The notes under the pieces are model-generated. The model saw nothing but the letters and a program-made list of their open reading frames with translations. It had not been told where the DNA came from and made no database searches. 64,000 bases of DNA from the NCBI RefSeq assembly GCF_013620825.1, contig NZ_NJIC01000019.1, positions 1-64,000 on the forward strand. Direction: 5' to 3'. A program made the position numbers and the translations under genes. Shown in pieces: positions 1 to 64,000 of the stretch (positions are counted from its first letter, which is position 1; each line of letters opens with the position of its first letter). The stretch is from Rhodanobacter sp. PCA2 (GTDB lineage Bacteria; Pseudomonadota; Gammaproteobacteria; Xanthomonadales; Rhodanobacteraceae).

Positions 1-1044
1 GTGCGCGCCTTGCGCGCCCGGGTGCAGGCCGCCTCCCACGTGCAATGGCGCGGCGGCGTCGAGGCGGAGGCCCTGCTGCTCGCCGACGGCCGCGTGGCCG
101 GCGTGCGCGTGCGCGACGCGCAGGGGCGGGAGGAACTGATCGAGGCCGCCGCGGTGGTGCTCGCCACCGGCGGCATCGGCGCGTTGTACGCGCGCACCAG
201 CAATCCGCCCGGCGCGGATGGCGCGGGCCTGGCGCTGGCGCTGGCCGCCGGTGCGGCGCCGCGCGACCTGGAGTTCGTGCAGTTCCATCCCACCGCGCTC
301 GCGGTGGATGGCCACAGCCTGCCGCTGCTTACCGAGGCGCTGCGCGGTGCCGGCGCCCGCCTGGTCGACGACGCCGGCACCCCGCTGATGCGCGGGCTGC
401 ACCCGCTGGGCGACCTGGCGCCGCGCGACGTGGTGGCGCGACGCGTGTGGCAGGTACGCCAGCAATGCGGCGGCACGTGGCTGGACGCCACGCCGGTGGG
501 GGGCGACTGGGAGCTGCGGTTTCCCACCGTGCTGGCGTCCTGCCGCGCGCGGGGGCTGGACCCGCGCCGGGACCTGTTGCCGGTGTCCCCGGTGGCGCAT
601 TTCCACATGGGCGGCGTGGCCACCGACCTGGACGGCCGCAGCTCGCTGCCCGGACTGCATGCGGTGGGCGAGGTGGCGTGCAACGGCGTGCACGGGGCCA
701 ACCGTCTCGCCAGCAACTCGCTGCTGGAGGCGGTCGCCGCCGGGCGGCGGCTGGGCGCGGTGCTGGCCGCCGCGACGCCATCGCCGGCAGCGGGCGCGCA
801 TCGCTGGGTGGAACGCGGCGCCTCGCTGGCGCCGGAAAGCCTGTCCGCGCTGCGCGACCTGCTGTGGCTGGCGGCCGGTCCGGTGCGCGAAGGCGCCGTG
901 CTGCGCGAGGCGTGGCGGGTGTGCGCGGCCGAGGCCGGCGCCGGCTGGCAGATGCGGCTGGCGCAGGCGCTGCTGCACGCGATGCGGCTGCGCCGGCGCA
1001 GCCTGGGCGCGCATTGGCGCGAAGACCGCCACGGGCCGGGGTGA
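1..1044 (+). CDS. nadB: L-aspartate oxidase, 3' part (5' end outside window)
   Basis: NadB oxidises L-aspartate to iminoaspartate with FAD, the first step of de novo NAD synthesis; under anaerobic conditions the family can use fumarate as electron acceptor. About 347 C-terminal codons are present; the family is usually near 530 residues, so the FAD-binding N-terminus lies upstream of the window. Visible family motifs are ATGGIGALYARTSNP (about 55-69), FVQFHPTAL (93-101), HFHMGGVATDLDG and the late VGEVACNGVHGANRLASNSL segment that closes the flavin site. The first base is not a supported start; only the frame is. The C-terminal helical domain is rather short. Confidence 0.9.
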   Translation: MRALRARVQAASHVQWRGGVEAEALLLADGRVAGVRVRDAQGREELIEAAAVVLATGGIGALYARTSNPPGADGAGLALALAAGAAPRDLEFVQFHPTALAVDGHSLPLLTEALRGAGARLVDDAGTPLMRGLHPLGDLAPRDVVARRVWQVRQQCGGTWLDATPVGGDWELRFPTVLASCRARGLDPRRDLLPVSPVAHFHMGGVATDLDGRSSLPGLHAVGEVACNGVHGANRLASNSLLEAVAAGRRLGAVLAAATPSPAAGAHRWVERGASLAPESLSALRDLLWLAAGPVREGAVLREAWRVCAAEAGAGWQMRLAQALLHAMRLRRRSLGAHWREDRHGPG

Positions 1045-1099
1045 CGGCTGCCTTGCGACGGCATGTCTTGTTTCGCATGTACCATACGCCGGCGTTGTG

Positions 1100-1113
1100 C
1101 TGACGTGGGTCAA
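1100..1113. promoter_or_regulatory. FNR/Dnr-type box upstream of fabA
   Basis: CTGACGTGGGTCAA fits the FNR/Anr/Dnr core TTGA-N6-TCAA at seven of eight positions. Its centre lies about 63 bases before the fabA ATG, nearly the same distance as the boxes before nrdD, ubiU, norZ and azurin. Binding is inferred from sequence only. Confidence 0.6.
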
Positions 1114-1169
1114 GTAAGCTTTTGCCCGCGTCCCGCACACTGCCTGACCCTCCACTCGACAAGAGCTTC

Positions 1170-1685
1170 ATGACCAGGCCCAACTCCTTCGATTACCAGG
1201 CACTGCTGGCCTGCGGCCGCGGCGAACTTTTCGGCGACGGCAATGCGCGCCTGCCGGCGCCGCCGATGCTGATGTTCGACCGCATCACGAAGATCGCCGA
1301 TACCGGCGGCGCCCACGGCAAGGGCGAGATCCACGCCGAATTGGACATCCATCCGCGGCTGTGGTTTTTCGACTGCCATTTCGAGGGCGACCCGGTGATG
1401 CCCGGCTGCCTGGGGCTGGACGCGATGTGGCAGCTCTCCGGCTTCTTCCTGCCGTGGCTGGGCGAGCCGGGCCGCGGCCGCGCGCTGGGCGTGGGCCAGG
1501 TGAAGTTCACCGGGCAGGTGCTGCCGAGCGCGAAGCTGGTGCGCTACGAGATCGACATCCGCCGCGTGATGCGCGGCCGGCTCTCGATGGTGATCGCCGA
1601 CGGCAAGACCTTCGTCGACGACCGCCTGATCTACACGGCCAGCGACATGCGCGTGGGCCTGTTCCAGTCCACCGAGGGCTTCTGA
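1170..1685 (+). CDS. fabA: 3-hydroxydecanoyl-ACP dehydratase/isomerase
   Basis: FabA dehydrates 3-hydroxydecanoyl-ACP and isomerises trans-2- to cis-3-decenoyl-ACP, the branch point to unsaturated fatty acids without oxygen. The protein is 171 residues, the normal family size. His70 ([10 protein letters not shown]) and Asp84 (LGLDAMWQL) fall exactly on the catalytic positions of E. coli FabA. The ATG at 1170 was chosen over an upstream in-frame ATG at 1122 because it gives the family N-terminus and a normal length. One base separates it from fabB, so the two are co-transcribed. An FNR/Dnr-like box lies 57 bases upstream of the start, which suggests induction when oxygen is scarce. Confidence 0.96.
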
Positions 1686-1686
1686 C

Positions 1687-2913
1687 ATGTCGACGGCTCC
1701 CGAGATGCGCCGCGTGGTGGTCACCGGCATGGGCATCGTGTCCTGCCTGGGCGACATGGCGGATACGGTTTCGCGCGCATTGCAGGAACTGAAGAGCGGC
1801 ATCCGCGCGATCCCCGATTACGCCGCGCGCGGCCTGCGCAGCCAGGTGGCGGGCGAGCCGCAGGTGGACCTGGAGGCGTCGATCGACCGCAAGCTGCGCC
1901 GCTTCATGGGCGACGCGGCCGCCTACGCCTACCTCTCGATGCGTTCGGCGATCGCCGATGCGGGGCTGGACCACGAGACCGTGAGCCATCCGCGCACCGG
2001 CGTGGTGGCCGGTTCCGGCGGCGGTTCGGCGCAATGGCAGATCGAGACCGCCGACCTGCTGCGCAGCAAGGGCGTGCGCAAGGTGGGACCGTTCATGGTG
2101 CCGCGCACGATGTGCTCCACGGTGTCGGCCACGCTGGCCACCGCGTTCGGCATCCTGGGCCTGAGCTATTCCATCGCCGCGGCCTGCGCGACCTCCGCGC
2201 ACTGCATAGGCGCGGCGGCCGACCTGATCCGCCACGGCGCGCAGGACGTGGTGTTCGCCGGCGGCGGCGAGGAGGCGCACTGGGGCATGACCGCGCAGTT
2301 CGACGCGATGGGCGCGCTCTCCTGTGCCTGGAACGACACGCCGCATGCCGCCTCGCGCCCCTACGACGCCGCGCGCGACGGCTTCGTGATCGCCGGCGGC
2401 GGCGGCATGCTGGTGCTGGAGGACTACGAGCACGCGAAGGCGCGCGGCGCGCGCATCCACGCGGAGCTGGTGGGCTACGGCGTCACCTCCGACGGCGCCG
2501 ACATGGTGGCGCCGTCCGGCGAAGGCGCGGTGCGCTGCATGCGGATGGCGCTGGCGAACGCCGGGCGCCCGATCGACTACCTCAACACCCACGGCACCGC
2601 CACGCCGCTGGGCGACATCGTGGAACTGGCGGCGGTGCGCGAGGTGTTCGGCGACGCGATGCCGCCGCTGTCCTCGACCAAGGCGCTCACCGGCCACTCG
2701 CTGGGCGCGGCCAGCGTGCACGAGGCGATCTACAGCCTGCTGATGATGCAGGGCGGCTTCATGGCCGGCTCGGCGAACATCGACGCGCTGGACCCGCGCG
2801 CCGAAGGCTTCCCGATCCTGCGCGAGAGCCGCGAGGCGCAGCTCGCCACCGTGATGTCCAACAGCTTCGGCTTCGGCGGCACCAACGCCAGCCTGGTGTT
2901 CGCCCGGGTGTAA
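1687..2913 (+). CDS. fabB: beta-ketoacyl-ACP synthase I
   Basis: FabB elongates the cis-3-decenoyl-ACP made by FabA and so commits carbon to unsaturated fatty acids. It has 408 residues, as in E. coli. The nucleophile is Cys167 in AAACATSAH; the two histidines of the Cys-His-His triad lie in [11 protein letters not shown] and TGHSLGAAS. The C-terminal FGFGGTNAS glycine loop is present. The start codon follows the fabA stop by one base, indicating translational coupling. FabB is preferred over FabF because of the CATSAHCIG context and the direct partnership with fabA. Confidence 0.96.
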
Positions 2914-2926
2914 CCGCCCCGGTCGC

Positions 2927-2951
2927 CCGGCCGGCGGTCTGCGCCGGCCGG
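2927..2951. other. GC-rich stem-loop after fabB
   Basis: A 9-bp stem (CCGGCCGGC / GCCGGCCGG) with a 7-base loop begins 13 bases after the fabB stop. There is no U-tract, so it may stabilise the 3' end or act only weakly as a terminator. Confidence 0.4.
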
Positions 2952-2973
2952 CATTCCCCATACCTTTCCCATG

Positions 2974-3010
2974 CCACCAGGATGCGCCGGTAGACGGCGC
3001 GTCCTGGTGG
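2974..3010. terminator. long stem-loop between fabB and nrdD
   Basis: CCACCAGGATGCGCCG pairs with CGGCGCGTCCTGGTGG through 16 pairs (one G-U) around a 5-base loop. It is the strongest hairpin in the fabB-nrdD gap and lies before the nrdD control region. No U-run follows, so it is either a factor-dependent terminator or a dispersed palindromic element. Confidence 0.45.
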
Positions 3011-3063
3011 CTGTTGCGCGTCCGTCGCGCCGACGGCGGCTGCGTTCCCCATCTGTTCCGGAA

Positions 3064-3077
3064 CTGACGCAGGTCAA
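3064..3077. promoter_or_regulatory. FNR/Dnr-type box upstream of nrdD
   Basis: CTGACGCAGGTCAA matches TTGA-N6-TCAA at seven of eight core positions, with its centre about 65 bases before the nrdD ATG. FNR/Anr-type control of anaerobic ribonucleotide reductase is well known in gammaproteobacteria, which makes this site credible. Confidence 0.65.
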
Positions 3078-3135
3078 GCCGCCGTCTCGGGCTTGCCACC
3101 AGCATGACCACTACATCTTGTGTCTCGGAGTGGAC

Positions 3136-4893
3136 ATGAACACCAATTGTGGTAATGCCTTCGATGCTTCCGGCAGCCTCGGCCGGCATGAGCAGGTGCT
3201 GGTCGACGTGGTCGGCACCATCGACGAGTACCTGAGCCGCGCCGACTGGCGGGTCAACGCGAACGCCAACCAGGGCTATTCGCTGGGCGGCCTGATCCTC
3301 AACACCTCGGGCAAGGTCACCGCGAACTACTGGCTGTCGCGCATCTACCCGCCGGAGATCGGCCACGCCCACCGCAATGCCGACCTGCACATCCACGACC
3401 TGGACATGCTGTCGGGCTACTGCGCGGGCTGGTCGCTGCGCACGCTGCTGCGTGAGGGGCTGAACGGCGTGCCCGGCAAGGTCGAGGCCGGCCCGCCCCG
3501 GCACCTGTCGTCGGCGGTGGGGCAGGTGGTGAACTTCCTCGGCACGATGCAGAACGAATGGGCCGGCGCGCAGGCGTTCTCCTCGTTCGACACCTACATG
3601 GCGCCGTACGTGCGCAAGGACCGCCTGGACTACGCGGCCGTGCTGCAGTCCATGCAGGAGCTGATCTACAACCTCAACGTGCCGTCGCGCTGGGGCACGC
3701 AGACGCCGTTCACCAACCTCACGTTCGACTGGACCTGCCCGGCGGACCTGCGCGAACAGGTGCCGGTGATCGACGGCGAGGAAATGCCGTTCGCCTACGG
3801 CGAGCTGCAGGCCGAGATGGACATGATCAACCGCGCCTACATCGAGGTGATGACGCGCGGCGACGCGAAAGGGCGGGTGTTCACCTTCCCCATCCCTACC
3901 TACAACATCACCGCGGATTTCCCGTGGGAATCGGAGAACGCCGAACGGCTGTTCGCGATGACCGCGAAGTACGGCCTGCCGTACTTCCAGAACTTCATCA
4001 ACTCCGAGCTGGACCCCGGCATGATCCGCTCGATGTGCTGCCGCCTGCAGCTGGACCTGCGCGAGCTGCTGAAGCGCGGCAACGGCCTGTTCGGCAGCGC
4101 CGAGCAGACCGGCAGCCTGGGCGTGGTGACGGTGAACTGCGCGCGCCTCGGCTACCTGCACGCCGGCGACGAAGCCGCGCTGCTGGCGCGCCTGGACGAG
4201 CTGCTGGAGCTGGGCAAGCGCAGCCTGGAGATCAAGCGCGGCGTGGTGCAGCGGCTGATCGACGAGGGACTCTACCCGTACACCCGGCGCTACCTTGGCA
4301 CGCTGCGCAACCATTTCTCCACGCTGGGGGTGAACGGCATCAACGAGATGATCCGCAACTTCAGCGGCGGCGCGCTGGACATCGCCAGCGACGAGGGCCA
4401 CGCGCTCGCGCTGCGCCTGCTGGACCACGTGCGCGGGAAACTGGCCGACTTCCAGGAGGAGACCGGCCACCTCTACAACCTCGAAGCCACGCCGGCCGAA
4501 GGTACCACCTACCGCTTCGCGAAGGAGGACCGCAAGCGCTGGCCGCAGATCCTGCAGGCGGGCAGCGCGGCGCAGCCGTACTACACCAACTCCTCGCAGC
4601 TGCCGGTGGGCTTCACCGACGATCCGTTCGAGGCGCTGGAGCGGCAGGAGGCGCTGCAGTCGCGCTACACCGGCGGCACCGTGCTGCACCTGTACATGAG
4701 CGAGCGGCTGTCCGGCAGCCATGCCTGCCGCGAACTGGTGCGCCGCGCGCTGGGCCGCTTCCGGTTGCCCTACGTCACCGTCACGCCGACGTTCTCGATC
4801 TGCCCCACGCACGGCTACCTGGCCGGCGAGCACGAATTCTGCCCGCGCTGCGACGAGGAACGGCTGGAACGCAAGCGCCGGCAGGCTGCCTGA
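3136..4893 (+). CDS. nrdD: anaerobic (class III) ribonucleotide reductase, catalytic part
   Basis: NrdD reduces ribonucleoside triphosphates to deoxyribonucleotides without oxygen, using a glycyl radical that relays to an active-site cysteine. The 585 residues contain the barrel motif RSMCCRL (Cys301/Cys302) and end with a zinc ribbon, CPTHG (Cys556, His559) and CPRC (Cys569, Cys572). They stop before the radical-glycine segment, which is encoded by the next gene. No N-terminal ATP-cone is visible, unlike the longer E. coli enzyme. The ATG at 3136 follows GGAG with 5-base spacing; the open frame upstream shows no NrdD-like sequence. An FNR/Dnr-like box lies upstream and nrdG follows in the same operon. 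Confidence 0.93.
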   Translation: MNTNCGNAFDASGSLGRHEQVLVDVVGTIDEYLSRADWRVNANANQGYSLGGLILNTSGKVTANYWLSRIYPPEIGHAHRNADLHIHDLDMLSGYCAGWSLRTLLREGLNGVPGKVEAGPPRHLSSAVGQVVNFLGTMQNEWAGAQAFSSFDTYMAPYVRKDRLDYAAVLQSMQELIYNLNVPSRWGTQTPFTNLTFDWTCPADLREQVPVIDGEEMPFAYGELQAEMDMINRAYIEVMTRGDAKGRVFTFPIPTYNITADFPWESENAERLFAMTAKYGLPYFQNFINSELDPGMIRSMCCRLQLDLRELLKRGNGLFGSAEQTGSLGVVTVNCARLGYLHAGDEAALLARLDELLELGKRSLEIKRGVVQRLIDEGLYPYTRRYLGTLRNHFSTLGVNGINEMIRNFSGGALDIASDEGHALALRLLDHVRGKLADFQEETGHLYNLEATPAEGTTYRFAKEDRKRWPQILQAGSAAQPYYTNSSQLPVGFTDDPFEALERQEALQSRYTGGTVLHLYMSERLSGSHACRELVRRALGRFRLPYVTVTPTFSICPTHGYLAGEHEFCPRCDEERLERKRRQAA

Positions 4894-4911
4894 GGCGGCA
4901 GTTCCGCCTTT
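4892..4911 (+). other. small hairpin between nrdD and its radical-domain gene
   Basis: AGGCGG-CAGTT-CCGCCT forms a 6-bp stem with a 5-base loop and a short T-run, spanning the nrdD stop region. It might tune expression of the downstream radical-domain gene; the stem is short and support is weak. Confidence 0.3.
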
Positions 4912-4939
4912 CCACCCACCATCCCCAAGGAGCATTCCC

Positions 4940-5125
4940 ATGAAGACGAACCGACCGACCATCGAACCCGCGCTGCGCGACGACGAGCGCCAGCGCTGCG
5001 AAGTCTGGACCCGCGTGATGGGCTACCACCGCCCGGTGGCGAGCTTCAACATCGGCAAGCAGGGCGAGCACAACGAGCGGCGCTTCTTCCAGGAGCAGGC
5101 GGCGGGGCTGGACCGCGCCGCATGA
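4940..5125 (+). CDS. stand-alone glycyl-radical domain of class III ribonucleotide reductase
   Basis: This 61-residue protein carries the segment that normally ends NrdD: CEVWTRVMGYHRPV followed by FNIGKQGEHNERRFF. Gly28 in RVMGY is the likely radical glycine that NrdG activates. It is separated from nrdD by 46 bases, lies in a different frame and has its own ribosome site (CCAAGGAG, 7 bases before ATG), so it reads as a separate translation unit and not a simple frameshift. Its stop overlaps the nrdG start (ATGA). The two NrdD pieces must associate for activity if the enzyme works; that is inference. Confidence 0.85.
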   Translation: MKTNRPTIEPALRDDERQRCEVWTRVMGYHRPVASFNIGKQGEHNERRFFQEQAAGLDRAA

Positions 5126-5799
5126 TACGCGTGGGCGGGATGACGCCGCTGACCACCATCGACTTTCCCGGCCGATTGGCGGCGGTGCTGTTCCTGCAGG
5201 GGTGCCCGTGGCGCTGCGGGTATTGCCACAACCCTCATCTGCTGCCCGCGCGGGCCGGCACCGGCGTCGCCTGGACGTCGGTGCTGGCCTTCCTCGAACG
5301 CCGTCGCGGCCTGCTGGACGGCGTGGTGTTCTCCGGCGGCGAACCCACGCTGCAACCCGGCCTGGGCGCCGCCGTGGCGGCGGTGCGCGGGCTGGGCTAC
5401 CGCGCCGCCCTGCATACCGGCGGCATGTATCCGGAACGCCTGCTGCCGTTGCTGCCCGCGCTGGACTGGGTGGGCCTGGACATCAAGGCGCCGTGGCCGC
5501 TGTACGACGGCGTGACCCGGCGGCGCGACAGCGCGCGCAAGGTGGGCCGCAGCCTGCGCGCCGTGGTGGAAGGCGGCGTGGCCCACGAATGCCGCACCAC
5601 CTGGCATCCCGGCCTGTTTCCCGAAGCCGCGCTGCACGAGCTCGCCGGGCAGTTGCGCGAGGCCGGCGTGCGGCACTGGGCGCTGCAGGAATGCCGCGTC
5701 GACGGTCGCCGCCATCCGGACTGGCGTACGCCCGACCTCGTGCGGCTGGGCGCCGGCTTCGATTCGTTCGTGTTCCGCGGCGGCGACGCCGTCCAGTAG
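5122..5799 (+). CDS. nrdG: anaerobic ribonucleotide reductase-activating protein (radical SAM)
   Basis: NrdG uses S-adenosylmethionine and a [4Fe-4S] cluster to abstract hydrogen from the NrdD glycine. The radical-SAM cysteines are Cys28, Cys32 and Cys35 (CPWRCGYC), followed by HNPHL and the GGEPTLQ SAM-binding segment. At 225 residues it matches the Pseudomonas-type activases, longer than E. coli NrdG. Start and stop overlap the radical-domain gene by 4 bases, so the activase and its direct substrate domain are translationally coupled. Confidence 0.92.
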   Translation: MIRVGGMTPLTTIDFPGRLAAVLFLQGCPWRCGYCHNPHLLPARAGTGVAWTSVLAFLERRRGLLDGVVFSGGEPTLQPGLGAAVAAVRGLGYRAALHTGGMYPERLLPLLPALDWVGLDIKAPWPLYDGVTRRRDSARKVGRSLRAVVEGGVAHECRTTWHPGLFPEAALHELAGQLREAGVRHWALQECRVDGRRHPDWRTPDLVRLGAGFDSFVFRGGDAVQ

Positions 5800-5833
5800 G
5801 CGGCTGCGCGCGTCGCGGCGATGGTCGAAATCT

Positions 5834-6712
5834 TCAGCCGGCGTCGGCCGCACGCATCCCCGGCTCGCCATGCCAGTAGCCGCTGCGCGCGGCGATGCGC
5901 GGCGGCGGCTGCAGCGAGCGGCGGGCGCGGTCGTAATGCGCCACGGTCTCGGCCATGCCTTCGGCCCGCGGGTACAGGCGCAGCACGTCCACGCCCAGTT
6001 CGCGCAGCTGCGGCAGTTCCGGGCCCAGGTCGACGATCTCCTCGCCCAGGATCTGGATGCCGTTGATGCGCAGGAACGGCTTGCCCTCGCGGGTGGCCAG
6101 CGGCAGGCCGTCCGGGAAGTCGATGCAGCGGAAGCCGCACTGGTCCTTGGGCACGTCCAGCGCCCGCGCGGTGAAGCAGCGCGCCGAATACGACAGCGGC
6201 AGGCGGCCGTAGGCGATCACTTCCAGCTCAGGCATCGCCTGGCCCGCGGCCCGCATCGCGTCGCGCAGTTCGCGGATCAGCGTGCGGCCCTGTTCCACGC
6301 CTGGCACCCAGCGCACCAGGCCGTCGTCCATCAGCAGCTTCAACGCCACGTGGTTGTATACGTTGAGCGAGGGCCCGGCCACGAACGGCACGCCGCGCTC
6401 GCGGCACAGCTGCGCGGCGGAGAGGTCGTTCGCCTCGATCCAGCCGCCGCCTTCGGCGATCAGGCGCTTGAGCACGCCCAGCTCGGACTCGGCCTCGATC
6501 AGCGCCAGCGAGGACAGCACCACCTGCTTGCCGCTTTCGACCAGCTCCGCGGCCAGTCCGATCCAGTTGCTGGTGGAGAGTTCGCGGCGCTTGCTGCACA
6601 CCGTTTCGCCGAGGTAGACGATGTCCACCGGCCAGTCCGCCGCCGCCCGGTAGAAGGCGAGCGTGTGTTCGCGCGGCCAGAAATATTGCAGCGGTCCCAG
6701 GCTGAGTTTCAT
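5834..6712 (-). CDS. ubiV: O2-independent ubiquinone biosynthesis protein UbiV (U32 family)
   Basis: UbiV with UbiU forms the [4Fe-4S] complex that hydroxylates the ubiquinone ring without oxygen, allowing ubiquinone synthesis during anaerobic respiration. The protein has 292 residues. Its cysteines at 39, 179, 192 and 196 (last two in CGFRC) match, within one residue, the cluster ligands of E. coli UbiV. It is transcribed after ubiU with a 13-base gap. A peptidase role is unlikely despite the U32 family label. UbiT, the usual third partner, is not in the window. Confidence 0.93.
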   Translation of the reverse strand: MKLSLGPLQYFWPREHTLAFYRAAADWPVDIVYLGETVCSKRRELSTSNWIGLAAELVESGKQVVLSSLALIEAESELGVLKRLIAEGGGWIEANDLSAAQLCRERGVPFVAGPSLNVYNHVALKLLMDDGLVRWVPGVEQGRTLIRELRDAMRAAGQAMPELEVIAYGRLPLSYSARCFTARALDVPKDQCGFRCIDFPDGLPLATREGKPFLRINGIQILGEEIVDLGPELPQLRELGVDVLRLYPRAEGMAETVAHYDRARRSLQPPPRIAARSGYWHGEPGMRAADAG

Positions 6713-6725
6713 GGTGCGGTCCAGG

Positions 6726-7724
6726 TCAGTGCCAATGGCGGTGGTAGGGGCCCAGCGTGGTCTGGCGGCCCTCGGCGTGTTTGGTCAGCGCGGCCTGCCA
6801 CGCGGGCCGCGCCGACCACTCGGCCGGCGCGGCCGCGTAGCGGTCCAGCGCATCGCGCCAGGTGCGGGTGACCGAGGCCACGTAGGCCACGCCGCGCTGG
6901 CGGCCTTCGATCTTCAGCGCCGCCACGCCGGCGCCGGCCAGCCGCGGCAGCAGCTCCAGCGTGTTGAGGCTGGTGGGTTCCTCCAGCGCGTGGAAGGTTT
7001 CGCCGCGCACTTCGAAGCGCCCCTTGCACACGGTGGGATAGCCGGCGGGTTCGGCCGGTTCAAAGCGGTCGATCAGCACCTCGTTGAGGCGCACGCTGCG
7101 GCGGCCGTCGCCGTGTTCGTCCCAGCGCACGAACTTCGCCGGCGAGCACACGCCGTGGCGGTTCGGCGAGGCGCCGGTGACGTAGCTGGAAAGCTGGCAG
7201 CGCCCCTCCACCATGATGCACAGGCTGCCGAACGCGAACACCTCCAGCGGCACCGGGCTGGTTTCGCACAGGCGTTCCACCTGCTGCACCGACAGCACGC
7301 GCGGCAGCACCGCGCGGCTGATGCCGAAGCGCTCGCGCATGTAGCGCAGCGCGGGCGCGGTGGTGGCCGAGCCCTGCACGCTGAGATGCCGCGCCAGCGC
7401 GGGATAGGTGCGCGCGGCGTAGTCCAGCACCGCCATCTCGGCCGCGATGATCGCGTCGCAGCCCAGCGCCGCCGCCTTGTCCACCGCGGCATACCACTGC
7501 GGCAGGCGCGCGCTGTCCGGATAGGTGTTCAGCGCGAGGTAGACCTGGCGGCCGCGCGCATGCGCATAGGCGATGCCTTGCGCCAGTTCCGCGTCGGAAA
7601 AGTTCAGGCCGGGGAAGGCCCGCGCGTTCGTCTCGTCGCGCAAGCCGGCGTAGACCGCATCGGCGCCGGCGTCGATCGCCGCCTGCAGGGCCGGCAGGTT
7701 GCCGGCGGGACAGACTAGTTGCAT
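6726..7724 (-). CDS. ubiU: O2-independent ubiquinone biosynthesis protein UbiU (U32 family)
   Basis: UbiU is the partner of UbiV in oxygen-independent ring hydroxylation of ubiquinone precursors. It has 332 residues; Cys169, Cys176, Cys193 and Cys233 align with the cluster ligands known from E. coli UbiU (the last shifted by one). The start at 7724 (MQLVCPAGN) was chosen because U32 proteins begin with this strand; an earlier in-frame ATG at 7757 adds an unconserved extension. A strong FNR/Dnr-like box centred about 66 bases upstream fits induction without oxygen. Confidence 0.93.
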   Translation of the reverse strand: MQLVCPAGNLPALQAAIDAGADAVYAGLRDETNARAFPGLNFSDAELAQGIAYAHARGRQVYLALNTYPDSARLPQWYAAVDKAAALGCDAIIAAEMAVLDYAARTYPALARHLSVQGSATTAPALRYMRERFGISRAVLPRVLSVQQVERLCETSPVPLEVFAFGSLCIMVEGRCQLSSYVTGASPNRHGVCSPAKFVRWDEHGDGRRSVRLNEVLIDRFEPAEPAGYPTVCKGRFEVRGETFHALEEPTSLNTLELLPRLAGAGVAALKIEGRQRGVAYVASVTRTWRDALDRYAAAPAEWSARPAWQAALTKHAEGRQTTLGPYHRHWH

Positions 7725-7783
7725 GCGTGGCACTCCGCGCGGAAAAGGTGCGGGCATCGTGGCTGCGACATGCCACCACGGTG

Positions 7784-7797
7784 TTGACGTGGGTCAG
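7784..7797. promoter_or_regulatory. FNR/Dnr-type box in the ubiU-dnrO divergent promoter region
   Basis: TTGACGTGGGTCAG matches TTGA-N6-TCAA at seven of eight positions. Its centre is about 66 bases from the ubiU start on the minus strand and about 88 from the DnrO-like start on the plus strand. Confidence 0.65.
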
Positions 7798-7798
7798 T

Positions 7799-7812
7799 TT
7801 GTCGTGGATCAA
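7799..7812. promoter_or_regulatory. second, weaker FNR/Dnr-type half-site box
   Basis: TTGTCGTGGATCAA keeps a perfect right half (TCAA) and three of four bases on the left. It lies one base after the first box and is centred about 73 bases before the DnrO-like gene, so the two divergent units may each use one site. Confidence 0.45.
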
Positions 7813-7878
7813 GGGTCCCCGATGGCGGCCGACTAGCATCGGTCCGGCAGCGGCATCCGCCGCAGACCGGAGTTTCCG

Positions 7879-8352
7879 ATGACGACGAGACCTTCCCTGG
7901 CATGGCTGGCCTTCGCGGCGTTCGCGCTGCCCGCCGGCGCGGCGCTGGCCCAGCACGACCATGCGGCGCACGCGCACGTCGCCGCGCCGGTGCCGCCGCC
8001 GGCCAGGCCCTGGGCGGCCGACGCCACGCTGCGCGCCGACATGGGGCAGATCCACCTGGTGCTGGAACAGCTGCGCCATTACGAGATGGGCCACATGGAC
8101 GCGACGCTGGCGCTGGACCGCGTGGCCGTGATCGAGGAGTCGGCCGCCGACATCTTCGCCAAGTGCAAGCTGGAACCGCAGCAGGACGCCGTGCTGCACG
8201 GCATGCTGGTGCCGCTGCTCGCTGCGGTGCAGAAGTTCAAGGCCGATCCCGCGGACATGCGCCAGCTCGAGGCGATGCGCGAGGCGGTGGCGGGCTATCC
8301 CCGCTATTTCGAGGCGCCGGGCTGGGCGGCGGGCGCCGCGCACGCGCACTGA
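7879..8352 (+). CDS. DnrO-like histidine-rich periplasmic protein
   Basis: The 157-residue protein has a signal peptide (cleavage likely after GAALA near residue 24) followed by a histidine-rich stretch, QHDHAAHAHV, and an alpha-helical body with LRHYEMGHMD and ADIFAKCKLEPQQDAVLHG. It resembles proteins annotated DnrO in xanthomonads, linked by name to denitrification control loci, but I know of no proven function. The His-rich mature N-terminus suggests metal binding. It diverges from ubiU across a gap with one clear and one partial FNR/Dnr box, which suggests expression at low oxygen or with NO. Confidence 0.55.
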   Translation: MTTRPSLAWLAFAAFALPAGAALAQHDHAAHAHVAAPVPPPARPWAADATLRADMGQIHLVLEQLRHYEMGHMDATLALDRVAVIEESAADIFAKCKLEPQQDAVLHGMLVPLLAAVQKFKADPADMRQLEAMREAVAGYPRYFEAPGWAAGAAHAH

Positions 8353-8364
8353 TCCCCGGCGCCG

Positions 8365-8378
8365 CTGATCTGGATCAA
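8365..8378. promoter_or_regulatory. FNR/Dnr-type box before the four-cysteine gene
   Basis: CTGATCTGGATCAA matches TTGAT-N4-ATCAA with one mismatch, the best full-length match in the window. It is centred about 34 bases before the ATG at 8405 and about 60 before the ATG at 8432. Confidence 0.65.
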
Positions 8379-8404
8379 GCACGTCCGCATGGAGGCGGCG
8401 CACG

Positions 8405-8737
8405 ATGCCGCCATCGCAACGGGCAACGCAGATGACTGACTACATCCAGGTCTGGCAATGCATAGGCTGCGGCCGGATAGAGGCGCCGCAGACCTGCATC
8501 GGCGTGTGCCGCGACCGCAAGGCATTCATGGTGGGCAAGGACGACCACGAGCGCGCGCTGGCCGCCAACGCCGCGCTGCAGCAGCAGCTGGAGCGCACGC
8601 GCGCGATGCTGCTGCGCTTCGGCCGCGCCGAACCCAAGCCGGGACAATGGGAAAACTCGTGGCGCGCGTTGCAGGCGCAGGTACAGGAGGCGTTGGCGAT
8701 GCTGGCGTCGGCCGATGGCGTGAAGCCGCCGGCCTGA
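8405..8737 (+). CDS. small four-cysteine protein of unknown function
   Basis: I cannot name this 110-residue protein. Near the N-terminus it has WQCIGCGRIEAPQTCIGVC, a C-x2-C-x8-C-x3-C pattern able to hold zinc or an iron-sulfur cluster. The rest (about 48-100) is predicted helix rich in Ala, Leu and Gln, likely a short coiled coil. The ATG at 8405 has GGAGG 9 bases upstream; an ATG at 8432 (MTDYIQVW) lacks a ribosome site but would put the box at the class II distance. It follows the DnrO-like gene by 52 bases, which contain a near-perfect FNR/Dnr box, tying it to the anaerobic set. Confidence 0.7.
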   Translation: MPPSQRATQMTDYIQVWQCIGCGRIEAPQTCIGVCRDRKAFMVGKDDHERALAANAALQQQLERTRAMLLRFGRAEPKPGQWENSWRALQAQVQEALAMLASADGVKPPA

Positions 8738-8759
8738 GCCGCGCCGCGGCCGGCTCAGG
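8733..8759. terminator. stem-loop spanning two convergent stop codons
   Basis: CCTGAGCCG pairs with CGGCTCAGG across a 9-base loop. The left arm holds the stop of the four-cysteine gene and the right arm the stop of the dehydrogenase gene. It is a plausible two-way transcript end, though no U-tract is present. Confidence 0.45.
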
Positions 8760-9513
8760 ATGCCGGCGGCGGAATCGCCAGCGCATCGTCGCTGGCCAGC
8801 AGCCGGCGGTGGACCGCGTCCAGGTGTTCCAGCAGTTCCGCGCGCGCCGCTTCGGCGTAGGGATTCTCGCGCTGGATCGCCGCGAACAGGTGGCCGGCGT
8901 CGCCGCGCACCGCGGCGAGCATGTTCGCGAGGCCCAGGAACGACGGCGGCGCCATCGACAGGTCGTCGCCCACGCCCATCTCCACCAGCGCGCGGGCGAT
9001 GAAGAACGCCAGCGCGTGGGTCTTCGCCATTGCGCGGTCGTGCGTGGCGGCGTCCTGCGGGATCACCGCGCAGCCCAGCGATTCGAACAGCGCCTGCGTG
9101 CGCTCCGCCGCCTGCGGGTGGCGCGCGCTGGCGCACAGCACCACACGCAGCGGCTCGCCGCGGGCGAGGCTGAGTGGACCGAACAGCGGGTGGGTGCCGG
9201 CGTGCGGCACTGCGTCGCCGAGATACTCATCCAGCAGCGAGCAGGGATGTTCCTTCACGCTGCCCACGTCGATCACGGTGTGGCGCGCGTCCAGCAGCGG
9301 GCGCAGCTCGCGCAGCGCCGCCTCCATCCGCGGCACCGGCATCGCCAGCACCACCCATTCGGCGCCGGCCAGCGCGGCGGCCGGCGTGGGGCAGGCCAGC
9401 GCGGCGGGCACCTCGGCGTGCGGGTCGTGGATGCGCACGGTGTGGCCGGCGCTCTGCAGCAGGTCGGCGAAGGCGCTGCCGAAGCGGCCATGGCCGAACA
9501 GGGCGAAGATCAT
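8755..9513 (-). CDS. prephenate dehydrogenase-like protein
   Basis: The 252-residue protein has an N-terminal Rossmann NAD(P) loop (FGHGRFGSAFADLL, residues about 4-17), a second strand ending VVLAMPVPRM, and the GTHPLFGP segment with the histidine typical of prephenate dehydrogenases. It would convert prephenate to 4-hydroxyphenylpyruvate for tyrosine. There is no chorismate mutase fusion and no ACT domain, so feedback by tyrosine through ACT is not expected. Its ATG overlaps the ubiD stop by one base (TGATG), so translation is coupled to ubiD. A related prephenate/arogenate-type oxidoreductase cannot be excluded. Confidence 0.8.
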   Translation of the reverse strand: MIFALFGHGRFGSAFADLLQSAGHTVRIHDPHAEVPAALACPTPAAALAGAEWVVLAMPVPRMEAALRELRPLLDARHTVIDVGSVKEHPCSLLDEYLGDAVPHAGTHPLFGPLSLARGEPLRVVLCASARHPQAAERTQALFESLGCAVIPQDAATHDRAMAKTHALAFFIARALVEMGVGDDLSMAPPSFLGLANMLAAVRGDAGHLFAAIQRENPYAEAARAELLEHLDAVHRRLLASDDALAIPPPAS

Positions 9514-11033
9514 CAGGGACTCCAGCGATCGGGGGACGCGCCGCCCCGGCCGGGGGCGACATCCGACGATTCTCGCAGCGTGCGCCACAAAGTCTCCACC
9601 CTTGCCTCCACTTCGGCGTCCGGGGCGATCGGCATGCCCCAGTTGCGGCTGGTCTCGCCGGGCCACTTGTTGGTGGCGTCGATGCCCAGCTTGGAGCCCA
9701 GCCCCGCCACCGGGCTGGCGAAGTCCAGGTAGTCGATCGGCGTGTTCTCCACCAGCATGGTGTCGCGCGCGGGATCGACGCGGGTGGCCAGCGCCCAGAT
9801 CACCTGCTTCCAGTCGCGCGCGTCGATGTCGCCGTCCACCACGATCACGAACTTGGTGTAGGTGAACTGGCGCAGGTACGACCACACGCCCATCATCACG
9901 CGCCGCGCGTGGCCGGCGTACTGCTTGTGGATCGCCACCACGGCGATGCGGTAGGAGCAGGCTTCCGGCGGCAGGTGGAAGTCGACGATCTCGGGGAACA
10001 CCTTCTGCAGGATGGGCACGAACACCTCGTTCAGCGCCATCGCCAGCACCGAGGGTTCGTCGTGCGGCGCCCGGCCCATGTAGCTGCCCTGGTAGATCGC
10101 GCCGCGGCGCAGCTGCATGCGCTCGATGGTGAGCACCGGGAAATGGTCCTGCGCGTTGTAGTAGCCGGTGTGGTCGCCGAACGGGCCTTCCAGCGCGGTG
10201 TCGCCGGGATGGATGAAGCCTTCCAGCAGGATCTCCGCGCTGGCGGGCGCATCCAGTCCGGTGAGGTTGCTGCGCCACAGCCGCGTGCGCTCGCCGCGCA
10301 GCAGGCCCGCGAATTCGTATTCGGACAATGTGTCCGGCACCGGCGCCACCGCGGCGAGCAGCGTGGCGGGATCGGTGCCTATCGCGACCAGCACGGGAAA
10401 GGGTTCGTGCGGGTGGTCGCTGCGCCAGTCCGCGTAGTCCAGCGCGCCGCCGCGATGCGGCAGCCAGCGCATGATCACGCGGTTCGGCGCCAGTACCTGC
10501 TGGCGGTAGATCGCCACGTTCTGCCGCCGCTTGCGGCTGCCGCGGGTGACCACCAGGCCCAGCGTGACCAGCCGCCCGGCGTCGCCCGGCCAGCAGTGCT
10601 GGATGGGCAGGCGGCCGAGGTCGACGTCGTCGCCCTCCACGATCTCGTCCTGGAACGCGGCGTCGTCGACATGGCGCGGCGCCACGTGGGCGAGCTGGGC
10701 CAGCTCCGGCCAGGTGGCCAGCGCCTGCCGCAGGTTCGCCGGCCAGCGCGGCTCCTTGATCGCGGCCAGCAACTGGCCCAGTTCGCGCAGGCTCGCCAGC
10801 GGCCGCCCGGCCAGCGCCAGCTCGATGCGCCGGCGGTGGCCGAACAGGTTGCCGAGGAAGGCGTGGTTCGCGCCTGTCGGCCGTTCCACCAGCACGGCGG
10901 GGCCTTCCTCGCGCAGCGCGCGATGGCACAACGCCGTGGTTTCGAGATGGGGATCGACCGGCGTCCGCACGCGCAGCAGCTGTTGCTGGCGCTCCAGCCG
11001 GTCGAGGAAGGAACGCAGGTCGTGGAAGCTCAT
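9513..11033 (-). CDS. ubiD: 4-hydroxy-3-polyprenylbenzoate decarboxylase
   Basis: UbiD decarboxylates the prenylated 4-hydroxybenzoate ring in ubiquinone synthesis with a prenylated FMN made by UbiX, which is not in this window. The 506 residues match the family length. Family segments include [48 protein letters not shown] and the late DATNKWPGE. An FNR/Dnr-like box lies 35 bases upstream of the start, between this gene and the preceding operon. With ubiUV nearby, it suggests that quinone synthesis is adjusted to low oxygen. The downstream dehydrogenase gene is overlapped. Confidence 0.93.
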
Positions 11034-11067
11034 CCCGCAAGGCTCGCCGCCCGGCGCCGCGCGCGCA

Positions 11068-11081
11068 TTGATCCCGGTCAG
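11068..11081. promoter_or_regulatory. FNR/Dnr-type box upstream of ubiD
   Basis: TTGATCCCGGTCAG matches the TTGA-N6-TCAA core at seven of eight positions. It is centred about 41 bases from the ubiD start on the minus strand, closer than the other boxes, so it could activate from an unusual position or repress. Confidence 0.5.
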
Positions 11082-11097
11082 GCCGGAGCGCAGGACC

Positions 11098-12207
11098 TCA
11101 CTCCTGCAGCGGCATCCAGCGACCGCTGGCCAGGCACAGCTGCAGCGCCTCGCGCGCGGGGGCGGTGTCGATGTTCCGCTCGGCCAGCCATGCCGGGTTG
11201 AACAAGGTCTCCACGTAGCGCACGCCCGGATCGCACAGCAGGCTCACGATGCTGCCGCGCTCGCCGCGCGCGCGCATGGCCGCGGCCAGTTGCAGGCAGG
11301 CCACCAGGTTGGTGCCGGAGGAACCGCCGTAGCGGCGGCCAAGCAGTTCCTCCAGCAGCCAGGCGGCGGCGATCGACGCGGTGTCCGGCACCTCGATCAC
11401 GTGGTCGACCACGTCGAACAGGAAGCCCGGTTCCACGCACGGGCGGCCGATGCCCTCGATCAGGGTGGGCAGGCGGGCGAGCGTGTCGCGGCTGCGCGTG
11501 CGCCAGCCTTCGGCGAAGCCGCAGCCCGGGGGCTCGGCCACGCACAGGCGGGTGTCCAGGCGCCGGTAGCGCAGGTTGCGGCCGATGGTGGCCGAGGTGC
11601 CGCCGGTGCCGGCGCCGCAGACGATCCAGGCCGGCACCGGATGCGGCTCGTGCACCATCTGCTGCAGGATCGACTCGGCGATGTTGTTGTTGCCGCGCCA
11701 GTCGGTGGCGCGTTCGGCGAGGCCGAACTGGTCGAGGTGGCAGGCGCCGCGCGCGGCGTGTCCGGCGGCGCGCGCATGCACCTGGGCGGGGTCGTCCACC
11801 AGGTCGCAGCGGCCGCCCAGCGCCTGCACGTCGCGGATCTTGCGCGGCGCGGTGCAGGCCGGCATCACCGCGGTGAAGGACAGGCCCAGCAGGCGCGCGA
11901 ACCAGGCTTCGGAAATCGCGGTGCTGCCCGAGGACGCGTCGACCACCGCCTGGCCGGCACGCAGGCGGCCGTTGCACAGCGCGTAGAGGTAGAGCGAGCG
12001 GGCCAGGCGGTGCTTCAGGCTGCCGCTGGGGTGCACCGACTCGTCCTTGAAGTAGAAGTCGATGCCGTCGAAACCCGGGAAGTTGAGCTTGAGCAGATGG
12101 GTGTCGGCCGAGCGCGCGGCTTCCTGCGCCAGCATTTCCAGCGCGCCATGCACCCAGCGGCGCTCGCTTTCGCTGGAGGGGTGCCCGCTTTGCGGAACGT
12201 GGTTCAT
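11098..12207 (-). CDS. PLP-dependent cysteine synthase-family enzyme (Cds1-like)
   Basis: A 369-residue fold-type II PLP enzyme. Lys65 in SGSLKHRLA is the probable Schiff-base lysine, SSGSTAISE is the substrate loop and [13 protein letters not shown] binds the cofactor phosphate. Compared with CysK it has an N-terminal extension and insertions, as in the Cds1 group of L-cysteine desulfhydrases; the true reaction (cysteine synthesis, H2S release or another beta-replacement) cannot be settled from sequence. It is the last gene of the sirB2-decarboxylase unit, 15 bases after the decarboxylase stop. Confidence 0.75.
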
Positions 12208-12222
12208 CGGCGGTTTCCGGGC

Positions 12223-14166
12223 TCAGGTCGGTCGTGCGGCGGCCAGCGCGCGCACGCGCCGGGCGAGGAAGTCGAAGTAGCGGTCGATGTAGCTGATGCC
12301 GTTCTCGCGGTCGATCAGGTACGGGTTCATCAGGGTGTGGCGCAGGATCAGCAGATGGTCGTCGCCGGCGTCGGCGGGGTCCAGTCCCAGCGCGCCGAAG
12401 ATGCGCGCGGTCTGCGTGGCGCCCAGCAACTCCGGGCGCAGGCTGGTCACCGAACCGAAGAACTCCTTCAGCTGCAGCGGCTGCTGCGGGTCGCTGCGCA
12501 GTTCGTCGTGCAGCGCGTGCACGAACGCGTTCGCGGCCGCCGGCGAAGTATTGCCGTGCGGGTTGAGCGCGAGGCACACCAGGTTGCTGTCCGGCGCGAA
12601 CGGCACCAGCGCGCGCACGGTGCCGCCCATTTCCAGCGCGAAGCCTTGCGCGCGGGCGTGGAACGCCTCGGCGGCGCGCACGGTGGCGCGCGGCAGCCGT
12701 CCGAAGTGGGCGTGGTCCAGCGGCAGCACCTTGTGCGTCACGTACACCGCGGCGGCCGCGGCGCCGGACTTCGAGCCTTCGGGGATGAACTGGCCCAGGC
12801 TGCGGCAGCGCGCGAAGTAATCGTCCGCCGCGCCGCCGTGGAACACGTAGTCGGCGCGCTCGGCCAGCAGCGCCATGGCGCGGTGGTCGCGGCAGATGAA
12901 GGCGCCGCTGCCGTAGGGCAGGTAGCCAAGCTTGTGCGGATCGACGGTGGCCGAGTCGGTGTCGCCCAGCGCGGCGAAGGCGGCATGCACGGCCGGCGTG
13001 GGGAACTGCACGTATTCGGCGGCCACTTCGTCGCGCGGGCGCAGCCCGCCGTCCTCGCGGCGGAACAGCGTGGCGAGGTAGCCGCCCCAGGCGGCGTCCA
13101 CGTGCACGGCGAAGTCCAGTCCCGCGCGGCGCGACTCCGCGCGCGCGTCCAGCACCTCGTCGATGGGGTCGATGGTGCCGTATTCGGTGCCGCCCAGCAC
13201 CGCCACGCACATCAGCACGCTGCGGCGCGTGCGGGCGCAGCGCGCCAGCGTTTCGCGCAGCGCGGCAGGGTCCAGGCGCATGCCGTCGGTGGGCAGCAGT
13301 TCCAGCTGGTCGCGGCCCAGGCCCAGCAGCTTCACGCCCTTGCTCCACGAGTAGTGCGCGGTGACCGGCGCCAGCACGCAGGGCACGTGCAACGCGGGAT
13401 GCGCGGCGAAGAAGCCGGCCAGTCCGTGCTGCTCGATGCGCTCGCGCTCCACCCGCGCCTGCCAGCGCCGGCGTTCGGCCGGCGCCTGCGCGGCCAGCCA
13501 CTGCTGCCAGCGTTCCAGCAGCGCGATGCCTTCGGCCTGCGGCAGGTTGAACGCGGTCCAGTCGTCGTCGGGCAGCGCGAGGTCTGGCACCTGCGCCGCG
13601 CGCAGCGCGACCGGGAACGCCTTCAGCGCCAGCGCGAGGCGCAGCGCCTGGTAGTTGGCCAGGGTGCCGCCGGAGGTGAGGTGGCCGAACGCGCAGGCCG
13701 GCTGCGACGGATCGTGCGGATAGCCGAGCATGCGCGCCAGCTGCAGGCCGGCCTGCACCTCCATGTCCACGGTGACCGGTGCGGCGTCCTCGCTGACGTT
13801 GTTCGGGTTGTACGGCAGGGTCAGCATCTGCGCGGCCAGCCCCGGCAGCAGCAGGTCGGAGCTCATGTGGCCGATGTAGCGCGGGCTGTGGAACGGCACC
13901 GACTTCTTCAGCGCGGCGGAGAGCTGGTGCAGCTCGCGGCGCATGCGCGATTCGAACGCGAGATAGTCCGGGTGGTGCGCGGCCGCGGTGGCGATCGCCG
14001 GCGGGTCCTCCGGATGGAAGTTGCGCCGCCAGTACACGTGGTCGCGCAGGAATTCCACCAGCAGTTTTTCCAGCAGCGCGTCGTTCTCGCCGTAGGGGCC
14101 GAGGAAACAGGCGTCCAGCGTGCGGTCGCGCGGCTCCGCCGCGGGAAACGGTTGCGCCGCGCTCAT
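12223..14166 (-). CDS. PLP-dependent group II amino-acid decarboxylase (tyrosine decarboxylase-like)
   Basis: This 647-residue enzyme has the group II decarboxylase fold. Lys412 in TVDPHKLGYLPYGSG is the PLP lysine; HVDAAWGGY carries the aspartate that contacts the PLP ring nitrogen. The segment PRYIGHMSSDLLLPGLAAQM followed by LPYNPNNV resembles bacterial tyrosine decarboxylases of about 620 residues more than glutamate decarboxylases. The substrate is not proven; an aromatic amino acid is the best guess. The start at 14166 overlaps the sirB2 stop by 4 bases (ATGA). The Cds1-like gene follows closely, so an amine and a sulfur step may be linked. Confidence 0.82.
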   Translation of the reverse strand: MSAAQPFPAAEPRDRTLDACFLGPYGENDALLEKLLVEFLRDHVYWRRNFHPEDPPAIATAAAHHPDYLAFESRMRRELHQLSAALKKSVPFHSPRYIGHMSSDLLLPGLAAQMLTLPYNPNNVSEDAAPVTVDMEVQAGLQLARMLGYPHDPSQPACAFGHLTSGGTLANYQALRLALALKAFPVALRAAQVPDLALPDDDWTAFNLPQAEGIALLERWQQWLAAQAPAERRRWQARVERERIEQHGLAGFFAAHPALHVPCVLAPVTAHYSWSKGVKLLGLGRDQLELLPTDGMRLDPAALRETLARCARTRRSVLMCVAVLGGTEYGTIDPIDEVLDARAESRRAGLDFAVHVDAAWGGYLATLFRREDGGLRPRDEVAAEYVQFPTPAVHAAFAALGDTDSATVDPHKLGYLPYGSGAFICRDHRAMALLAERADYVFHGGAADDYFARCRSLGQFIPEGSKSGAAAAAVYVTHKVLPLDHAHFGRLPRATVRAAEAFHARAQGFALEMGGTVRALVPFAPDSNLVCLALNPHGNTSPAAANAFVHALHDELRSDPQQPLQLKEFFGSVTSLRPELLGATQTARIFGALGLDPADAGDDHLLILRHTLMNPYLIDRENGISYIDRYFDFLARRVRALAAARPT

Positions 14167-14567
14167 GCCAGCCACCCGTGCAGCCAGCCCAGCGGGTGGT
14201 GCATGCGCGCCACGCCCAGCATGTAGACGTAGGTCGCCAGCGCGGCCACGTAGAAGATCCGGCGCGCGCGCGGCGTGCGCCCGCGCTTCAGCGCCAGCGT
14301 GCCCATGGCGACGTAGGCCACCAGCAGGGTCAGCTTGGTGGTCAGCCAGCCGTTCGCGTACAGCCCGTGCGGCAGGATGGACAGCAGCATCAGCGCCGCG
14401 GTGAGCAGCGTGGTGTCGATGGAATAGCTCAGGTAGCGCAGCGGCGCCCATTGCGCGGCGCCGGCGTGGCCGGCCTGCACCAGCAGGCCGCGCAGCGCGA
14501 ACAGCAGGCCGCTGGCCAGCACGCAGGCGATGTGCACCCATTTGATCTGCGGATAGAACTCGAGCAT
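14163..14567 (-). CDS. SirB2-family small integral membrane protein
   Basis: The 134-residue protein is almost entirely hydrophobic, with four probable membrane helices (about 8-28, 44-64, 76-92, 107-122), and starts with the FYPQIKWVHIACV segment typical of SirB2 proteins. SirB2 was named for an effect on invasion gene expression in Salmonella; its molecular role is unknown. It heads the operon with the decarboxylase and Cds1-like genes. The ATG touches a heptanucleotide repeat and has no recognisable ribosome site, so expression may be weak or repeat-dependent. Confidence 0.8.
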   Translation of the reverse strand: MLEFYPQIKWVHIACVLASGLLFALRGLLVQAGHAGAAQWAPLRYLSYSIDTTLLTAALMLLSILPHGLYANGWLTTKLTLLVAYVAMGTLALKRGRTPRARRIFYVAALATYVYMLGVARMHHPLGWLHGWLA

Positions 14568-14628
14568 CGGGATTCGGGATTCGGGATTCGGGATTCGGGA
14601 TTCGGGATTCGGGATTCGGGATTCGGGA
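14568..14628. repeat. heptanucleotide tandem repeat (CGGGATT), eight copies
   Basis: Eight perfect tandem copies of CGGGATT (14568-14623) plus a partial ninth lie directly against the sirB2 start codon, between sirB2 and the norZ hairpin. Such arrays change copy number by slippage. Here this would alter the distance between the sirB2 start and its promoter rather than a reading frame. Confidence 0.9.
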
Positions 14629-14631
14629 AAG

Positions 14632-14663
14632 CCTCGGGGCGCGCCTGGCGGCGCGCCCCGGGG
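14632..14663 (-). terminator. strong stem-loop after norZ
   Basis: CCTCGGGGCGCGCC pairs with GGCGCGCCCCGGGG (14 pairs, one G-U) around a TGGC loop, four bases beyond the norZ stop. On the minus strand it is followed only by CTTT, so it is probably a moderately efficient terminator of norZ. Confidence 0.6.
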
Positions 14664-14667
14664 TGGT

Positions 14668-16944
14668 TCAGCCGTTGTCGCGGATCGCCTGCGGCTGCAC
14701 CGCGAGGCTGCGCCTGGGGAACAGCCACAGCGCCGCCACGAAGATGGCCATCAGCAACGCGCCGACCGCGAACAAGGTGTCGCCGGGCACGCGCATCCAG
14801 ATCAGCAGGTGGATCAGCGGACGGTCCATGAACTCGGCCGAGCGGGCGAACCAGTAGCCGTGCTCCAGCACCGCCTTCAGCTGCAGGATGCCCAGCGGCA
14901 GCAGGGTGCAGGCGGCCATCAGCGACAGGCCGATGTTGAGGCTCCAGAACGAACCCTTCAGCCAGCCCTCGCGCCACTCCGCCTCCGGCTTGATGCCGCG
15001 CAGGCAGAACAGCATCAGGCCCAGGCCCAGCATGCCGTACACGCCCATCAGCGCGGTGTGGCCGTGGGTGGCGGTGAGGTTGAGGCCCTGCATGAAGTAC
15101 AGCGCGATCGGCGTGTTCACCAGGAAGCCGAACAGGCCGGCGCCCACCAGGTTCCAGAAGCTCACCGCCACGAAGAACAGGATCGGCCAGCGGTAGCGCG
15201 CCATCCACGGCGCGGCGTGCTGCTTCTTCCAGGTGTCCCAGGCTTCCAGACCGATCAGCGCCAGCGGCACCACTTCCAGCGCCGAGAAGCTGGCGCCCAG
15301 CGCGATCACCGCCGTGGTGGTGCCGCTGAAGTACAGGTGGTGCAGCGTGCCAAGCACGCCGCCGGCCATGAACACGATGGTGGCGAACAGCACGTTGGTG
15401 GTGGCGCTGCCCACGCGCAGCAGGCCCAGGCGCACGAACAGGTAGCTGATCAGCGCGGTGGCGAACACCTCGAAGAAGCCTTCCACCCACAGGTGCACCA
15501 CCCACCAGCGCCAGTACTCGACCATCGCGATGTGGGTGTGCTCGCCCCACATCAGGCCGGCGCCGTAGAGCAGGCCGATCGCCACGGTGGACAGGAACAG
15601 CAGGCCCACGATCGACGCGCCTTCCTTGCCGCGGCGCATCGCCGGCCACAGCGCGCGGCCGACCAGGAACAGCCACAGCATCAGTCCGATGAACAGGAAG
15701 ATCTGCCAGAAGCGGCCGAGGTCGGTGTATTCCCAGCCCTGGTGGCCGAACCAGAAGTTGTACTGCAGGCCCATCTTGTCCATCACCGCGAACCACTGGC
15801 CGGCGAACGAGCCGACCACGATGATCAGCAGGCAGACCCACAGGAAGTTCACCCCCAGCCGCTGGAACTTCGGCTCGTAGCCGGAGATCAGCGGTGCGAT
15901 GTACAGGCCGGAGGCCAGCCACGCGGTGGCGATCCACAGCACTGCAAGCTCGGTGTGCCAGGTGCGGGTGAGGCTGTAGGGCAGGTAGTTGGCCAGCGCG
16001 AAGCCGTAGGCCTGCTGGCCTTCCACCTGGTAATGCGCGGTGGTGGCGCCCAGCAGGATCTGCACCAGGAACAGGGCCAGCACGGTCCAGAAGTACTTGC
16101 CGGTCGCCTTCATCGACGGCGTCGCCTTCAGCTCGGTGAGCGGATCGCGCGCCGGCACCACCGGCAGCGGCTCGTTGTGCACCTGACGCGCGTGGTGCAG
16201 GGCGAGCAGGCCGATGCCGAGGATCAGGAACAGGATGCTGAACACCGACCACAGGAAGCTGGCGGGGGTGGGCGTGTTGCCGGCCACCGGGTCGTACGGC
16301 CAGTTCTGCGTGTAGCTGATGCTGCCGCCCGGACGATTCGCGGCGGCGGCCCAGGCGGTCCACCAGAAGAACGCGTTGACCGAGCGGCGATGCTCCATCT
16401 CGGCGACGGTGTTGTCGCGCATCGCGTAGGTTTCGCGCAGCTTCGCGGTGGCCGGGTCGTTGCTGAACAGGCTCATGTAGTGGGCTCCCACCACTGCCAT
16501 CGCCTGCGCGCGCAGCGGCGACACCGTGATGGTGCCGGTGGCCGGGTCCCAGGTGTTGGTGCGCAGTTCCTCGCGCACGCGCGCCTGCAGCGCGGCCTGC
16601 TGCGGCACGTCCAGCGCGGCGTAGGACGCGGCGCCCTGGTCGCGCGCCAGCAGCTCCAGCATCGCCTCGCTCTCGCGGTGCAGCCAGTCGGCGCTCCAGT
16701 CCGGCGCCAGCAGCGCGCCGTGGCCCCAGATCGAGCCCAGCTGCTGTCCGCCTATGCTCTGCCACACCTGCTTGCCCAGCTCGATGTCGTCGCCGGTGAA
16801 CAGGGTCTCCTGGCTGCTGGTGACCACCGCCTTGGGCAGCGGCGGCGCCTGCTGGTGGACCAGCTTGCCCACCCAGAGCAGTACGGCGAAGGAGGCGACC
16901 AGCAGTGCCGCCAGCCCCAGCCACAATTTACGGGTACTACTCAT
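14668..16944 (-). CDS. norZ: quinol-dependent nitric oxide reductase (qNOR)
   Basis: qNOR reduces two NO to N2O at the inner membrane using quinol. The single 758-residue chain fuses a NorC-like N-terminal part (one helix near 8-30, then a periplasmic domain without a CxxCH haem c site) to a NorB-like core of about 12 helices. Histidine ligands lie in RTWHTELAVLW, WGEHTHIAMVEYW, GTLHHLYFSGT and THGHTALMGVYG. The ATG at 16944 has GGGAG 8 bases upstream. A palindromic FNR/Dnr box is centred 63 bases upstream, so NO and low oxygen probably induce it. Azurin lies upstream in the same direction, behind its own terminator. Confidence 0.95.
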   Translation of the reverse strand: MSSTRKLWLGLAALLVASFAVLLWVGKLVHQQAPPLPKAVVTSSQETLFTGDDIELGKQVWQSIGGQQLGSIWGHGALLAPDWSADWLHRESEAMLELLARDQGAASYAALDVPQQAALQARVREELRTNTWDPATGTITVSPLRAQAMAVVGAHYMSLFSNDPATAKLRETYAMRDNTVAEMEHRRSVNAFFWWTAWAAAANRPGGSISYTQNWPYDPVAGNTPTPASFLWSVFSILFLILGIGLLALHHARQVHNEPLPVVPARDPLTELKATPSMKATGKYFWTVLALFLVQILLGATTAHYQVEGQQAYGFALANYLPYSLTRTWHTELAVLWIATAWLASGLYIAPLISGYEPKFQRLGVNFLWVCLLIIVVGSFAGQWFAVMDKMGLQYNFWFGHQGWEYTDLGRFWQIFLFIGLMLWLFLVGRALWPAMRRGKEGASIVGLLFLSTVAIGLLYGAGLMWGEHTHIAMVEYWRWWVVHLWVEGFFEVFATALISYLFVRLGLLRVGSATTNVLFATIVFMAGGVLGTLHHLYFSGTTTAVIALGASFSALEVVPLALIGLEAWDTWKKQHAAPWMARYRWPILFFVAVSFWNLVGAGLFGFLVNTPIALYFMQGLNLTATHGHTALMGVYGMLGLGLMLFCLRGIKPEAEWREGWLKGSFWSLNIGLSLMAACTLLPLGILQLKAVLEHGYWFARSAEFMDRPLIHLLIWMRVPGDTLFAVGALLMAIFVAALWLFPRRSLAVQPQAIRDNG

Positions 16945-17000
16945 CGCGCATCTCCCTATCAGAGGTGCACGCATGCTGGCGGCGGCACCGGGGCGCGCCC

Positions 17001-17014
17001 CTGATCTATATCAG
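17001..17014. promoter_or_regulatory. FNR/Dnr-type box upstream of norZ
   Basis: CTGATCTATATCAG is nearly a perfect palindrome and matches six of eight core positions of TTGA-N6-TCAA, with all inner bases (TGAT...ATCA) intact. It is centred 63 bases from the norZ start. Dnr-type NO sensors control nor genes in related denitrifiers. Confidence 0.7.
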
Positions 17015-17112
17015 CCCGCGGCACGGTGGCGCGGTGCGAATTGTCGCAGGCGCCTTGTGGCGCACGGGCCATGCATGGGGCGAGGCGAATCGCGGCGCGA
17101 CGACGGCCCGGA

Positions 17113-17146
17113 CAAAAAACGCACCCGGCCGTTGCAGCCGGGTGCG
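17113..17146 (-). terminator. Rho-independent terminator of azurin
   Basis: A 10-bp stem (CGCACCCGGC / GCCGGGTGCG) with a 7-base loop is followed on the minus strand by six T residues. It begins 17 bases past the azurin stop and is the clearest intrinsic terminator in the window. Confidence 0.9.
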
Positions 17147-17162
17147 TCGCCTTGCGGAAAAC

Positions 17163-17609
17163 TCAGTTCGCCAGGCTCAGCGTGCCCTTCATCAGCGCGG
17201 CATGGCCTGGGAAGGTGCAGAAGAACGCGTACTGCTCGCCGGCCTTGAGCTTGGCCACGTTGACGGTCGCGGTGTCGGATTCGCCGCCGCCGATCAGCTT
17301 GGTGTGCGCGAGGATGCGCGCGTCGCCGGGCTTCTCGTAGCTGCTGCCGGCGCCGGCCTTCATGCCGTCGGCGATCACGCCGGCCTCGTCGGTGGCGTGC
17401 GACAGCACCCAGTTGTGGCCCATCGAGGCCACCGGCAGCTTGCCGGTGTGCTTCAGCGTGACCTTGAAGCTCTTGCAGGCCTTGGGCACGGTGATGGTCT
17501 TGGTGTTGAACTGCATCGCGTCGTTGGCCTCGACGGTGGTGCTGCACTCGGCGGCCATCAGCGGGCTGCAGGCGAAGCCGAGCAGGGCGAGGACAATCAG
17601 TTTGCGCAT
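17163..17609 (-). CDS. azu: azurin (blue copper electron carrier)
   Basis: Azurin is a periplasmic cupredoxin that shuttles electrons in respiration and denitrification. The 148-residue precursor has a signal peptide cut near residue 19. In mature numbering the copper ligands fall exactly on His46 (MGHNW), Cys112, His117 and Met121 (CTFPGHAALM). The disulfide cysteines of the family are also present. The ATG at 17609 follows AAGGAG with an 8-base spacer. A partial FNR/Dnr box is centred 68 bases upstream. It has its own terminator, so it is a single-gene unit next to norZ. Confidence 0.96.
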   Translation of the reverse strand: MRKLIVLALLGFACSPLMAAECSTTVEANDAMQFNTKTITVPKACKSFKVTLKHTGKLPVASMGHNWVLSHATDEAGVIADGMKAGAGSSYEKPGDARILAHTKLIGGGESDTATVNVAKLKAGEQYAFFCTFPGHAALMKGTLSLAN

Positions 17610-17670
17610 GGGGATCGCTCCTTGGGAGAAATGGGCGGGGCGATTCTGGTGACGGCGCGGAAGGAGGGCA

Positions 17671-17684
17671 CTGATCTGCGTCAT
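17671..17684. promoter_or_regulatory. partial FNR/Dnr-type box upstream of azurin
   Basis: CTGATCTGCGTCAT keeps six of eight core bases of TTGA-N6-TCAA and is centred 68 bases from the azurin start, the same distance as the stronger boxes. It also lies 149 bases before the divergent TonB receptor gene. Confidence 0.5.
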
Positions 17685-17832
17685 GCCGGCGCGGCGTTTC
17701 CTTCCTTACGGATCGGTATGCGGGCGGCAACTTCCATGTCATTCCGCATGCCTAGGTTTGATGGGACCACTCGCAACGTCCATCCGCGGATGGACGGGCG
17801 GCGCGCTTTCTCTTCGAGCCAGGATCCAGTCG

Positions 17833-20481
17833 ATGCACACCACGAAGCTGCACAGGGCCATCCTCAACGCCACCGCACTGGTGAGCCTCGGTGCGTTCGG
17901 CCTGCCTGCCCACGCCCACGCCTTCGTGCTGGATGCATCCGACAAGCCGGCTGCGGCGGGCGACGCGACACCGGACGCGGCCGACGACACGGCGGCGAAG
18001 ACCGGCAAGGCCGTCAGGAACCTGCAAGGCGTGCACGTGGTGGCGCCGCGCACTTCCGACGAGGTGGCGCGCGCGACGCAGCAGGATGCCCCGAACCTGA
18101 TCAACATCCGCACGGAAGACCAGATCCGCGCCTTGCCGGACAGCAACACCGCCGAAGCCGTGCGCCGCATTCCCGGCGTCTCGATGGAGACGGACGAGGG
18201 CGAGGGGCGCTACGTCAACATCCGCGGCTTCGATGCAGACCTGAACAGCACGACGTATGCGGGCGTGCGCCTGCTGCCCACCAACAACGCCTCGCCGTTC
18301 GGCGGCTACCGCGGCGTGGCGCTGGACTCCATTCCGGTCGGCTTCATCGGCGCGGTCAAGGTCACCAAGTCGAACCTGCCCAGCCAGGATGCCGAGGCAC
18401 TGGGCGGCACCATCGAGGTGCTGCCGAAGACCGCGCCCACCGAGCAGGGCAGCTTCCTCGAAGGCAACGCCGGCGTGGGCTACGAGCCGCTGCGCGGCAC
18501 GCCGGTGACCAATTTCTCGCTGACCGGCGGCGGCCGCTACGGACCGTTCTCGATCCTGCTGACCGCGTCCAGCCACATCGATTCGCGCGGCATCGACGAC
18601 GTCGAGCCCGCCTACTTCAACGATGCGGCGCATCCGTACCAGGCCGTGAACGTCATCGAGCAGCGCGACTACGAGCTGCACCGCCGCCGGCACGGCTACG
18701 CCATCGACCTCGGCTACCAGCCCGACGACGACGACCAGTGGTACTTCCGCGCCTTCGACGCCGGCTACACCGAGCGCTACAAGCGCCAGTACATGGACAT
18801 CACCCTGGACGGCAATACTGTGGCGCAGCCCGACGGCAGCTACCAGGACACGCTGACGGTGCCGGGCGCGATCACCAAGTCGCTGCGCGACGAGCAGGAA
18901 ACCTCGCGCGAGCGGCTCTACATGCTGGGCGGCCAGAACCTGCTGGGCGGCACCACGCTCGACTACCACGTGGCCTATGTCGAAGGCACGTACAAGAAGC
19001 CCTTCGACTACAACTCGACCTTCACCTACAACCCGCTGGCCACGCCCACGCCGACGATCAGCTATGCGCCGAACGGGCCGGGGCACGTTCCGCTCTACAC
19101 GATCTCCGGCGCGCCGGATTACCTGAACCCGGCCAACTACGTGCTGAGCAGCCTCGGCAACGGCACGGCCTACAACTTCGACCGCGAGATGTCGTACGCC
19201 GTCAATTCGAAGACGCCGGTGGAATGGGGCAGCCTCACCGACCAGGAGCTGCACTTCGGGTTGAGCGTGCAGCAGCGGCACAAGCGGACCACGGCGCAGC
19301 CGTACTCGATCGATGCGACCGCGCTTTCGCTCGCCGCGGTTTCCAGCGGCGCCTACGAGACCTATTACGACGGCCACTACCAGAACGGCATGGACATCAT
19401 GCCGGGCGCCCTGCAGCGCATCTTCGGCATGGGTTCGATCGCTCCCGGCGACGTGACCAGCAGCCAGCAGCAGTACCTGGATGCGCACGAGGACATCTAC
19501 GCCGCCTACGGCCAGTACACCGGCACCTGCGGCAAGCTGGGGATACTTGCAGGCGTCCGCTTCGAGGATACGCGCAACCGCGGCCAGGCCTTCTCGTCCG
19601 GCGCGGATGCCGCGGGCAATCCGTTCTCGTACCCGGTCAACAGCCGTCACAGCTACAACAACTTCTTCCCCAGCCTGCAGCTCCGCTACGAGCTGGAGCC
19701 CGACCTGATCCTGCGCGCCGCCTATTCCTCGACGATCGCGCGCCCGGGCTTCAACCAGGCCAATCCCTCGCTGGCGATCGACGTGGGCTCGGGACTCGCC
19801 ACCACCGGCAACCCGAACCTGAAGCCCGCCACGGCCCACAGCTTCGACTTCAGCATCGAGAAGTACCTGCCGCAGGGAGGCATCCTGTCCGCAGGCATCT
19901 TCGACAAGCAGATCTCCAACTACATCGTCCCCACCGAGACGACGCAGACGCTGCCGAACACCAACCTGTATCCGGGCGGCGCGATCCCGTTCCACGTCTT
20001 CACCTTCCAGAACGTCGGTTCCGCCTACGCGCGCGGCCTGGAGCTGAACTGGGAGCAGACCTTCCAGGGCCTGCCGGGCTGGCTCGACGGGCTGGGCGCC
20101 GGCGCGAACTACACCTGGGTCGATTCGCGCGTCGAGATCCGGCCCGGCGCGTATTCGCTGCTGCCGTCGACCTCGCGCAACACCTGGAACGCGATGCTGT
20201 TCTACAAGCGCGCGGGGCTCTCGCTGAACCTGGCGGCGTACTCGGTGTCCGCCGACCTGTTCGGCATCGGCAGCGACCGCAGCAGCGACATCTACAACGC
20301 GAAGCGCACGTCGATGGATTTCAGCGCGAGCTACCAGTTTCCGGAAAACTGGTCCGTCTACTTCCAGGCCAAGAACCTGCTGAACACGCCGCATGCGTTC
20401 TACCAGGGCACCTCGGACCGGCCGATCCAGCGCGAGTTCTACGGACGCACCTATCTTGCGGGCGTGCGTTTCGCGTTCTGA
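17833..20481 (+). CDS. TonB-dependent outer-membrane receptor (ligand unknown)
   Basis: The 882-residue protein has a signal peptide (through AHAHA near residue 30), a plug domain (about 70-200) with IRALPDSNTAEAVRRIPGV and VNIRGFDADLN, and a 22-strand-type barrel ending in the outer-membrane signature GVRFAF. It would import a ligand with TonB energy. The plug style is that of the large xanthomonad/caulobacter receptor group often tied to carbohydrates or peptides; the ligand cannot be read from the sequence. ATG 17833 was chosen because the upstream frame has no signal peptide. A response regulator and kinase follow in the same direction. Confidence 0.88.
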   Translation: MHTTKLHRAILNATALVSLGAFGLPAHAHAFVLDASDKPAAAGDATPDAADDTAAKTGKAVRNLQGVHVVAPRTSDEVARATQQDAPNLINIRTEDQIRALPDSNTAEAVRRIPGVSMETDEGEGRYVNIRGFDADLNSTTYAGVRLLPTNNASPFGGYRGVALDSIPVGFIGAVKVTKSNLPSQDAEALGGTIEVLPKTAPTEQGSFLEGNAGVGYEPLRGTPVTNFSLTGGGRYGPFSILLTASSHIDSRGIDDVEPAYFNDAAHPYQAVNVIEQRDYELHRRRHGYAIDLGYQPDDDDQWYFRAFDAGYTERYKRQYMDITLDGNTVAQPDGSYQDTLTVPGAITKSLRDEQETSRERLYMLGGQNLLGGTTLDYHVAYVEGTYKKPFDYNSTFTYNPLATPTPTISYAPNGPGHVPLYTISGAPDYLNPANYVLSSLGNGTAYNFDREMSYAVNSKTPVEWGSLTDQELHFGLSVQQRHKRTTAQPYSIDATALSLAAVSSGAYETYYDGHYQNGMDIMPGALQRIFGMGSIAPGDVTSSQQQYLDAHEDIYAAYGQYTGTCGKLGILAGVRFEDTRNRGQAFSSGADAAGNPFSYPVNSRHSYNNFFPSLQLRYELEPDLILRAAYSSTIARPGFNQANPSLAIDVGSGLATTGNPNLKPATAHSFDFSIEKYLPQGGILSAGIFDKQISNYIVPTETTQTLPNTNLYPGGAIPFHVFTFQNVGSAYARGLELNWEQTFQGLPGWLDGLGAGANYTWVDSRVEIRPGAYSLLPSTSRNTWNAMLFYKRAGLSLNLAAYSVSADLFGIGSDRSSDIYNAKRTSMDFSASYQFPENWSVYFQAKNLLNTPHAFYQGTSDRPIQREFYGRTYLAGVRFAF

Positions 20482-20575
20482 CCGTTGCGCGCCCGCAAGT
20501 TGTTGCCGTCATCGGATTGACACGTGTTTCTGGGGTAGTGCCGCCGGACAGGACTGGACGCCGAGGCTTCCGCCA

Positions 20576-21268
20576 TTGGACATCTTGCTGATCGAGGACG
20601 ATGCCGAAACCCGCGATTACGTGGCGCGTGGCCTGCGCGATCTCGGCCATGCCGTCGACGAGGCCCGCGACGGCCCGGCCGGCCTGCGCCGCGCGCGCGA
20701 CGGGCGCTACCAGGTGCTGGTGGTCGACCGCATGCTGCCCGGGCTGGACGGCGTGGCCTTGCTGCGCGCCTTGCGCGAAGCCGGGACCCGCACGCCGGTG
20801 CTGATGCTGACCGCGCTGGGCGAAGTGGATGCGCGCGTCGAAGGCATCGAGGCCGGCGCCGACGACTACCTCGCCAAGCCGTTCGCGTTCGCCGAGCTGG
20901 CCGCGCGCATCGGCGCGCTGGCGCGCCGGCCGCCGCTGGCCAGTGCCGCCGTGGTCGAACTGCGCGTGGCTGGACTGGAAATGGACCTGCTCAAGCGCGA
21001 GGTGCGCCGCGACGGCCGGCTGATCGAACTGCAGCCGCGCGAATTCCACCTGCTGGAATACCTGATGCGCCACGCCGGCGAACTGGTGACCCGCACGATG
21101 CTGCTGGAGCAGGTGTGGGAATACCACTTCGACCCGCAGACCAGCGTGGTCGAAACCCATATCAGCCGCCTGCGCGGCAAGATCGACCGCGGCTTCGCCA
21201 GCGGCGAATTGCTCAGCACGCTGCGCGGCGTGGGCTACGTGCTGCGCGGCACGTCGGAACGCGCATGA
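20576..21268 (+). CDS. OmpR/PhoB-family response regulator
   Basis: A 230-residue regulator: receiver domain (1-115) with Asp8-Asp9, phosphoacceptor Asp51 (VVDRMLPGLDG) and Lys in YLAKPF, then a winged-helix DNA-binding domain with QPREFHLLEYLM and SVVETHISRLRGKID. The start is taken as TTG 20576 (MDILLIEDD) because no ATG or GTG lies near the conserved N-terminus and GAGG sits about 10 bases upstream; confidence in the start is modest. The stop overlaps the kinase start by 4 bases. It follows the TonB receptor and resembles metal-responsive CusR/CopR-type regulators, without proof. Confidence 0.88.
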   Translation: MDILLIEDDAETRDYVARGLRDLGHAVDEARDGPAGLRRARDGRYQVLVVDRMLPGLDGVALLRALREAGTRTPVLMLTALGEVDARVEGIEAGADDYLAKPFAFAELAARIGALARRPPLASAAVVELRVAGLEMDLLKREVRRDGRLIELQPREFHLLEYLMRHAGELVTRTMLLEQVWEYHFDPQTSVVETHISRLRGKIDRGFASGELLSTLRGVGYVLRGTSERA

Positions 21269-22644
21269 CCGGTGGCGCCGGCGGCGACAGGGACGGGGCC
21301 AGCCTGCTGCGAAGTTCGGCGTTCCAGCTCGCCGCGATGCAGGCGGGCCTGTTCGCGCTGATCGCGTTGCTGCTGTTCGCGATCACCTGGTGGTCGGTGC
21401 GCGGCTACGTCGAGGCGCAGGTGCGGCGCGCCATCAGCGACGAATTCAGCGAAGTCGTGGCGGCGCCGGCCGGCAACCGCGCGACCGCGATCGCCGGCAT
21501 GGTCGCGCAGGCGCCGCAGGGGCCGCTGTACTACGGATTGTTCGACCGCGGCGGGCACCGCATCGCGGGCGATCTGTCGCACATGCCGGCAGGGCCCGGC
21601 TGGAGCACGCTGACTCAGGCCGTCCCGCCCCGCGACCGCTCGCGCGTGCTGGTGCATGCCGAGTGGCTGGACGACGGCCGGCTGCTCGCGATAGGGCGCG
21701 ACCGACGGAGCGCCGACAAGCTGGACGCACTGCTGCAGGAGGCTTTCCTGTGGGCCGGCGCGGCCTCGGTGTTCCTGGCGCTGCTGGGCGGCGTGTTCAC
21801 CGCGCGCAGCTACCTGCGGCGGGTCGAGGCGGTCGCCACGGCCGCCGCGCGCATCGCCGCGGGCGATCTGGGCGTGCGCGTATCCGGGAGCGGCCGGGGC
21901 GACGAGTTCGACCGTCTGGCGCAGGCACTGAACGGCATGCTGGAGCGCATCCAGGTGCTGGTGGAGGGCGTGCGCCAGGTATCCAGCGACATCGCGCACG
22001 ACTTGCGCACGCCGCTGGCCCACTTGCGCCAGCGGCTGGAATCGGCGACCCGCACGGCGACGGACGTCCCCACCTTTCGCGCCGCGGCCGAGCGTGCGCT
22101 GGCCGACGTCGACGGCGTGCTGGCGACGTTCGCCGCCTTGCTGCGGATCGCCCAGGTCGAGAGCCGCCAGCGTCGCGCCGGCTTTTCCGCGGTCGACCTG
22201 TCGGCGCTGCTGGACAGTCTGGTCGGCGACTATGCGCCGCTGATGGAAGACCAGGGCCGGGTGCTGCATGCGAATCTCGATCGCAACATCCACATGCTCG
22301 GTGACCGCGCGCTGCTCACGCAGATGTTCGTGAACCTGATCGAGAACGCGCTGCGCCACACGCCGCCGGGCACGCCGGTCACGCTGCTGCTGGAACGGCA
22401 GGCAGGCGGTTGCCGCGTCACGCTCGCCGACGCCGGCCCCGGCATTCCCGCGGAGGCGCGCGGCCGCGTGGTCGGCCGTTTCGTGCGGCTGGACGCCGCG
22501 CGCAGCACGCCGGGAAGCGGGCTGGGCCTGGCATTGGTTGCCGCCGTGGTCGACCTGCACGGGGCGACGCTGGCGTTCGGCGACGCCCGGCCCGGCCTGC
22601 AGGTGCAGCTGGAATTTCCCACATCGGGTGCAAGCCGGCCCTGA
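21265..22644 (+). CDS. sensor histidine kinase
   Basis: A 459-residue inner-membrane kinase: TM1 about 24-46, a periplasmic sensor loop of about 110 residues, TM2 about 155-177, a HAMP linker, the dimerisation box SSDIAHDLRTPL with the phosphorylated histidine, the N box NLIENALRHTPPG, G1 DAGPGIP and G2 GSGLGLAL. It pairs with the regulator just upstream (ATGA overlap). A secreted beta-propeller gene starts 49 bases downstream, which suggests that the signal involves that exported protein or its ligand. Confidence 0.9.
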   Translation: MTGGAGGDRDGASLLRSSAFQLAAMQAGLFALIALLLFAITWWSVRGYVEAQVRRAISDEFSEVVAAPAGNRATAIAGMVAQAPQGPLYYGLFDRGGHRIAGDLSHMPAGPGWSTLTQAVPPRDRSRVLVHAEWLDDGRLLAIGRDRRSADKLDALLQEAFLWAGAASVFLALLGGVFTARSYLRRVEAVATAAARIAAGDLGVRVSGSGRGDEFDRLAQALNGMLERIQVLVEGVRQVSSDIAHDLRTPLAHLRQRLESATRTATDVPTFRAAAERALADVDGVLATFAALLRIAQVESRQRRAGFSAVDLSALLDSLVGDYAPLMEDQGRVLHANLDRNIHMLGDRALLTQMFVNLIENALRHTPPGTPVTLLLERQAGGCRVTLADAGPGIPAEARGRVVGRFVRLDAARSTPGSGLGLALVAAVVDLHGATLAFGDARPGLQVQLEFPTSGASRP

Positions 22645-22693
22645 GGCCGCCGCTGCAGCGCCCGTTCACCCACTCTTGCCCGAGGACGATGCA

Positions 22694-23692
22694 ATGAAGA
22701 AAGCCTGCTGGATGTTGTTCGCTGCCGCCGTGGTCCTGCCGCCCCTGGCCACCGCCGGCACGGCCCGACCCGCCTACGCCGTCACGCAGCACTACGCGCT
22801 CGGCGGTGCCGGCAAATGGGATTACCTGAGCTTCGATCCGGCAGCGCACCGGCTGTTCATCGCGCGCGACGACAGCGTGATGGTGGTGGATGCCGGCGAC
22901 GGCAAGCTGGTCGCCGAGATCGGCGGCATGCGGCACGCCCACGGCGTCGCCTTCATCCCCCGGCTGCATCGGGCCTATGTCAGCAACGGCGACGGCAACG
23001 ACATCAGCGTGGTGGACCTGGCCACGCTGAAGGTGGTCGGCAGCATCCCCGTCAGCGGCAGGGACCCGGACGCGATCATCTACGACGCCGCCAGCGGCGA
23101 CGTGCTCGCGATGGACGGCGACAGCAACGAGGTCAGCGTGATCGATCCGAAGTCGGCCAGGGAGATCGCCACCATCGCGCTGGCCAGCAATCCCGAGTTT
23201 CCGGTGATCGACGGCAGCGGCAGGCTCTACGTCAACCTCGAAGGCTCCAGCCAGCTCGCGCAGATCGACCTGCACGACCGCAAGGTCGTCCATGTCTGGC
23301 CGCTGGGCCCGTGCAAGGGCCCGACCGGCCTGGCGATGGACGAGGCGGCCCACCGCCTGTTCTCGGTCTGCGCGAACGGCTGGATGATCGTGACGAATGC
23401 CGACGACGGAAAGCAGGTCGCCAGGCTGCCGATCGGCCGCTCTCCGGATGCCGTGGTCTACGACGCCGCGTGGCACAACGTGATTGCCTCCAGCGGCGAG
23501 GGTTCGCTCGGCGTGATCCACCAGATCGATGCCGACCACTATGCGCCGGCGGTGAAAGTGCCCACGATGCCCAGCGCGCGCACGCTGGCGCTGGACCCGG
23601 CCAGCCACGAGGTGTTCACGGTCGGTGCCGCCACCTACGGCCGCGGCAAGACCGTCGCCGGCTTCAGCCTGCTGGTAGCCAAGCCGCACTGA
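22694..23692 (+). CDS. exported YVTN-type beta-propeller protein (YncE-like)
   Basis: A 332-residue protein with a signal peptide (about 1-22, ending PPLATAG) and seven-bladed propeller repeats such as ISVVDLATLKVVGSIPVSG and VSVIDPKSAREIATI. No catalytic motif is visible. E. coli YncE is a periplasmic propeller encoded beside the TonB receptor YncD, so a ligand-binding role linked to the neighbouring receptor is a reasonable guess. GAGGA precedes the ATG. It lies 49 bases after the kinase and is probably co-transcribed. It is the first of three propeller genes in 9 kb. Confidence 0.82.
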   Translation: MKKACWMLFAAAVVLPPLATAGTARPAYAVTQHYALGGAGKWDYLSFDPAAHRLFIARDDSVMVVDAGDGKLVAEIGGMRHAHGVAFIPRLHRAYVSNGDGNDISVVDLATLKVVGSIPVSGRDPDAIIYDAASGDVLAMDGDSNEVSVIDPKSAREIATIALASNPEFPVIDGSGRLYVNLEGSSQLAQIDLHDRKVVHVWPLGPCKGPTGLAMDEAAHRLFSVCANGWMIVTNADDGKQVARLPIGRSPDAVVYDAAWHNVIASSGEGSLGVIHQIDADHYAPAVKVPTMPSARTLALDPASHEVFTVGAATYGRGKTVAGFSLLVAKPH

Positions 23693-23704
23693 GGCAGCGC
23701 TGTT

Positions 23705-23742
23705 CGCCCGGCAGGCGTGCACGGCATGCCGCTTGCCGGGCG
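23705..23742. terminator. stem-loop after the first propeller gene
   Basis: CGCCCGGCA pairs with TGCCGGGCG, enclosing a further imperfect stem (GCGTGC / GCATGC). It begins 13 bases after the propeller stop. No U-tract follows; it probably marks the transcript end before the convergent MFS gene. The rest of 23693-23906 holds nothing recognisable. Confidence 0.45.
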
Positions 23743-23906
23743 ATCGGGTGGGATGTCGCGGGAGCAGCCGGTGCGTCGCGTCGCTTGCGCTGGACGAAGG
23801 CGCGCGTGGGCGTGGTGCTTGGTGGCTGCCGCTGGTGATGGCTTCCGGAGCGCGTGCGGATACCCGGACCAGGGAAGGCGCAGGTCAGGTCGACATTCCA
23901 AAAACC

Positions 23907-25316
23907 TCAGCGGCTGATTTCCTCCAGCGCCACTCCCTTGGTCTGCGGGCCGAAAATCCCGATCATCGCGATGCCGACCACCATGGCGATGGCGATGAAC
24001 ATCGCCACCGCCAGCGCGCCGCCCGCATGGAGCAGGTAGCCGACGGCCAGGCCGGCGAACGCGGCCGCGAGGCGGCTCCACGAATAGACGAAGCCCACGG
24101 CCCTGGAGCGGATGCGGGTCGGGTAAAGCTCGGCCTGGTAGTTGTGGTAGGCGTACGACATCACGTTGGCCGCCAGCGTGAACATCACGCCCAGCAAGAC
24201 CAGCAGCACCGGATTGCTCGCCATGGCGAAGGCCAGCATGCTCAGGCCCATCACCACCAGCCCCAGCATGATCTGCAGCTTGCGCTCGATCCGGTCGGCG
24301 AACAGCACGCCGAGCAGCGGCCCCAGCGGGTTGGCGATGGCGATGACGAATGAATATTCGAGGCTGTGCGTGACGGTGACGCCGCGTGCGATCAGCAGGG
24401 TGGGCACCCACGCGGCGAAGCCGTAGAAGCCGATCACCTGGGCCATGTTGAATACCGACAGCATCAGCGTGCGCTTGCGGTATTGCCGCGAGAAGATTTC
24501 GGCGAAATGCCCGCGGCCGGTTTCCTCGGCGTGCGCCAGCGCGGGTGCAGGCAAGGGCGTGCCGGTCTCCCTGGCCACCCGCTGCTCGATCGCCGCCATG
24601 ATGGATTCCGCTTCGTCGGTGCGCCCCTGCAGGGCCAGCCAGCGGGGGCTTTCCGGAATCCCCTGCACCAGCAGCCACACCAGCACTGCGCCCATCGAGC
24701 CGATCAGCACCACCCAGCGCCAGCCGTCGATGCCGAGCGGGCTGAGGGGCACCAGCAGCCACGCCAGCAGCGCCACCACGGGCACCACGGCGAAGGTGAT
24801 GAACTGGTTGACGGAGAACGCGCGCCCACGCTCCGCGCTGGGAATCAGTTCCGAGATGTAGGTGTCGATGGTGACCAGCTGCACCGCGAAACCCACGCCG
24901 GCGATGAAGCGCCAGACGTTGAGCATCTCGCCGCTGTGCTGGAACGCCATGATGGCGGTGCAGGCCACGTACCACACCAGCGACCAGGTGAACACGGGCC
25001 GTCGGCCGAAGCGGTCGGCCATGTGGCCGAACAGCACCACGCCCACCCACAGGCCGGCGAAAGTGCTGAACACGAAGGTGCCGAAACCGGCGATCTTGAT
25101 CGAATCCAGGCTGGCAAAGAAACCCAGCGACTGGGGCGTGAAAAGCCCCGACTTCATCATGCCGGGGGCGACGTAGGCGGTGAAGAAGAGGTCGTAGAAT
25201 TCGAACACGCCGCCCAGCGAAATCCACAGGACGATCTTCCATATCGTGCGCGAGGGCGGCAGCCGGTCGAGGCGGGCGGCGATCCTGGCAGAGGCGGTTT
25301 CGGACACGTTGTTCAC
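23907..25316 (-). CDS. MFS transporter (metabolite:H+ symporter type)
   Basis: A 469-residue, 12-helix major facilitator. The N-terminal helix segment GGVFEFYDLFFTAYVAPGMM, the loop 2-3 motif GHMADRFGRRP, and IPESPRWLALQGR in the central loop are typical of sugar/organic acid symporters (for example niacin or aromatic acid carriers). The substrate is unknown. The likely start is GTG 25316 (MNNVSETAS); no strong ribosome site is visible. It sits alone on the minus strand between the first propeller gene and the second TonB receptor, so it could carry the imported compound across the inner membrane; that is inference. Confidence 0.85.
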   Translation of the reverse strand: MNNVSETASARIAARLDRLPPSRTIWKIVLWISLGGVFEFYDLFFTAYVAPGMMKSGLFTPQSLGFFASLDSIKIAGFGTFVFSTFAGLWVGVVLFGHMADRFGRRPVFTWSLVWYVACTAIMAFQHSGEMLNVWRFIAGVGFAVQLVTIDTYISELIPSAERGRAFSVNQFITFAVVPVVALLAWLLVPLSPLGIDGWRWVVLIGSMGAVLVWLLVQGIPESPRWLALQGRTDEAESIMAAIEQRVARETGTPLPAPALAHAEETGRGHFAEIFSRQYRKRTLMLSVFNMAQVIGFYGFAAWVPTLLIARGVTVTHSLEYSFVIAIANPLGPLLGVLFADRIERKLQIMLGLVVMGLSMLAFAMASNPVLLVLLGVMFTLAANVMSYAYHNYQAELYPTRIRSRAVGFVYSWSRLAAAFAGLAVGYLLHAGGALAVAMFIAIAMVVGIAMIGIFGPQTKGVALEEISR

Positions 25317-25451
25317 CTGTCAGCAGCGGTAAGAATCCCTGTCGGGGCGGTACGGCGCATGCATCACGGCAGCGGGATCGCGGCGGCCCGGTGCCGGCAC
25401 GCGGTCGGGCAGGGGCCCGCGCGTGGTCACGGCATCCGGGCCGCCGCCGTT

Positions 25452-28400
25452 TCAGAAGGACACCCTCACGTCGCCATAGACCAGACGGCCGATGGGCGAG
25501 TACATGCCGATGTCGCTGGTCGTGTACTGGTTCGTGAAGGCGCGCGGGAAAATCGGCGGCATCGTGTTGCCGATGTTGTTCACGCCGAGCGCCACCGTGA
25601 TGCTCCGGTCGCTCTCCTCGCCGCCGAGCGTCCAGGTGTACGAGCCGTGCACATCCCACACGCTGTAGCTCGGCACCCGGATGCCCGGGAGGGTGCCCGC
25701 CGCGCCCGCGTCGTTGACCGAGGATATGTAGGTGTTCGCCAGCAGGAGGTCCAGGTTCCCGTAGGTCCATTCGAGCGTCGAGTAGAAGCTCTGTTTCGGC
25801 AGCGTCCCGGCGAACACGCCGATGTTGCTGGCGTTGCCGGCGTACTGCTGGTACGGATCGCCCGGCCGGCGCTGGAACTTGAACGAGTTGAACAGCATGC
25901 CCTTGCTGGAAAAGGCCCAGGTGCCGTACTTGCTGGTGGGCAAGGTGTAGTTCAGCCCGAGCATCCACGAGTGTTCGATCAGCACGCTCTGGTTGCGGAA
26001 CTTGTCGATGACGTAGAGATCGGAGTACTTGCCCGGGTCGGGCAGTCCCGTGACGGGGTTGGTCAGGAAGGCCTTCAGGGAGCCCGGGGTTCCGAAGGGA
26101 CTGGTTCCGCCGAGGTTGGTGAAGTTGCCGGTGCTCACGCTGTCGAAGTAGGGCGAGGCCGAACCCGAGTCGTTGACCGATTGCATGATGCGCGTGAAGT
26201 CCGCGCCGCCCGGGAAGCCGCGCAGGGTGATCGACGAGTAATCCGCGGTGAGCGTCAGGCCCTTGGCGAAGTCCGGATGGAATTCGAAGCCGATGGAGCG
26301 CGAGGTCGACGTGGATGGCTTGAGCGAGGGATTGACGCCGTCCTGTCCGTTGAAGTTGTTTCCCACCGAATACTGCGGCCCGAACACGATGCCGATGAGG
26401 CGGTCGGTCACGGGGCGCGTGTCGAACGGTCCGTAGGCCTGGTACAGCGGCGGCGCGGCGAACGACTTGGTGTAGGTGCCATGGATCACGAACTGGCTGT
26501 CGATCGGCTCCCAGCGGAAGCCGAACTTCGGCGAGTTGCTGCTGCCGGCGTCGCTGTAATGCTCGAAGCGGCTGGCGAGCGTGAGTTCCAGCTGGTGCAG
26601 GCCGGGGATGTTCATGCTCGCCGAGGTGATCGGGACCAAGGCCTCGGCATAGGCGGCGCTCACGTCGCGGCCGTGGCTGAAGGGATCGGTGTACAGGCCG
26701 CCGATCCAGTTCTGCGCGTTCCCGACGGTGGAGCCGGTGACCGGATCGGTGACGCGGCCGTTCGGATCGGCATGGCCGGAAACCTGTTCGTGTCGCCAGC
26801 TCAAGCCGACCGCCAGGTGCACGGCGCCGGCAGGGAGATCGAACAGCTTGCCGACGACATGTCCGTCCCAGGAGTAGAGCTTGCTGTCGCCATTCAGCAC
26901 TTCGGTGCCGAAAATGTTCGCCAGCGCCGCCGCCGGGTTGCCCGTCACCGCGAACGGATCGAGCGCGGGTTGCAGGATGAGCGGGCTGTTGACCGAGAAG
27001 TCGCCGTAGACCCTGCTGTAGGCGCCGCCGGCCGCCGCGTTGCCGCTGGCGTCGTATCCGCCGGCCACTGCCCGTGCCAGGTTGGGCTTGAAGAGCAGCT
27101 GGGTGTCGCGTTCCTTCAGCCTGCTCTCGCTGTAGTTGACGCTGGTATGCCAGGTCCACGCGCGGGGCAGGTCGCCCTTGAGTCCGAGCGAGAAGGTGTA
27201 GCCGTCGGTGGTGTCGAAAACCTGCTTCGGCCGCGCCAGGTCGGCAAACGTCACGCCCGTCGCCGCGGTGGCCAGCGGATTGGAGGGAGCGCCGGCGGGA
27301 ACGGTGAGGGTGGCGGCCGAGAAGGGCTGGCCCGCGGCCTGCCATGCGGTGGAGCGGACCTTGTTCTGCGACAGCAGCACGTGGCCGGTGAGCTCGATGT
27401 GGTCGTCGGTGAACGGCTGCGAGGTGATCGTCGCGACGATGTTCTTGTGTTCCTCCTTCTGCAGCAGCATCGCGTACTTCGAATAATCGAATCCGTTGGA
27501 CAGTTTCGCGGCCGTCGTGGCGGTGTAGACGCCGGGCGACAGCGCCGCATAGCTGCCGGCGGTCGCGGCACTGCCTTTCGGCCCGGGTGGGGTGAGCAGC
27601 CCCGGTGCCAGCACATAGCTCCCGCCACCGACGACGCCGGGAATGCCGTTGGCCGGAACGACGCCGAATTGCGGGCTCGTGAACGAGCGCGCGCTCTGGT
27701 AGAGCGGGCTGGTCCGGGCGTCGCTGAGAGTGGCCGTGATGTTTATCGGGCCGATATCCCCGCCCACGGTCGCGAAGACCGAGCGGTCCTTGTAGCCGTT
27801 CTTGGCCGTGCCGTAATGGGCGCCGACGGTTGCGCCGTGGTAGTCGCGCTTGAGGATGAAATTCACCACGCCGCCCACGGCATCGGAGCCATAGAGCGAC
27901 GAGGCGCCGTCGGTGAGCACGTCGACGCGGTCCAGCGCGGCGGCCGGGATCTGGCTGACATCGACGAAGTTCTTGCTGCCGCTCAGGCCCGCAACGCCGT
28001 CCAGGGCCATGCGTTGGCCGTCCACCAGCACCAGCGTCGGCAGGTTGCGCAATTCGATCTGCGAGCCGCCGGCGGTGAACTGGTTGTGGTTCTGCGCATT
28101 GCTCGCACCGGAATTGCTGCGGCCGGCGAAGGCAGGAATGGACTTGCGCAGCGTTTCGAGCACGTCGCTGGTGACGCCGGTCTGGCGGAGGTCGTCCGCT
28201 TCGAGCGTCGTCACCGGAACGGCTGCGGCATTCGGATCGATCGGCAGCAGCGTGCCGGTCACCATGACCTGGTTCAGGGTGGTGACCTTGCGAGGCTGGG
28301 TGGCCGTGGCGGCCGCCGATTGCTTGCCAGCCGGAGGCGCTGCCCCGGTGGCCGGTTCTTGCCCGGCTGGCGTGCCCGTGTCACCGCTGGGCGAAGTCGC

Positions 28401-28475
28401 CGCCATGGCGTGACCGGTCAGGCCGATGCCGAGGAGCAACGCGCCGAACAACGCCTTGCGTGGATAGTCGTGCAT
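25452..28475 (-). CDS. large TonB-dependent outer-membrane receptor
   Basis: A 1007-residue receptor with a signal peptide (about 1-25, ending AMAATSPSG), a low-complexity Ala/Pro/Thr linker to about residue 65, a plug (70-200) with LRNLPTLVLVDGQRM and LYGSDAVGGVVNFILKR, and a barrel ending YGDVRVSF. The plug form is that of large xanthomonad receptors for oligomeric substrates. The ATG at 28475 has GGGGAG 8 bases upstream; an earlier in-frame ATG at 28574 lacks a signal peptide. Two propeller genes lie upstream on the same strand, so receptor and propellers may form one transcript. Confidence 0.9.
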   Translation of the reverse strand: MHDYPRKALFGALLLGIGLTGHAMAATSPSGDTGTPAGQEPATGAAPPAGKQSAAATATQPRKVTTLNQVMVTGTLLPIDPNAAAVPVTTLEADDLRQTGVTSDVLETLRKSIPAFAGRSNSGASNAQNHNQFTAGGSQIELRNLPTLVLVDGQRMALDGVAGLSGSKNFVDVSQIPAAALDRVDVLTDGASSLYGSDAVGGVVNFILKRDYHGATVGAHYGTAKNGYKDRSVFATVGGDIGPINITATLSDARTSPLYQSARSFTSPQFGVVPANGIPGVVGGGSYVLAPGLLTPPGPKGSAATAGSYAALSPGVYTATTAAKLSNGFDYSKYAMLLQKEEHKNIVATITSQPFTDDHIELTGHVLLSQNKVRSTAWQAAGQPFSAATLTVPAGAPSNPLATAATGVTFADLARPKQVFDTTDGYTFSLGLKGDLPRAWTWHTSVNYSESRLKERDTQLLFKPNLARAVAGGYDASGNAAAGGAYSRVYGDFSVNSPLILQPALDPFAVTGNPAAALANIFGTEVLNGDSKLYSWDGHVVGKLFDLPAGAVHLAVGLSWRHEQVSGHADPNGRVTDPVTGSTVGNAQNWIGGLYTDPFSHGRDVSAAYAEALVPITSASMNIPGLHQLELTLASRFEHYSDAGSSNSPKFGFRWEPIDSQFVIHGTYTKSFAAPPLYQAYGPFDTRPVTDRLIGIVFGPQYSVGNNFNGQDGVNPSLKPSTSTSRSIGFEFHPDFAKGLTLTADYSSITLRGFPGGADFTRIMQSVNDSGSASPYFDSVSTGNFTNLGGTSPFGTPGSLKAFLTNPVTGLPDPGKYSDLYVIDKFRNQSVLIEHSWMLGLNYTLPTSKYGTWAFSSKGMLFNSFKFQRRPGDPYQQYAGNASNIGVFAGTLPKQSFYSTLEWTYGNLDLLLANTYISSVNDAGAAGTLPGIRVPSYSVWDVHGSYTWTLGGEESDRSITVALGVNNIGNTMPPIFPRAFTNQYTTSDIGMYSPIGRLVYGDVRVSF

Positions 28476-28598
28476 GTGATGTCTCCCCCCACATGATGTC
28501 GCGTCAAGTTCCGGGCAATGGGTGCAGCCAGCCCTCGCTCCATCCATCCGGCGCCACCCCATGGCGCGGTGCACGGCGATGGCCTTGGGTTGCCCGCT

Positions 28599-29684
28599 TC
28601 AGTTCTCCTGGTACGTCAGTACGGTGAAGCTGTTGTCGAAATAGAAGTTCGGATAGAACGGAGCCACTGCGGTATCCACCTTCACGGCGGGATCGACGCC
28701 TCCCTCGGCTGCGACCAGGTACACCCGGTTGCGCTGCGGATCGAGCGCCATCGTGCGTGCCATCGGACGGGTGGTGATGGCCTGTTCCAGCCGGTAGCGG
28801 TCGGCGCCGAGCTGGTCGATCACCATCAGGTCGGCATCCAGTCCGTTCGAGGCATAGATGCGGTGCGTGGCCGGGTCGAAACTCACGCCGTCGTTGCCGC
28901 GGCCGATCGGCAGCTTCGCCACCACGGCGCCGGTACGGGCATCGAGCACCGCCAGCAGCGGCTGGTCGCCGCGGCAGCCGATGAAGATGCGACGGCTGGC
29001 GGCGTCGTAGTCCAGGCCGGTGGGCTGATGGCAGGGCGTGGTCGACCAGTGGGCGGTGGCCTTGTGCGTGCGCGCATCGATGCGCACCACCTCGTCGCGA
29101 TCGCGCTCGGCCACGAACAAGTTGCCCGCACCGTCCGGCGCCGACGCCTCGATGTGATGACTGGGCAGCGGCAGCGTCGCCACCAGCTTGCCGCTGCGCG
29201 CATCCATGAAGGCGACCTTGCCGCTGTCGCCCATGGTGAACATCAGCTGCCCGGTCGCCGGCTCGAAGCTGCCGGCGTCCGCATCCTTGCCGAAGCGGAT
29301 GCGCCGGATCGTTTTCAGCGACGCCAGGTCGAACTCGGTGGTCGAGCCGTCGCCGTTGACGCTGTAGCCCAGCCCGAGCGAGGGCACCAGGATCGCCTTG
29401 TTCGCACCGGCGGAGTCCGCGATGGTGGCGATCACTTTGTGCGTCGCCACGTTGTACACGGTGACGCCGTCGTGGCGGCGGCCGATGAACAGGTGCGAGT
29501 GCGCGGGATCGTAGGTGAGGTAATCCCACCCCGGCGCCTTGCCCGGCAGCGTCACGGCCGAGTGCAGCCGATAGAAGCTGGCGGCGTGGCCCGGTGTGGG
29601 CACCGCGGCGAGGCCGAGCAGTGCGGTCGCCCAGGCCAGCGGGCTGTATCGCCGTGACGCACTGGATCGAGAGGGAAGAGACAT
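28599..29684 (-). CDS. exported YVTN-type beta-propeller protein
   Basis: A 361-residue protein with an N-terminal signal (helix about 15-30, cut after PGHA) and propeller blades including HLFIGRRHDGVTVYNVATHK and FVAERDRDEVVRIDARTHK. It has a unique C-terminal tail, FYPNFYFDNSFTVLTYQEN. No enzyme motif is visible. It starts 8 bases after the stop of the longer propeller protein and ends 123 bases before the TonB receptor start, which suggests an operon of two propellers and a receptor. Confidence 0.82.
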   Translation of the reverse strand: MSLPSRSSASRRYSPLAWATALLGLAAVPTPGHAASFYRLHSAVTLPGKAPGWDYLTYDPAHSHLFIGRRHDGVTVYNVATHKVIATIADSAGANKAILVPSLGLGYSVNGDGSTTEFDLASLKTIRRIRFGKDADAGSFEPATGQLMFTMGDSGKVAFMDARSGKLVATLPLPSHHIEASAPDGAGNLFVAERDRDEVVRIDARTHKATAHWSTTPCHQPTGLDYDAASRRIFIGCRGDQPLLAVLDARTGAVVAKLPIGRGNDGVSFDPATHRIYASNGLDADLMVIDQLGADRYRLEQAITTRPMARTMALDPQRNRVYLVAAEGGVDPAVKVDTAVAPFYPNFYFDNSFTVLTYQEN

Positions 29685-29692
29685 GGCTCGGC

Positions 29693-31528
29693 CTACTTGC
29701 CCAGGGCGAACCACAGCACTTCGCCGCCCTTGCCGTGCTCGCCGGGGGAGGCGGCCAGGTAGAGACGATCCAGCTGCGGCACCACGATGCCGGATTTCGC
29801 GCCGGTCGCGCTGGGGATGCGGGGCCGGGCGGCGTAGAGGTCGGGCGTCACCTGCTGGAACACGCCGAGGTAGCCGTCGCCGCCGGGAACGTATACGCGC
29901 TTCCGGGCGCTGTCCCAGAACAGCCCGTCGGAGGTGGCCGGCGTATCGAGGGTCGCCACCGTGGCGCCGTTATCGGTGTTCAGCACGAACAGCTTGCCCG
30001 GGTTGCGGGTTCCCACGAACAGGCGGTGGTCGGCTTCGTCCAGCGCCATGGTCAGGTTCGTCCTGGCGCCTTCGAGCGGCCAGTGCGCGATCACCTTGAA
30101 CGTCTTCTTGTCCACCACGTCCACTTCGTTGTGGTCGGCGACGTTCACGAACAGCCGGTTGCCGTGCTGCTCCGCCTTCACCGCCTCGGTGTGGTCGGAG
30201 TCGAAGCGCAGCTTGTTGTAGACGTGCCCGGTGAGCGGATCGACCTCGTTGAGGAAGCAGTCCTTCATGCCCACGTCCTGGCCGCCGGTGACGATGTACA
30301 GATGCCCGGTGGAGGAGTCGTATTCCGCCGAGTCCGCGCCCGGCTCCAGTGCAATGCGGTTGACGACCTTGTAGGTGGTGGCGTCGAACACCTTGGTCAT
30401 GCCCTTGCCGCTGTCGGTGACGACCAGGCGGTTGGCCTTGGGCAGGTAGATGATCGCGTGCGGCGTCTCGACGCCGGTGATCGTGCGCTCGTGCTGGCCG
30501 GTGCGCAGGTTGAAAAGCTCCAGCGAGCCGTGGTCTTCCGCCGCCAGCCACAGGCGGTTGCCTTTCAGGTCATAGCCGAAGTGGTCGAAGTCGCCCGAGT
30601 AGCCGGGCTTCCAGTCGGTGCTGCGTCCGGCCAGCGTGGCAGTGGGGTTGGGATCGGATACTTGCGTGGCCGGCACCGGTTGCATCAGCGCCGCCAGCGA
30701 GGGGATCTTCGCGCGCAGCTCGTCGCGGATCGCGAAGCCTTCGCGCTTCAGCGCCTCCTTGTCGTCGCCCGGCTTGTAGGGGAACACGATGCCGGTGGCG
30801 CCGATGGTCTTGCCGCTCGCATCGAGCAGGCGCGTCTCCACCTCGAAGCGGTTGCCGTTGACCTCGAGGTTGGGAATGCCCGTGTCGATCGCGCGCATGT
30901 CGTCCTCGTCGGCCTGCTTGCCGATGCGGCCGATGCTCGATCCCACCACCGCGTTGACGCTCTTGCCCGGCGGCACCGCATGCAGCATCAGGATCAGCAG
31001 CTTCGGGTGCGCGGCCATGGTCTGGTCCACCAGCTGCTGCGCGTAGGTCCGGGTGGGGACGCCGGTGTCGAACTGGTAGGCCTGGGTCAGGTTCGCGACA
31101 TTCGAGATGCGGCGACGGAGTTGGTCGCGCACCGCCTCGGCCTTCTTCGCCAGCGCGGCCTTGTCGTCGCCGGCGGCGTAGGGGTAGACGATGCTCAGCG
31201 CGCCGACGGTGTCGTCGGAGACGTCCTTCAGCGGCAGCTCGACCTCGAAGTGGTCGCCTTCCTTGTTCACTTCCAGCACCGGCTTGCCGGTGTCGACCAC
31301 GCCCATGTCGTCGGAGTCGGCCGCCTTGCCGATGCGGCCGATGTTGGAGGCGATGATGACGTTGACCGCCTGCTTGGGCGGCGTCACGTGCATCGCCATG
31401 ATGGCGATGTCGGGGTGTGTGGCGAGCGTTTCGTCCACCAGGTGCTGGGCGTAATTCGGCGTGGCCGTCTGCGCCAGCAGCGGCGGCGCGAGCAGGGCAG
31501 TGGCCAGGAACAGTGCATAACGAGCCAT
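29693..31528 (-). CDS. exported protein with a duplicated N-terminal domain and a beta-propeller
   Basis: The 611-residue protein has a signal peptide (1-20, LLAPPLLAQ), then two tandem copies of an unrecognised domain of about 120 residues (25-147 and 161-282), and a YVTN-type propeller (306-611). The copies share SxIGRIGKxADxDDM and IVxPYxxGDDKxAL. I do not recognise this domain; a periplasmic ligand-binding role is a guess. ATG 31528 gives the signal peptide; the frame runs on upstream without sense. It is first of three minus-strand genes ending at the TonB receptor and diverges from a response regulator across a 367-base gap. Confidence 0.8.
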   Translation of the reverse strand: MARYALFLATALLAPPLLAQTATPNYAQHLVDETLATHPDIAIMAMHVTPPKQAVNVIIASNIGRIGKAADSDDMGVVDTGKPVLEVNKEGDHFEVELPLKDVSDDTVGALSIVYPYAAGDDKAALAKKAEAVRDQLRRRISNVANLTQAYQFDTGVPTRTYAQQLVDQTMAAHPKLLILMLHAVPPGKSVNAVVGSSIGRIGKQADEDDMRAIDTGIPNLEVNGNRFEVETRLLDASGKTIGATGIVFPYKPGDDKEALKREGFAIRDELRAKIPSLAALMQPVPATQVSDPNPTATLAGRSTDWKPGYSGDFDHFGYDLKGNRLWLAAEDHGSLELFNLRTGQHERTITGVETPHAIIYLPKANRLVVTDSGKGMTKVFDATTYKVVNRIALEPGADSAEYDSSTGHLYIVTGGQDVGMKDCFLNEVDPLTGHVYNKLRFDSDHTEAVKAEQHGNRLFVNVADHNEVDVVDKKTFKVIAHWPLEGARTNLTMALDEADHRLFVGTRNPGKLFVLNTDNGATVATLDTPATSDGLFWDSARKRVYVPGGDGYLGVFQQVTPDLYAARPRIPSATGAKSGIVVPQLDRLYLAASPGEHGKGGEVLWFALGK

Positions 31529-31895
31529 GGATTCCGTCCTCGACGATGGGTGCGCATTGAATCGGGATGTCGCGTGCAGCGATGGATTGCCCGTACGGGG
31601 GAGCCTGCCAGCGACCATGGATTGCCCCTTTCCCGCACGCCGTATCCGGCGACTGCATGGCATGCACCCTAGGACAGGCACCTGACGGCTACCTTTAACG
31701 ATCCTGAAAATTTGTTCAGGTCGGCGCGCGCCCGTCTGTACCGAGCGGCGGAGCCTCAAACGCGATGACTTTTCCGCTGGAACGCGTGCCGACGCGACGC
31801 CTCGCGCATGCCCTGCAGCGCTTTGTGCGTCGCGTCACCGGTTGCATCCGACACGGGCTTACACTCGCCGCGCATTGTCGGCAGGCAGGTGCGCC
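31529..31895. other. divergent intergenic region between propeller and regulator genes
   Basis: This 367-base gap separates the duplicated-domain propeller gene (minus) from the second response regulator (plus). It must hold two promoters. The part near 31690-31720 is AT-rich compared with the genes around it and contains the inverted repeat listed separately. I see no RNA gene. Confidence 0.6.
31703..31720. promoter_or_regulatory. inverted repeat CCTGAA-N6-TTCAGG, candidate operator
   Basis: An 18-base perfect inverted repeat with an AT-rich spacer (AATTTG) lies in the divergent gap, 175 bases from the propeller start and 176 from the regulator start. The neighbouring OmpR-type regulator is the obvious candidate to bind, but OmpR proteins often use direct repeats, so this is open. 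Confidence 0.5.
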
Positions 31896-32555
31896 ATGAA
31901 GATTCTCGTCGTCGAAGACCAGCAGCGCCTCGGCCAGTTTCTCAGGCAGGGGCTCAGCGAATGCGCCTACACGGTGTGCTGGGTCGGCACCTGCAGGGAA
32001 GCGCGCGACGCCCTGGCCGAGACGAATTACGACGTGATCATCCTCGACCTCAGCCTGCCGGACGGCGACGGCCTGCACCTGCTTTCCGAGTGGCGCCGCG
32101 CCGGTTTCAACGAGGCCGTGCTGATCCTGAGCGCGCGCGACACGGTGGAGGACCGCATCAAGGGCCTCGACATCGGCGCCGACGACTACCTGCCCAAGCC
32201 CTTCAGCTTCGACGAACTGCTGGCGCACGTGCGATCGCTGCTGCGTCGCCAGTCGACGGTCAAGCAGACGGTGATCACCCATCGCTGCGTGCGCCTCGAC
32301 CTGCTGGGCCACACCGTCAAGCTGAAGGAGCAGACGGTGGACCTGACCAGCCGCGAGTTCGCCCTGCTGGAGATCTTCATGCAGAACGCGGGACGCACGC
32401 TCACGCGTTCGTACATTTCCGAGCGCATCTGGCCGGGGCTGTCCGACACCAACCTGCTGGACGTCTACATGAGCCGGCTGCGCAACAAGCTGGAGCCCGG
32501 CCTTGGCGGCCCCTTGTTCAAGACATTGCGAGGCGTCGGTTACCAGCTCGTATGA
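31896..32555 (+). CDS. OmpR/PhoB-family response regulator
   Basis: A 219-residue regulator: receiver domain with phosphoacceptor Asp51 (VIILDLSLPDGDG) and Lys in YLPKPFSF, then a winged-helix domain with LTSREFALLEIFM and DVYMSRLRNKLEPG. ATG 31896 gives the family N-terminus MKILVVEDQQ. It is the start of a two-gene unit with the kinase (ATGA overlap). It is a different lineage from the regulator at 20576, so the locus has two independent two-component systems. Confidence 0.92.
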   Translation: MKILVVEDQQRLGQFLRQGLSECAYTVCWVGTCREARDALAETNYDVIILDLSLPDGDGLHLLSEWRRAGFNEAVLILSARDTVEDRIKGLDIGADDYLPKPFSFDELLAHVRSLLRRQSTVKQTVITHRCVRLDLLGHTVKLKEQTVDLTSREFALLEIFMQNAGRTLTRSYISERIWPGLSDTNLLDVYMSRLRNKLEPGLGGPLFKTLRGVGYQLV

Positions 32556-33931
32556 AATCGATCGGGGCGCGCATCACGTTCTGGTTCGTGCTGAGCGTCA
32601 CGCTCACCCTCGCTTGCCTGTTCACGGCCGGCTACCACCTGCTGCAGAGCTACGTGACCCATGACCTGGATCTGCTGAACGCCACCGAGTTCGAGCAGAT
32701 CAAGGCGCGCCTGGGCCCTGACTATTCGACCCTGACCCCGGCCGCCATCGACGAACGGATTCGCCTGACCACGGAATACGCGTCGGTGCTTTTCTACATC
32801 AGCATCGATTCGCCGGGGCACGGCAACCTCTTCCGCTCCAAGAACCTCGCCGGCAACCCCTTGCCTGACGTGAAGGGCAAGCGCGTCTTCAACGGCACGA
32901 TGCCGGGCGTGGGCGAACTGCGCATCGCCGAGTTCCTGCTGCCGCCGTTCGACATCAGCATCGGCACGCCGGTGAGCCAGATGCAGCGCGCCATGGTGGC
33001 CTATACCGAAGTCAGCCTGGCGCTGCTGCTGGGCATGATCCTCGCCAGCATGGCGATCGGCCTGGGCCTCTCGCGCCTGATGCTGCGCCCGGTGCGGCTG
33101 ATCGGCGAGACGGCCAACCGCATCCGCTCCGACAACCTGGCCGAACGCATCAGCGTCAGCGGCATCGACGACGAGATCTCCGACCTTGCCCGCTTGTTGA
33201 ACCAGATGTTCGACCGGCTCGAATCCTCGTTCAACCAGGTCCGGCAGTTCAGCGCCGAGGTGTCGCACGAACTCAAGACGCCCTTGTCCCTGGTGCGGCT
33301 GCACGCCGAGAAACTCCTGGTCGACGGCAAGCTGAGCCAGTCGCAGGAGGACGCCGTGCTGGTGCAGCTGGAGGAACTCGCCCGCATCAACCAGATGGTG
33401 GACGAGCTGCTGTTCCTCTCGCGTGCCGAGGCGCAGGGCATCCACATGGACCTGGTCGTGCAGGACCCGCACCGCTTCCTGCAGAGCTTCGAGCAGGACG
33501 TATGCGCCCTCACCGAACACCAGGGGCGGCGCCTGCGCCTCACGCGTCGCGGTACGGGCCTGGTCGCATTGGATGAACGCTGGCTGCGGCAGGTCGTGCT
33601 CAACATCCTCACGAATGCGCTCCGGGCCTCGCCGCCGAACGGCCTGATCACGCTGCGCTCGGAATTCGTGCCCCGCTACTGGCGCGTCGGCATCGAGGAC
33701 GAAGGGCCCGGCCTCACCCTGGAGCAGTGCGAACGCGTCTTCGAGCGTTTCGTGCGCTTCCACCAGAGCGGCGAGGAAGATCGCGGCAGCGGCCTCGGCC
33801 TCGCCATCTGCCGCAGCATCATCCAGTTGCACAACGGGCGCATCTACGCCGAGCCGCGCGCCACGGGCACGGGCCTGCGCGTGGTGTTCGAGCTGCCGGC
33901 GAGCAACGAGCGCGTGCAGGGCCTCGCGTGA
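32552..33931 (+). CDS. sensor histidine kinase
   Basis: A 459-residue kinase with TM1 about 9-30, a periplasmic sensor of about 115 residues, TM2 about 152-175, a HAMP linker (RPVRLIGETANRIRSDNLAERI), the H box SAEVSHELKTPLSLVRL, N box NILTNALRASPP, G1 DEGPGL and G2 GSGLGLAIC. It acts with the regulator just upstream. The ligand is unknown; proximity to the exported propellers and the TonB receptor suggests surface or periplasmic sensing. Confidence 0.92.
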   Translation: MKSIGARITFWFVLSVTLTLACLFTAGYHLLQSYVTHDLDLLNATEFEQIKARLGPDYSTLTPAAIDERIRLTTEYASVLFYISIDSPGHGNLFRSKNLAGNPLPDVKGKRVFNGTMPGVGELRIAEFLLPPFDISIGTPVSQMQRAMVAYTEVSLALLLGMILASMAIGLGLSRLMLRPVRLIGETANRIRSDNLAERISVSGIDDEISDLARLLNQMFDRLESSFNQVRQFSAEVSHELKTPLSLVRLHAEKLLVDGKLSQSQEDAVLVQLEELARINQMVDELLFLSRAEAQGIHMDLVVQDPHRFLQSFEQDVCALTEHQGRRLRLTRRGTGLVALDERWLRQVVLNILTNALRASPPNGLITLRSEFVPRYWRVGIEDEGPGLTLEQCERVFERFVRFHQSGEEDRGSGLGLAICRSIIQLHNGRIYAEPRATGTGLRVVFELPASNERVQGLA

Positions 33932-34090
33932 TTCCCGCGTCTTTCGGGACCGGAGGGCAGTAGGGTCGGTCCCGGCGCGTGAGCGGCGCCCGATGCGCGG
34001 GCCTCGTTTTGATCGGGTTCTGGCAGTCGTTTGAATATGTCCGACAATTGAGCAACACTCGGCGAACCACCAGATGCCGGGAGCAGGAGC

Positions 34091-36115
34091 ATGCCGCCAC
34101 TTTCCCCGATGAGCCGCCGGGCTTTCCTGCAGGGCATGGCCTGCGCCGCCGCGATGGGCACGATGACGTTCCGGCCGCTCCGGGCTTCCGCGATGCCGGT
34201 GTCGGTCGCGGGCGGTGCGCAGCGGGCGCCGCTGTTTCCGCAGGCCCCGCTGATGCAGCAGGCCTTCGCGCTGCTGCCGGCCGGTTCCATCAAGGCCACC
34301 GGCTGGCTGCGGCGGCAGCTGGAGATCCAGGCCGGCGGCTTGGGCGGCCATCTCGACGAGTTCTGGCCCATCGTGGGGCCGGACAGCGGATGGCTGGGCG
34401 GGAAGGGCGAGTCGTGGGAAGACGGCCCGTATTTCCTCGATGGCCTGGTTCCGCTGGCGTGGCAACTGGATTCGCCGGCGCTGAAGGTCAAGGCGATGCG
34501 CTTCATCGACTGGACGCTGGAGCATCCGTGGGAGAACGGCATGTTCGGCCCGCGCAGCAACGACGACTGGTGGCCGCGCATGGTCATGCTCAAGGTGCTC
34601 ACGCAGTACCACGAGCTCACCGGCGACGCGCGCGTCGTGCCCTTGATGACGCGCTATTTCCACCATCAGCTGCAGGCCATGCCGGCGCGGCCCCTGCGCG
34701 ACTGGGGGCGCATGCGCTGGCAGGACGAGGTGATGTCCGTGCTGTGGCTCTACCAGCGCACGCAGGATGCGAAGTTGCTTGAACTAGCGCACCTGCTCAG
34801 GAAGCAGGGCTACGACTGGCAGGGCATGTTTGCCCACTTCCCGTTCACCGTCAAAACCGATGCGGAAGCGTTGCGCAAGCAGGCCGGCGGCGAGGCCGCG
34901 TTCATGGAGGACCTCGGCCTGCAGGTGCACGGCGTCAACAACGCGCAGGCGCTGAAGGCGTCGCCGGTGTGGTCGACCGTGTCCGGCAGCGCCGCCGACC
35001 GCGATGCCGTCCACCACCAGCTGCAGATGCTCGACACCTACCACGGCCTGCCCAACGGCATGTTCTCCGCGGACGAGCATCTCGCCGGCCGCAGCCCCTC
35101 GCAGGGCACCGAGCTGTGCACCGTGGTGGAGACCATGTACTCGCTGGAAGTGGCGCTGGCGATCACCGGCGATCCCGCGCTGGGGGACCGCCTGGAGCGC
35201 ATCGCCTTCAACGCCTTGCCGGCGGCGCTGACCGACGACATGTGGGCGCACCAGTACAACCAGCAACCCAACCAGGTCGAAAGCAGCCTGCATCGCGAGC
35301 CGTGGACCACCGACGGCCCGGAATCCAACCTGTTCGGGCTGGAACCGAATTTCCGCTGCTGCACGGCGAATTTCCACCAGGGCTGGCCCAAGTTCGCCAA
35401 CAGCCTGTGGATGGCGACGGCCGACCAGGGACTGGCGGCGATGAGCTATGCGCCCTGCACGGTGACGACCGAGGTGCGCGGCGTGCCCGTGCAGGTCGAA
35501 CAGGCGAGCGACTATCCCTTCCGGCAGGGCGTCAGCATCACGCTCAAGCCGCAGCGCGCGTTGCGCTTCCCGCTGCGCCTGCGCGTGCCGGCGTGGTCGC
35601 AGGGCACGCGCATCGCGGTGAACGGGAAACCGGTCGACGCCACGGCGGGCTTCACCACCATCGAACGCACCTGGGCGCCGGGCGACACGGTCGAAGTGGG
35701 CTTCAACGCCGAAGTGAAGGCCGAACGCGGCTACAACGGCGCGCTCAGTTTCAGCCGCGGCGCGCTGGTGTATGCCTTGCCGATCAAGGAGAACTGGCTG
35801 ATCTGGCGCAAGCGCGGCCTCACCAACGACTGGCAGGTGTATCCGGGCTCGCGCTGGAACATGGGCATCCGCCCCGATGCGGCCATCGCGGTGAGCGAAC
35901 ACCCCATCGGCGACAAGCCGTTCGCGGGCGCCACGCCGGCGGTGCAACTGGCCTTGCAGGGACGCTACGTGCCGGCGTGGAAGGCCTCGGACGGCAGCGC
36001 GGACCCGGTGCCCGCCAAGGCCGAAGCGGCCGCCGACGAAGCCGAGCAGCCCCTCGTGCTGGTGCCCTATGCCGGCGCCAAGCTGCGCATCGCCGCGTTT
36101 CCGGCGCTGGGCTGA
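34091..36115 (+). CDS. Tat-exported GH127-like (beta-L-arabinofuranosidase-type) glycosidase
   Basis: A 674-residue protein with a twin-arginine signal (MSRRAFLQG, about 7-15, then a hydrophobic stretch to 35). The catalytic domain is an (alpha/alpha)6 barrel like GH127 (former DUF1680). Glu341 and Glu347 in TELCTVVETM and the pair Cys423-Cys424 in RCCTANF match the zinc-glutamate-cysteine site known for the beta-L-arabinofuranosidase HypBA1. It ends in beta-sandwich repeats. A short Ala/Asp/Glu-rich insertion lies near 633-650. The precise sugar is uncertain. ATG 34091 has GGGAG about 7 bases upstream; ATG 34109 also keeps the Tat motif. Confidence 0.8.
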   Translation: MPPLSPMSRRAFLQGMACAAAMGTMTFRPLRASAMPVSVAGGAQRAPLFPQAPLMQQAFALLPAGSIKATGWLRRQLEIQAGGLGGHLDEFWPIVGPDSGWLGGKGESWEDGPYFLDGLVPLAWQLDSPALKVKAMRFIDWTLEHPWENGMFGPRSNDDWWPRMVMLKVLTQYHELTGDARVVPLMTRYFHHQLQAMPARPLRDWGRMRWQDEVMSVLWLYQRTQDAKLLELAHLLRKQGYDWQGMFAHFPFTVKTDAEALRKQAGGEAAFMEDLGLQVHGVNNAQALKASPVWSTVSGSAADRDAVHHQLQMLDTYHGLPNGMFSADEHLAGRSPSQGTELCTVVETMYSLEVALAITGDPALGDRLERIAFNALPAALTDDMWAHQYNQQPNQVESSLHREPWTTDGPESNLFGLEPNFRCCTANFHQGWPKFANSLWMATADQGLAAMSYAPCTVTTEVRGVPVQVEQASDYPFRQGVSITLKPQRALRFPLRLRVPAWSQGTRIAVNGKPVDATAGFTTIERTWAPGDTVEVGFNAEVKAERGYNGALSFSRGALVYALPIKENWLIWRKRGLTNDWQVYPGSRWNMGIRPDAAIAVSEHPIGDKPFAGATPAVQLALQGRYVPAWKASDGSADPVPAKAEAAADEAEQPLVLVPYAGAKLRIAAFPALG

Positions 36116-36187
36116 GCAGGACTCCGGCCGCGCGGCATTCGCGTGGCCATCGTTGCGGGATGGGCAGGCGGTGCTGGGCGGGTTCCG

Positions 36188-37732
36188 TCAGGCGCTCTCT
36201 GGAATGCCCTGGCCGTCTTCCGACGCGGCTTCGCGGACGAGCCTGGCGCTTTTCATGCCGAAGAAGGCGTAGATGAGCACGCCCAGGCAGGCATACCCGC
36301 CGAGAATGGCGGCGGGCAGGACATTGCCGTGGCGGGCCGAATCGGCGATGTCGAGCGCGATCGGCAGGACCATGGCGACACAGAGCACGATCGCCGCCGT
36401 GGGAATGTAGCCGACCCAGATGCGCCCGATCCGGAAGCCGCCCAGCGGCACGCGGAAGGGGCGGGGAATGTCCGGGCGCGTGGTACGCAACCACATCAGG
36501 CTCAGCGCCACGATGATGAAGGCGAGCGCGGTGCCGATGCTCACGAAGTCGCCGAGGATCGACAGCGGGAACAGGGCCGCCAGCACGGCGGAGATGCCGC
36601 AGACGAGGATGCAGCCGATCCACGGCGTGCGGAAGCGCGTGCTCAGGCGCGCGAACGCCGTCGGCAGCAAGCCGTCCAGCGACATCGCGTAGCAGATGCG
36701 CGAGTGGCCGTAGCCGTTCACCAGCAGCACGGAGGAGAGGCCGGCCAGCGCGCCGACCTTGATCAGCACCGCGAAGCCCGGATGGCCGATGCGGTCCACC
36801 GCCACGGCGATGGGGTCGGGCACGCCCAGCTCGCGGAACGGCACGATGCCGGTGAGGACGGCGGCGACGACGATGTAGATCAGCGTGCTGACGCCGAGCG
36901 CGCCGAGGATGCCGATGGGCATCGCCCGTTGCGGGTTGGCGGTTTCGCCGGCCGCGGTGGAAACCGTCTCGAACCCGAGATAGGCGAAGAACAGGATCGA
37001 CGATGCGCGCAGCACGCCCTGCCAACCGTAGGTGAAGCCGCCTTCGTTGGGCGGGATCAGCGGCACCCAGTGCTGCACGTCCACCGCGCCGACGCCGATG
37101 GCGACGAACGAGGCGAGCACGGCGATCTTGATCGCCACCAGCAGGGTGTTCACCCAGGCCGCCTTCGACACGCCGGCGACGAGCACGGCGGCGATGCAGA
37201 CGAGCGCGCCCGCGGCGACCAGGTTGAACCCGCCGCTGCGGTGGAAGCTGATGTGGCCGTTGGCGACCGACGACTGCAGCCACGACACCGATATCGCCGT
37301 GGGCAGGTGGATGCCGAAATCGCCGAGCAGGCTGGTGAGATAGCCGGCGAAACCCACGGCGAGCAGGGAACCGGCGAGGCCGTATTCCAGCATCAGCAGC
37401 CAGCCCAGCGTCCACGCATACACTTCGCCCATCGCGGCGTAGCAATACGCGTACGAGGAACCGGCCGTGGGCACCGCGGAGGCGAGTTCCGCGTAGCACA
37501 GCGCGGTCAGCGAGCAGGCCGCGCCCGCGATCAGGAACGAGATCATCACGCCCGGGCCGGCATAGCTCGCCGCCGCCGGCCCGATCATCACGTAGATGCC
37601 CGCGCCCACGATGCAGCCGATGCCGAGCAGGGTGAGCTGCAATGGCCCCAGCACCTTGCGCATGCCGTTGTCGCGGTTCTGCCGCTGCAGGGTCTCGATC
37701 GACTTGCGCGCGAGCAGGCGGGAGGCGGTCAT
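36188..37732 (-). CDS. APC-family amino-acid permease
   Basis: A 514-residue inner-membrane transporter with about 12-13 helices. The first helix has GIGCIVGAGIYVMIG and helix 6 has FFAYLGFETVSTAAGE, both typical of cationic/other amino-acid permeases of the APC superfamily. It would import amino acids with H+. The start overlaps the stop of the PaiB-like gene by 4 bases, making it the last gene of a three-gene overlapping unit. The substrate is not known. Confidence 0.88.
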   Translation of the reverse strand: MTASRLLARKSIETLQRQNRDNGMRKVLGPLQLTLLGIGCIVGAGIYVMIGPAAASYAGPGVMISFLIAGAACSLTALCYAELASAVPTAGSSYAYCYAAMGEVYAWTLGWLLMLEYGLAGSLLAVGFAGYLTSLLGDFGIHLPTAISVSWLQSSVANGHISFHRSGGFNLVAAGALVCIAAVLVAGVSKAAWVNTLLVAIKIAVLASFVAIGVGAVDVQHWVPLIPPNEGGFTYGWQGVLRASSILFFAYLGFETVSTAAGETANPQRAMPIGILGALGVSTLIYIVVAAVLTGIVPFRELGVPDPIAVAVDRIGHPGFAVLIKVGALAGLSSVLLVNGYGHSRICYAMSLDGLLPTAFARLSTRFRTPWIGCILVCGISAVLAALFPLSILGDFVSIGTALAFIIVALSLMWLRTTRPDIPRPFRVPLGGFRIGRIWVGYIPTAAIVLCVAMVLPIALDIADSARHGNVLPAAILGGYACLGVLIYAFFGMKSARLVREAASEDGQGIPESA

Positions 37733-38367
37733 GCCTTGGCGTTCCCGCCGCGATGCGCGTTGAACAGCTGCATCATGGCGATGAGTTCCGCGTGGCCGCC
37801 TTCCTTGCCCAGGCCGGCGAGGATTTCCGGATACACGTCCTCGCGCTCGTCCTGGCCGAGCTTGAATTTGGCCTCGACCCCGGTGACGGTGGCGCGGAAG
37901 GCGATGATGCGCGTGGCCAGCAGGGCGTAGCGCGCCTGCATGTCGTCGACGCTCCAGGCATGCTCGCGGCCGGCTTCCATCGCGTCGACGAGGTCGCGCA
38001 CGATGCGCTCCAGGCTGGCGTCGTCGTCCAGGAAGTCGATGCGCACGCTGAAGTTGGCGCAGGCGTAGTTCCAGGTGGGCGCCTGGCTGCGGTCGTTGAA
38101 CCACGAGGGCGAGACGTAGCCGTGCGGGCCGAGGAACAGCAGCGATGCCTGCGGGTTGGCGCGCAGCGCGGCGACCTGCGGGTTGGCGCGTCCCATGTGG
38201 CCGGTCATGCTCACGATGTCGTCGCCGGCGACCCGCTCGATGCGCATCGGCAGGGGCGTCACCCGCAGGCCGCCGTCGCCGGAGGAGGCGAGCAGGGCGA
38301 GGGGTTGTTGCGCGACCAGGTCGGCCACGTCCTTGCCGCTGCGTGCCGCAAAACGTTCGCTGCTCAT
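37729..38367 (-). CDS. PaiB-like FMN-binding protein
   Basis: A 212-residue split-barrel flavoprotein of the PaiB family (MTGHMGRANPQ, PHGYVSPSWFNDRSQAPTWN, FKLGQDERED are family segments). Bacillus PaiB is called a negative regulator of sporulation and protease genes, but most members look like FMN-dependent enzymes, so the transcription label is doubtful here. It overlaps both the PepSY gene upstream and the permease downstream by 4 bases, which implies a joint role with them. Confidence 0.82.
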   Translation of the reverse strand: MSSERFAARSGKDVADLVAQQPLALLASSGDGGLRVTPLPMRIERVAGDDIVSMTGHMGRANPQVAALRANPQASLLFLGPHGYVSPSWFNDRSQAPTWNYACANFSVRIDFLDDDASLERIVRDLVDAMEAGREHAWSVDDMQARYALLATRIIAFRATVTGVEAKFKLGQDEREDVYPEILAGLGKEGGHAELIAMMQLFNAHRGGNAKA

Positions 38368-39464
38368 ACCGCCTCCGCCGTCCGGGTCCGTTGCCGCGCC
38401 GCCTGGCGCATCTTGCGTCGCGTCCACCACAATCCGAAGCCGAACGTGGCCATCGTGAGCATCCAGAGGCCGACGAACAGCACGACGACGCGGCCGCCCA
38501 GGCCGAAGAATTCGCCGGTGTGGATCGAATAGAAAGAGTTGTAGATCTTGTTCCTGAGCGGCAGGTCGGCGGCGGGCACGTCGAGCAGCACGCGGCCGTC
38601 CTGCGCATCCACGAGCACCGAGGTCCAGCCGAACACGCGGCGCGTATCGTCGTGCTGCCGCACGCGGATGCGGTACCAGGGATGATCCGCGGCCGGCATC
38701 TCGATCAAGGCGATCGGCGCCCCGGGGTAGCGGGCGAACGCCGTGGCCAGCGCAGCGCCGAACGGCACCGCGAACGGCGCATGGCCTTCCCGCGGCGGCG
38801 GGTCGGGCCGCTGCACGCCCATCCAGTGGTCGACCGGGTATTCCTGCAATATGCCGGTGGTCACCGTCACGAGGGCGATGGCCGCGAGCGCCAGGCCGAG
38901 GGCGCGGTGCCATTTGTACAGCTTGACCGGGGCCGTGCCTGCGGTGCCGGGCAGGATTACGCGGCGCCAGGCCTGCCCGGGTCGCGGCCAGGCGATGCAG
39001 ATGCCGCCCACGATATTGGTCAGCAGGAGCAGCCCGCTGATGCCCATGAACCACATGCCGCGTTGCCCGGAGAACAGGCTTTCATGGAAATCGAGCGCCG
39101 TCTGGAACAGGCCGGGCGCGGGGTAGTCGTGGTCGCGCGGGCGGTCGGCGACGAGCTGGCCTTCGCCGTCGACGCGCAGCACCCGGGTGAGGCCGTCCGG
39201 CGCCTCGAACAGCAGGTCGTAGCGGTTCTTCGAACCTTCGCTGGGCAGGATGAAGGTGAGCGTGGACGGTTTGCGGTCCGCTTCCAGCCGGCTCACCGCC
39301 GCGGCGAATGCCGCCTGGTCCAGCGGCTGGTTGGGCCCGGCGAGCGTGGCGTCCTCGAGCTCGCCGCGAAAGACCAGCAGCGTGCCGGTCGCCGCCTGGA
39401 GCAGCCAGAGCAGGCCGAAGGTGAGGCTCAGGTACTTGTGCGCGGTGCGCAGGAAAGGCGGCAT
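38364..39464 (-). CDS. PepSY-associated transmembrane protein
   Basis: A 366-residue membrane protein with four or five helices (about 10-32, 132-155, 185-208, 320-345) and two periplasmic PepSY-like domains between them. Histidines near the helices (RTAHKYLS, LDFHESLFSG, YKWHRALGL, YSIHTGEFFGLGG) resemble the haem-ligand pattern of PepSY iron-uptake reductases. A role in reducing or moving iron or siderophore is likely but not proven. The ATG at 39464 (MPPFLRTAHKY) was chosen because the frame upstream is unconserved. It starts 150 bases after the AraC-type regulator gene ends. Confidence 0.8.
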   Translation of the reverse strand: MPPFLRTAHKYLSLTFGLLWLLQAATGTLLVFRGELEDATLAGPNQPLDQAAFAAAVSRLEADRKPSTLTFILPSEGSKNRYDLLFEAPDGLTRVLRVDGEGQLVADRPRDHDYPAPGLFQTALDFHESLFSGQRGMWFMGISGLLLLTNIVGGICIAWPRPGQAWRRVILPGTAGTAPVKLYKWHRALGLALAAIALVTVTTGILQEYPVDHWMGVQRPDPPPREGHAPFAVPFGAALATAFARYPGAPIALIEMPAADHPWYRIRVRQHDDTRRVFGWTSVLVDAQDGRVLLDVPAADLPLRNKIYNSFYSIHTGEFFGLGGRVVVLFVGLWMLTMATFGFGLWWTRRKMRQAARQRTRTAEAV

Positions 39465-39614
39465 TTCCTCGAAGCCTTCGTCACGTTGATGGGGAGGCTG
39501 TGGGTTAATGTCGCGGCAAAGCTGTCCCGGGACCGCTCCCACGGGGACTTTCGTCGTTGCAAGCGGGCCATTTTCGCGTCGTGCCGGTGCCTGGCGCGCT
39601 TCGCGGCCAAGGGC

Positions 39615-40412
39615 TCAGCCGAGATGCGCCGCCTGCGTCGTTTCGTTGACGGCGTATTGGGTCGGCGGCGCGCCGAAGGTGCGCCGGAACACGGCGGCGA
39701 AGGCGCTGGGGCTGTTGTAGCCCACGTCGAGCGCCGCGGACGCCACCGAATGGCCGGTCGCGATGCGGCAAAGCGCGTCCATCAGGCGGACCTGCCGGCG
39801 CCAGGTCTCGAAGCTCATGCCGGTCTCGCGACGGAAGGTGCGGGTGAAGGTGCGCCGGCCCATCGCCGCCGCGGACGCCCATTTGTCGAGCGTGGTGTGC
39901 TGCGCGGGATCGGCGAGGATCGTGCTGCACACCTGTGCGAGGCGCTTGTTGGTCGGCATCGGCACGAAATGCGGAATGCGCCGCGCCAGGTGAATCTCGT
40001 CGAGGATCAAGGCCATGATGCGGGCGTCGTGGCCTTCCAGCGCGTATTCGATCGGCAGTTCGGCGGCGGCGATGATCAGTTCGCGCAGCAGGTTCGACAC
40101 CTCGAACACGTGGCAGGCCTGCGGCAGGTCGGGCGCCGCTTCCGGCGAGATGTACAGGGTGCGGATCTGCACGCGGCCGCGGCAGAAGACTTCGTGCTCG
40201 ACCCCCGGCGGCACCCAGATCGCGCGCTGCGGCAGGGCGACGTAGCTCGCGTCCTGCGTGGTCAGGATGGTGACCCCGCTGATCGCGTAGACGAGCTGCG
40301 CCCGCACGTGCGAATGCATCGGGTCGTGGAAGCCGGGCGGGTAGTCGTCCGTCAGCACGGCGATAGGTCGCGGCACGTACTGGTAGTCGATGCCTTTCTT
40401 GCTTCGCTGCAT
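39615..40412 (-). CDS. AraC-family transcriptional regulator
   Basis: A 265-residue regulator with an N-terminal cupin-like domain (HDPMHSHVRAQLVYAISG, WVPPGVEHEV) and a C-terminal double helix-turn-helix (FTRTFRRETGMSFETWRRQ and VGYNSPSAFAAVFRRTFG). The ATG at 40412 gives the conserved MQRSKKGIDYQ; an upstream in-frame ATG adds unlike sequence. It precedes the PepSY-PaiB-permease unit on the same strand and diverges from an esterase gene, so it may control either. Confidence 0.88.
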   Translation of the reverse strand: MQRSKKGIDYQYVPRPIAVLTDDYPPGFHDPMHSHVRAQLVYAISGVTILTTQDASYVALPQRAIWVPPGVEHEVFCRGRVQIRTLYISPEAAPDLPQACHVFEVSNLLRELIIAAAELPIEYALEGHDARIMALILDEIHLARRIPHFVPMPTNKRLAQVCSTILADPAQHTTLDKWASAAAMGRRTFTRTFRRETGMSFETWRRQVRLMDALCRIATGHSVASAALDVGYNSPSAFAAVFRRTFGAPPTQYAVNETTQAAHLG

Positions 40413-40722
40413 GTGGAGCCCCCGAGCGGCCCGGAAGAGCCAGTGCGACCATGACAGTCTTGTTGCGGGCCACACGCTACCCTCAATCCGGGGTCTTGGG
40501 AAGCTCGCCGGCGAGGGCCGGCGCGACACCAGACATCGTGGCCCGTGCCTCGCCTCGGGCCGTGCGGGGACCAAGTTGGCCCAGTCGAGACGATAAGCGA
40601 TCCATCTTCGACGGTGCGTCCCGGGGCGTTGGCCAAAGATAGGAATCACTCAGGCGTCGCGCGCGATCCACGCGCCGGGCCGCCAGCCACATCCCTGCCG
40701 ACTACATCGCCTGGAGGCACCG
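40413..40722. other. divergent gap between AraC regulator and esterase
   Basis: This 310-base region must contain the promoters of both genes. I see no RNA gene, no clear palindrome and no convincing small coding region in it. Confidence 0.5.
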
Positions 40723-41718
40723 TTGCAAAGCCCTGGACCTGCCGGTATCGACGCGGAAACGCGCGCCCACGATCCACTCGACCCCCAGATACGCCGTTTC
40801 GTCGCCGCGCTGGCGGAGGCCTGGGCGCAATACCCCGAGGCGGAATCGCTGCCCGTCGCGGAGCAGCGCCGCATCGCCGAACTGGTACGCACGCCGTGGC
40901 GCCAGGGCGGCCCGGCGATGGCGGAGACGCGCGAGCTGAGCCTGCCCACCCGCCACGGCCCGGTGCGGGCGCGGCTGCATCGCCCTGCGGGCGGCGAGTC
41001 CGCGCAGCCGGCGCTGGTTTACCTGCACGGCGGCGGCTGGACGATCTTCAGCCTGGACACGCACGACCGCATCATGCGCGAGTTCGCCGCGCGCTCGGGG
41101 GTGAGCGTCGTCGGCATCGACTACAGCCTGTCGCCCGAGGCGAAATTCCCGCGCGCACTGGAAGAGATCGTGGACGCGATCGGCGCCCTGCATGCGCAGG
41201 GAACCGCGCTGGGCATCGATCCCGCACGCCTGGCGATCGGCGGCGACTCGGCCGGCGCGAACCTGTCCGTCGCGGCGAGCCTGCTGCTGCGGGACGCCGG
41301 CCTGCAGCCCGCGCTGCAGGGCATGCTGCTGATCTACGGCTGCTACATCGACGAGATCTCGCCCGAGCAGGGGCGCGGTTTCGGCGCCGAGGGCAATTTG
41401 CTCACGGCCGCAGAGATGGCGACGTTCTGGCACAACTATCTGGTCAGGCCCACCGAGGGGCTCAACCCGCTGGTGTCGCCGCTGCGTGCCGAACTGGCGG
41501 GCCTGCCGGCCGCCTTCGTGATCGGGGCGCAATGCGACGTCCTCGCGGAGCAGAGCCGGGCCCTGGGCGCAAAGCTGGAGCGCGCGGGCGTCGATGTCCG
41601 TTTCACCGAGTATCCCGGCGCGCCCCACAGTTTCCTGGAGGCGGTGTCCATTGCGGACGTCGCCGATCGGGCCATCGCGGATGGCGCGACGTGGTTGCGC
41701 GAGTTGTTCCAGCGGTAA
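40723..41718 (+). CDS. alpha/beta hydrolase, HSL (family IV) esterase/lipase
   Basis: A 331-residue cytoplasmic esterase of the hormone-sensitive lipase group. The oxyanion-hole motif is HGGGW (102-106); the triad is Ser176 (GDSAG), Asp272 (QCDVLAEQ) and His302 (APHSFLE). It should hydrolyse short acyl esters; the natural substrate is unknown. The start is TTG 40723, preceded by GGAGG with 6-base spacing; no ATG is near. It diverges from the AraC-type gene, which may regulate it. Confidence 0.88.
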   Translation: MQSPGPAGIDAETRAHDPLDPQIRRFVAALAEAWAQYPEAESLPVAEQRRIAELVRTPWRQGGPAMAETRELSLPTRHGPVRARLHRPAGGESAQPALVYLHGGGWTIFSLDTHDRIMREFAARSGVSVVGIDYSLSPEAKFPRALEEIVDAIGALHAQGTALGIDPARLAIGGDSAGANLSVAASLLLRDAGLQPALQGMLLIYGCYIDEISPEQGRGFGAEGNLLTAAEMATFWHNYLVRPTEGLNPLVSPLRAELAGLPAAFVIGAQCDVLAEQSRALGAKLERAGVDVRFTEYPGAPHSFLEAVSIADVADRAIADGATWLRELFQR

Positions 41719-41960
41719 GCGGGAAGAGCGGCTCCGGCCCCGCACGGGCCTGGATGGAGGAATGCACGAGGCGATCGCTGCGCCATCTGGTCGGGACGTT
41801 TCCGCTGCGGGCGTGATGGCCCGAGCGCGACGACTAAAGACCCCGCCGAGTATGCAGGGCGAGAGCAAGAGGGCGACAGTGATCGCGACACATGTCATCA
41901 GAAGTCGGGGTGGGCTCGGGGGAGCCGCCGGACTTGTCGAATCAGCCGAGGGGAATACCT

Positions 41961-44153
41961 ATGAACGTTCGTGAATCGACTGGCGCGCATCGCTCCTGGC
42001 GGCGTCGCCTGCTGCACGTCGCGGTGTCGCTGGCGCTCGGCACTTCCGCGGTCGCCGCGTATTCGGCCCCTGCCGACGTGCAGGACGCCAATGCAAACGG
42101 CAACGGCGCCCAGGCTGATGCCGCCCGGAAGAAGGCGCCCACGCAACTGGAAAGGATCGTCGTCAGCGCGCCGAACTACGTGCCCAGGCAGACCAACGAC
42201 GCGGTCAAGCTGTCCGTGCCGCTGATCGAGACGCCGCAGTCGGTGACGGTGATCCCGCGCGACCAGATCGACCTGCTGGACTGGCAGAACCTCAGCCAGG
42301 TCGTGCGCTACACCTCGGGCGTGATCGGCGAGAACTACGGCCCCGACCCGCGCTACGACTGGCTGACGATGCGCGGCTTCACGCCGCCGGAATACATCGA
42401 CGGCCTGCAGGCGCCGATCGGATCGGTCAGCAGCGTCGGCCTCGATCTCTACGGCTTCCAGAGCGTCGAGGTGCTCAAGGGCCCGTCGTCGACGATGTAC
42501 GGACTCGCGCCCCCGGGCGGCATCATCAACCTCACCAGCCGCCGCCCCGAGGCGCAGTTCAGCGGCGAGGTCGGCGTCCAGTACGGCAGCTACGGCAACA
42601 CCCAGGCCAACGCCGACTTCACCGGGCCGCTCGACAAGGACGGCCACTTCCTCGGCCGCATCACCGCCGTGTGGTTCGACAAGGGCACGCAGATGTACGG
42701 CGTCGACACCGACCGCCAGTACGTCGCGCCAGCGCTCACCTGGGTGATCTCGCCCGATACGAACCTGACCCTGCTGAGCTACTTCCAGCACGACGACGTC
42801 TACGGCGACGGCGGCGGCTTCCTGCCGATCTACGGCGTGGCGAAGTTCAATCCGCTCGGCACCGTGCCGACCGGCCGCAACCTCGGCGAGCCGGACTACA
42901 ACCACTTCGCCCGCGACCAGTACGGCGTCGGCTACGACTTCAGCCACAAGTTCAACGAGGACTGGCGCTTCGAGCAGAACCTCAAGTACTTCTCCAACGA
43001 CGTCAAGATCAAGCAGGTCTACGGCGCCGGCCTGGCGCTCAACCCCGACGGCACGCCGACCGACTACCGCACGGTCAATCGCTACAACTTCCCGTTCAAC
43101 GAGGACGTGACCTCGTTCAACGTCGACTCGCGCGTCGAGGGCAAGGCCGAAACCGGCCCGGTGGGGCAGAAGATCCTCCTCGGCGTCGACTATCGCCGCT
43201 ACACCAACAACGCGGCGTTCGGCTTCGCGCTGGCGCCGTCGCTCGACCTGTTCAACCCCGTCTACGGCGCGGCGATCGCCACGCCGTCGCTGAGCCCGTA
43301 CACCAAGGAAGTGCAGAAGCAGACCGGCCTCTACGGCGAGGACCAGTTCAAGCTCGACCGCTGGGTGCTGACCGTGGGCGGCCGCTACGACCATGTCGTG
43401 TCGGACAACTTCGGCACCAGCACCACCGACAACAAGTTCACCTACCGCGTGGGCGTGAACTACCTGTTCGAGAACGGCGTCGCGCCCTACGTGTCCTATG
43501 CGACTTCGTTCCAGCCGGTGGCCGGCGCCGACTTCGGCGGCAAGGCGTTCAAGCCGACCCAGGGCAGCCAGGTGGAGGCCGGCATCAAGTTCCAGCCGAA
43601 CTTCCTGCCGAACGGGCAGAACATGCTGTTCACCGCGGCGCTGTACGACCTGAAGCAGAAGAACGTGCTGACGCCCGACCCGGACCCGTCGCACGTCTTC
43701 TTCAACGTGCAGACCGGTGCGGTCGAGGTGAAGGGCGCCGAGCTGGAGTTCGTCGCGCGTTTCAACGAGCGCTGGAGCTTCAACGGCGCCTATACCTACA
43801 CCGATTCGAAGGTGACCAGGAGCAACGGTCCCGACCTCGGCAAGGCGCTGGTGCAGGTGCCGAAGCAGATGCTGTCGGGCCTGGTCGACTACACCGAGGC
43901 CAGCGGCCGCCTCGGCGCCAGCCTCGGCATGCGCTACGTCGGCCAGAGCTACGGCGATCCGGCGAACGCCTATCGCACGCCCTCGGTCGTGCTCTGGGAT
44001 GCCACCGTGCACTACACGACGTACAAGTGGCTGCTGCAGCTCAACGTCGCCAACCTGTTCGACCGCGAGTACCTGTCGCGCTGCTCCAGCGATGCGCAGT
44101 GCTTCTACGGCCTGCGCCGGGCCGTCAACCTCACGCTGACGCGAAGGTTCTGA
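41961..44153 (+). CDS. TonB-dependent siderophore-type receptor
   Basis: A 730-residue receptor: signal peptide (about 12-36), plug (65-190) with PQSVTVIPRDQI, TMRGFTPPEYIDG and VEVLKGPSSTMYGLAPPGGIINL, then a barrel ending VNLTLTRRF. The plug matches ferrichrome/hydroxamate siderophore receptors of the FhuA/FoxA group. ATG 41961 has GAGGGG about 8 bases upstream and gives a proper signal peptide. Three amidohydrolase-type genes follow directly (the first begins at once after the stop), which is unusual for a siderophore locus, so the ligand may be a peptide-like compound instead. Confidence 0.88.
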   Translation: MNVRESTGAHRSWRRRLLHVAVSLALGTSAVAAYSAPADVQDANANGNGAQADAARKKAPTQLERIVVSAPNYVPRQTNDAVKLSVPLIETPQSVTVIPRDQIDLLDWQNLSQVVRYTSGVIGENYGPDPRYDWLTMRGFTPPEYIDGLQAPIGSVSSVGLDLYGFQSVEVLKGPSSTMYGLAPPGGIINLTSRRPEAQFSGEVGVQYGSYGNTQANADFTGPLDKDGHFLGRITAVWFDKGTQMYGVDTDRQYVAPALTWVISPDTNLTLLSYFQHDDVYGDGGGFLPIYGVAKFNPLGTVPTGRNLGEPDYNHFARDQYGVGYDFSHKFNEDWRFEQNLKYFSNDVKIKQVYGAGLALNPDGTPTDYRTVNRYNFPFNEDVTSFNVDSRVEGKAETGPVGQKILLGVDYRRYTNNAAFGFALAPSLDLFNPVYGAAIATPSLSPYTKEVQKQTGLYGEDQFKLDRWVLTVGGRYDHVVSDNFGTSTTDNKFTYRVGVNYLFENGVAPYVSYATSFQPVAGADFGGKAFKPTQGSQVEAGIKFQPNFLPNGQNMLFTAALYDLKQKNVLTPDPDPSHVFFNVQTGAVEVKGAELEFVARFNERWSFNGAYTYTDSKVTRSNGPDLGKALVQVPKQMLSGLVDYTEASGRLGASLGMRYVGQSYGDPANAYRTPSVVLWDATVHYTTYKWLLQLNVANLFDREYLSRCSSDAQCFYGLRRAVNLTLTRRF

Positions 44154-45608
44154 GTGCAGCGCATGAAGCTTGTCGCGCTCGTCCTGGCATGCTTCGCAAC
44201 GGTCTCGGCGGCGGACGCGGCTCCGCGCGCCGGGGCCGCGCCATCCGCGCAGCAGGATCGCGCGCGGATGACGTTGCCGTGGCTGCGCGATCCCTGGCCG
44301 AGCACCTACGCCCCGTTGCCGCGGCAGGACACCCTGATCGTCGGCGCCACCGTGCTCGACGGCGCGGGCCACCGCTTCGACCATGCGAACCTGCTGATGC
44401 GCGATGGCAAGGTCGTGGCCGTGTCCACGGCGCCGATCGCGGTGCCGGCCGGCACGACGACGATCGACGCGAAAGGCCGCTGGGTCACGCCGGGCATCAT
44501 CGACGTGCACTCGCACGACGGCGCGTTCGCCGCCCCGTTCACCAGCCTGGACCTGCAGGCGTCCGATGTCAGCGAGACCAGCGAGCCGATGACGCCCAAC
44601 GTCTGGGTCGAGCATTCGATCACCGTGCAGGACCCGTCGTTCGCCCGGGCGCTCGCCGGCGGCGTCACCACGCTGCAGATCCTGCCGGGCTCGAACAACC
44701 TGATCGGTGGTCGCAGCGTGGTGCTGAAGAACGTACCGGCCACCACCGTGCAGGCGATGAAGTTTCCCGGCGCCCCTTATGGCGTGAAGATGGCCTGCGG
44801 CGAAAACCCGAAATACGCCTTCGGCGAAAAGGGCAAGTTTCCCTCCAGCCGCATGGGCAACGTCGCCGGCGTCCGCGAGGAGTTCCTGGAGGCGCAGGAA
44901 TACCGTGGCAAGTGGCTGGACTATCTTTCCGGCGAGCGGAAGAAAATGCCCGACGACGAGTTGAAGGAAGACACGCTCGCCGGCGTGCTCGACGGCAGCA
45001 TACGCGTGCACTGGCACTGTTATCGCGCCGACGACATGGCGACGCTGTTCGACTTCGCCCGGGAGGAGGGCTTCCGCATCGCGGCCTTCCACCACGCCGT
45101 CGAGGCCTACAAGATCCCGCAACTGTTCGTCGCCAACCACACCTGCGCCGTGGTCTGGTCGGACTGGTGGGGCTACAAGATGGAAGCGCTGGACGGCATC
45201 CGCGAGAACGCGGCGTTCGTCGACGCGGCGGGCGCCTGCGTCGCGATGCACTCCGATTCGCCATGGCTGGGCCAGCACCTGGCGCTGGAGGCGGGCAAGG
45301 CCGCAGCCGCGGGGCGGCGCGCGGGCTTGAGCATCAGTCCCGAACATGCGATCCAGTGGGTGACGCTGAATCCGGCCAGGGTGCTGGGGCTGGAAGCGCG
45401 GATCGGCTCGCTGGAGCCGGGAAAGAATGCCGACGTGGTGCTGTGGTCCGGCGATCCCTTCAGCGTCTACACCAGGGCCGACCAGGTCTTCATCGACGGC
45501 GCCATGGTCTACGACCGCAGCAATCCGGCGCACCAGCCACGCTCGGATTTCGAGCTTGGCCAGCCCAGCATGACGGACAGGCCCGGGGTGTCTGGCAATG
45601 GCCACTGA
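44154..45608 (+). CDS. exported metal-dependent amidohydrolase
   Basis: A 484-residue amidohydrolase with a signal peptide (through ADAAPRAG). The metal site looks complete: His119-x-His121 (DVHSHDG), His286/288 (RVHWHC), His313/314 (AFHHAVEA) and Asp368 (MHSDSPW). It probably hydrolyses a C-N bond in the periplasm; the substrate is unknown. The start is GTG 44154 (AAGG 7 bases upstream, at the end of the receptor gene); ATG 44163 is the alternative. Its last 11 bases overlap the next gene, which encodes a degenerate relative. Confidence 0.85.
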   Translation: MQRMKLVALVLACFATVSAADAAPRAGAAPSAQQDRARMTLPWLRDPWPSTYAPLPRQDTLIVGATVLDGAGHRFDHANLLMRDGKVVAVSTAPIAVPAGTTTIDAKGRWVTPGIIDVHSHDGAFAAPFTSLDLQASDVSETSEPMTPNVWVEHSITVQDPSFARALAGGVTTLQILPGSNNLIGGRSVVLKNVPATTVQAMKFPGAPYGVKMACGENPKYAFGEKGKFPSSRMGNVAGVREEFLEAQEYRGKWLDYLSGERKKMPDDELKEDTLAGVLDGSIRVHWHCYRADDMATLFDFAREEGFRIAAFHHAVEAYKIPQLFVANHTCAVVWSDWWGYKMEALDGIRENAAFVDAAGACVAMHSDSPWLGQHLALEAGKAAAAGRRAGLSISPEHAIQWVTLNPARVLGLEARIGSLEPGKNADVVLWSGDPFSVYTRADQVFIDGAMVYDRSNPAHQPRSDFELGQPSMTDRPGVSGNGH

Positions 45609-46914
45609 CAAGCGCCGGTTGTTCGGATGCCTGCTCGCGGCCGGGTTGGGCCTGGTGCTGGGCGATGCCACGGCAGCCGATGTCGTGGCCATCGTCCATG
45701 CCCAGGCGTGGACGATGACGGGCGCCGACGGCGGCCGCATCGACGACGCCACCATCGTGATACGCGATGGCCGCTACGAGTCGGTGGCGCGCGGAGCAGC
45801 ACCGCCGCCGGATGCGCGCGTGATCGACGCGGCGGGCCGCACGGTCACGCCGGGCCTGATGAACGCGGACACGCAACTCGGGCTGGTCGAGGTTTCCTCG
45901 GTACCGGAAACCCGCGATTCCGGATTGAACGGCGGCCCGCTCGGCGCGGCGTTCGACGTGCAATACGGGCTCAATGCGAACTCCATGTTGCTGCCGATCG
46001 CGCTGGACGACGGGTTGACGCGTGCGGTGACCCGTCCCACCGCCACCGCCGATCCGGTGTTCCTCGGCATGGGCGCGGTGCTGCGCATCCAGCCCGGCGG
46101 CGACATCCTGGATCGCCCCAGGGCGGCCATGTATGCCGGGATAGGGGGCATAGGCATCGGACAGCAGGGCGGCTCGCGCAGCGCGCAGTGGCAGCTGCTG
46201 CGCAATGCCTTTGCCGAAGCGAAAACCTTCAACCCCTCGCGCCCGGTGCCGGCGCCGCGCGACCAGTTGCAGAACGTGATGAACATCGCCGCGCTGCGCG
46301 CCATGCTCGATGCGCACATGCCGCTCGCCGTCCGCGCCACGCGCGAGTCGGACATCCGCCAGGCGGTGGCGCTTGCCGCGGACTACCGCCTGCGCCTGAT
46401 CGTGATCGGCGGCAGCGAGGCCTGGCGTTGCGCCGACCTGCTGGCGGCGAACAAGGTCGCCGTGGTGCTCGATCCCGAGGCGGACATCCCCTGGACCTTC
46501 GACGACCTCGGCGCGCGCGCCGACAGCGCCGCGCTGCTGGCGAAGGCCGGCGTGACGATCGCGTTCACCGTGTCCGGCAACACCATCCAGCTCAGCCACA
46601 ACGCCGGTTCCGCCGTGCGCGAGGGCGCCGGCCTCGCCGTCGCCAATGGCCTTCCCTATGCGGATGCGCTGATGGCGCTGACGGTCAATCCCGCGCGCAT
46701 GTTCGGCATCGCCGACCACTACGGCAGCATGGCGAAGGGCCAGGATGCCGACCTCGTGGTGTGGGACGGCGACCCGCTGGAGCCGACCAGTGCGCCCAAG
46801 ACGGTGTTCGTCCGCGGCGTGCAGGCTTCACGGACCACGCGCCAGACCCTGCTGCGCGACCGCTACGCGCCTTCGCACGCGCACGATCCGTTGCCGCCGG
46901 CCTACCGGCCCTGA
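45598..46914 (+). CDS. exported amidohydrolase-like protein lacking the metal-binding HxH
   Basis: A 438-residue amidohydrolase-fold protein with a signal peptide (LLAAGLGLVLGDATA). Where active members read GLIDAHTHLG, this one reads GLMNADTQLG: Asp91 and Gln93 replace both histidines, and the late GSDSPxH-like segment is also changed. The C-terminal composite-domain motif QDADLVVWDGDPL is intact. It is probably a non-catalytic partner or structural subunit of the neighbour whose gene it overlaps by 11 bases; substrate binding without hydrolysis is another option. The frame is open over full length, so it is not a decayed pseudogene. Confidence 0.8.
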   Translation: MATDKRRLFGCLLAAGLGLVLGDATAADVVAIVHAQAWTMTGADGGRIDDATIVIRDGRYESVARGAAPPPDARVIDAAGRTVTPGLMNADTQLGLVEVSSVPETRDSGLNGGPLGAAFDVQYGLNANSMLLPIALDDGLTRAVTRPTATADPVFLGMGAVLRIQPGGDILDRPRAAMYAGIGGIGIGQQGGSRSAQWQLLRNAFAEAKTFNPSRPVPAPRDQLQNVMNIAALRAMLDAHMPLAVRATRESDIRQAVALAADYRLRLIVIGGSEAWRCADLLAANKVAVVLDPEADIPWTFDDLGARADSAALLAKAGVTIAFTVSGNTIQLSHNAGSAVREGAGLAVANGLPYADALMALTVNPARMFGIADHYGSMAKGQDADLVVWDGDPLEPTSAPKTVFVRGVQASRTTRQTLLRDRYAPSHAHDPLPPAYRP

Positions 46915-46961
46915 TCTCCGTGTGATGTAGTTCCCGACGTTCACTACCGGATTGCGATGCC

Positions 46962-49900
46962 ATGCGCCTGACCCGATTGCTGCTGCTCGTCGTCCTCTGC
47001 CTGGTTGCCGGGCTGGCCTCGGCGTCCGACGACACGCTGCCGATGACGCCGGCACGGCACATCAGCTTCGATACCGACGAGGGCACCTGGATCTCGCTCG
47101 ATGTATCCCCGGACGGCCGCAGCATCGTGTTCGACCTGCTCGGCGACTTGTACACGCTGCCGATCGGCGGCGGCGAGGCGACCGCGATCACGCGCGGCCT
47201 TCCCTTCGATTCGCAGCCGCGGTATTCGCCGGACGGCCGGCACATCGTCTTCACCAGCGACCGCTCGGGCAACGAGAACGTCTGGATCGCCGACAAGGAC
47301 GGGACCCATCCGCGGCAGGTTTCCCGCCTCGACGACAACGCCGAGTTCACCTCGCCCACCTGGTCCACGGACGGACGATCGATCTACGTCTCGGTCTACC
47401 ACCCCGACCTGACCGCCTTCGAGGTCTGGCGCTACGCGATCGACGGCGACGGCAAGGGCGAGCGCATCACGCGCGCCAAGAGCTACGACGCGCAGCCGAA
47501 GGACGAGCGCTACAGCGCCCTGGGTGTCGTGGCGGCCCGCGACGGCCGCACGCTGTACCTGGCCGGCCGCTACGGCACGTTCGACGAGGACATGACGCTG
47601 CCGATGTGGAGCATCGAGCGGCGCAACCTGGTCACCGGGAGCAGCGACACCATCGTCACCGACCAGGGCAGCGCGATGCGCCCGGCGCTGTCCCCGGACG
47701 GCAAGAGCCTGGTCTATGCGATACGTGCCGGCGGCCAGGCCGAGCTGCGCGTGCGCGATCTTGCCAGTGGCGCGGATCGCGAACTCGTCCGCATGGTGCA
47801 GCGCGACGACCAGGAAGGCCTGCCGACGCGCGATCTTCTTCCCGGCTACGCCTTCACTCCGGACGGGCGTTCGCTGATCGCCGCCTACGAAGGCAAGATC
47901 CACCGGATCGACATGGCCAGCGGCAAGGCGGTGATCGTCCCGTTCCATGCGCACGTCGATCTCGATGCCGGCCCGTCGCTGCGCCAGTCCATCAAGGACG
48001 GGACCGGTCCGGTCAGGGCGCGGCTGATCCAGGCGCCGGCGCTCTCGCCCGACGGCAGGCACGTTGCGTTCTCCGCGCTGGGCCGCGTCTACACGATGGA
48101 CCTCGCGCCGGACGCGCGCCCGCGCGTGCTGAGCCCGGCCGGCCAGGCGGCGTTCCAGCCGTCGTGGTCGCCGGACGGCAAGACGATCGCCTACGTCACC
48201 TGGCGGGCCGCGGACGGCGGCCAGATCTGGCGCATCGATGCGGCCGGCGGCACGCCGCGCAGCGTCGCGACCGCCGGCGCCTACTACACCAATCCGGTAT
48301 TCACGCCGGATGGCCGCAGCCTGGTCGCGCAGCGCTCCAGCAACACCGAGCGCATGCGCACCTACATGGAATACGGCCCGCTGCGCGAGGCGGACCTCAT
48401 CCTGCTGCCGGCGCACGGCGGCGAGGCGAAGGTGCTCGCGCGCGGCAGCATGGGCGGCGTGCCGCATTTCGCGGCCGATACCTCGGTGGTGAACGTGGTC
48501 TTCGGCGACGGCCTGGATGCGGTCAGGCTCGATGGCTCGGGCCGGCGCAAGCTGGTCGCCGTCACCGGCCCGGGTTTCTACTTCCAGGAGGGCAGGGTAC
48601 CGGTGGACGACCTGCGGCTCAGCCCGGATGGCCGTTACCTGCTGGCGCAGTCGGTGGAGCAGCTGTACCTGCTGCGCATGCCGGAAAAAGAAGGGCAGAC
48701 GATCGACCTCGACGCACCGCCGGTGGCGCATCGCAAAGTGACCGACGTGGGCGCCGATTTCCTGGGATGGGCCGAGGGCGGCAAGAGCGTGTTCTGGGCG
48801 GTCGGCTCCACCCTGTACCGCCAGCCGCTGGCGGACATCGCGCTGGATCGCGCCGGCGAAGCAGGGCAGGGTGCGAGCCCGCAGCCCGGAAAGAATGGCG
48901 TGGAAGCATTCCAGGCCGCGGTCGAGGTTCCGCGCGACGTTCCGCATGCCACGATCCTGCTGCGCGGCGCCACAGCGGTCACCATGCGCGGCAATGAGGT
49001 GCTGAAGGACGCCGACATCCTCGTGGTCGACAACCGCATCGCCGCCATCGGCAAGCGCGGCGACGTGAGCGTGCCCAGGGGCGCGGTCGTGCGCGACCTC
49101 ACGGGCAAGTACGTGGTGCCGGGCTTCATCGACACGCACGACCACTGGGCGGAAGTGCGCCGCGGCGTGCTGGACATGCAGAACTGGAGCTTCCTCACCG
49201 ACCTGGCCTACGGGCAAACCGCGGGCCTGGACCCGTCGCCGCTGTCGATCGACATGCTGGCCTACCAGGACATGCTGAATGCTGGGCTGTCGCTGGGGCC
49301 GCGCGTCTACTCGACCGGGCCCGCGATCTTTTCCTGGAACGAGTTCACGAGCCTGGACCAGGTGCGCGCCGTGCTCTCGCGTTATCCCAACCATTTCCGC
49401 ACCAGCAATCTCAAGGAGTACCGCACCGGCAACCGACGCGTCCGCGAATGGGTGGCGATGGCGTCGCACGGGCTGGGCCTGCAGCCGACGACGGAGGGCG
49501 CGCTGGACATGAAGCTCGACCTCACCCAGATCATCGACGGCTACGCCGGCAACGAGCATGCGCTGACGGCGGCCCCGCTGTACAAGGACGTCGTCGAGCT
49601 GATGGCGAAGCTGCGCACGAGCTACACCACCACGCTGCAGATCTCGCACAACGGTCCGCCCGCGCAGAACTACTTCATCGAACGCGACGCGCCGCAGATG
49701 GACCCGAAGCTGCGGCACTTCTCGCCGCCGCTGCTGGCGGAAAAGAAACTCTCGCGCCGTCACTGGTACGCGCCCGGCGAATACGTGTTCGGCGAGATCG
49801 CGCAGGGTGCGGCCAGGATCCAGCGGGCGGGCGGCCTGGTCGGCATCGGCTCGCACGGCGAGGTGCCGGGCTACGGCATCCATTGGGAAATGCAGGCGCA

Positions 49901-50201
49901 CGCCGCCGGCGGCATGACCCCGCACGAAGTGCTGTACGCGGCGACGATGGGTTCCGCCGAGACGATAGGGCGGCAGGACGAGATCGGCAGCCTGAGCGTC
50001 GGCAAGTACGCGGACCTGGTGGTGCTCGACCGCAATCCGCTCGCCGACATCCGCAATGCGCTGGCGATCTCCGAGGTGATGAAGAACGGCCGCCTCTACG
50101 ACGCGGCGACGCTGGACGAGATCTACCCGGAATCGCGCAAGCTCCCGAAGCAGTGGTTCAACGCCGGGCGCGCCGAGCCTGCTGCGCAGCCGGCACATTG
50201 A
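46962..50201 (+). CDS. TolB-type beta-propeller fused to an amidohydrolase
   Basis: A 1079-residue exported protein: signal peptide (1-21, LVAGLASA), TolB/WD40-like propeller repeats (about 30-640; PRYSPDGRHIVFTSDRSGNE, PSWSPDGKTIAY) and an amidohydrolase domain (about 660-1060) with His726-x-His728 (DTHDHWAE), LQISHNGP, GSHGEVPGYG and KYADLVVLDRNPL. The propeller may bind a peptide or polymer and present it to the hydrolase. It is the third amidohydrolase-type gene in the run and is followed 9 bases later by proC. No clear ribosome site was found upstream of ATG 46962. Confidence 0.86.
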   Translation: MRLTRLLLLVVLCLVAGLASASDDTLPMTPARHISFDTDEGTWISLDVSPDGRSIVFDLLGDLYTLPIGGGEATAITRGLPFDSQPRYSPDGRHIVFTSDRSGNENVWIADKDGTHPRQVSRLDDNAEFTSPTWSTDGRSIYVSVYHPDLTAFEVWRYAIDGDGKGERITRAKSYDAQPKDERYSALGVVAARDGRTLYLAGRYGTFDEDMTLPMWSIERRNLVTGSSDTIVTDQGSAMRPALSPDGKSLVYAIRAGGQAELRVRDLASGADRELVRMVQRDDQEGLPTRDLLPGYAFTPDGRSLIAAYEGKIHRIDMASGKAVIVPFHAHVDLDAGPSLRQSIKDGTGPVRARLIQAPALSPDGRHVAFSALGRVYTMDLAPDARPRVLSPAGQAAFQPSWSPDGKTIAYVTWRAADGGQIWRIDAAGGTPRSVATAGAYYTNPVFTPDGRSLVAQRSSNTERMRTYMEYGPLREADLILLPAHGGEAKVLARGSMGGVPHFAADTSVVNVVFGDGLDAVRLDGSGRRKLVAVTGPGFYFQEGRVPVDDLRLSPDGRYLLAQSVEQLYLLRMPEKEGQTIDLDAPPVAHRKVTDVGADFLGWAEGGKSVFWAVGSTLYRQPLADIALDRAGEAGQGASPQPGKNGVEAFQAAVEVPRDVPHATILLRGATAVTMRGNEVLKDADILVVDNRIAAIGKRGDVSVPRGAVVRDLTGKYVVPGFIDTHDHWAEVRRGVLDMQNWSFLTDLAYGQTAGLDPSPLSIDMLAYQDMLNAGLSLGPRVYSTGPAIFSWNEFTSLDQVRAVLSRYPNHFRTSNLKEYRTGNRRVREWVAMASHGLGLQPTTEGALDMKLDLTQIIDGYAGNEHALTAAPLYKDVVELMAKLRTSYTTTLQISHNGPPAQNYFIERDAPQMDPKLRHFSPPLLAEKKLSRRHWYAPGEYVFGEIAQGAARIQRAGGLVGIGSHGEVPGYGIHWEMQAHAAGGMTPHEVLYAATMGSAETIGRQDEIGSLSVGKYADLVVLDRNPLADIRNALAISEVMKNGRLYDAATLDEIYPESRKLPKQWFNAGRAEPAAQPAH

Positions 50202-50210
50202 GGAAACGAG

Positions 50211-51032
50211 ATGACCCGGATCGCCTTCATCGGTGGCGGCAACATGGCGCAGAGCCTGATCGGCGGCCTGCTGCGCAACGGCGTCGCCGCCGCTTCCCTC
50301 AGCGTGGCCGAACCCGACGCGGAAACGCGGCGCAGGCTGGAGGCCGGGTTCGGCATCGCCTGCCATGCGGACAACCGGGCGGCAGCCGCCGATGCGGGCG
50401 TGCTGGTGCTGGTGGTCAAGCCGCAGGTCATGCCCCTGATCCACGGCGAGCTGAAGGAAACCCTGGCCGCGCGGCGGCCGCTGCTGATCTCCATCGCCGC
50501 GGGCGTGCGCATCGACCAGCTCGAACGCTGGTTCGGCGAAACCCTGCCCATCGTGCGCTGCATGCCCAACACCCCGGCCCTGATCGGCGCAGGGGCGAGC
50601 GGCCTGTGCGCCAATGCACGGGTTGCGCCGGAGCAGCGTACGCAAGCCCAGCGCATCATGGATGCGGTCGGCCTGACCCGCTGGGTGGACGACGAAGCCC
50701 TGATGGACACCGTCACGGCGATTGCCGGCTCCAGCCCGGCGTATTTCTTCGCAATGGTGGAAGCGCTGGTGGAAGCGGCCTGCGCGCAAGGCATGCCGCG
50801 CGACCAGGCCCGCGCGCTGAGCGCCCAGGCCTGTTACGGCGCCGGGCGCATGCTGGTCGAAAGCGGCGAAGACCCGGCGGTGCTGCGCCAGCGGGTGACC
50901 TCGCCCCACGGCACCACCGAGGCCGCGCTGGCAAGCTTCGCCGCCGATCGCTTCGATGCGAGCGTGGCCCGCGCGGTCGCCGCCGCCACGCGCCGCGGCG
51001 GCGAGCTGGCCGCCGAACTCGAGCAGCGGTGA
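50211..51032 (+). CDS. proC: pyrroline-5-carboxylate reductase
   Basis: ProC makes proline from pyrroline-5-carboxylate with NAD(P)H. The 273 residues show the Rossmann start IAFIGGGNMAQSLIGGLL and the C-terminal dimer helix segment TVTAIAGSSPAYFFAMVEAL, plus SPHGTTEAAL. GAGGA lies 8 bases before the ATG. It follows the propeller-amidohydrolase gene by 9 bases, so it is probably in that operon; this could mean that a proline-related product is formed there, or just be chance. Confidence 0.93.
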   Translation: MTRIAFIGGGNMAQSLIGGLLRNGVAAASLSVAEPDAETRRRLEAGFGIACHADNRAAAADAGVLVLVVKPQVMPLIHGELKETLAARRPLLISIAAGVRIDQLERWFGETLPIVRCMPNTPALIGAGASGLCANARVAPEQRTQAQRIMDAVGLTRWVDDEALMDTVTAIAGSSPAYFFAMVEALVEAACAQGMPRDQARALSAQACYGAGRMLVESGEDPAVLRQRVTSPHGTTEAALASFAADRFDASVARAVAAATRRGGELAAELEQR

Positions 51033-51094
51033 CTTCCGCTCCCCGGGGCCGACAAGGCCTGCGGGACAAATGGCCGCTGCATGTGCGGTGACGC

Positions 51095-51118
51095 TGCGCC
51101 TGCCACCCGGCAGGCGCA
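51095..51118. other. perfect 10-bp hairpin between proC and moaA
   Basis: TGCGCCTGCC pairs perfectly with GGCAGGCGCA around an ACCC loop, 62 bases after the proC stop. No T-run follows. It may end the proC transcript or be part of the moaA leader. Confidence 0.5.
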
Positions 51119-51169
51119 TGCGACATGTTGAGCATCGACACGCGCTGGCGGCGAGGGCACAATCGGGAC

Positions 51170-51290
51170 CGCAACTCCGAGGCACAGGGCCTGCGCTTCC
51201 ATTGGAAGCATGGCGCTGCGTCCGTGATCCGCGGATCACCGGGCGAACGGGGAAACGCGTTCGCCTCCCGAACATTGGAAAGGAGCAAAC
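51170..51290 (+). promoter_or_regulatory. structured moaA leader, candidate molybdenum-cofactor RNA element
   Basis: The leader before moaA contains ACTCCGAGGCACAGGGCC, a tight hairpin GCTTCC-ATT-GGAAGC (51195-51209) and the palindrome GTGATCCGCGGATCAC (51224-51239), then the moaA ribosome site. Position before moaA and the hairpin set resemble what is known for Moco (RF01055-type) leaders, but I could not align it to the model. Confidence 0.35.
51224..51239. promoter_or_regulatory. 16-bp perfect palindrome before moaA
   Basis: GTGATCCGCGGATCAC is a perfect palindrome 54 bases before the moaA ATG. Its half-site spacing differs from both the FNR and the CRP consensus, so it is either an RNA stem of the leader or an operator for another regulator. 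Confidence 0.55.
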
Positions 51291-51293
51291 AGC

Positions 51294-52277
51294 ATGACCC
51301 CGCTGGCCGACCGCTACGGTCGCCGCTTTCCGTACGTGCGGCTGTCCATCATTCCCGCGTGCAATTTCCGTTGCAGCTACTGCCTGCCGAATGGTTACCA
51401 GGCCGAGCCCGGCGTGGCGGGGCCGTTGTCGCTGGCCGAGATCGCGCGCCTGTTGCGCGGCTTCGCCGAACTGGGCATGCACAAGCTGCGCATCACCGGC
51501 GGCGAGCCCAGCGTGCGCCGCGACCTCACCGAAGTGCTGCGCACCGCCGCCGCGGTGCCGGGCGTGACCAAGGTGGCGATGACCACCAACGGCAGCCTGC
51601 TGACGCGCCGGCTGGGCGAGTGGATGGACGCCGGGCTCAACGCCATCAACGTCAGCATCGACAGCCTCGACGCCGCCACGTTCGCGCGCATCACCGGCCA
51701 CGACCGGCTGGACGACATCCTGCACGGCGTGGACATGGCGCTCGCCGCCGGCATGCCCGCGGTGAAGCTCAATGCGGTGCTGCTGCGCGACGTCAACGAC
51801 CACGAGCTGCCGCGCTGGCTCGACTACCTGCGCGACCACGCGGTGGGGCTGCGCTTCATCGAGCTGATGCAGACCGGCGACAACCTGGCGTTCTTCCGCG
51901 ACCACCACGTGCGCGCCGAGCTGCTGGAAACCGGACTGCGGGAAGCGGGCTGGCAGGCGCTGCCGCGTGCCGCCGATGCCGGCCCCGCGCGCGAATACCG
52001 CCACCCGGACTACGCCGGCCGCATCGGCATCATCGCGCCGTATTCCAGGGATTTCTGCGCCGGCTGCAACCGCCTGCGCGTCACCGCCACCGGTGATCTC
52101 AGGCTGTGCCTGTTCGGCGAATTCGGCATCCCGCTGCGCCACTTCCTGCAGCGCGACGACCAGCTCGACGAGCTGGTGCGCGCCATCGGCGGCCAGATCG
52201 GCCGCAAGGAGCAGGGGCATTTCCTGCACCAGGGCCGCACCGGCATCACGCCCCATCTCGCATCCACCGGAGGTTGA
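51294..52277 (+). CDS. moaA: GTP 3',8-cyclase (molybdenum cofactor step 1)
   Basis: MoaA is a radical-SAM enzyme that rearranges GTP on the way to cyclic pyranopterin monophosphate. The 327 residues include the SAM cluster cysteines Cys23, Cys27 and Cys30 (CNFRCSYC), the GGEPSVRRD motif, the second cluster site CAGCNRLRVTATGDLRLC, and the functionally important C-terminal Gly-Gly. AAGGAG lies 7 bases upstream of the ATG. It opens a ten-gene molybdenum operon, three bases before the moaC-moaB fusion. Confidence 0.96.
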   Translation: MTPLADRYGRRFPYVRLSIIPACNFRCSYCLPNGYQAEPGVAGPLSLAEIARLLRGFAELGMHKLRITGGEPSVRRDLTEVLRTAAAVPGVTKVAMTTNGSLLTRRLGEWMDAGLNAINVSIDSLDAATFARITGHDRLDDILHGVDMALAAGMPAVKLNAVLLRDVNDHELPRWLDYLRDHAVGLRFIELMQTGDNLAFFRDHHVRAELLETGLREAGWQALPRAADAGPAREYRHPDYAGRIGIIAPYSRDFCAGCNRLRVTATGDLRLCLFGEFGIPLRHFLQRDDQLDELVRAIGGQIGRKEQGHFLHQGRTGITPHLASTGG

Positions 52278-52280
52278 TCC

Positions 52281-53294
52281 ATGCCCCAGCGCGAGACGCG
52301 CACCCAGCCATCCGCCAGCGCCTTCCACATGGCCGACGTGCGCCGCAAGCGGGTCACCGCGCGCCGCGCGGTGGCCGTGGGCGAGCTGCATGCCGGCAGC
52401 GCCTTCGACGACATCGTGGCGCAGCGGCTGCCCAAGGGCGACGCGATCGCGATGGCCGAGATCGCCGGCCTGCAGGGGGCGAAGAACGCCTCGCAGCTGA
52501 TGCCGCTGTGCCATCCGCTGCCGCTGGAATACCTGGAGCTGCGCTGCGAGCCGGTGGCCGAGCGGCAGGCGATCCGCGTGTACTGCGAGGTCGCCACGCA
52601 TGCGCGCACCGGCGTGGAGATGGAGGCGCTGGCCGGCGTCAGCGCGGCCCTGCTCACGCTCTACGACCTCACCAAGCCGGTGCAGCCCGCGCTCGCCATC
52701 GGCGGCGTGCGGCTGCTGTTCAAGGAAGGCGGCAAGAAGGGCTTGTGGTTCCATCCCGACGGCATGACCGAGGCCGAACGCGCGCACTACCGCCCGCAGG
52801 CCGCGCCGCGGCTGGAAGGCGTGGCCGCCGCCGTGGTCACGCTCAGCGACCGTGCCCATCGCGGCGAGTACGAGGATCGCTCCGGCCCCTTGCTGGTGGA
52901 ACGCCTGCGTGCGCTGGGCGCGGACCTCGGCCCCGCCGAAGTGCGCGCCGACGAAGCCGCGCCGCTGGCCGCGCGCCTGCACGAGCTGGCCGCGGCCGGC
53001 GTGCGCCTGGTGCTGTGCACCGGCGGCACCGGGCTGGGCCCGCGCGACGTGACGCCGGAGGCGCTGGCGCAGGTGGCCGATCGCCGCGTGCCCGGCCTCG
53101 CGGAGATGTTCCGCAGCGAAAGCAGCCAGCACACGCCGCTGGCATGGCTCAGCCGGGCCGAGGCGGTGCTGGTGGGCGGCATGCTGGTGATCGCGTTGCC
53201 CGGCAGCGCGAAGGCGGTGGCGCAAGGCATGGACATCCTTGCGCCCATCCTCGCGCATGCGCTGGCCATGGTCGCGGGCGAGGGCCACCCATGA
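52281..53294 (+). CDS. MoaC-MoaB fusion protein (cyclic pyranopterin synthase / molybdopterin adenylyltransferase-type)
   Basis: A 337-residue fusion. Residues 1-160 are MoaC, which completes cyclic pyranopterin formation (QLMPLCHPLPLEYLEL, YDLTKPVQPA, LLFKEGGKKG). Residues about 175-337 are MoaB/MogA-like, which adenylylates molybdopterin (VVTLSDRAHRGEYEDRSGP, CTGGTGLGPRDVTPE). Fusion keeps both steps in one chain; such fusions are known in some bacteria. The stop overlaps the moeA start by 4 bases. Confidence 0.93.
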   Translation: MPQRETRTQPSASAFHMADVRRKRVTARRAVAVGELHAGSAFDDIVAQRLPKGDAIAMAEIAGLQGAKNASQLMPLCHPLPLEYLELRCEPVAERQAIRVYCEVATHARTGVEMEALAGVSAALLTLYDLTKPVQPALAIGGVRLLFKEGGKKGLWFHPDGMTEAERAHYRPQAAPRLEGVAAAVVTLSDRAHRGEYEDRSGPLLVERLRALGADLGPAEVRADEAAPLAARLHELAAAGVRLVLCTGGTGLGPRDVTPEALAQVADRRVPGLAEMFRSESSQHTPLAWLSRAEAVLVGGMLVIALPGSAKAVAQGMDILAPILAHALAMVAGEGHP

Positions 53295-54544
53295 GCCACG
53301 CCTTGCTCGATCCCGCCGAGGCACTGCAGCTGATCCTCGCCGAATGCACGCCGTTGCCCGCGCATGAGGTCCGCGCAGCCGAGGCAATGGGCCGCGTGCT
53401 CGCCGCGCCGGTGCACGCACCCGGCGCATTGCCGCCGTTCGACAACTCGGCGATGGACGGCTACGCCCTCGGCGGTGGCGCCGAGGCGCTGGCGAAGGGC
53501 AGCGAGTGGCCCATCGAGGGCGAACAGGCCGCGGGCGACGGCACCGCGCAGGCGCGCCACGGCGCGTGGGAAATCATGACCGGCGCACGCCTGCCCGATG
53601 GGCTCGATCGCGTGATTCCGGTCGAGCAGATCGAACGGCTGGAAGCGCCGGCGCGCGTGCGCCTGCTGGCCGACGTGGCCGCCGGAGAGAACGTGCGCAC
53701 CGCCGGCTCCGACGTGCCGGCGGGCGAAGCCGTATTCGCCGCAGGCACCGTGCTGGCGCCGCAGCACCTGATGCTGCTGGCCGCGCTGGGCGTGGACGGC
53801 GTGACGGTGACCGAACGCCCGCGTGTGGCCGTGCTGTGCACCGGCCGCGAACTGGTGGACGATCCGGCCGTGCCGCTGGCGTCCGGGCAGATCCGCAATT
53901 CCAACGGTCCCTTCCTTGCCGCGCGCCTGCCGCGCGCCGGTGCCGAGCTGGCGCATATCGAAACGGTGGGCGACGAGGTGGATGCCTTCGTGGCCGCCTT
54001 CGAACGCGCCCGCACAGCCGGGGCGCGCGTGGTGATCTCCACCGGCGCGGTGTCGATGGGCCGCTACGATTTCGTGCCCGAAGCACTGCAGCGGCTGGGC
54101 GCGGAAACGATCTTCCACAAGGTGGCGATCCGTCCCGGCAAGCCGCTGCTGTTCGCGCGGCTGCCCGACGGCACGCTGTTCTTCGGCCTGCCTGGCAATC
54201 CGGTGGCGGTGGCGACCGGGCTGCGTTTCTTCGTGGAGCCCGCGCTGCGCGCCATGCTGGGCCTGCCGCCCGAAACGCCGTGGCGCGTGCCGCTGGCCGC
54301 CGACTACGCGAAGAAGCCGCGCCTGCGCTTCCACCTCAAGGCCCGCGTGACGCTGGATGCGCAGGGTCGCCTGGTGGCGCGCGTGCTGGCGGGGCAGGAG
54401 TCCTACCGCATCGGTCCGCTGGCCGATGCGAACGCCTGGGTGGTGGTGCCCGTGGAGGCGCAGGCGCTGCCGGCGGGAACGCTGGTGGACGTCTGCGGCC
54501 CCGGCCATCTGGAAAGCCCGGCCATCGAAGGGAGCGCGGCATGA
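53291..54544 (+). CDS. moeA: molybdopterin molybdenumtransferase
   Basis: MoeA inserts molybdate into adenylylated molybdopterin. The 417 residues show PPFDNSAMDGYAL, GEIMTGA-like EIMTGARLPDG, the third-domain STGAVSMGRYDFV and GLPGNPVAVATG, and the C-terminal beta domain. It overlaps moaC-moaB upstream and moaD downstream by 4 bases each. Confidence 0.95.
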   Translation: MSHALLDPAEALQLILAECTPLPAHEVRAAEAMGRVLAAPVHAPGALPPFDNSAMDGYALGGGAEALAKGSEWPIEGEQAAGDGTAQARHGAWEIMTGARLPDGLDRVIPVEQIERLEAPARVRLLADVAAGENVRTAGSDVPAGEAVFAAGTVLAPQHLMLLAALGVDGVTVTERPRVAVLCTGRELVDDPAVPLASGQIRNSNGPFLAARLPRAGAELAHIETVGDEVDAFVAAFERARTAGARVVISTGAVSMGRYDFVPEALQRLGAETIFHKVAIRPGKPLLFARLPDGTLFFGLPGNPVAVATGLRFFVEPALRAMLGLPPETPWRVPLAADYAKKPRLRFHLKARVTLDAQGRLVARVLAGQESYRIGPLADANAWVVVPVEAQALPAGTLVDVCGPGHLESPAIEGSAA

Positions 54545-54801
54545 AGATCCGGATCGCGCTGTACGGTGCGCTGCGCGAGGCCGACGCCGGCGGCCACGTG
54601 GAACTGGAGGTGCCGCCCGGCAGCAGCATCGCCGAGCTGCGCGAACTGCTGGCGGCGTACCTGGCCGTGCACGCGCCGGCGATTCCCGCGGGTCTCGTGC
54701 GGCGCAGCGCGTTTGCCAGCGCGGAGGAAATCCTGCACAACCATCGCGCGGTGCCCGAAGGCATCGAGCTGGCCGTGCTGCCGCCGGTGAGCGGAGGCTG
54801 A
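54541..54801 (+). CDS. moaD: molybdopterin synthase small (sulfur carrier) subunit
   Basis: MoaD is the ubiquitin-like sulfur carrier of molybdopterin synthase. The 86-residue protein ends in Gly-Gly (PPVSGG), the thiocarboxylated terminus, and keeps the beta-grasp start KIRIALYGALRE. Overlaps moeA by 4 bases; moaE begins 2 bases after its stop. Confidence 0.93.
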   Translation: MKIRIALYGALREADAGGHVELEVPPGSSIAELRELLAAYLAVHAPAIPAGLVRRSAFASAEEILHNHRAVPEGIELAVLPPVSGG

Positions 54802-54802
54802 G

Positions 54803-55300
54803 ATGGACGGATTGCACGTCGCCGTGGTGGAACGCCGCGTGGCCACGCTGGACGTGGCTGCGGCGCTGGATTTCGTGGGCGATCCGCGCTTCGGCGGCAT
54901 CGCCAGCTTCATCGGCCGGGTGCGCGACCACAACGTGGGCCGCGCCGTCACCGGCATCAGCTACGACCTGTTCGAACCGCTGGCGCTGCGCGTGTTCCGC
55001 GCCATCGGCGAGCGTGCGCAGGCCGAGGTGGGCGCGCCGCTGAAGCTGTGGATCGCGCATGCGAAGGGCAGGCTGGCCATCGGCGACCTCGCCGTGGTGA
55101 TCGCCGCCGGCACGCCGCATCGCGACGAAGCCTTCCGCGCCTGCCGCCTGGCCATCGAGGCGGTGAAGCACGAGGCGCCGATCTGGAAGCAGGAGCATTA
55201 CGTGGACGGCGACAGTGCCTGGAGCGAAGGCTGTTCGCTGTGCGAGGAGCAGCGCGAGGCCGAACGGCACGAGCACGCCGGCCATGCCCACGGCCACTGA
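54803..55300 (+). CDS. moaE: molybdopterin synthase catalytic subunit
   Basis: MoaE joins sulfur from MoaD to precursor Z to form molybdopterin. The 165 residues contain VRDHNVGRAVTGISYD and the catalytic lysines in VKHEAPIWKQE. A histidine-rich tail (HEHAGHAHGH) extends past the usual C-terminus; it could bind metal, but is not needed for the known reaction. The last 17 bases overlap the mobA start. Confidence 0.93.
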   Translation: MDGLHVAVVERRVATLDVAAALDFVGDPRFGGIASFIGRVRDHNVGRAVTGISYDLFEPLALRVFRAIGERAQAEVGAPLKLWIAHAKGRLAIGDLAVVIAAGTPHRDEAFRACRLAIEAVKHEAPIWKQEHYVDGDSAWSEGCSLCEEQREAERHEHAGHAHGH

Positions 55301-55856
55301 GCGCCTGCCGTGCATAGGCCTGGTGCTGGCCGGCGGCCGCTCCACGCGCATGGGGCGCGACAAGGCCATGCTGGACTGGCGCGGCCAACCGCTGATCGAG
55401 CGCCAGCTCGACGTGTTGCGCGCGTCCGGCGTGGATGGGTTGCGGGTGAGCGGCGATCGTCCCGGTTACCAGTGCGTCGCCGATGCGCAGCCCGGTCTCG
55501 GTCCACTTGGCGGCCTGGCAGGCATCGCGGAAACGCAGGCGGGCGATGCCGATCTGCTGGTGATTCCGGTGGACATGCCGCTGCTGGGCGCCGCGCTGCT
55601 GCGACGGTTGCGCACGGAACAGGCGCAGGCGCGCGGCTTGCGTTGTGCGGATCACGTGTTGCCGATGCGCCTTCGCCTCGATGCGGAAAGCCGTGCACGG
55701 ATCGCCGGCTTGCTGCAGGAGCCTGAGCCGCGCCAGCGTTCGTTGCGCGCATTGCAACAGGCGATGGGTTTCGCGGAGATCGCGCTTGCCCCCGACGAAC
55801 ACGCGCAACTGGCCGACTGCAATACCGAGGCAAGCTGGAACGAGGTGAACCGATGA
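55284..55856 (+). CDS. mobA: molybdenum cofactor guanylyltransferase
   Basis: MobA attaches GMP to the cofactor to give the bis-MGD form used by nitrate reductases. The 190-residue protein begins with the nucleotidyltransferase signature GLVLAGGRSTRMGRDKAML and has the metal-binding VIPVDMPLLG. The ATG at 55284 lies within moaE (17-base overlap); it was chosen because it gives the family N-terminus. Stop overlaps the next gene by 4 bases. Confidence 0.92.
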   Translation: MPTATERLPCIGLVLAGGRSTRMGRDKAMLDWRGQPLIERQLDVLRASGVDGLRVSGDRPGYQCVADAQPGLGPLGGLAGIAETQAGDADLLVIPVDMPLLGAALLRRLRTEQAQARGLRCADHVLPMRLRLDAESRARIAGLLQEPEPRQRSLRALQQAMGFAEIALAPDEHAQLADCNTEASWNEVNR

Positions 55857-56203
55857 GAGTGCAACTGCAGGAACAGTCGTTGCGCCTGCGCATCGACGAA
55901 GCGGAGCTGGCGGCCTTGCTGGCCGGCGGCACGGTGGAAAACACCACCCGCTGGCCCGATGGCCGCGACGAGCGCCAGCAACTGGCGCTGGCCGCGCAGC
56001 ATGGCTGGGAGCGCAGCGGCGATGGCTGGCGCATCAACTTGGCGGATGCGGCGGTGCGCGAACTCGCCGCGCGCCTGCCCAGCCGCGACGGCCTGTCGTT
56101 CGAGCTGGCGGCGCCGGGTGGCGGCGCGCTGCAGATACTTTTCGACGTGGACGTGCGCGACAGCGTGCGCCAGCGCCACATGGACAAGGAGCACAGGGCA
56201 TGA
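55853..56203 (+). CDS. small protein of unknown function in the molybdenum operon
   Basis: I do not firmly recognise this 116-residue protein. It starts RVQLQEQSLRLRIDEAELAALLAGGTVE, a soluble alpha/beta pattern seen in small proteins of molybdenum operons (possibly DUF7009-like), and has no signal peptide, membrane helix or cysteine. It is overlapped by 4 bases at both ends with mobA and the binding-protein gene, so a role in Mo uptake or cofactor handling is likely but unproven. Confidence 0.8.
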   Translation: MRVQLQEQSLRLRIDEAELAALLAGGTVENTTRWPDGRDERQQLALAAQHGWERSGDGWRINLADAAVRELAARLPSRDGLSFELAAPGGGALQILFDVDVRDSVRQRHMDKEHRA

Positions 56204-57111
56204 AACGTTCCGCACGCTTCGCACGCTGGTTGGCGCCGCTGCTCATGGCGTTCGGCCTGGCCGCGCTGGCCGCCGACACGCCGGTGCTGCGCGTCGCCTA
56301 TGCCGGCTCGATGGGCGTGGTGATGGACCACGACCTCGGTCCCGCGGTGGCGTCCGCGCAGCACGCCAGCTACCAGGGCATCGGCCAGGGCTCGTACGCG
56401 CTGGCACGGCTGCTGGTCGGCAAGCAACTGCAGGCCGACGTGTTCGTGGCGATCACGCCCGGCCCGATCGAGGTGGTGCAGCAGGCCGGCCTGGTGGAGC
56501 ACGCGGAGCCGGTGGCCAGCACGCGCATGGTGGTGGTCTACAGCCCGCGCAGCCGCTACGCCGCCGATTTCGCCGCTGCCGCGAAGGGCAGGAAATCCTG
56601 GTACGAGGTATTGCGCGAACCCGGCCTGCGCTTCGGCCGCACCGATCCCGCGGTGGACCCGCAGGGCGCCAACGCGCTGCTCACGCTGCAGCTGGCGTCG
56701 CGCTACTACCACCAGCCCGACCTGCTGCAGCAGGTCGCCGGCGACTCCCAGAACCCGCAGCAGATCTTCGCCGAGACCTCGCTGATGTCGCGGCTGGAGG
56801 CGGGCCAGATCGACGCCACCATCGGCTACGCCAGCGCGGCGTTCTCGCACCATCTTCCCGTGGTCGACCTGCCTGCCGAGATCGACCTCGCGCAGCCGGC
56901 GATGCAGTCGTCGTGGTATGCGCAGGCCGGCTTCACCCTGGCGAACGGCAAGAAGATCGATGCGCAACCGCTGGTGTTCTACGCCGCGGTGCCGAACGAT
57001 GCGAAGCAGCCCGCGCTGGGCCGCGCGTTCGTGGAGTTCATGCGCGGCGCGCAGGGCCAGGCGATGCTGCGCGAGCGCGGCTACGACCCGCCGCACGGGG
57101 ACGCGCTGTGA
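56200..57111 (+). CDS. molybdate/tungstate ABC transporter substrate-binding protein
   Basis: A 303-residue periplasmic binding protein with a signal peptide (to AALAA near 25). VLRVAYAGSMGVVMDHDLGP and the QADVFVAITPGPIEVV, GRTDPAVDPQGANALL, TIGYASAAFSHHLP segments match the ModA/WtpA class. Tungstate selectivity cannot be excluded. It overlaps the hypothetical gene before it and the permease after it, so the uptake system is co-expressed with cofactor synthesis. Confidence 0.88.
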   Translation: MKRSARFARWLAPLLMAFGLAALAADTPVLRVAYAGSMGVVMDHDLGPAVASAQHASYQGIGQGSYALARLLVGKQLQADVFVAITPGPIEVVQQAGLVEHAEPVASTRMVVVYSPRSRYAADFAAAAKGRKSWYEVLREPGLRFGRTDPAVDPQGANALLTLQLASRYYHQPDLLQQVAGDSQNPQQIFAETSLMSRLEAGQIDATIGYASAAFSHHLPVVDLPAEIDLAQPAMQSSWYAQAGFTLANGKKIDAQPLVFYAAVPNDAKQPALGRAFVEFMRGAQGQAMLRERGYDPPHGDAL

Positions 57112-57875
57112 TCGATGCGCTGCGGCCGCGGCTGACCACGTTCGCCGCGGTGCTGGCCTTGCTGTTGCTGGCCGCGCCGTTCGCCGGCCTGGTGGTCGCC
57201 ACCGACTGGCGCCACCTCGGCTTCGCCCACGGCGACGCCGGCGCGGTGGCGGTGTCGCTGGGCCTCAGCCTGGTCGCCCTGCTGCTGATCGCGTTGCTGG
57301 GCACGCCGCTGGCGTGGTGGCTGGCGCGCCATCGCGTGCGCGGGCAGTGGCTGATCGACGCGCTGCTGCTGCTGGCCCTGCTCACGCCGCCGCTGGCGAT
57401 GGGCCTGCTGCTGGCCACGATGTACGGCCCCTACGGGCCGGCCGGGCAGGTGCTGGAACGGGCAGGGTTGCTGCTCACCAACTCGGCGCCGGCCTTCGTG
57501 ATGGCGCAGTTCTACGCCGCCTTGCCGTACTACGTGCTCGCCGCCCGCGCCGCCTTCGAGGGCGTGCCGCGCGAGCTGGAGCAGATCGCGCTCACGCTCG
57601 GTCATTCGCCCGCGCGCAGTTTCTTCCATGTCAGCCTGCCACTGGCGCGGCTGGGACTGGCCGCGGCGGTGGCGCTGGCCTGGGTGCGCGCGCTCGGCGA
57701 GTTCGGCGTGGTGCTGATCGTGGCGTATTACCCGCAAGGCATCCCGGTGAAACTGTGGGTGAACCTGCAGGATGTCGGATTGCAGGCGGTGTATCCGCTG
57801 CTGTGGGTGTTCTTCCTCGTCGCCTTGCCCCTGCCGCTGGCGCTGGGCCTGGCCGTGCGCAGGCGGCTGGCCTGA
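57108..57875 (+). CDS. molybdate-type ABC transporter permease
   Basis: A 255-residue permease with about six helices and the EAA-like loop ELEQIALTLGHSPARSFFHV that contacts the ATPase. Start is GTG 57108 (GTGA overlap with the binding protein); the stop overlaps the ATPase start. It forms the membrane channel of the Mo/W uptake system (ModB-like). Confidence 0.9.
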   Translation: MIDALRPRLTTFAAVLALLLLAAPFAGLVVATDWRHLGFAHGDAGAVAVSLGLSLVALLLIALLGTPLAWWLARHRVRGQWLIDALLLLALLTPPLAMGLLLATMYGPYGPAGQVLERAGLLLTNSAPAFVMAQFYAALPYYVLAARAAFEGVPRELEQIALTLGHSPARSFFHVSLPLARLGLAAAVALAWVRALGEFGVVLIVAYYPQGIPVKLWVNLQDVGLQAVYPLLWVFFLVALPLPLALGLAVRRRLA

Positions 57876-58855
57876 TGCGGATCGACTACCGCATCGAACA
57901 TCCGGTGGCGCTTTCGGCCTCGTTCGAGGTGGAAGGCTTCACCGTGCTGCTGGGCGCGAGCGGCGAAGGCAAGACGCTGCTGCTGCGCGCCATCGCGGGC
58001 CTGCTGCCGGCGCACGGCGAACCCTTCGACGGCATGCCGCCGCAACAGCGAGCGGTGGGTTACCTGCCGCAGGGGCATGCGCTGTTTCCGCACTTGAACG
58101 CGTGGCAGAACGTGGCGTTCGCGCTGCGCGGCGCGCGCCGCCGCGACGAGGCGATTGAATGGCTGGAGCGGGTGGGGCTGGCAGAACTGGCGGAGCGGCG
58201 TCCCGCACAACTCTCGGGCGGCCAGCAGCAACGCGTGGCGCTGGCGCGCGCGCTGGCACGGCGCCCGCAACTGCTGCTGCTGGACGAACCCACCTCGGCG
58301 CTCGACCCCGCCACCCGCGACGACGTGCTCGCCGAACTGATCGCCGAAGTGCATGCGGCAGGCATCCCCGCGCTCGCGGTCAGCCACGATCCCGCGCTGG
58401 CCGCCGTGGCCGACCGGCTGGTGCTGATGCACGACCGGCGCATCGTGCAGACCGGCACACCCGCGCAAGTGCATGCGCAACCGGCGAGTGGTGCCGTGGC
58501 ACGACTGCTGGGTTTGCGCAACGTGTTCCGTGGACGGATCGCGGGCGCCGAGGGTGCGCAACACCTGCTGTGGCCGGAGGCGGGCGTATCGCTGCCGGTG
58601 CACACGACGCTTGCCGATGGGTCGAACGTGGATTGGCACATCGCACCGGAAGCCGTCGTGCTGCACGGCGCAGGCACCACGCTTGCCGATGCCATCGCGG
58701 TGAGCGTGGAGCTGCGGCAGACGGGCGCGCAAGGCCGGCAACTCGGTTTGCGCTGCGGACAGGCGCGGCTGTGGGCCGCGTTGCCGTCCGATGATGCGGC
58801 TGCAGCACTCCGGGTGAGCCTGCCGCCCGCGGCGATCCGCTGCTGGGCCGCCTGA
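57875..58855 (+). CDS. modC: molybdate-type ABC transporter ATP-binding protein
   Basis: A 326-residue ATPase with Walker A GASGEGKT, signature LSGGQQQRVALARAL, Walker B LLLLDEPTSALD and the switch histidine in VSHDPAL. The C-terminal part (about 205-326) resembles a TOBE-type molybdate-binding domain (GLRNVFRGRI), supporting ModC over other ATPases. It ends the Mo operon. The gene starts on the permease stop (TGATG). Confidence 0.9.
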   Translation: MRIDYRIEHPVALSASFEVEGFTVLLGASGEGKTLLLRAIAGLLPAHGEPFDGMPPQQRAVGYLPQGHALFPHLNAWQNVAFALRGARRRDEAIEWLERVGLAELAERRPAQLSGGQQQRVALARALARRPQLLLLDEPTSALDPATRDDVLAELIAEVHAAGIPALAVSHDPALAAVADRLVLMHDRRIVQTGTPAQVHAQPASGAVARLLGLRNVFRGRIAGAEGAQHLLWPEAGVSLPVHTTLADGSNVDWHIAPEAVVLHGAGTTLADAIAVSVELRQTGAQGRQLGLRCGQARLWAALPSDDAAAALRVSLPPAAIRCWAA

Positions 58856-59277
58856 AACCCTGATCGCGTCGGCCGGAAACGGTCGGCCTCCGCGGAGCAC
58901 GAGGGATATCCATTCACATCGGTAGAGGCGACCGGATCGCAGGCGGCGATCCGCCGTTGCCGGGCGGCGTATTGCCTCGCACGAATGGTTTTCACGGCAT
59001 CCATGCTGCGCTGGCGTTGATGACGTTCTGCATCGAGCACGAGCTGGCGTGCGTCCGGCATTGCCGCACCGCAATAGTGCAAGCGGGATGACATCGCGCA
59101 TCCATTGGTGCATTCACCAGTCCTTTTTTCCAGCGATTTCACGTCGCGCCGCACTTCTTCGCGGCGCGGCATCGTGGCACGCATGATGCAAGGCAACACG
59201 AAAAGGCCATCTGAATGGTCGGGGCCGTCCAGCGGCCGGCAGGGAGCGATTCGTCATCTTCGCGTGGGAGGTGGTGC
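58856..59277. other. long gap before narK with leader-like hairpins
   Basis: This 422-base gap is the promoter and leader of the narK-nirBD operon. It holds several GC-rich hairpins (for example GGCCG/CGGCC at 58871-58888 and CCGCC/GGCGG at 58951-58967) and the terminator-like element at 59104-59129. No FNR/Dnr box with both halves was found. I see no small gene. Confidence 0.55.
59104..59129 (+). terminator. intrinsic terminator/attenuator in the narK leader
   Basis: ATTGGTG-CATT-CACCAGT forms a 7-bp stem (one G-U) with a 4-base loop, followed by CCTTTTTT. It is in the sense direction of narK, 149 bases before its start. It is either the end of the molybdenum operon or, more interestingly, an attenuator for the nitrate operon. 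Confidence 0.55.
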
Positions 59278-60615
59278 ATGTCGGACAAGGCGACGCGGAT
59301 CGATTTGTTCCAGTGGCACACGCCGCAGATGCGCGCGTTCCACCTGGGCTGGATGGCGTTCTTCGTGTGCTTCTTCGCGTGGTTCGCGGTGGCGCCGCTG
59401 ATGCCGCTGGTCAGCGCCGAGTTCGGCCTGCGGCAGGACCAGCTCGCCAACATCTCGATCGCCGCCGTCGCCGTTACCGTGTTCGGCCGCTTGCTGGTCG
59501 GCCCGTTGTGCGACCGGTTCGGTCCGCGGCGGACGTATACCGGCCTGCTGGTGCTGGGCGCGATCCCGGTGTTCGGCCTCGCGCTGGCCCAGGGCTATGC
59601 CTCGTTCCTGCTCGCGCGCTTCGCCATGGGCATGGTCGGTGCGGGCTTCGTGATCACGCAATACCACACCTCGGTGATGTTCGCGCCGAACGTGGTGGGC
59701 ACCGCCAACGCCACCGCGGCGGGTTGGGGCAATGCCGGCGGCGGCGCCGCGCAGGCCGCGATGCCGCTGCTGCTGGCGGGCCTGCTGGCGCTGGGCGTGG
59801 CGCAGGGGCTGGGCTGGCGCATCGCGATGCTGCTGCCCGGCGTGCTGATGCTTGTGGTCGGCGCGCTGTACTGGAAGTACACGCAGGACTGCCCCGAGGG
59901 CGACTATCGCCGCTTGCGCGCGCAAGGCCGCGCCGTGGGCAGCGGCAAGCGCGGAGGCTGGTCGGCGTTCGCCCGGGCGGCCGGCAACTACCGCGTGTGG
60001 GTGCTGGCCGCGGCCTATGCCGGCTGCTTCGGCATCGAGCTGTTCGTGCACGGCGTCGCGGCGGCGTACTACATGGACCGCTTCGGCCTCAGCCTGGGCC
60101 GCGCAGGCCTGGCCGTGGGTTGCTTCGGCCTGCTGGCGCTGTTTGCCCGTGCCTTCGGCGGCATCGCCTCCGACCGGCTGGCGCGGCGGCGCGGCTTGCC
60201 CGCACGTGCGTACCTGCTGTGCGCGGCGATGCTCTGCGAAGGCGCCGGCCTGCTGTGGTTCTCCGGCGCGCGCAGTGCGGGCGTGGCCATCGCCGCCATG
60301 CTCGTCTTCGGCCTGTTCACGCACATGGCCTGCGGCGCGACCTACGCGCTGATGCCGTTCATCGACCGGGAGGCGCTGGGCGGCGTGGCCGGGATCGTGG
60401 GCGCCGGCGGCAACGTGGGCGCGGTGGCCGCGGGGTTCCTGCAGAAGTACACCGGCTCCGTGCAGCAGACCTTTCTGGTGCTGGGCTGTTTCGCGATCGC
60501 AGGCGCCGCATGCGTGCTGGCCGTGCGCTTCAGCCGCGAACAGGTGGCGGACGAGGACCGGCTCCACCGCGAAGCGCTTCGGCGCGATAGCGGGCCGGTG
60601 CTGGCGGTCGATTGA
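59278..60615 (+). CDS. nitrate/nitrite MFS transporter (NarK/NasA type)
   Basis: A 445-residue, 12-helix major facilitator for nitrate/nitrite. It has the family signatures GWGNAGGGAAQAAMP and, later, GIVGAGGNVGAVAAGF, both containing the glycines of the nitrate site, plus the substrate-binding arginine region in GRLLVGPLCDRFGPRR. The ATG at 59278 follows GGGAGGTG with 5-base spacing. It heads the operon with nirBD, so nitrate uptake for assimilation is the likely role. NarK2-type antiport is an alternative. Confidence 0.9.
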   Translation: MSDKATRIDLFQWHTPQMRAFHLGWMAFFVCFFAWFAVAPLMPLVSAEFGLRQDQLANISIAAVAVTVFGRLLVGPLCDRFGPRRTYTGLLVLGAIPVFGLALAQGYASFLLARFAMGMVGAGFVITQYHTSVMFAPNVVGTANATAAGWGNAGGGAAQAAMPLLLAGLLALGVAQGLGWRIAMLLPGVLMLVVGALYWKYTQDCPEGDYRRLRAQGRAVGSGKRGGWSAFARAAGNYRVWVLAAAYAGCFGIELFVHGVAAAYYMDRFGLSLGRAGLAVGCFGLLALFARAFGGIASDRLARRRGLPARAYLLCAAMLCEGAGLLWFSGARSAGVAIAAMLVFGLFTHMACGATYALMPFIDREALGGVAGIVGAGGNVGAVAAGFLQKYTGSVQQTFLVLGCFAIAGAACVLAVRFSREQVADEDRLHREALRRDSGPVLAVD

Positions 60616-60635
60616 GTGGGCGGGAGGTCATCGCG

Positions 60636-63203
60636 ATGGGGATGAAACTTGTCGTCGTGGGCAACGGCATGGTCGGCCACAGGTTGCTGGAGGAACTGGT
60701 GGCATTGCGTCCGCCGGGGCTGGAGATCACGGTGCTGTGCGAGGAAAGCCGCCCGGCCTACGACCGCGTGCACCTGTCCGAGTTCTTCGCCGGCAAGAGC
60801 GCGGACGAGCTGTCGCTGGTGGCGCCGGGCTTCTTCGAACAGGCCGGCATAACCGTGCGGCTGGCGACGCGCGCGGTGGGCATCGATCGCGCCATCAAGC
60901 GCGTGACGACCAGCGACGGCGGCGTCATCGCATACGACAAGCTGGTGATCGCGACCGGCTCGGTGCCCTTCGTGCCGTCGATACCCGGCAACGATCGCGA
61001 CGGTTGCCTGGTGTACCGCACCCTGGACGACCTGGATGCGTTGTCCGATTGGGGCAGGCGTTCCAGCCATGGCGTGGTCGTGGGTGGCGGCCTGCTCGGC
61101 CTCGAATGCGCCAAGGCGCTGCGCGACATGGGGCTGGAGACGCACGTGGTCGAATTCGCCTCGCGCCTCATGGCGGTGCAGGTGGACGATGCCGGCGGCC
61201 AGTTGCTGCGCAAGTCCATCGAGGACCTTGGCCTCGTCGTGCACACCGGCAAGAACACGCTGGATATCGGCGACGGGGAGACGAAACGCCATCGCATGAC
61301 GTTCGCGGACGGCAGCCATCTGGAGACCGACCTCATCGTGTTCTCCGCGGGCATCCGTCCCCGCGACGAGCTGGCCGGCGCCTGCGAGCTTGGCGTGGGA
61401 CAACGCGGCGGCATCATGGTGGACAACTTCTGCCGCACGCGCGACCGCGACGTGTACGCCATCGGCGAATGCGCGCAATGGGGCGGCAAGGTCTTCGGGC
61501 TGGTGGCGCCGGGCTACGAGATGGCGCGGGTGGTCGCGAACCACCTCAACGCGCTGCTGGTGCGCAGCCAGGCTCCGGTCCTGCCCGAGTTCGTGGGGGC
61601 GGACATGTCCACCAAGCTCAAGCTGATGGGCGTGGACGTCGCCAGCATCGGCGATGCCCACGGCGCGACGCCGGGCAGCCGGACCTACCAGTTCAGCGAC
61701 GGGCACAGGCAGGTCTACAAGAAGCTGGTGGTTTCGCAGGACGGCAAGCGCCTGCTCGGCGGCGTGCTGGTGGGCGATGCGGCCGACTACGGCACGTGGC
61801 TGCAGATGATGCTCAACGGGCTCGAACTGCCCGAGTCGCCGGAGTCGCTGATCCTGCCGGCGATCGAGGGCGCGAAACCCGGGCTGGCCGTGGATGCGCT
61901 GCCCGCGACGGCGCAGATCTGCTCCTGCAACAACGTGAGCAAGGCGCAGCTGTGCGAGGCGGTGGCGGCCGGCGCCACCTCCATCGGCGCGCTGAAGCAG
62001 GCGACGCGCGCCGGCACCACCTGCGGCGGCTGCGTTCCGCTGGTCACGCAGATCATGAAGGCGGAGATGAAGCGCCAGGGGCTCGCGGTGAACAACCACC
62101 TGTGCGAGCACTTCCCGTATTCGCGGCAGGAGCTGTACCACCTGGTGCGCGTGGAACGGATCCGCCGTTTCGACGAGTTGCTGGCACGACACGGCCACGG
62201 GCTGGGCTGCGACATCTGCAAGCCCGTGGCGGCGAGCATCCTCGCATCGTGCTGGAACGAATTCGTGCTGCAGAAGGAGCATGCCTCGCTGCAGGATTCC
62301 AACGACTACTTCCTCGCCAACATCCAGAAGGACGGCACGTACTCCGTCGTGCCGCGCATGCCGGGCGGCGAAGTGACGCCGGACAGCCTGATCCGCATCG
62401 GCGAGATCGCGCGCAAGTACGGCCTCTACACCAAGCTCACCGGCGGCCAGCGCGTGGACATGTTCGGCGCGCGGGTGGAGCAGTTGCCGTCGATCTGGGA
62501 AGAGCTGATCGAGGCAGGCTTCGAATCCGGCCATGCCTACGGCAAGTCGCTGCGCACGGTGAAATCCTGCGTGGGTTCCACCTGGTGCCGCTACGGCGTG
62601 CAGGATTCGGTGGGCAAGGCGATCGACCTGGAGAACCGCTACAAGGGCCTGCGTTCGCCGCACAAGCTGAAGTTCGCGGTATCCGGCTGCACGCGCGAGT
62701 GCGCGGAGGCGCAAAGCAAGGACGTGGGGATCATCGCCACCGAAAAGGGCTGGAACCTCTACGTCTGCGGCAACGGCGGCATGAAACCGCGGCATGCCGA
62801 ACTGCTGGCCGGGGACCTCGACGGCGACACGCTGGTCCGCTGCATCGACCGCTTCCTGATGTTCTACATCCGCACCGCCGACCGCCTGCAGCGCACCAGC
62901 GTGTGGCGCGACAACCTGGAGGGCGGCATGGACTACCTGCGCGACGTCGTCGTCAACGACAGCCTCGGCATCGCGGAAGAGCTCGAAGCCGAGATGAAGC
63001 ACGTCGTGGATACCTACGAGTGCGAATGGAAGCGCGCCGTGAACGATCCCCAGGTGCGCCGCCGTTTCCGCCACTTCGTCAACAGCGACGCCGGCGACGA
63101 TCGCGTGGCGTTCGCGCCGGTGCGCGGGCAGCTGCGGCCGGCGACCGCGCGGGAAAAAGAGACGCGGTTCGGCCGGCTGCCGACCCCGGTGACGACGGAG
63201 TGA
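60636..63203 (+). CDS. nirB: NAD(P)H-dependent nitrite reductase, large subunit
   Basis: NirB reduces nitrite to ammonia in the cytoplasm with NAD(P)H. The 855 residues show an N-terminal FAD domain (VVVGNGMVGHRLLEEL, GGGLLGLECAKAL), a [2Fe-2S] BFD-like domain (CSCNNVSKAQLC and CGGC), and a sirohaem/[4Fe-4S] domain with Cys645, Cys651, Cys685 and Cys689 (CVGSTWC, CTREC). The start at 60636 (MGMKLVVVG) has GGGAGG about 8 bases upstream; MKLVVVG at 60642 is the alternative. It is followed by nirD. Confidence 0.95.
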   Translation: MGMKLVVVGNGMVGHRLLEELVALRPPGLEITVLCEESRPAYDRVHLSEFFAGKSADELSLVAPGFFEQAGITVRLATRAVGIDRAIKRVTTSDGGVIAYDKLVIATGSVPFVPSIPGNDRDGCLVYRTLDDLDALSDWGRRSSHGVVVGGGLLGLECAKALRDMGLETHVVEFASRLMAVQVDDAGGQLLRKSIEDLGLVVHTGKNTLDIGDGETKRHRMTFADGSHLETDLIVFSAGIRPRDELAGACELGVGQRGGIMVDNFCRTRDRDVYAIGECAQWGGKVFGLVAPGYEMARVVANHLNALLVRSQAPVLPEFVGADMSTKLKLMGVDVASIGDAHGATPGSRTYQFSDGHRQVYKKLVVSQDGKRLLGGVLVGDAADYGTWLQMMLNGLELPESPESLILPAIEGAKPGLAVDALPATAQICSCNNVSKAQLCEAVAAGATSIGALKQATRAGTTCGGCVPLVTQIMKAEMKRQGLAVNNHLCEHFPYSRQELYHLVRVERIRRFDELLARHGHGLGCDICKPVAASILASCWNEFVLQKEHASLQDSNDYFLANIQKDGTYSVVPRMPGGEVTPDSLIRIGEIARKYGLYTKLTGGQRVDMFGARVEQLPSIWEELIEAGFESGHAYGKSLRTVKSCVGSTWCRYGVQDSVGKAIDLENRYKGLRSPHKLKFAVSGCTRECAEAQSKDVGIIATEKGWNLYVCGNGGMKPRHAELLAGDLDGDTLVRCIDRFLMFYIRTADRLQRTSVWRDNLEGGMDYLRDVVVNDSLGIAEELEAEMKHVVDTYECEWKRAVNDPQVRRRFRHFVNSDAGDDRVAFAPVRGQLRPATAREKETRFGRLPTPVTTE

Positions 63204-63206
63204 GCG

Positions 63207-63554
63207 ATGAGGCGCGCAAAGAAGGCGAACTGGATATCGGTGTGCGAGCTGGACGACATCGTGCCGGATACCGGCGTGTGCGTGCTGGTGTGCGGCGAAC
63301 AGGTGGCCGTGTTCCGGCTGTCCGGCGGCGGCCTGCATGCGATCGGCAACGTGGACCCGGTTTCCGGCGCCTCGGTGCTTGCGCGCGGCATCGTGGGCAA
63401 CCTGGGCGGCCAGGTCGTGGTGGCGTCGCCCATCCACAAGCAGCATTTCGACCTGCGCACGGGCGCCTGCCTGGAGTCGCCCGGCGTGGGCGTGCGCGCG
63501 TGGCCGGTGCGCTGCGAGGGCTGCACGGTGCAGGTCAGGTACGACACCGCATGA
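63207..63554 (+). CDS. nirD: NAD(P)H-dependent nitrite reductase, small subunit
   Basis: NirD is the small, Rieske-fold subunit of assimilatory nitrite reductase. The 115 residues have the Rieske core (AIGNVDPVSGASVLARGIVG, ASPIHKQHFDLRTGACLE) but lack the paired Cys-His ligands for a [2Fe-2S] cluster, as is normal for NirD. It follows nirB by 3 bases and overlaps the next gene by 4. Confidence 0.93.
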   Translation: MRRAKKANWISVCELDDIVPDTGVCVLVCGEQVAVFRLSGGGLHAIGNVDPVSGASVLARGIVGNLGGQVVVASPIHKQHFDLRTGACLESPGVGVRAWPVRCEGCTVQVRYDTA

Positions 63555-64000
63555 GCAGACCGCGCCCGCGCCTGGTGGTGGTGGGAAACGGCATGGCCGG
63601 GATACGCACGGTGGAGGAACTGCTGCAGCTCGCGCCGCAGCTCTACGACATCACGGTGTTCGGCGCCGAACCCCACGGCAACTACAACCGCATCCTGCTT
63701 TCCATGCTGCTCAGCGGCGAGAAGCGGCCCGAAGAGCTGGTGCTCAACGCGCCCGCCTGGTACGCCGCGCACGGCATCGAGCTGCATGCGGGAGACCCGG
63801 TGGTGGCGGTGGATCGCAGCCGCCGCGTGGTGCGTTCGCGCCGCGGCGTACTGCGTCCGTACGACCGCCTGCTGGTGGCGACGGGATCGCGGCCGGCCAC
63901 GTTGCCGGTGCCGGGCAGCGGGCTGCCGGGCGTGGTCTGCTTCCGCAACATCCACGACGTGGAACGCATGCTGGAATCGGCGGGCCGGTATCGCCGCGCG
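63551..64000 (+). CDS. FAD-dependent pyridine nucleotide reductase (truncated by window)
   Basis: The first 150 codons are present. They begin MSRPRPRLVVVGNGMAGIRTVEELL, a NAD(P)/FAD Rossmann loop, and continue GNYNRILLSMLLSGEKR, LLVATGSRPATLPVPG. This strongly resembles the N-terminal FAD domain of NirB next door, so it may be a nitrite/nitrate reductase electron-transfer component (NasB-like) or a second NirB-type chain. The rest lies beyond the window. It overlaps nirD by 4 bases and belongs to the same operon. Confidence 0.8.
   Translation, partial: MSRPRPRLVVVGNGMAGIRTVEELLQLAPQLYDITVFGAEPHGNYNRILLSMLLSGEKRPEELVLNAPAWYAAHGIELHAGDPVVAVDRSRRVVRSRRGVLRPYDRLLVATGSRPATLPVPGSGLPGVVCFRNIHDVERMLESAGRYRRA

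Follow-up and report, generated by a model that had tools for sequence, protein, structure and literature searches.

FNR very probably switches on the oxygen-free versions of core pathways together in Rhodanobacter sp. PCA2, acting through predicted boxes, six of which lie in the window (the whole 64,000-nucleotide stretch of DNA that was analysed). The boxes would be binding sites of FNR, the oxygen-sensitive iron-sulfur regulator. As oxygen falls, FNR would bind each box centred at -41.5 and, in contact with RNA polymerase, act as a class II activator that turns on the gene behind the box. From sequence we infer this binding, the oxygen response, the activation, and which FNR acts where. From what is established of these enzymes, fabAB is the oxygen-free counterpart of the desaturase, ubiUV of the ubiquinone mono-oxygenases, nrdDG of the aerobic ribonucleotide reductase, and hemN of hemF. 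Among these oxygen-requiring partners, the desaturase is the one that was sought in genomes. The set would also cover nitric oxide and nitrite reduction.

FNR-type boxes and their predicted promoters

The preliminary description listed six sites of the form YTGA-N6-TCAR and a seventh, partial one. Exact matches are found at 1100, 3064, 7784, 8365, 11068, and 17001, and that at 17671 departs from the pattern by a single base. The six exact sites also fit the half-sites of TTGA-N6-TCAA with one base of wobble, and all six are intergenic, as had been described; our own gene finder assigns 92% of the window to coding sequence. Sites and genes are as follows.

1100..1113, plus strand: FNR box of fabA-fabB, CTGACGTGGGTCAA; -10 CACACT at 1136-1141; distance from box centre to ATG 63.5 bases; kept in relatives
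1170..1685, plus strand: fabA, dehydratase/isomerase in the synthesis of unsaturated fatty acids without oxygen (NCBIfam TIGR01749, 285.7 bits, cut-off 238)
1687..2913, plus strand: fabB, beta-ketoacyl-ACP synthase I, adjoining the 3' end of fabA (NCBIfam NF005935, 645 bits, cut-off 630)
3064..3077, plus strand: FNR box of nrdD, CTGACGCAGGTCAA; -10 CAGCAT at 3100-3105; centre 65.5 bases before the ATG
3136..4893, plus strand: nrdD, anaerobic ribonucleotide reductase (NCBIfam NF006126 and TIGR02487, both above cut-off)
4940..5125, plus strand: small protein resembling the NrdD C-terminus (30.2 bits to Pfam NRDD, over its positions 531-562 of 562)
5122..5799, plus strand: nrdG, activating radical-SAM enzyme (NCBIfam TIGR02495, 179.8 bits)
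5834..6712, minus strand: ubiV (NCBIfam NF047965, 341.7 bits, cut-off 275)
6726..7724, minus strand: ubiU, oxygen-free ubiquinone biosynthesis (NCBIfam NF047963, 530 bits, cut-off 440)
7784..7797, minus strand: FNR box of ubiUV, minus-strand sequence CTGACCCACGTCAA; -10 CACGAT at 7761-7756; centre 66.5 bases before the ubiU ATG
7799..7812, no strand assigned: second site by the ubiU box, one mismatch, TTGTCGTGGATCAA; in-register -10 on neither strand
8365..8378, plus strand: FNR box of a small ORF, CTGATCTGGATCAA; -10 CACGAT at 8401-8406; centre 60.5 bases before the ATG at 8432
8432..8737, plus strand: conserved 101-aa protein with C-X2-C-X8-C-X3-C, found in 17 relatives (no family match in NCBIfam or Pfam)
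9513..11033, minus strand: UbiD-type decarboxylase (NCBIfam TIGR00148, 476.5 bits, cut-off 245; UbiD equivalog NF008175, 711 bits, short of the 788 required)
11068..11081, minus strand: FNR box of ubiD, minus-strand sequence CTGACCGGGATCAA; -10 GAGCCT at 11045-11040; centre 41.5 bases before the ATG
14668..16944, minus strand: norZ, quinol-type nitric oxide reductase (Pfam PF22085, 239 bits; PF00115, 193 bits)
17001..17014, minus strand: FNR box of norZ, minus-strand sequence CTGATATAGATCAG; -10 CAGCAT at 16978-16973; distance from box centre to the ATG at 16944, 63.5 bases
17163..17609, minus strand: azurin-like blue copper protein (Pfam PF00127, 78.8 bits)
17671..17684, minus strand: imperfect FNR box of azurin, minus-strand sequence ATGACGCAGATCAG; -10 CAGAAT at 17648-17643; centre 68.5 bases before the ATG

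With a box centred at -41.5, a -10 hexamer (xAxxxT) is expected to begin 22 bases past the box, and it does so, on the strand of the served gene, at 6/6 window boxes and at the imperfect azurin box. This spacing is that of a class II FNR promoter, with the predicted centre at -41.5. Box centres had been placed 63-68 bases before the start codons, and the values for fabA, nrdD, ubiU, norZ, and azurin (63.5, 65.5, 66.5, 63.5, and 68.5) agree; the accompanying proposal, a short leader with activation from -41.5, gains support from the exact register of the -10 in the window, genome, and relatives. Further distances are 60.5 for the ORF at 8432 and 41.5 for ubiD, whose transcription start is, because of this distance, predicted to fall on the start codon itself. 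For hemN, too, the predicted start is at or beside the ATG, and both messages would be leaderless. Two candidates were rejected: an ORF start at ATG 8405, which lies inside the -10 (8432 fits), and use of the 7784 box as a promoter shared with the divergent ORF 7879-8352, since neither 7784 nor 7799 has an in-register -10 in that direction.

The preliminary estimate was roughly one chance match per 64 kb. Shuffled sequence gives a mean of 1.27, and the 6 sites found are reached in 0/100 shuffles (maximum 5). The genome itself has 180 loose YTGA-N6-TCAR matches in 3.91 Mb (i.e. ~2.9 per 64 kb), so that by raw density the window is no more than about twofold rich. For TTGA-N6-TCAA with one mismatch, the window has 10 sites against 5.0 expected, and 6/100 shuffles reach 10, which is no clear enrichment. 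The tighter pattern YTGAY-N4-RTCAR has 62 genome matches (~1 per 64 kb), all six window sites included, and of these 27 are intergenic and 35 coding. The gene finder calls no gene in 8% of the window or in 20% of the stretches that were fetched, so about 5 to 12 of the 62 would be intergenic by chance; the equal density inside and outside genes that would have spoken against the preliminary description is thus not what is found.

Genome-wide, an in-register -10 follows 13/27 intergenic and 0/35 coding tight sites (Fisher, 2e-6), and the signal peaks sharply at offset 0. The other 14/27 intergenic sites are without it. Box and in-register -10 occur together at 22 places in the genome; the 13 that are among the 62 tight sites were read in context, the contexts covering the stretches around all 62 and, from contig C21, two pieces of 20 kb each.

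Conservation of box position in relatives

Conservation was counted over relatives plus the window, deduplicated, with boxes scored at 58-70 bases before the start; loci were dropped where the match begins past residue 15, or where there are <120 or <160 bases upstream. For example, norZ has matches in 22/81 loci (80 plus the window), 15 of them usable, and the divergent orf7879 has 37 matches, of which 5 are usable.

A box at 58-70 is present in 25/35 fabA, 64/70 ubiU, and 13/15 norZ loci. At the same position, eight control spacers give none at any of these genes, 63 control half-sites give means of 0.06 (fabA), 0.03 (ubiU), and 0 (norZ), and the control genes fabB (0/20) and ubiV (0/57) have no box. 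The -10 is in register behind 24/27 fabA, 62/72 ubiU, and 13/13 norZ boxes of relatives and window, as well as behind 9/9 boxes found at 56-72 before the 8432 ORF. In the relative locus L082, the nrdD box and -10 are arranged as in the window, and 15/53 ubiD genes have a box at 58-70. Overall, relatives retain the box position and the -10 register amid bases that have mostly drifted.

Azurin was rejected as a conserved member: 0/7 usable loci have a box at 58-70, and the one locus with a box, from a relative, has it at 89.5 bases. With a box both imperfect and unconserved, azurin is the weakest putative member of the regulon.

Regulators that may read the boxes

A genome search with the Crp/Fnr helix-turn-helix family PF13545 gives 6 matches, of which 3 are Crp/Fnr proteins: two FNR-type proteins with an N-terminal cysteine motif and one CRP/Clp protein. 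Both FNR-type proteins (L001 and L002) carry C-X2-C-X5-C and one central cysteine, as read from the frames, and the cysteines of L001 were also checked by alignment to a solved FNR. Both have ETVSR, which fits the E-x-x-S-R of the FNR recognition helix. Their best NCBIfam is Fnr, at 169.9 and 171.6 bits, below the cut-off of 228, over scoring stretches that are both short of part of the N-terminus and, in L002, also lack the N-terminal cysteines.

The boxes had been called FNR/Dnr-type. The two cysteine-bearing proteins sustain the first half of that name; for the second, no cysteine-free Dnr-type regulator is seen among the 6 PF13545 matches, the one family searched. We thus read FNR/Dnr as FNR. 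In Pseudomonas, the iron-sulfur protein Anr governs anaerobic genes, denitrification included, and the heme-containing Dnr is added for NO. The likeness lies in anaerobic regulation by an iron-sulfur protein with denitrification genes under it; the difference is Dnr, which the PF13545 search does not find here.

It is accordingly very unlikely that the boxes are read by an NO sensor of Dnr/NnrR type instead of oxygen-sensing FNR. The set does include norZ, nirK, and nnrS, classic NO-responsive genes, and the DNA motif does not discriminate between FNR and Dnr, but the three Crp/Fnr proteins found with PF13545 are of the other kinds and NO detoxification is not the job of fabA, nrdD, or ubiU. 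Less probable still is reading by the CRP/Clp regulator, although the protein is present (NCBIfam CRP, 313 bits) and its consensus, TGTGA-N6-TCACA, shares TGA-N6-TCA with the boxes: the outer base is C or T, the FNR letter, in 6/6 window sites and most positioned sites of relatives, GTGA-N6-TCAC half-sites occur in 0/6 window sites, and the gene set is anaerobic. That most sites are chance palindromes or generic -35 overlaps, clustered by coincidence, is hardly credible: the loose genome matches and coding tight sites counted above would allow it, but it is already contradicted by the position and register kept amid drift in relatives, with control spacers, half-sites, and genes empty or nearly so, and by the intergenic versus coding -10 counts.

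Extent of the set and the place of fabAB

The boxes had been taken to define an anaerobic regulon at 1100-17684. The gene set fits this, but it runs on past 17.7 kb, continuing on another contig and at scattered genome sites; in-register promoters also precede nirK, hemN-fnr, nnrS, and ccoN. One fnr gene sits after hemN, downstream of such a promoter; if FNR controls hemN-fnr, the switch would be self-reinforcing. The genes fabAB, nrdDG, norZ, nirK, and hemN-fnr form one two-contig neighbourhood with ubiT, which lies on the other contig, fused to chorismate mutase.

Sphingopyxis granuli TFA is an alphaproteobacterium. According to the available part of its report, it has a pair of fnr genes, most of its boxes have their centres at -41.5, and its FNR targets include ccoN, hemN, ubiT, and nrdZ, all points of likeness to the system predicted here; fabA and "fatty acid" are absent from that text (PMC7713065). 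In E. coli, FNR activates ubiUV anaerobically from a site 36 nt upstream of the transcription start, so that, as far as the accessible text goes, an FNR-type site precedes ubiUV in both; there ubiT and ubiU are divergent neighbours, whereas here ubiT is the fusion on the other contig, and fabAB, nrdDG, norZ, nirK, and hemN-fnr share the neighbourhood with ubi genes (PMC10470549). A Pseudomonadota survey, in the portion available, predicts an FNR site upstream of ubiU in 1180/1566 cases and of ubiV in none, a pattern like our 64/70 and 0/57; the words fabA, mutase, fusion, and prephenate are absent from that portion (PMC11707229).

In a family sample of 97 genomes, a desaturase-family match is found in 97/97 and FabA in 45/97. 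FabA is present in 25/25 UbiU-bearing genomes vs 20/72 without UbiU, counts uncorrected for ancestry. Promoters could be read in the 33/45 fabA-bearing family genomes with usable loci, and 10/33 are without an exact box; in the order sample, a box stands at 58-70 in 7 of the best 30 fabA matches, counting our own genome. A fabA box general in gammaproteobacteria was rejected, as 0/60 upstream stretches have it at 58-70 and 4/60 anywhere in 330 bases (60 stretches out of 134 matching genomes in a class sample, 2/60 from the same order, many starts a few residues off).

The predicted FNR control of fabAB, and with it of oxygen-free unsaturated fatty acid synthesis, is unexpected and looks new. 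We found no prior report of FNR or Anr control of fabA among the open-literature papers listed, in one case a part of the hits, a weak absence given that subscription journals are mostly outside this literature. In Pseudomonas the reported change of fabA is a decrease, not an increase, both in the anaerobic biofilms that P. aeruginosa forms on artificial urine and in P. putida grown on an electrode under anoxic conditions (PMC3742457, PMC11389600). For UbiT together with chorismate mutase, the open papers that turned up include none that names chorismate mutase, an absence equally weak with subscription journals mostly outside.

Tentatively, and with the balance slightly against it, we propose that in Rhodanobacteraceae and neighbours an FNR-commanded syntenic island swaps oxygen-requiring core biosyntheses for oxygen-free ones; fabAB may be an accessory, FNR-driven stand-in for a universal desaturase, not housekeeping, and the chorismate mutase-UbiT fusion, carried by the same island, may supply UbiUV locally with prephenate, its proposed hydroxyl donor.

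Respiration and fermentation are the familiar domain of FNR regulons. The apparent FNR package here also takes in the making, without oxygen, of unsaturated lipids for the membrane, of ubiquinone and heme, and of DNA precursors. If true, the fabAB link would explain how a bacterium whose desaturase requires oxygen can keep a fluid membrane in its absence, and would suggest which relatives can grow anaerobically, and the chorismate mutase-UbiT fusion would be a direct handle on the source of UbiUV's oxygen atom.

FNR boxes and their probable promoters

The six YTGA-N6-TCAR boxes of the preliminary description (1100, 3064, 7784, 8365, 11068, and 17001) are confirmed at their positions in the window (GC 69%), against a mean of 1.27 in dinucleotide shuffles, none of which (0/100) reaches six. 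Allowing one mismatch in TTGA-N6-TCAA gives 10 sites where 5.0 are expected, a number reached by 6 of 100 shuffles. All six boxes are intergenic in a window called 92% coding by a codon-usage gene finder, which trims some starts (those taken here are 1170, 3136, 7724, 8432, 11033, 16944, and 17609). Across the genome (3.91 Mb, 62 contigs), the pattern occurs 180 times versus 94 for its reversed form, and the stricter YTGAY-N4-RTCAR 62 times versus 18, with all six window sites among the 62. Read in their surroundings, 27 of these 62 sites are intergenic and 35 lie in called coding DNA.

If FNR activates from −41.5, as had been proposed, and does so in class II fashion, a −10 hexamer (xAxxxT) should start 22 bases past the box. 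In the sequence, this is borne out at seven window promoters, each hexamer being on the strand of the gene its box precedes:

fabA: CACACT
nrdD: CAGCAT
ubiU: CACGAT
orf8432: CACGAT
ubiD: GAGCCT
norZ: CAGCAT
azurin: CAGAAT, behind an imperfect box

Across the whole genome, the hexamer is in exact register after 13 of the 27 intergenic sites vs 0 of the 35 coding ones (Fisher P = 2.4e-6). At intergenic sites the count is 13 for offset 0 and at most 4 for any other offset between −12 and +12. Box and hexamer combined occur at 22 places genome-wide vs 1 for the reversed pattern, including six in the window; 9 of the 22 fall outside the 62 stricter sites, for which alone surroundings were read. Promoters in register elsewhere in the genome are as follows (distances are from box centre to ATG):

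nirK, contig C21: 60.5 bases, frame MKYALC
hemN-fnr, contig C21
nnrS: 60.5 bases
ccoN: 67.5 bases
DUF2249 protein: 64.5 bases
OmpW-family protein: 72.5 bases
one promoter outside the window without a called gene nearby

At ubiD (window 11033-11081) and hemN (11568-11616 of L087, a stretch of C21), the box centre is 41.5 bases before the ATG and the −10 keeps its register; the transcripts made without oxygen may therefore be leaderless.

Several neighboring features deserve mention. The divergent ORF at 7879-8352 matches no family; its product contains histidines and appears to be secreted. With the window counted, tblastn matches to it occur in 37 of 81 loci, and neither an in-register −10 in its direction nor any promoter of its own was found. 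The conserved 101-aa protein at 8432-8737 (C-X2-C-X8-C-X3-C, no family match) has an FNR promoter and is present in 17 of 80 fetched loci. A separate small gene between nrdD and nrdG (4940-5125) has an NRDD match confined to the final 32 profile positions, and the heptamer GGGATTC is repeated 8 times in tandem between a SirB-family gene and norZ (14569-14624).

The probable regulator and a second box cluster

A search of the genome for the Crp/Fnr helix-turn-helix family returned six matches, three of them Crp/Fnr proteins (L001, L002, and L003). L003 is CRP/Clp, while L001 and L002 carry C-X2-C-X5-C close to the N-terminus plus a central cysteine; the alignment of L001 with FNR proteins of solved structure spans 10-231, and the cysteines coincide. 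The NCBIfam Fnr subfamily is the best family of both, yet at 169.9 and 171.6 bits vs a cut-off of 228, scored without complete N-termini. No Dnr-type protein was found among the six matches, so the original "FNR/Dnr-type" label narrows to FNR. With FNR in place of Dnr and a broader regulon, both the observation and its interpretation stand. The L001 fnr frame has a possible ATG overlapping the hemN stop, and hemN has its box 41.5 bases before the ATG and a −10 of CACACT; this fnr thus probably belongs to the regulon it controls. Directly 3' of the second fnr (L002; stretch L101, contig C11) lie an FNR box, an in-register −10, and nnrS.

Contig C21 also carries a further NorB-like protein and, behind a box at C21:4080 that has no in-register −10, a gene run with:

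L087:1330-2169, contig C21, outside the window: chorismate mutase-UbiT fusion gene, 279-aa protein

Both the window (1-1044) and C21 (L087:1-243) start inside nadB. In relatives, fabA and the fusion gene both lie within 10 kb of ubiU in 9 of 14 loci inspected, with nadA between in 7 of these 9, and nirK shares the locus in 4 of the 14; of all 81 loci, 51 have nadA, 65 a fusion match, and 28 nirK. Given the shared start and this synteny, the two clusters of boxes probably form a single island of ~30 kb.

The fusion's N-terminus is an AroQ-type chorismate mutase (CM_2, 44.7 bits, cut-off 27) and its C-terminus UbiT (NF047962, 130.7 bits, cut-off 46.9). The mutase motif is present in 54 of the 65 loci with a fusion match (at least 54 fusions); among the other 11, the mutase part is visible by eye in L057, L058, and L076, L050 is masked there, and none was seen in the open frame of L053 and L055. 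R12, R29, K40, R52, E53, and Q89 are invariant in 22 aligned fusions, and correspond in a profile alignment (E 1e-12) to Arg11, Arg28, Lys39, Arg51, Glu52, and Gln88 of E. coli chorismate mutase (1ecm), its active-site residues. The fused mutase could supply prephenate to UbiUV on the spot. No paper treating UbiT together with chorismate mutase was found in the literature searched, mainly open papers.

Conservation in relatives

A UbiU scan fetched 80 related loci with flanks up to 10 kb, titled mostly as Lysobacterales genera. With near-identical upstream stretches removed and the window included, a box is centered 58-70 bases before the start at fabA in 25/35, ubiU in 64/70, norZ in 13/15, orf8432 in 6/15, and ubiD in 15/53, and at the operon-internal fabB and ubiV in 0/20 and 0/57. 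Eight alternative spacers gave nothing at 58-70 save one case at ubiD, and 63 alternative half-sites averaged 0.06 (fabA), 0.03 (ubiU), and 0 (norZ) matches. Without deduplication, boxes centered at 56-72 are followed by a −10 exactly in register in 24/27 (fabA), 62/72 (ubiU), 13/13 (norZ), 9/9 (orf8432), and 10/15 (ubiD); xAxxxT lies one base further in 10 ubiU and 5 ubiD cases. For nrdD, one further fetched locus only, L082, has the gene, with TTGATCCACGTCAA then CAGAAT in register.

fabAB as a probable, unexpected member

FabA and FabB make unsaturated fatty acids without oxygen, and nrdD, nor, and nir are known targets of FNR-type control in Pseudomonas. For FNR control of fabAB, no earlier report was found among the literature matches listed. 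That FNR controls ubiU and has sites upstream of hemN, ccoN, and an RNR gene is described in passages of published work (PMC10470549, PMC11707229, PMC7713065). In passages from two Pseudomonas studies, fabA falls rather than rises when the cells grow without oxygen (PMC3742457, PMC11389600).

A single fatty acid desaturase passes the cut-off in this genome, an open frame with three histidine boxes, and a desaturase-family match over cut-off is found in 97/97 genomes of the family sample. FabA is present in 45 of these 97 (E 1e-30 or better) and UbiU in 25 (1e-100 or better); all 25 UbiU-bearing genomes have FabA vs 20 of the 72 others (Fisher P = 3e-11, a value that ignores shared ancestry). 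At the genus level (7 genomes), 2 have both and 5 neither. Among 33 fabA promoters read, an exact box lies 61-67 bases before the start in 13/15 UbiU-bearing and 10/18 other genomes, followed by a −10 in exact register in 13/13 and 7/10, respectively. In wider samples such a box is rare at that position, with 7/30 in the order sample (this genome included) and 0/60 in the class sample. Taken together, the co-occurrence with UbiU, the universal desaturase match, and the fabA boxes suggest that FabA acts here as an accessory stand-in for the desaturase, driven by FNR. The kind of system is already known; the lipid branch and the chorismate mutase-UbiT neighbor make it a variant that deserves experiment.
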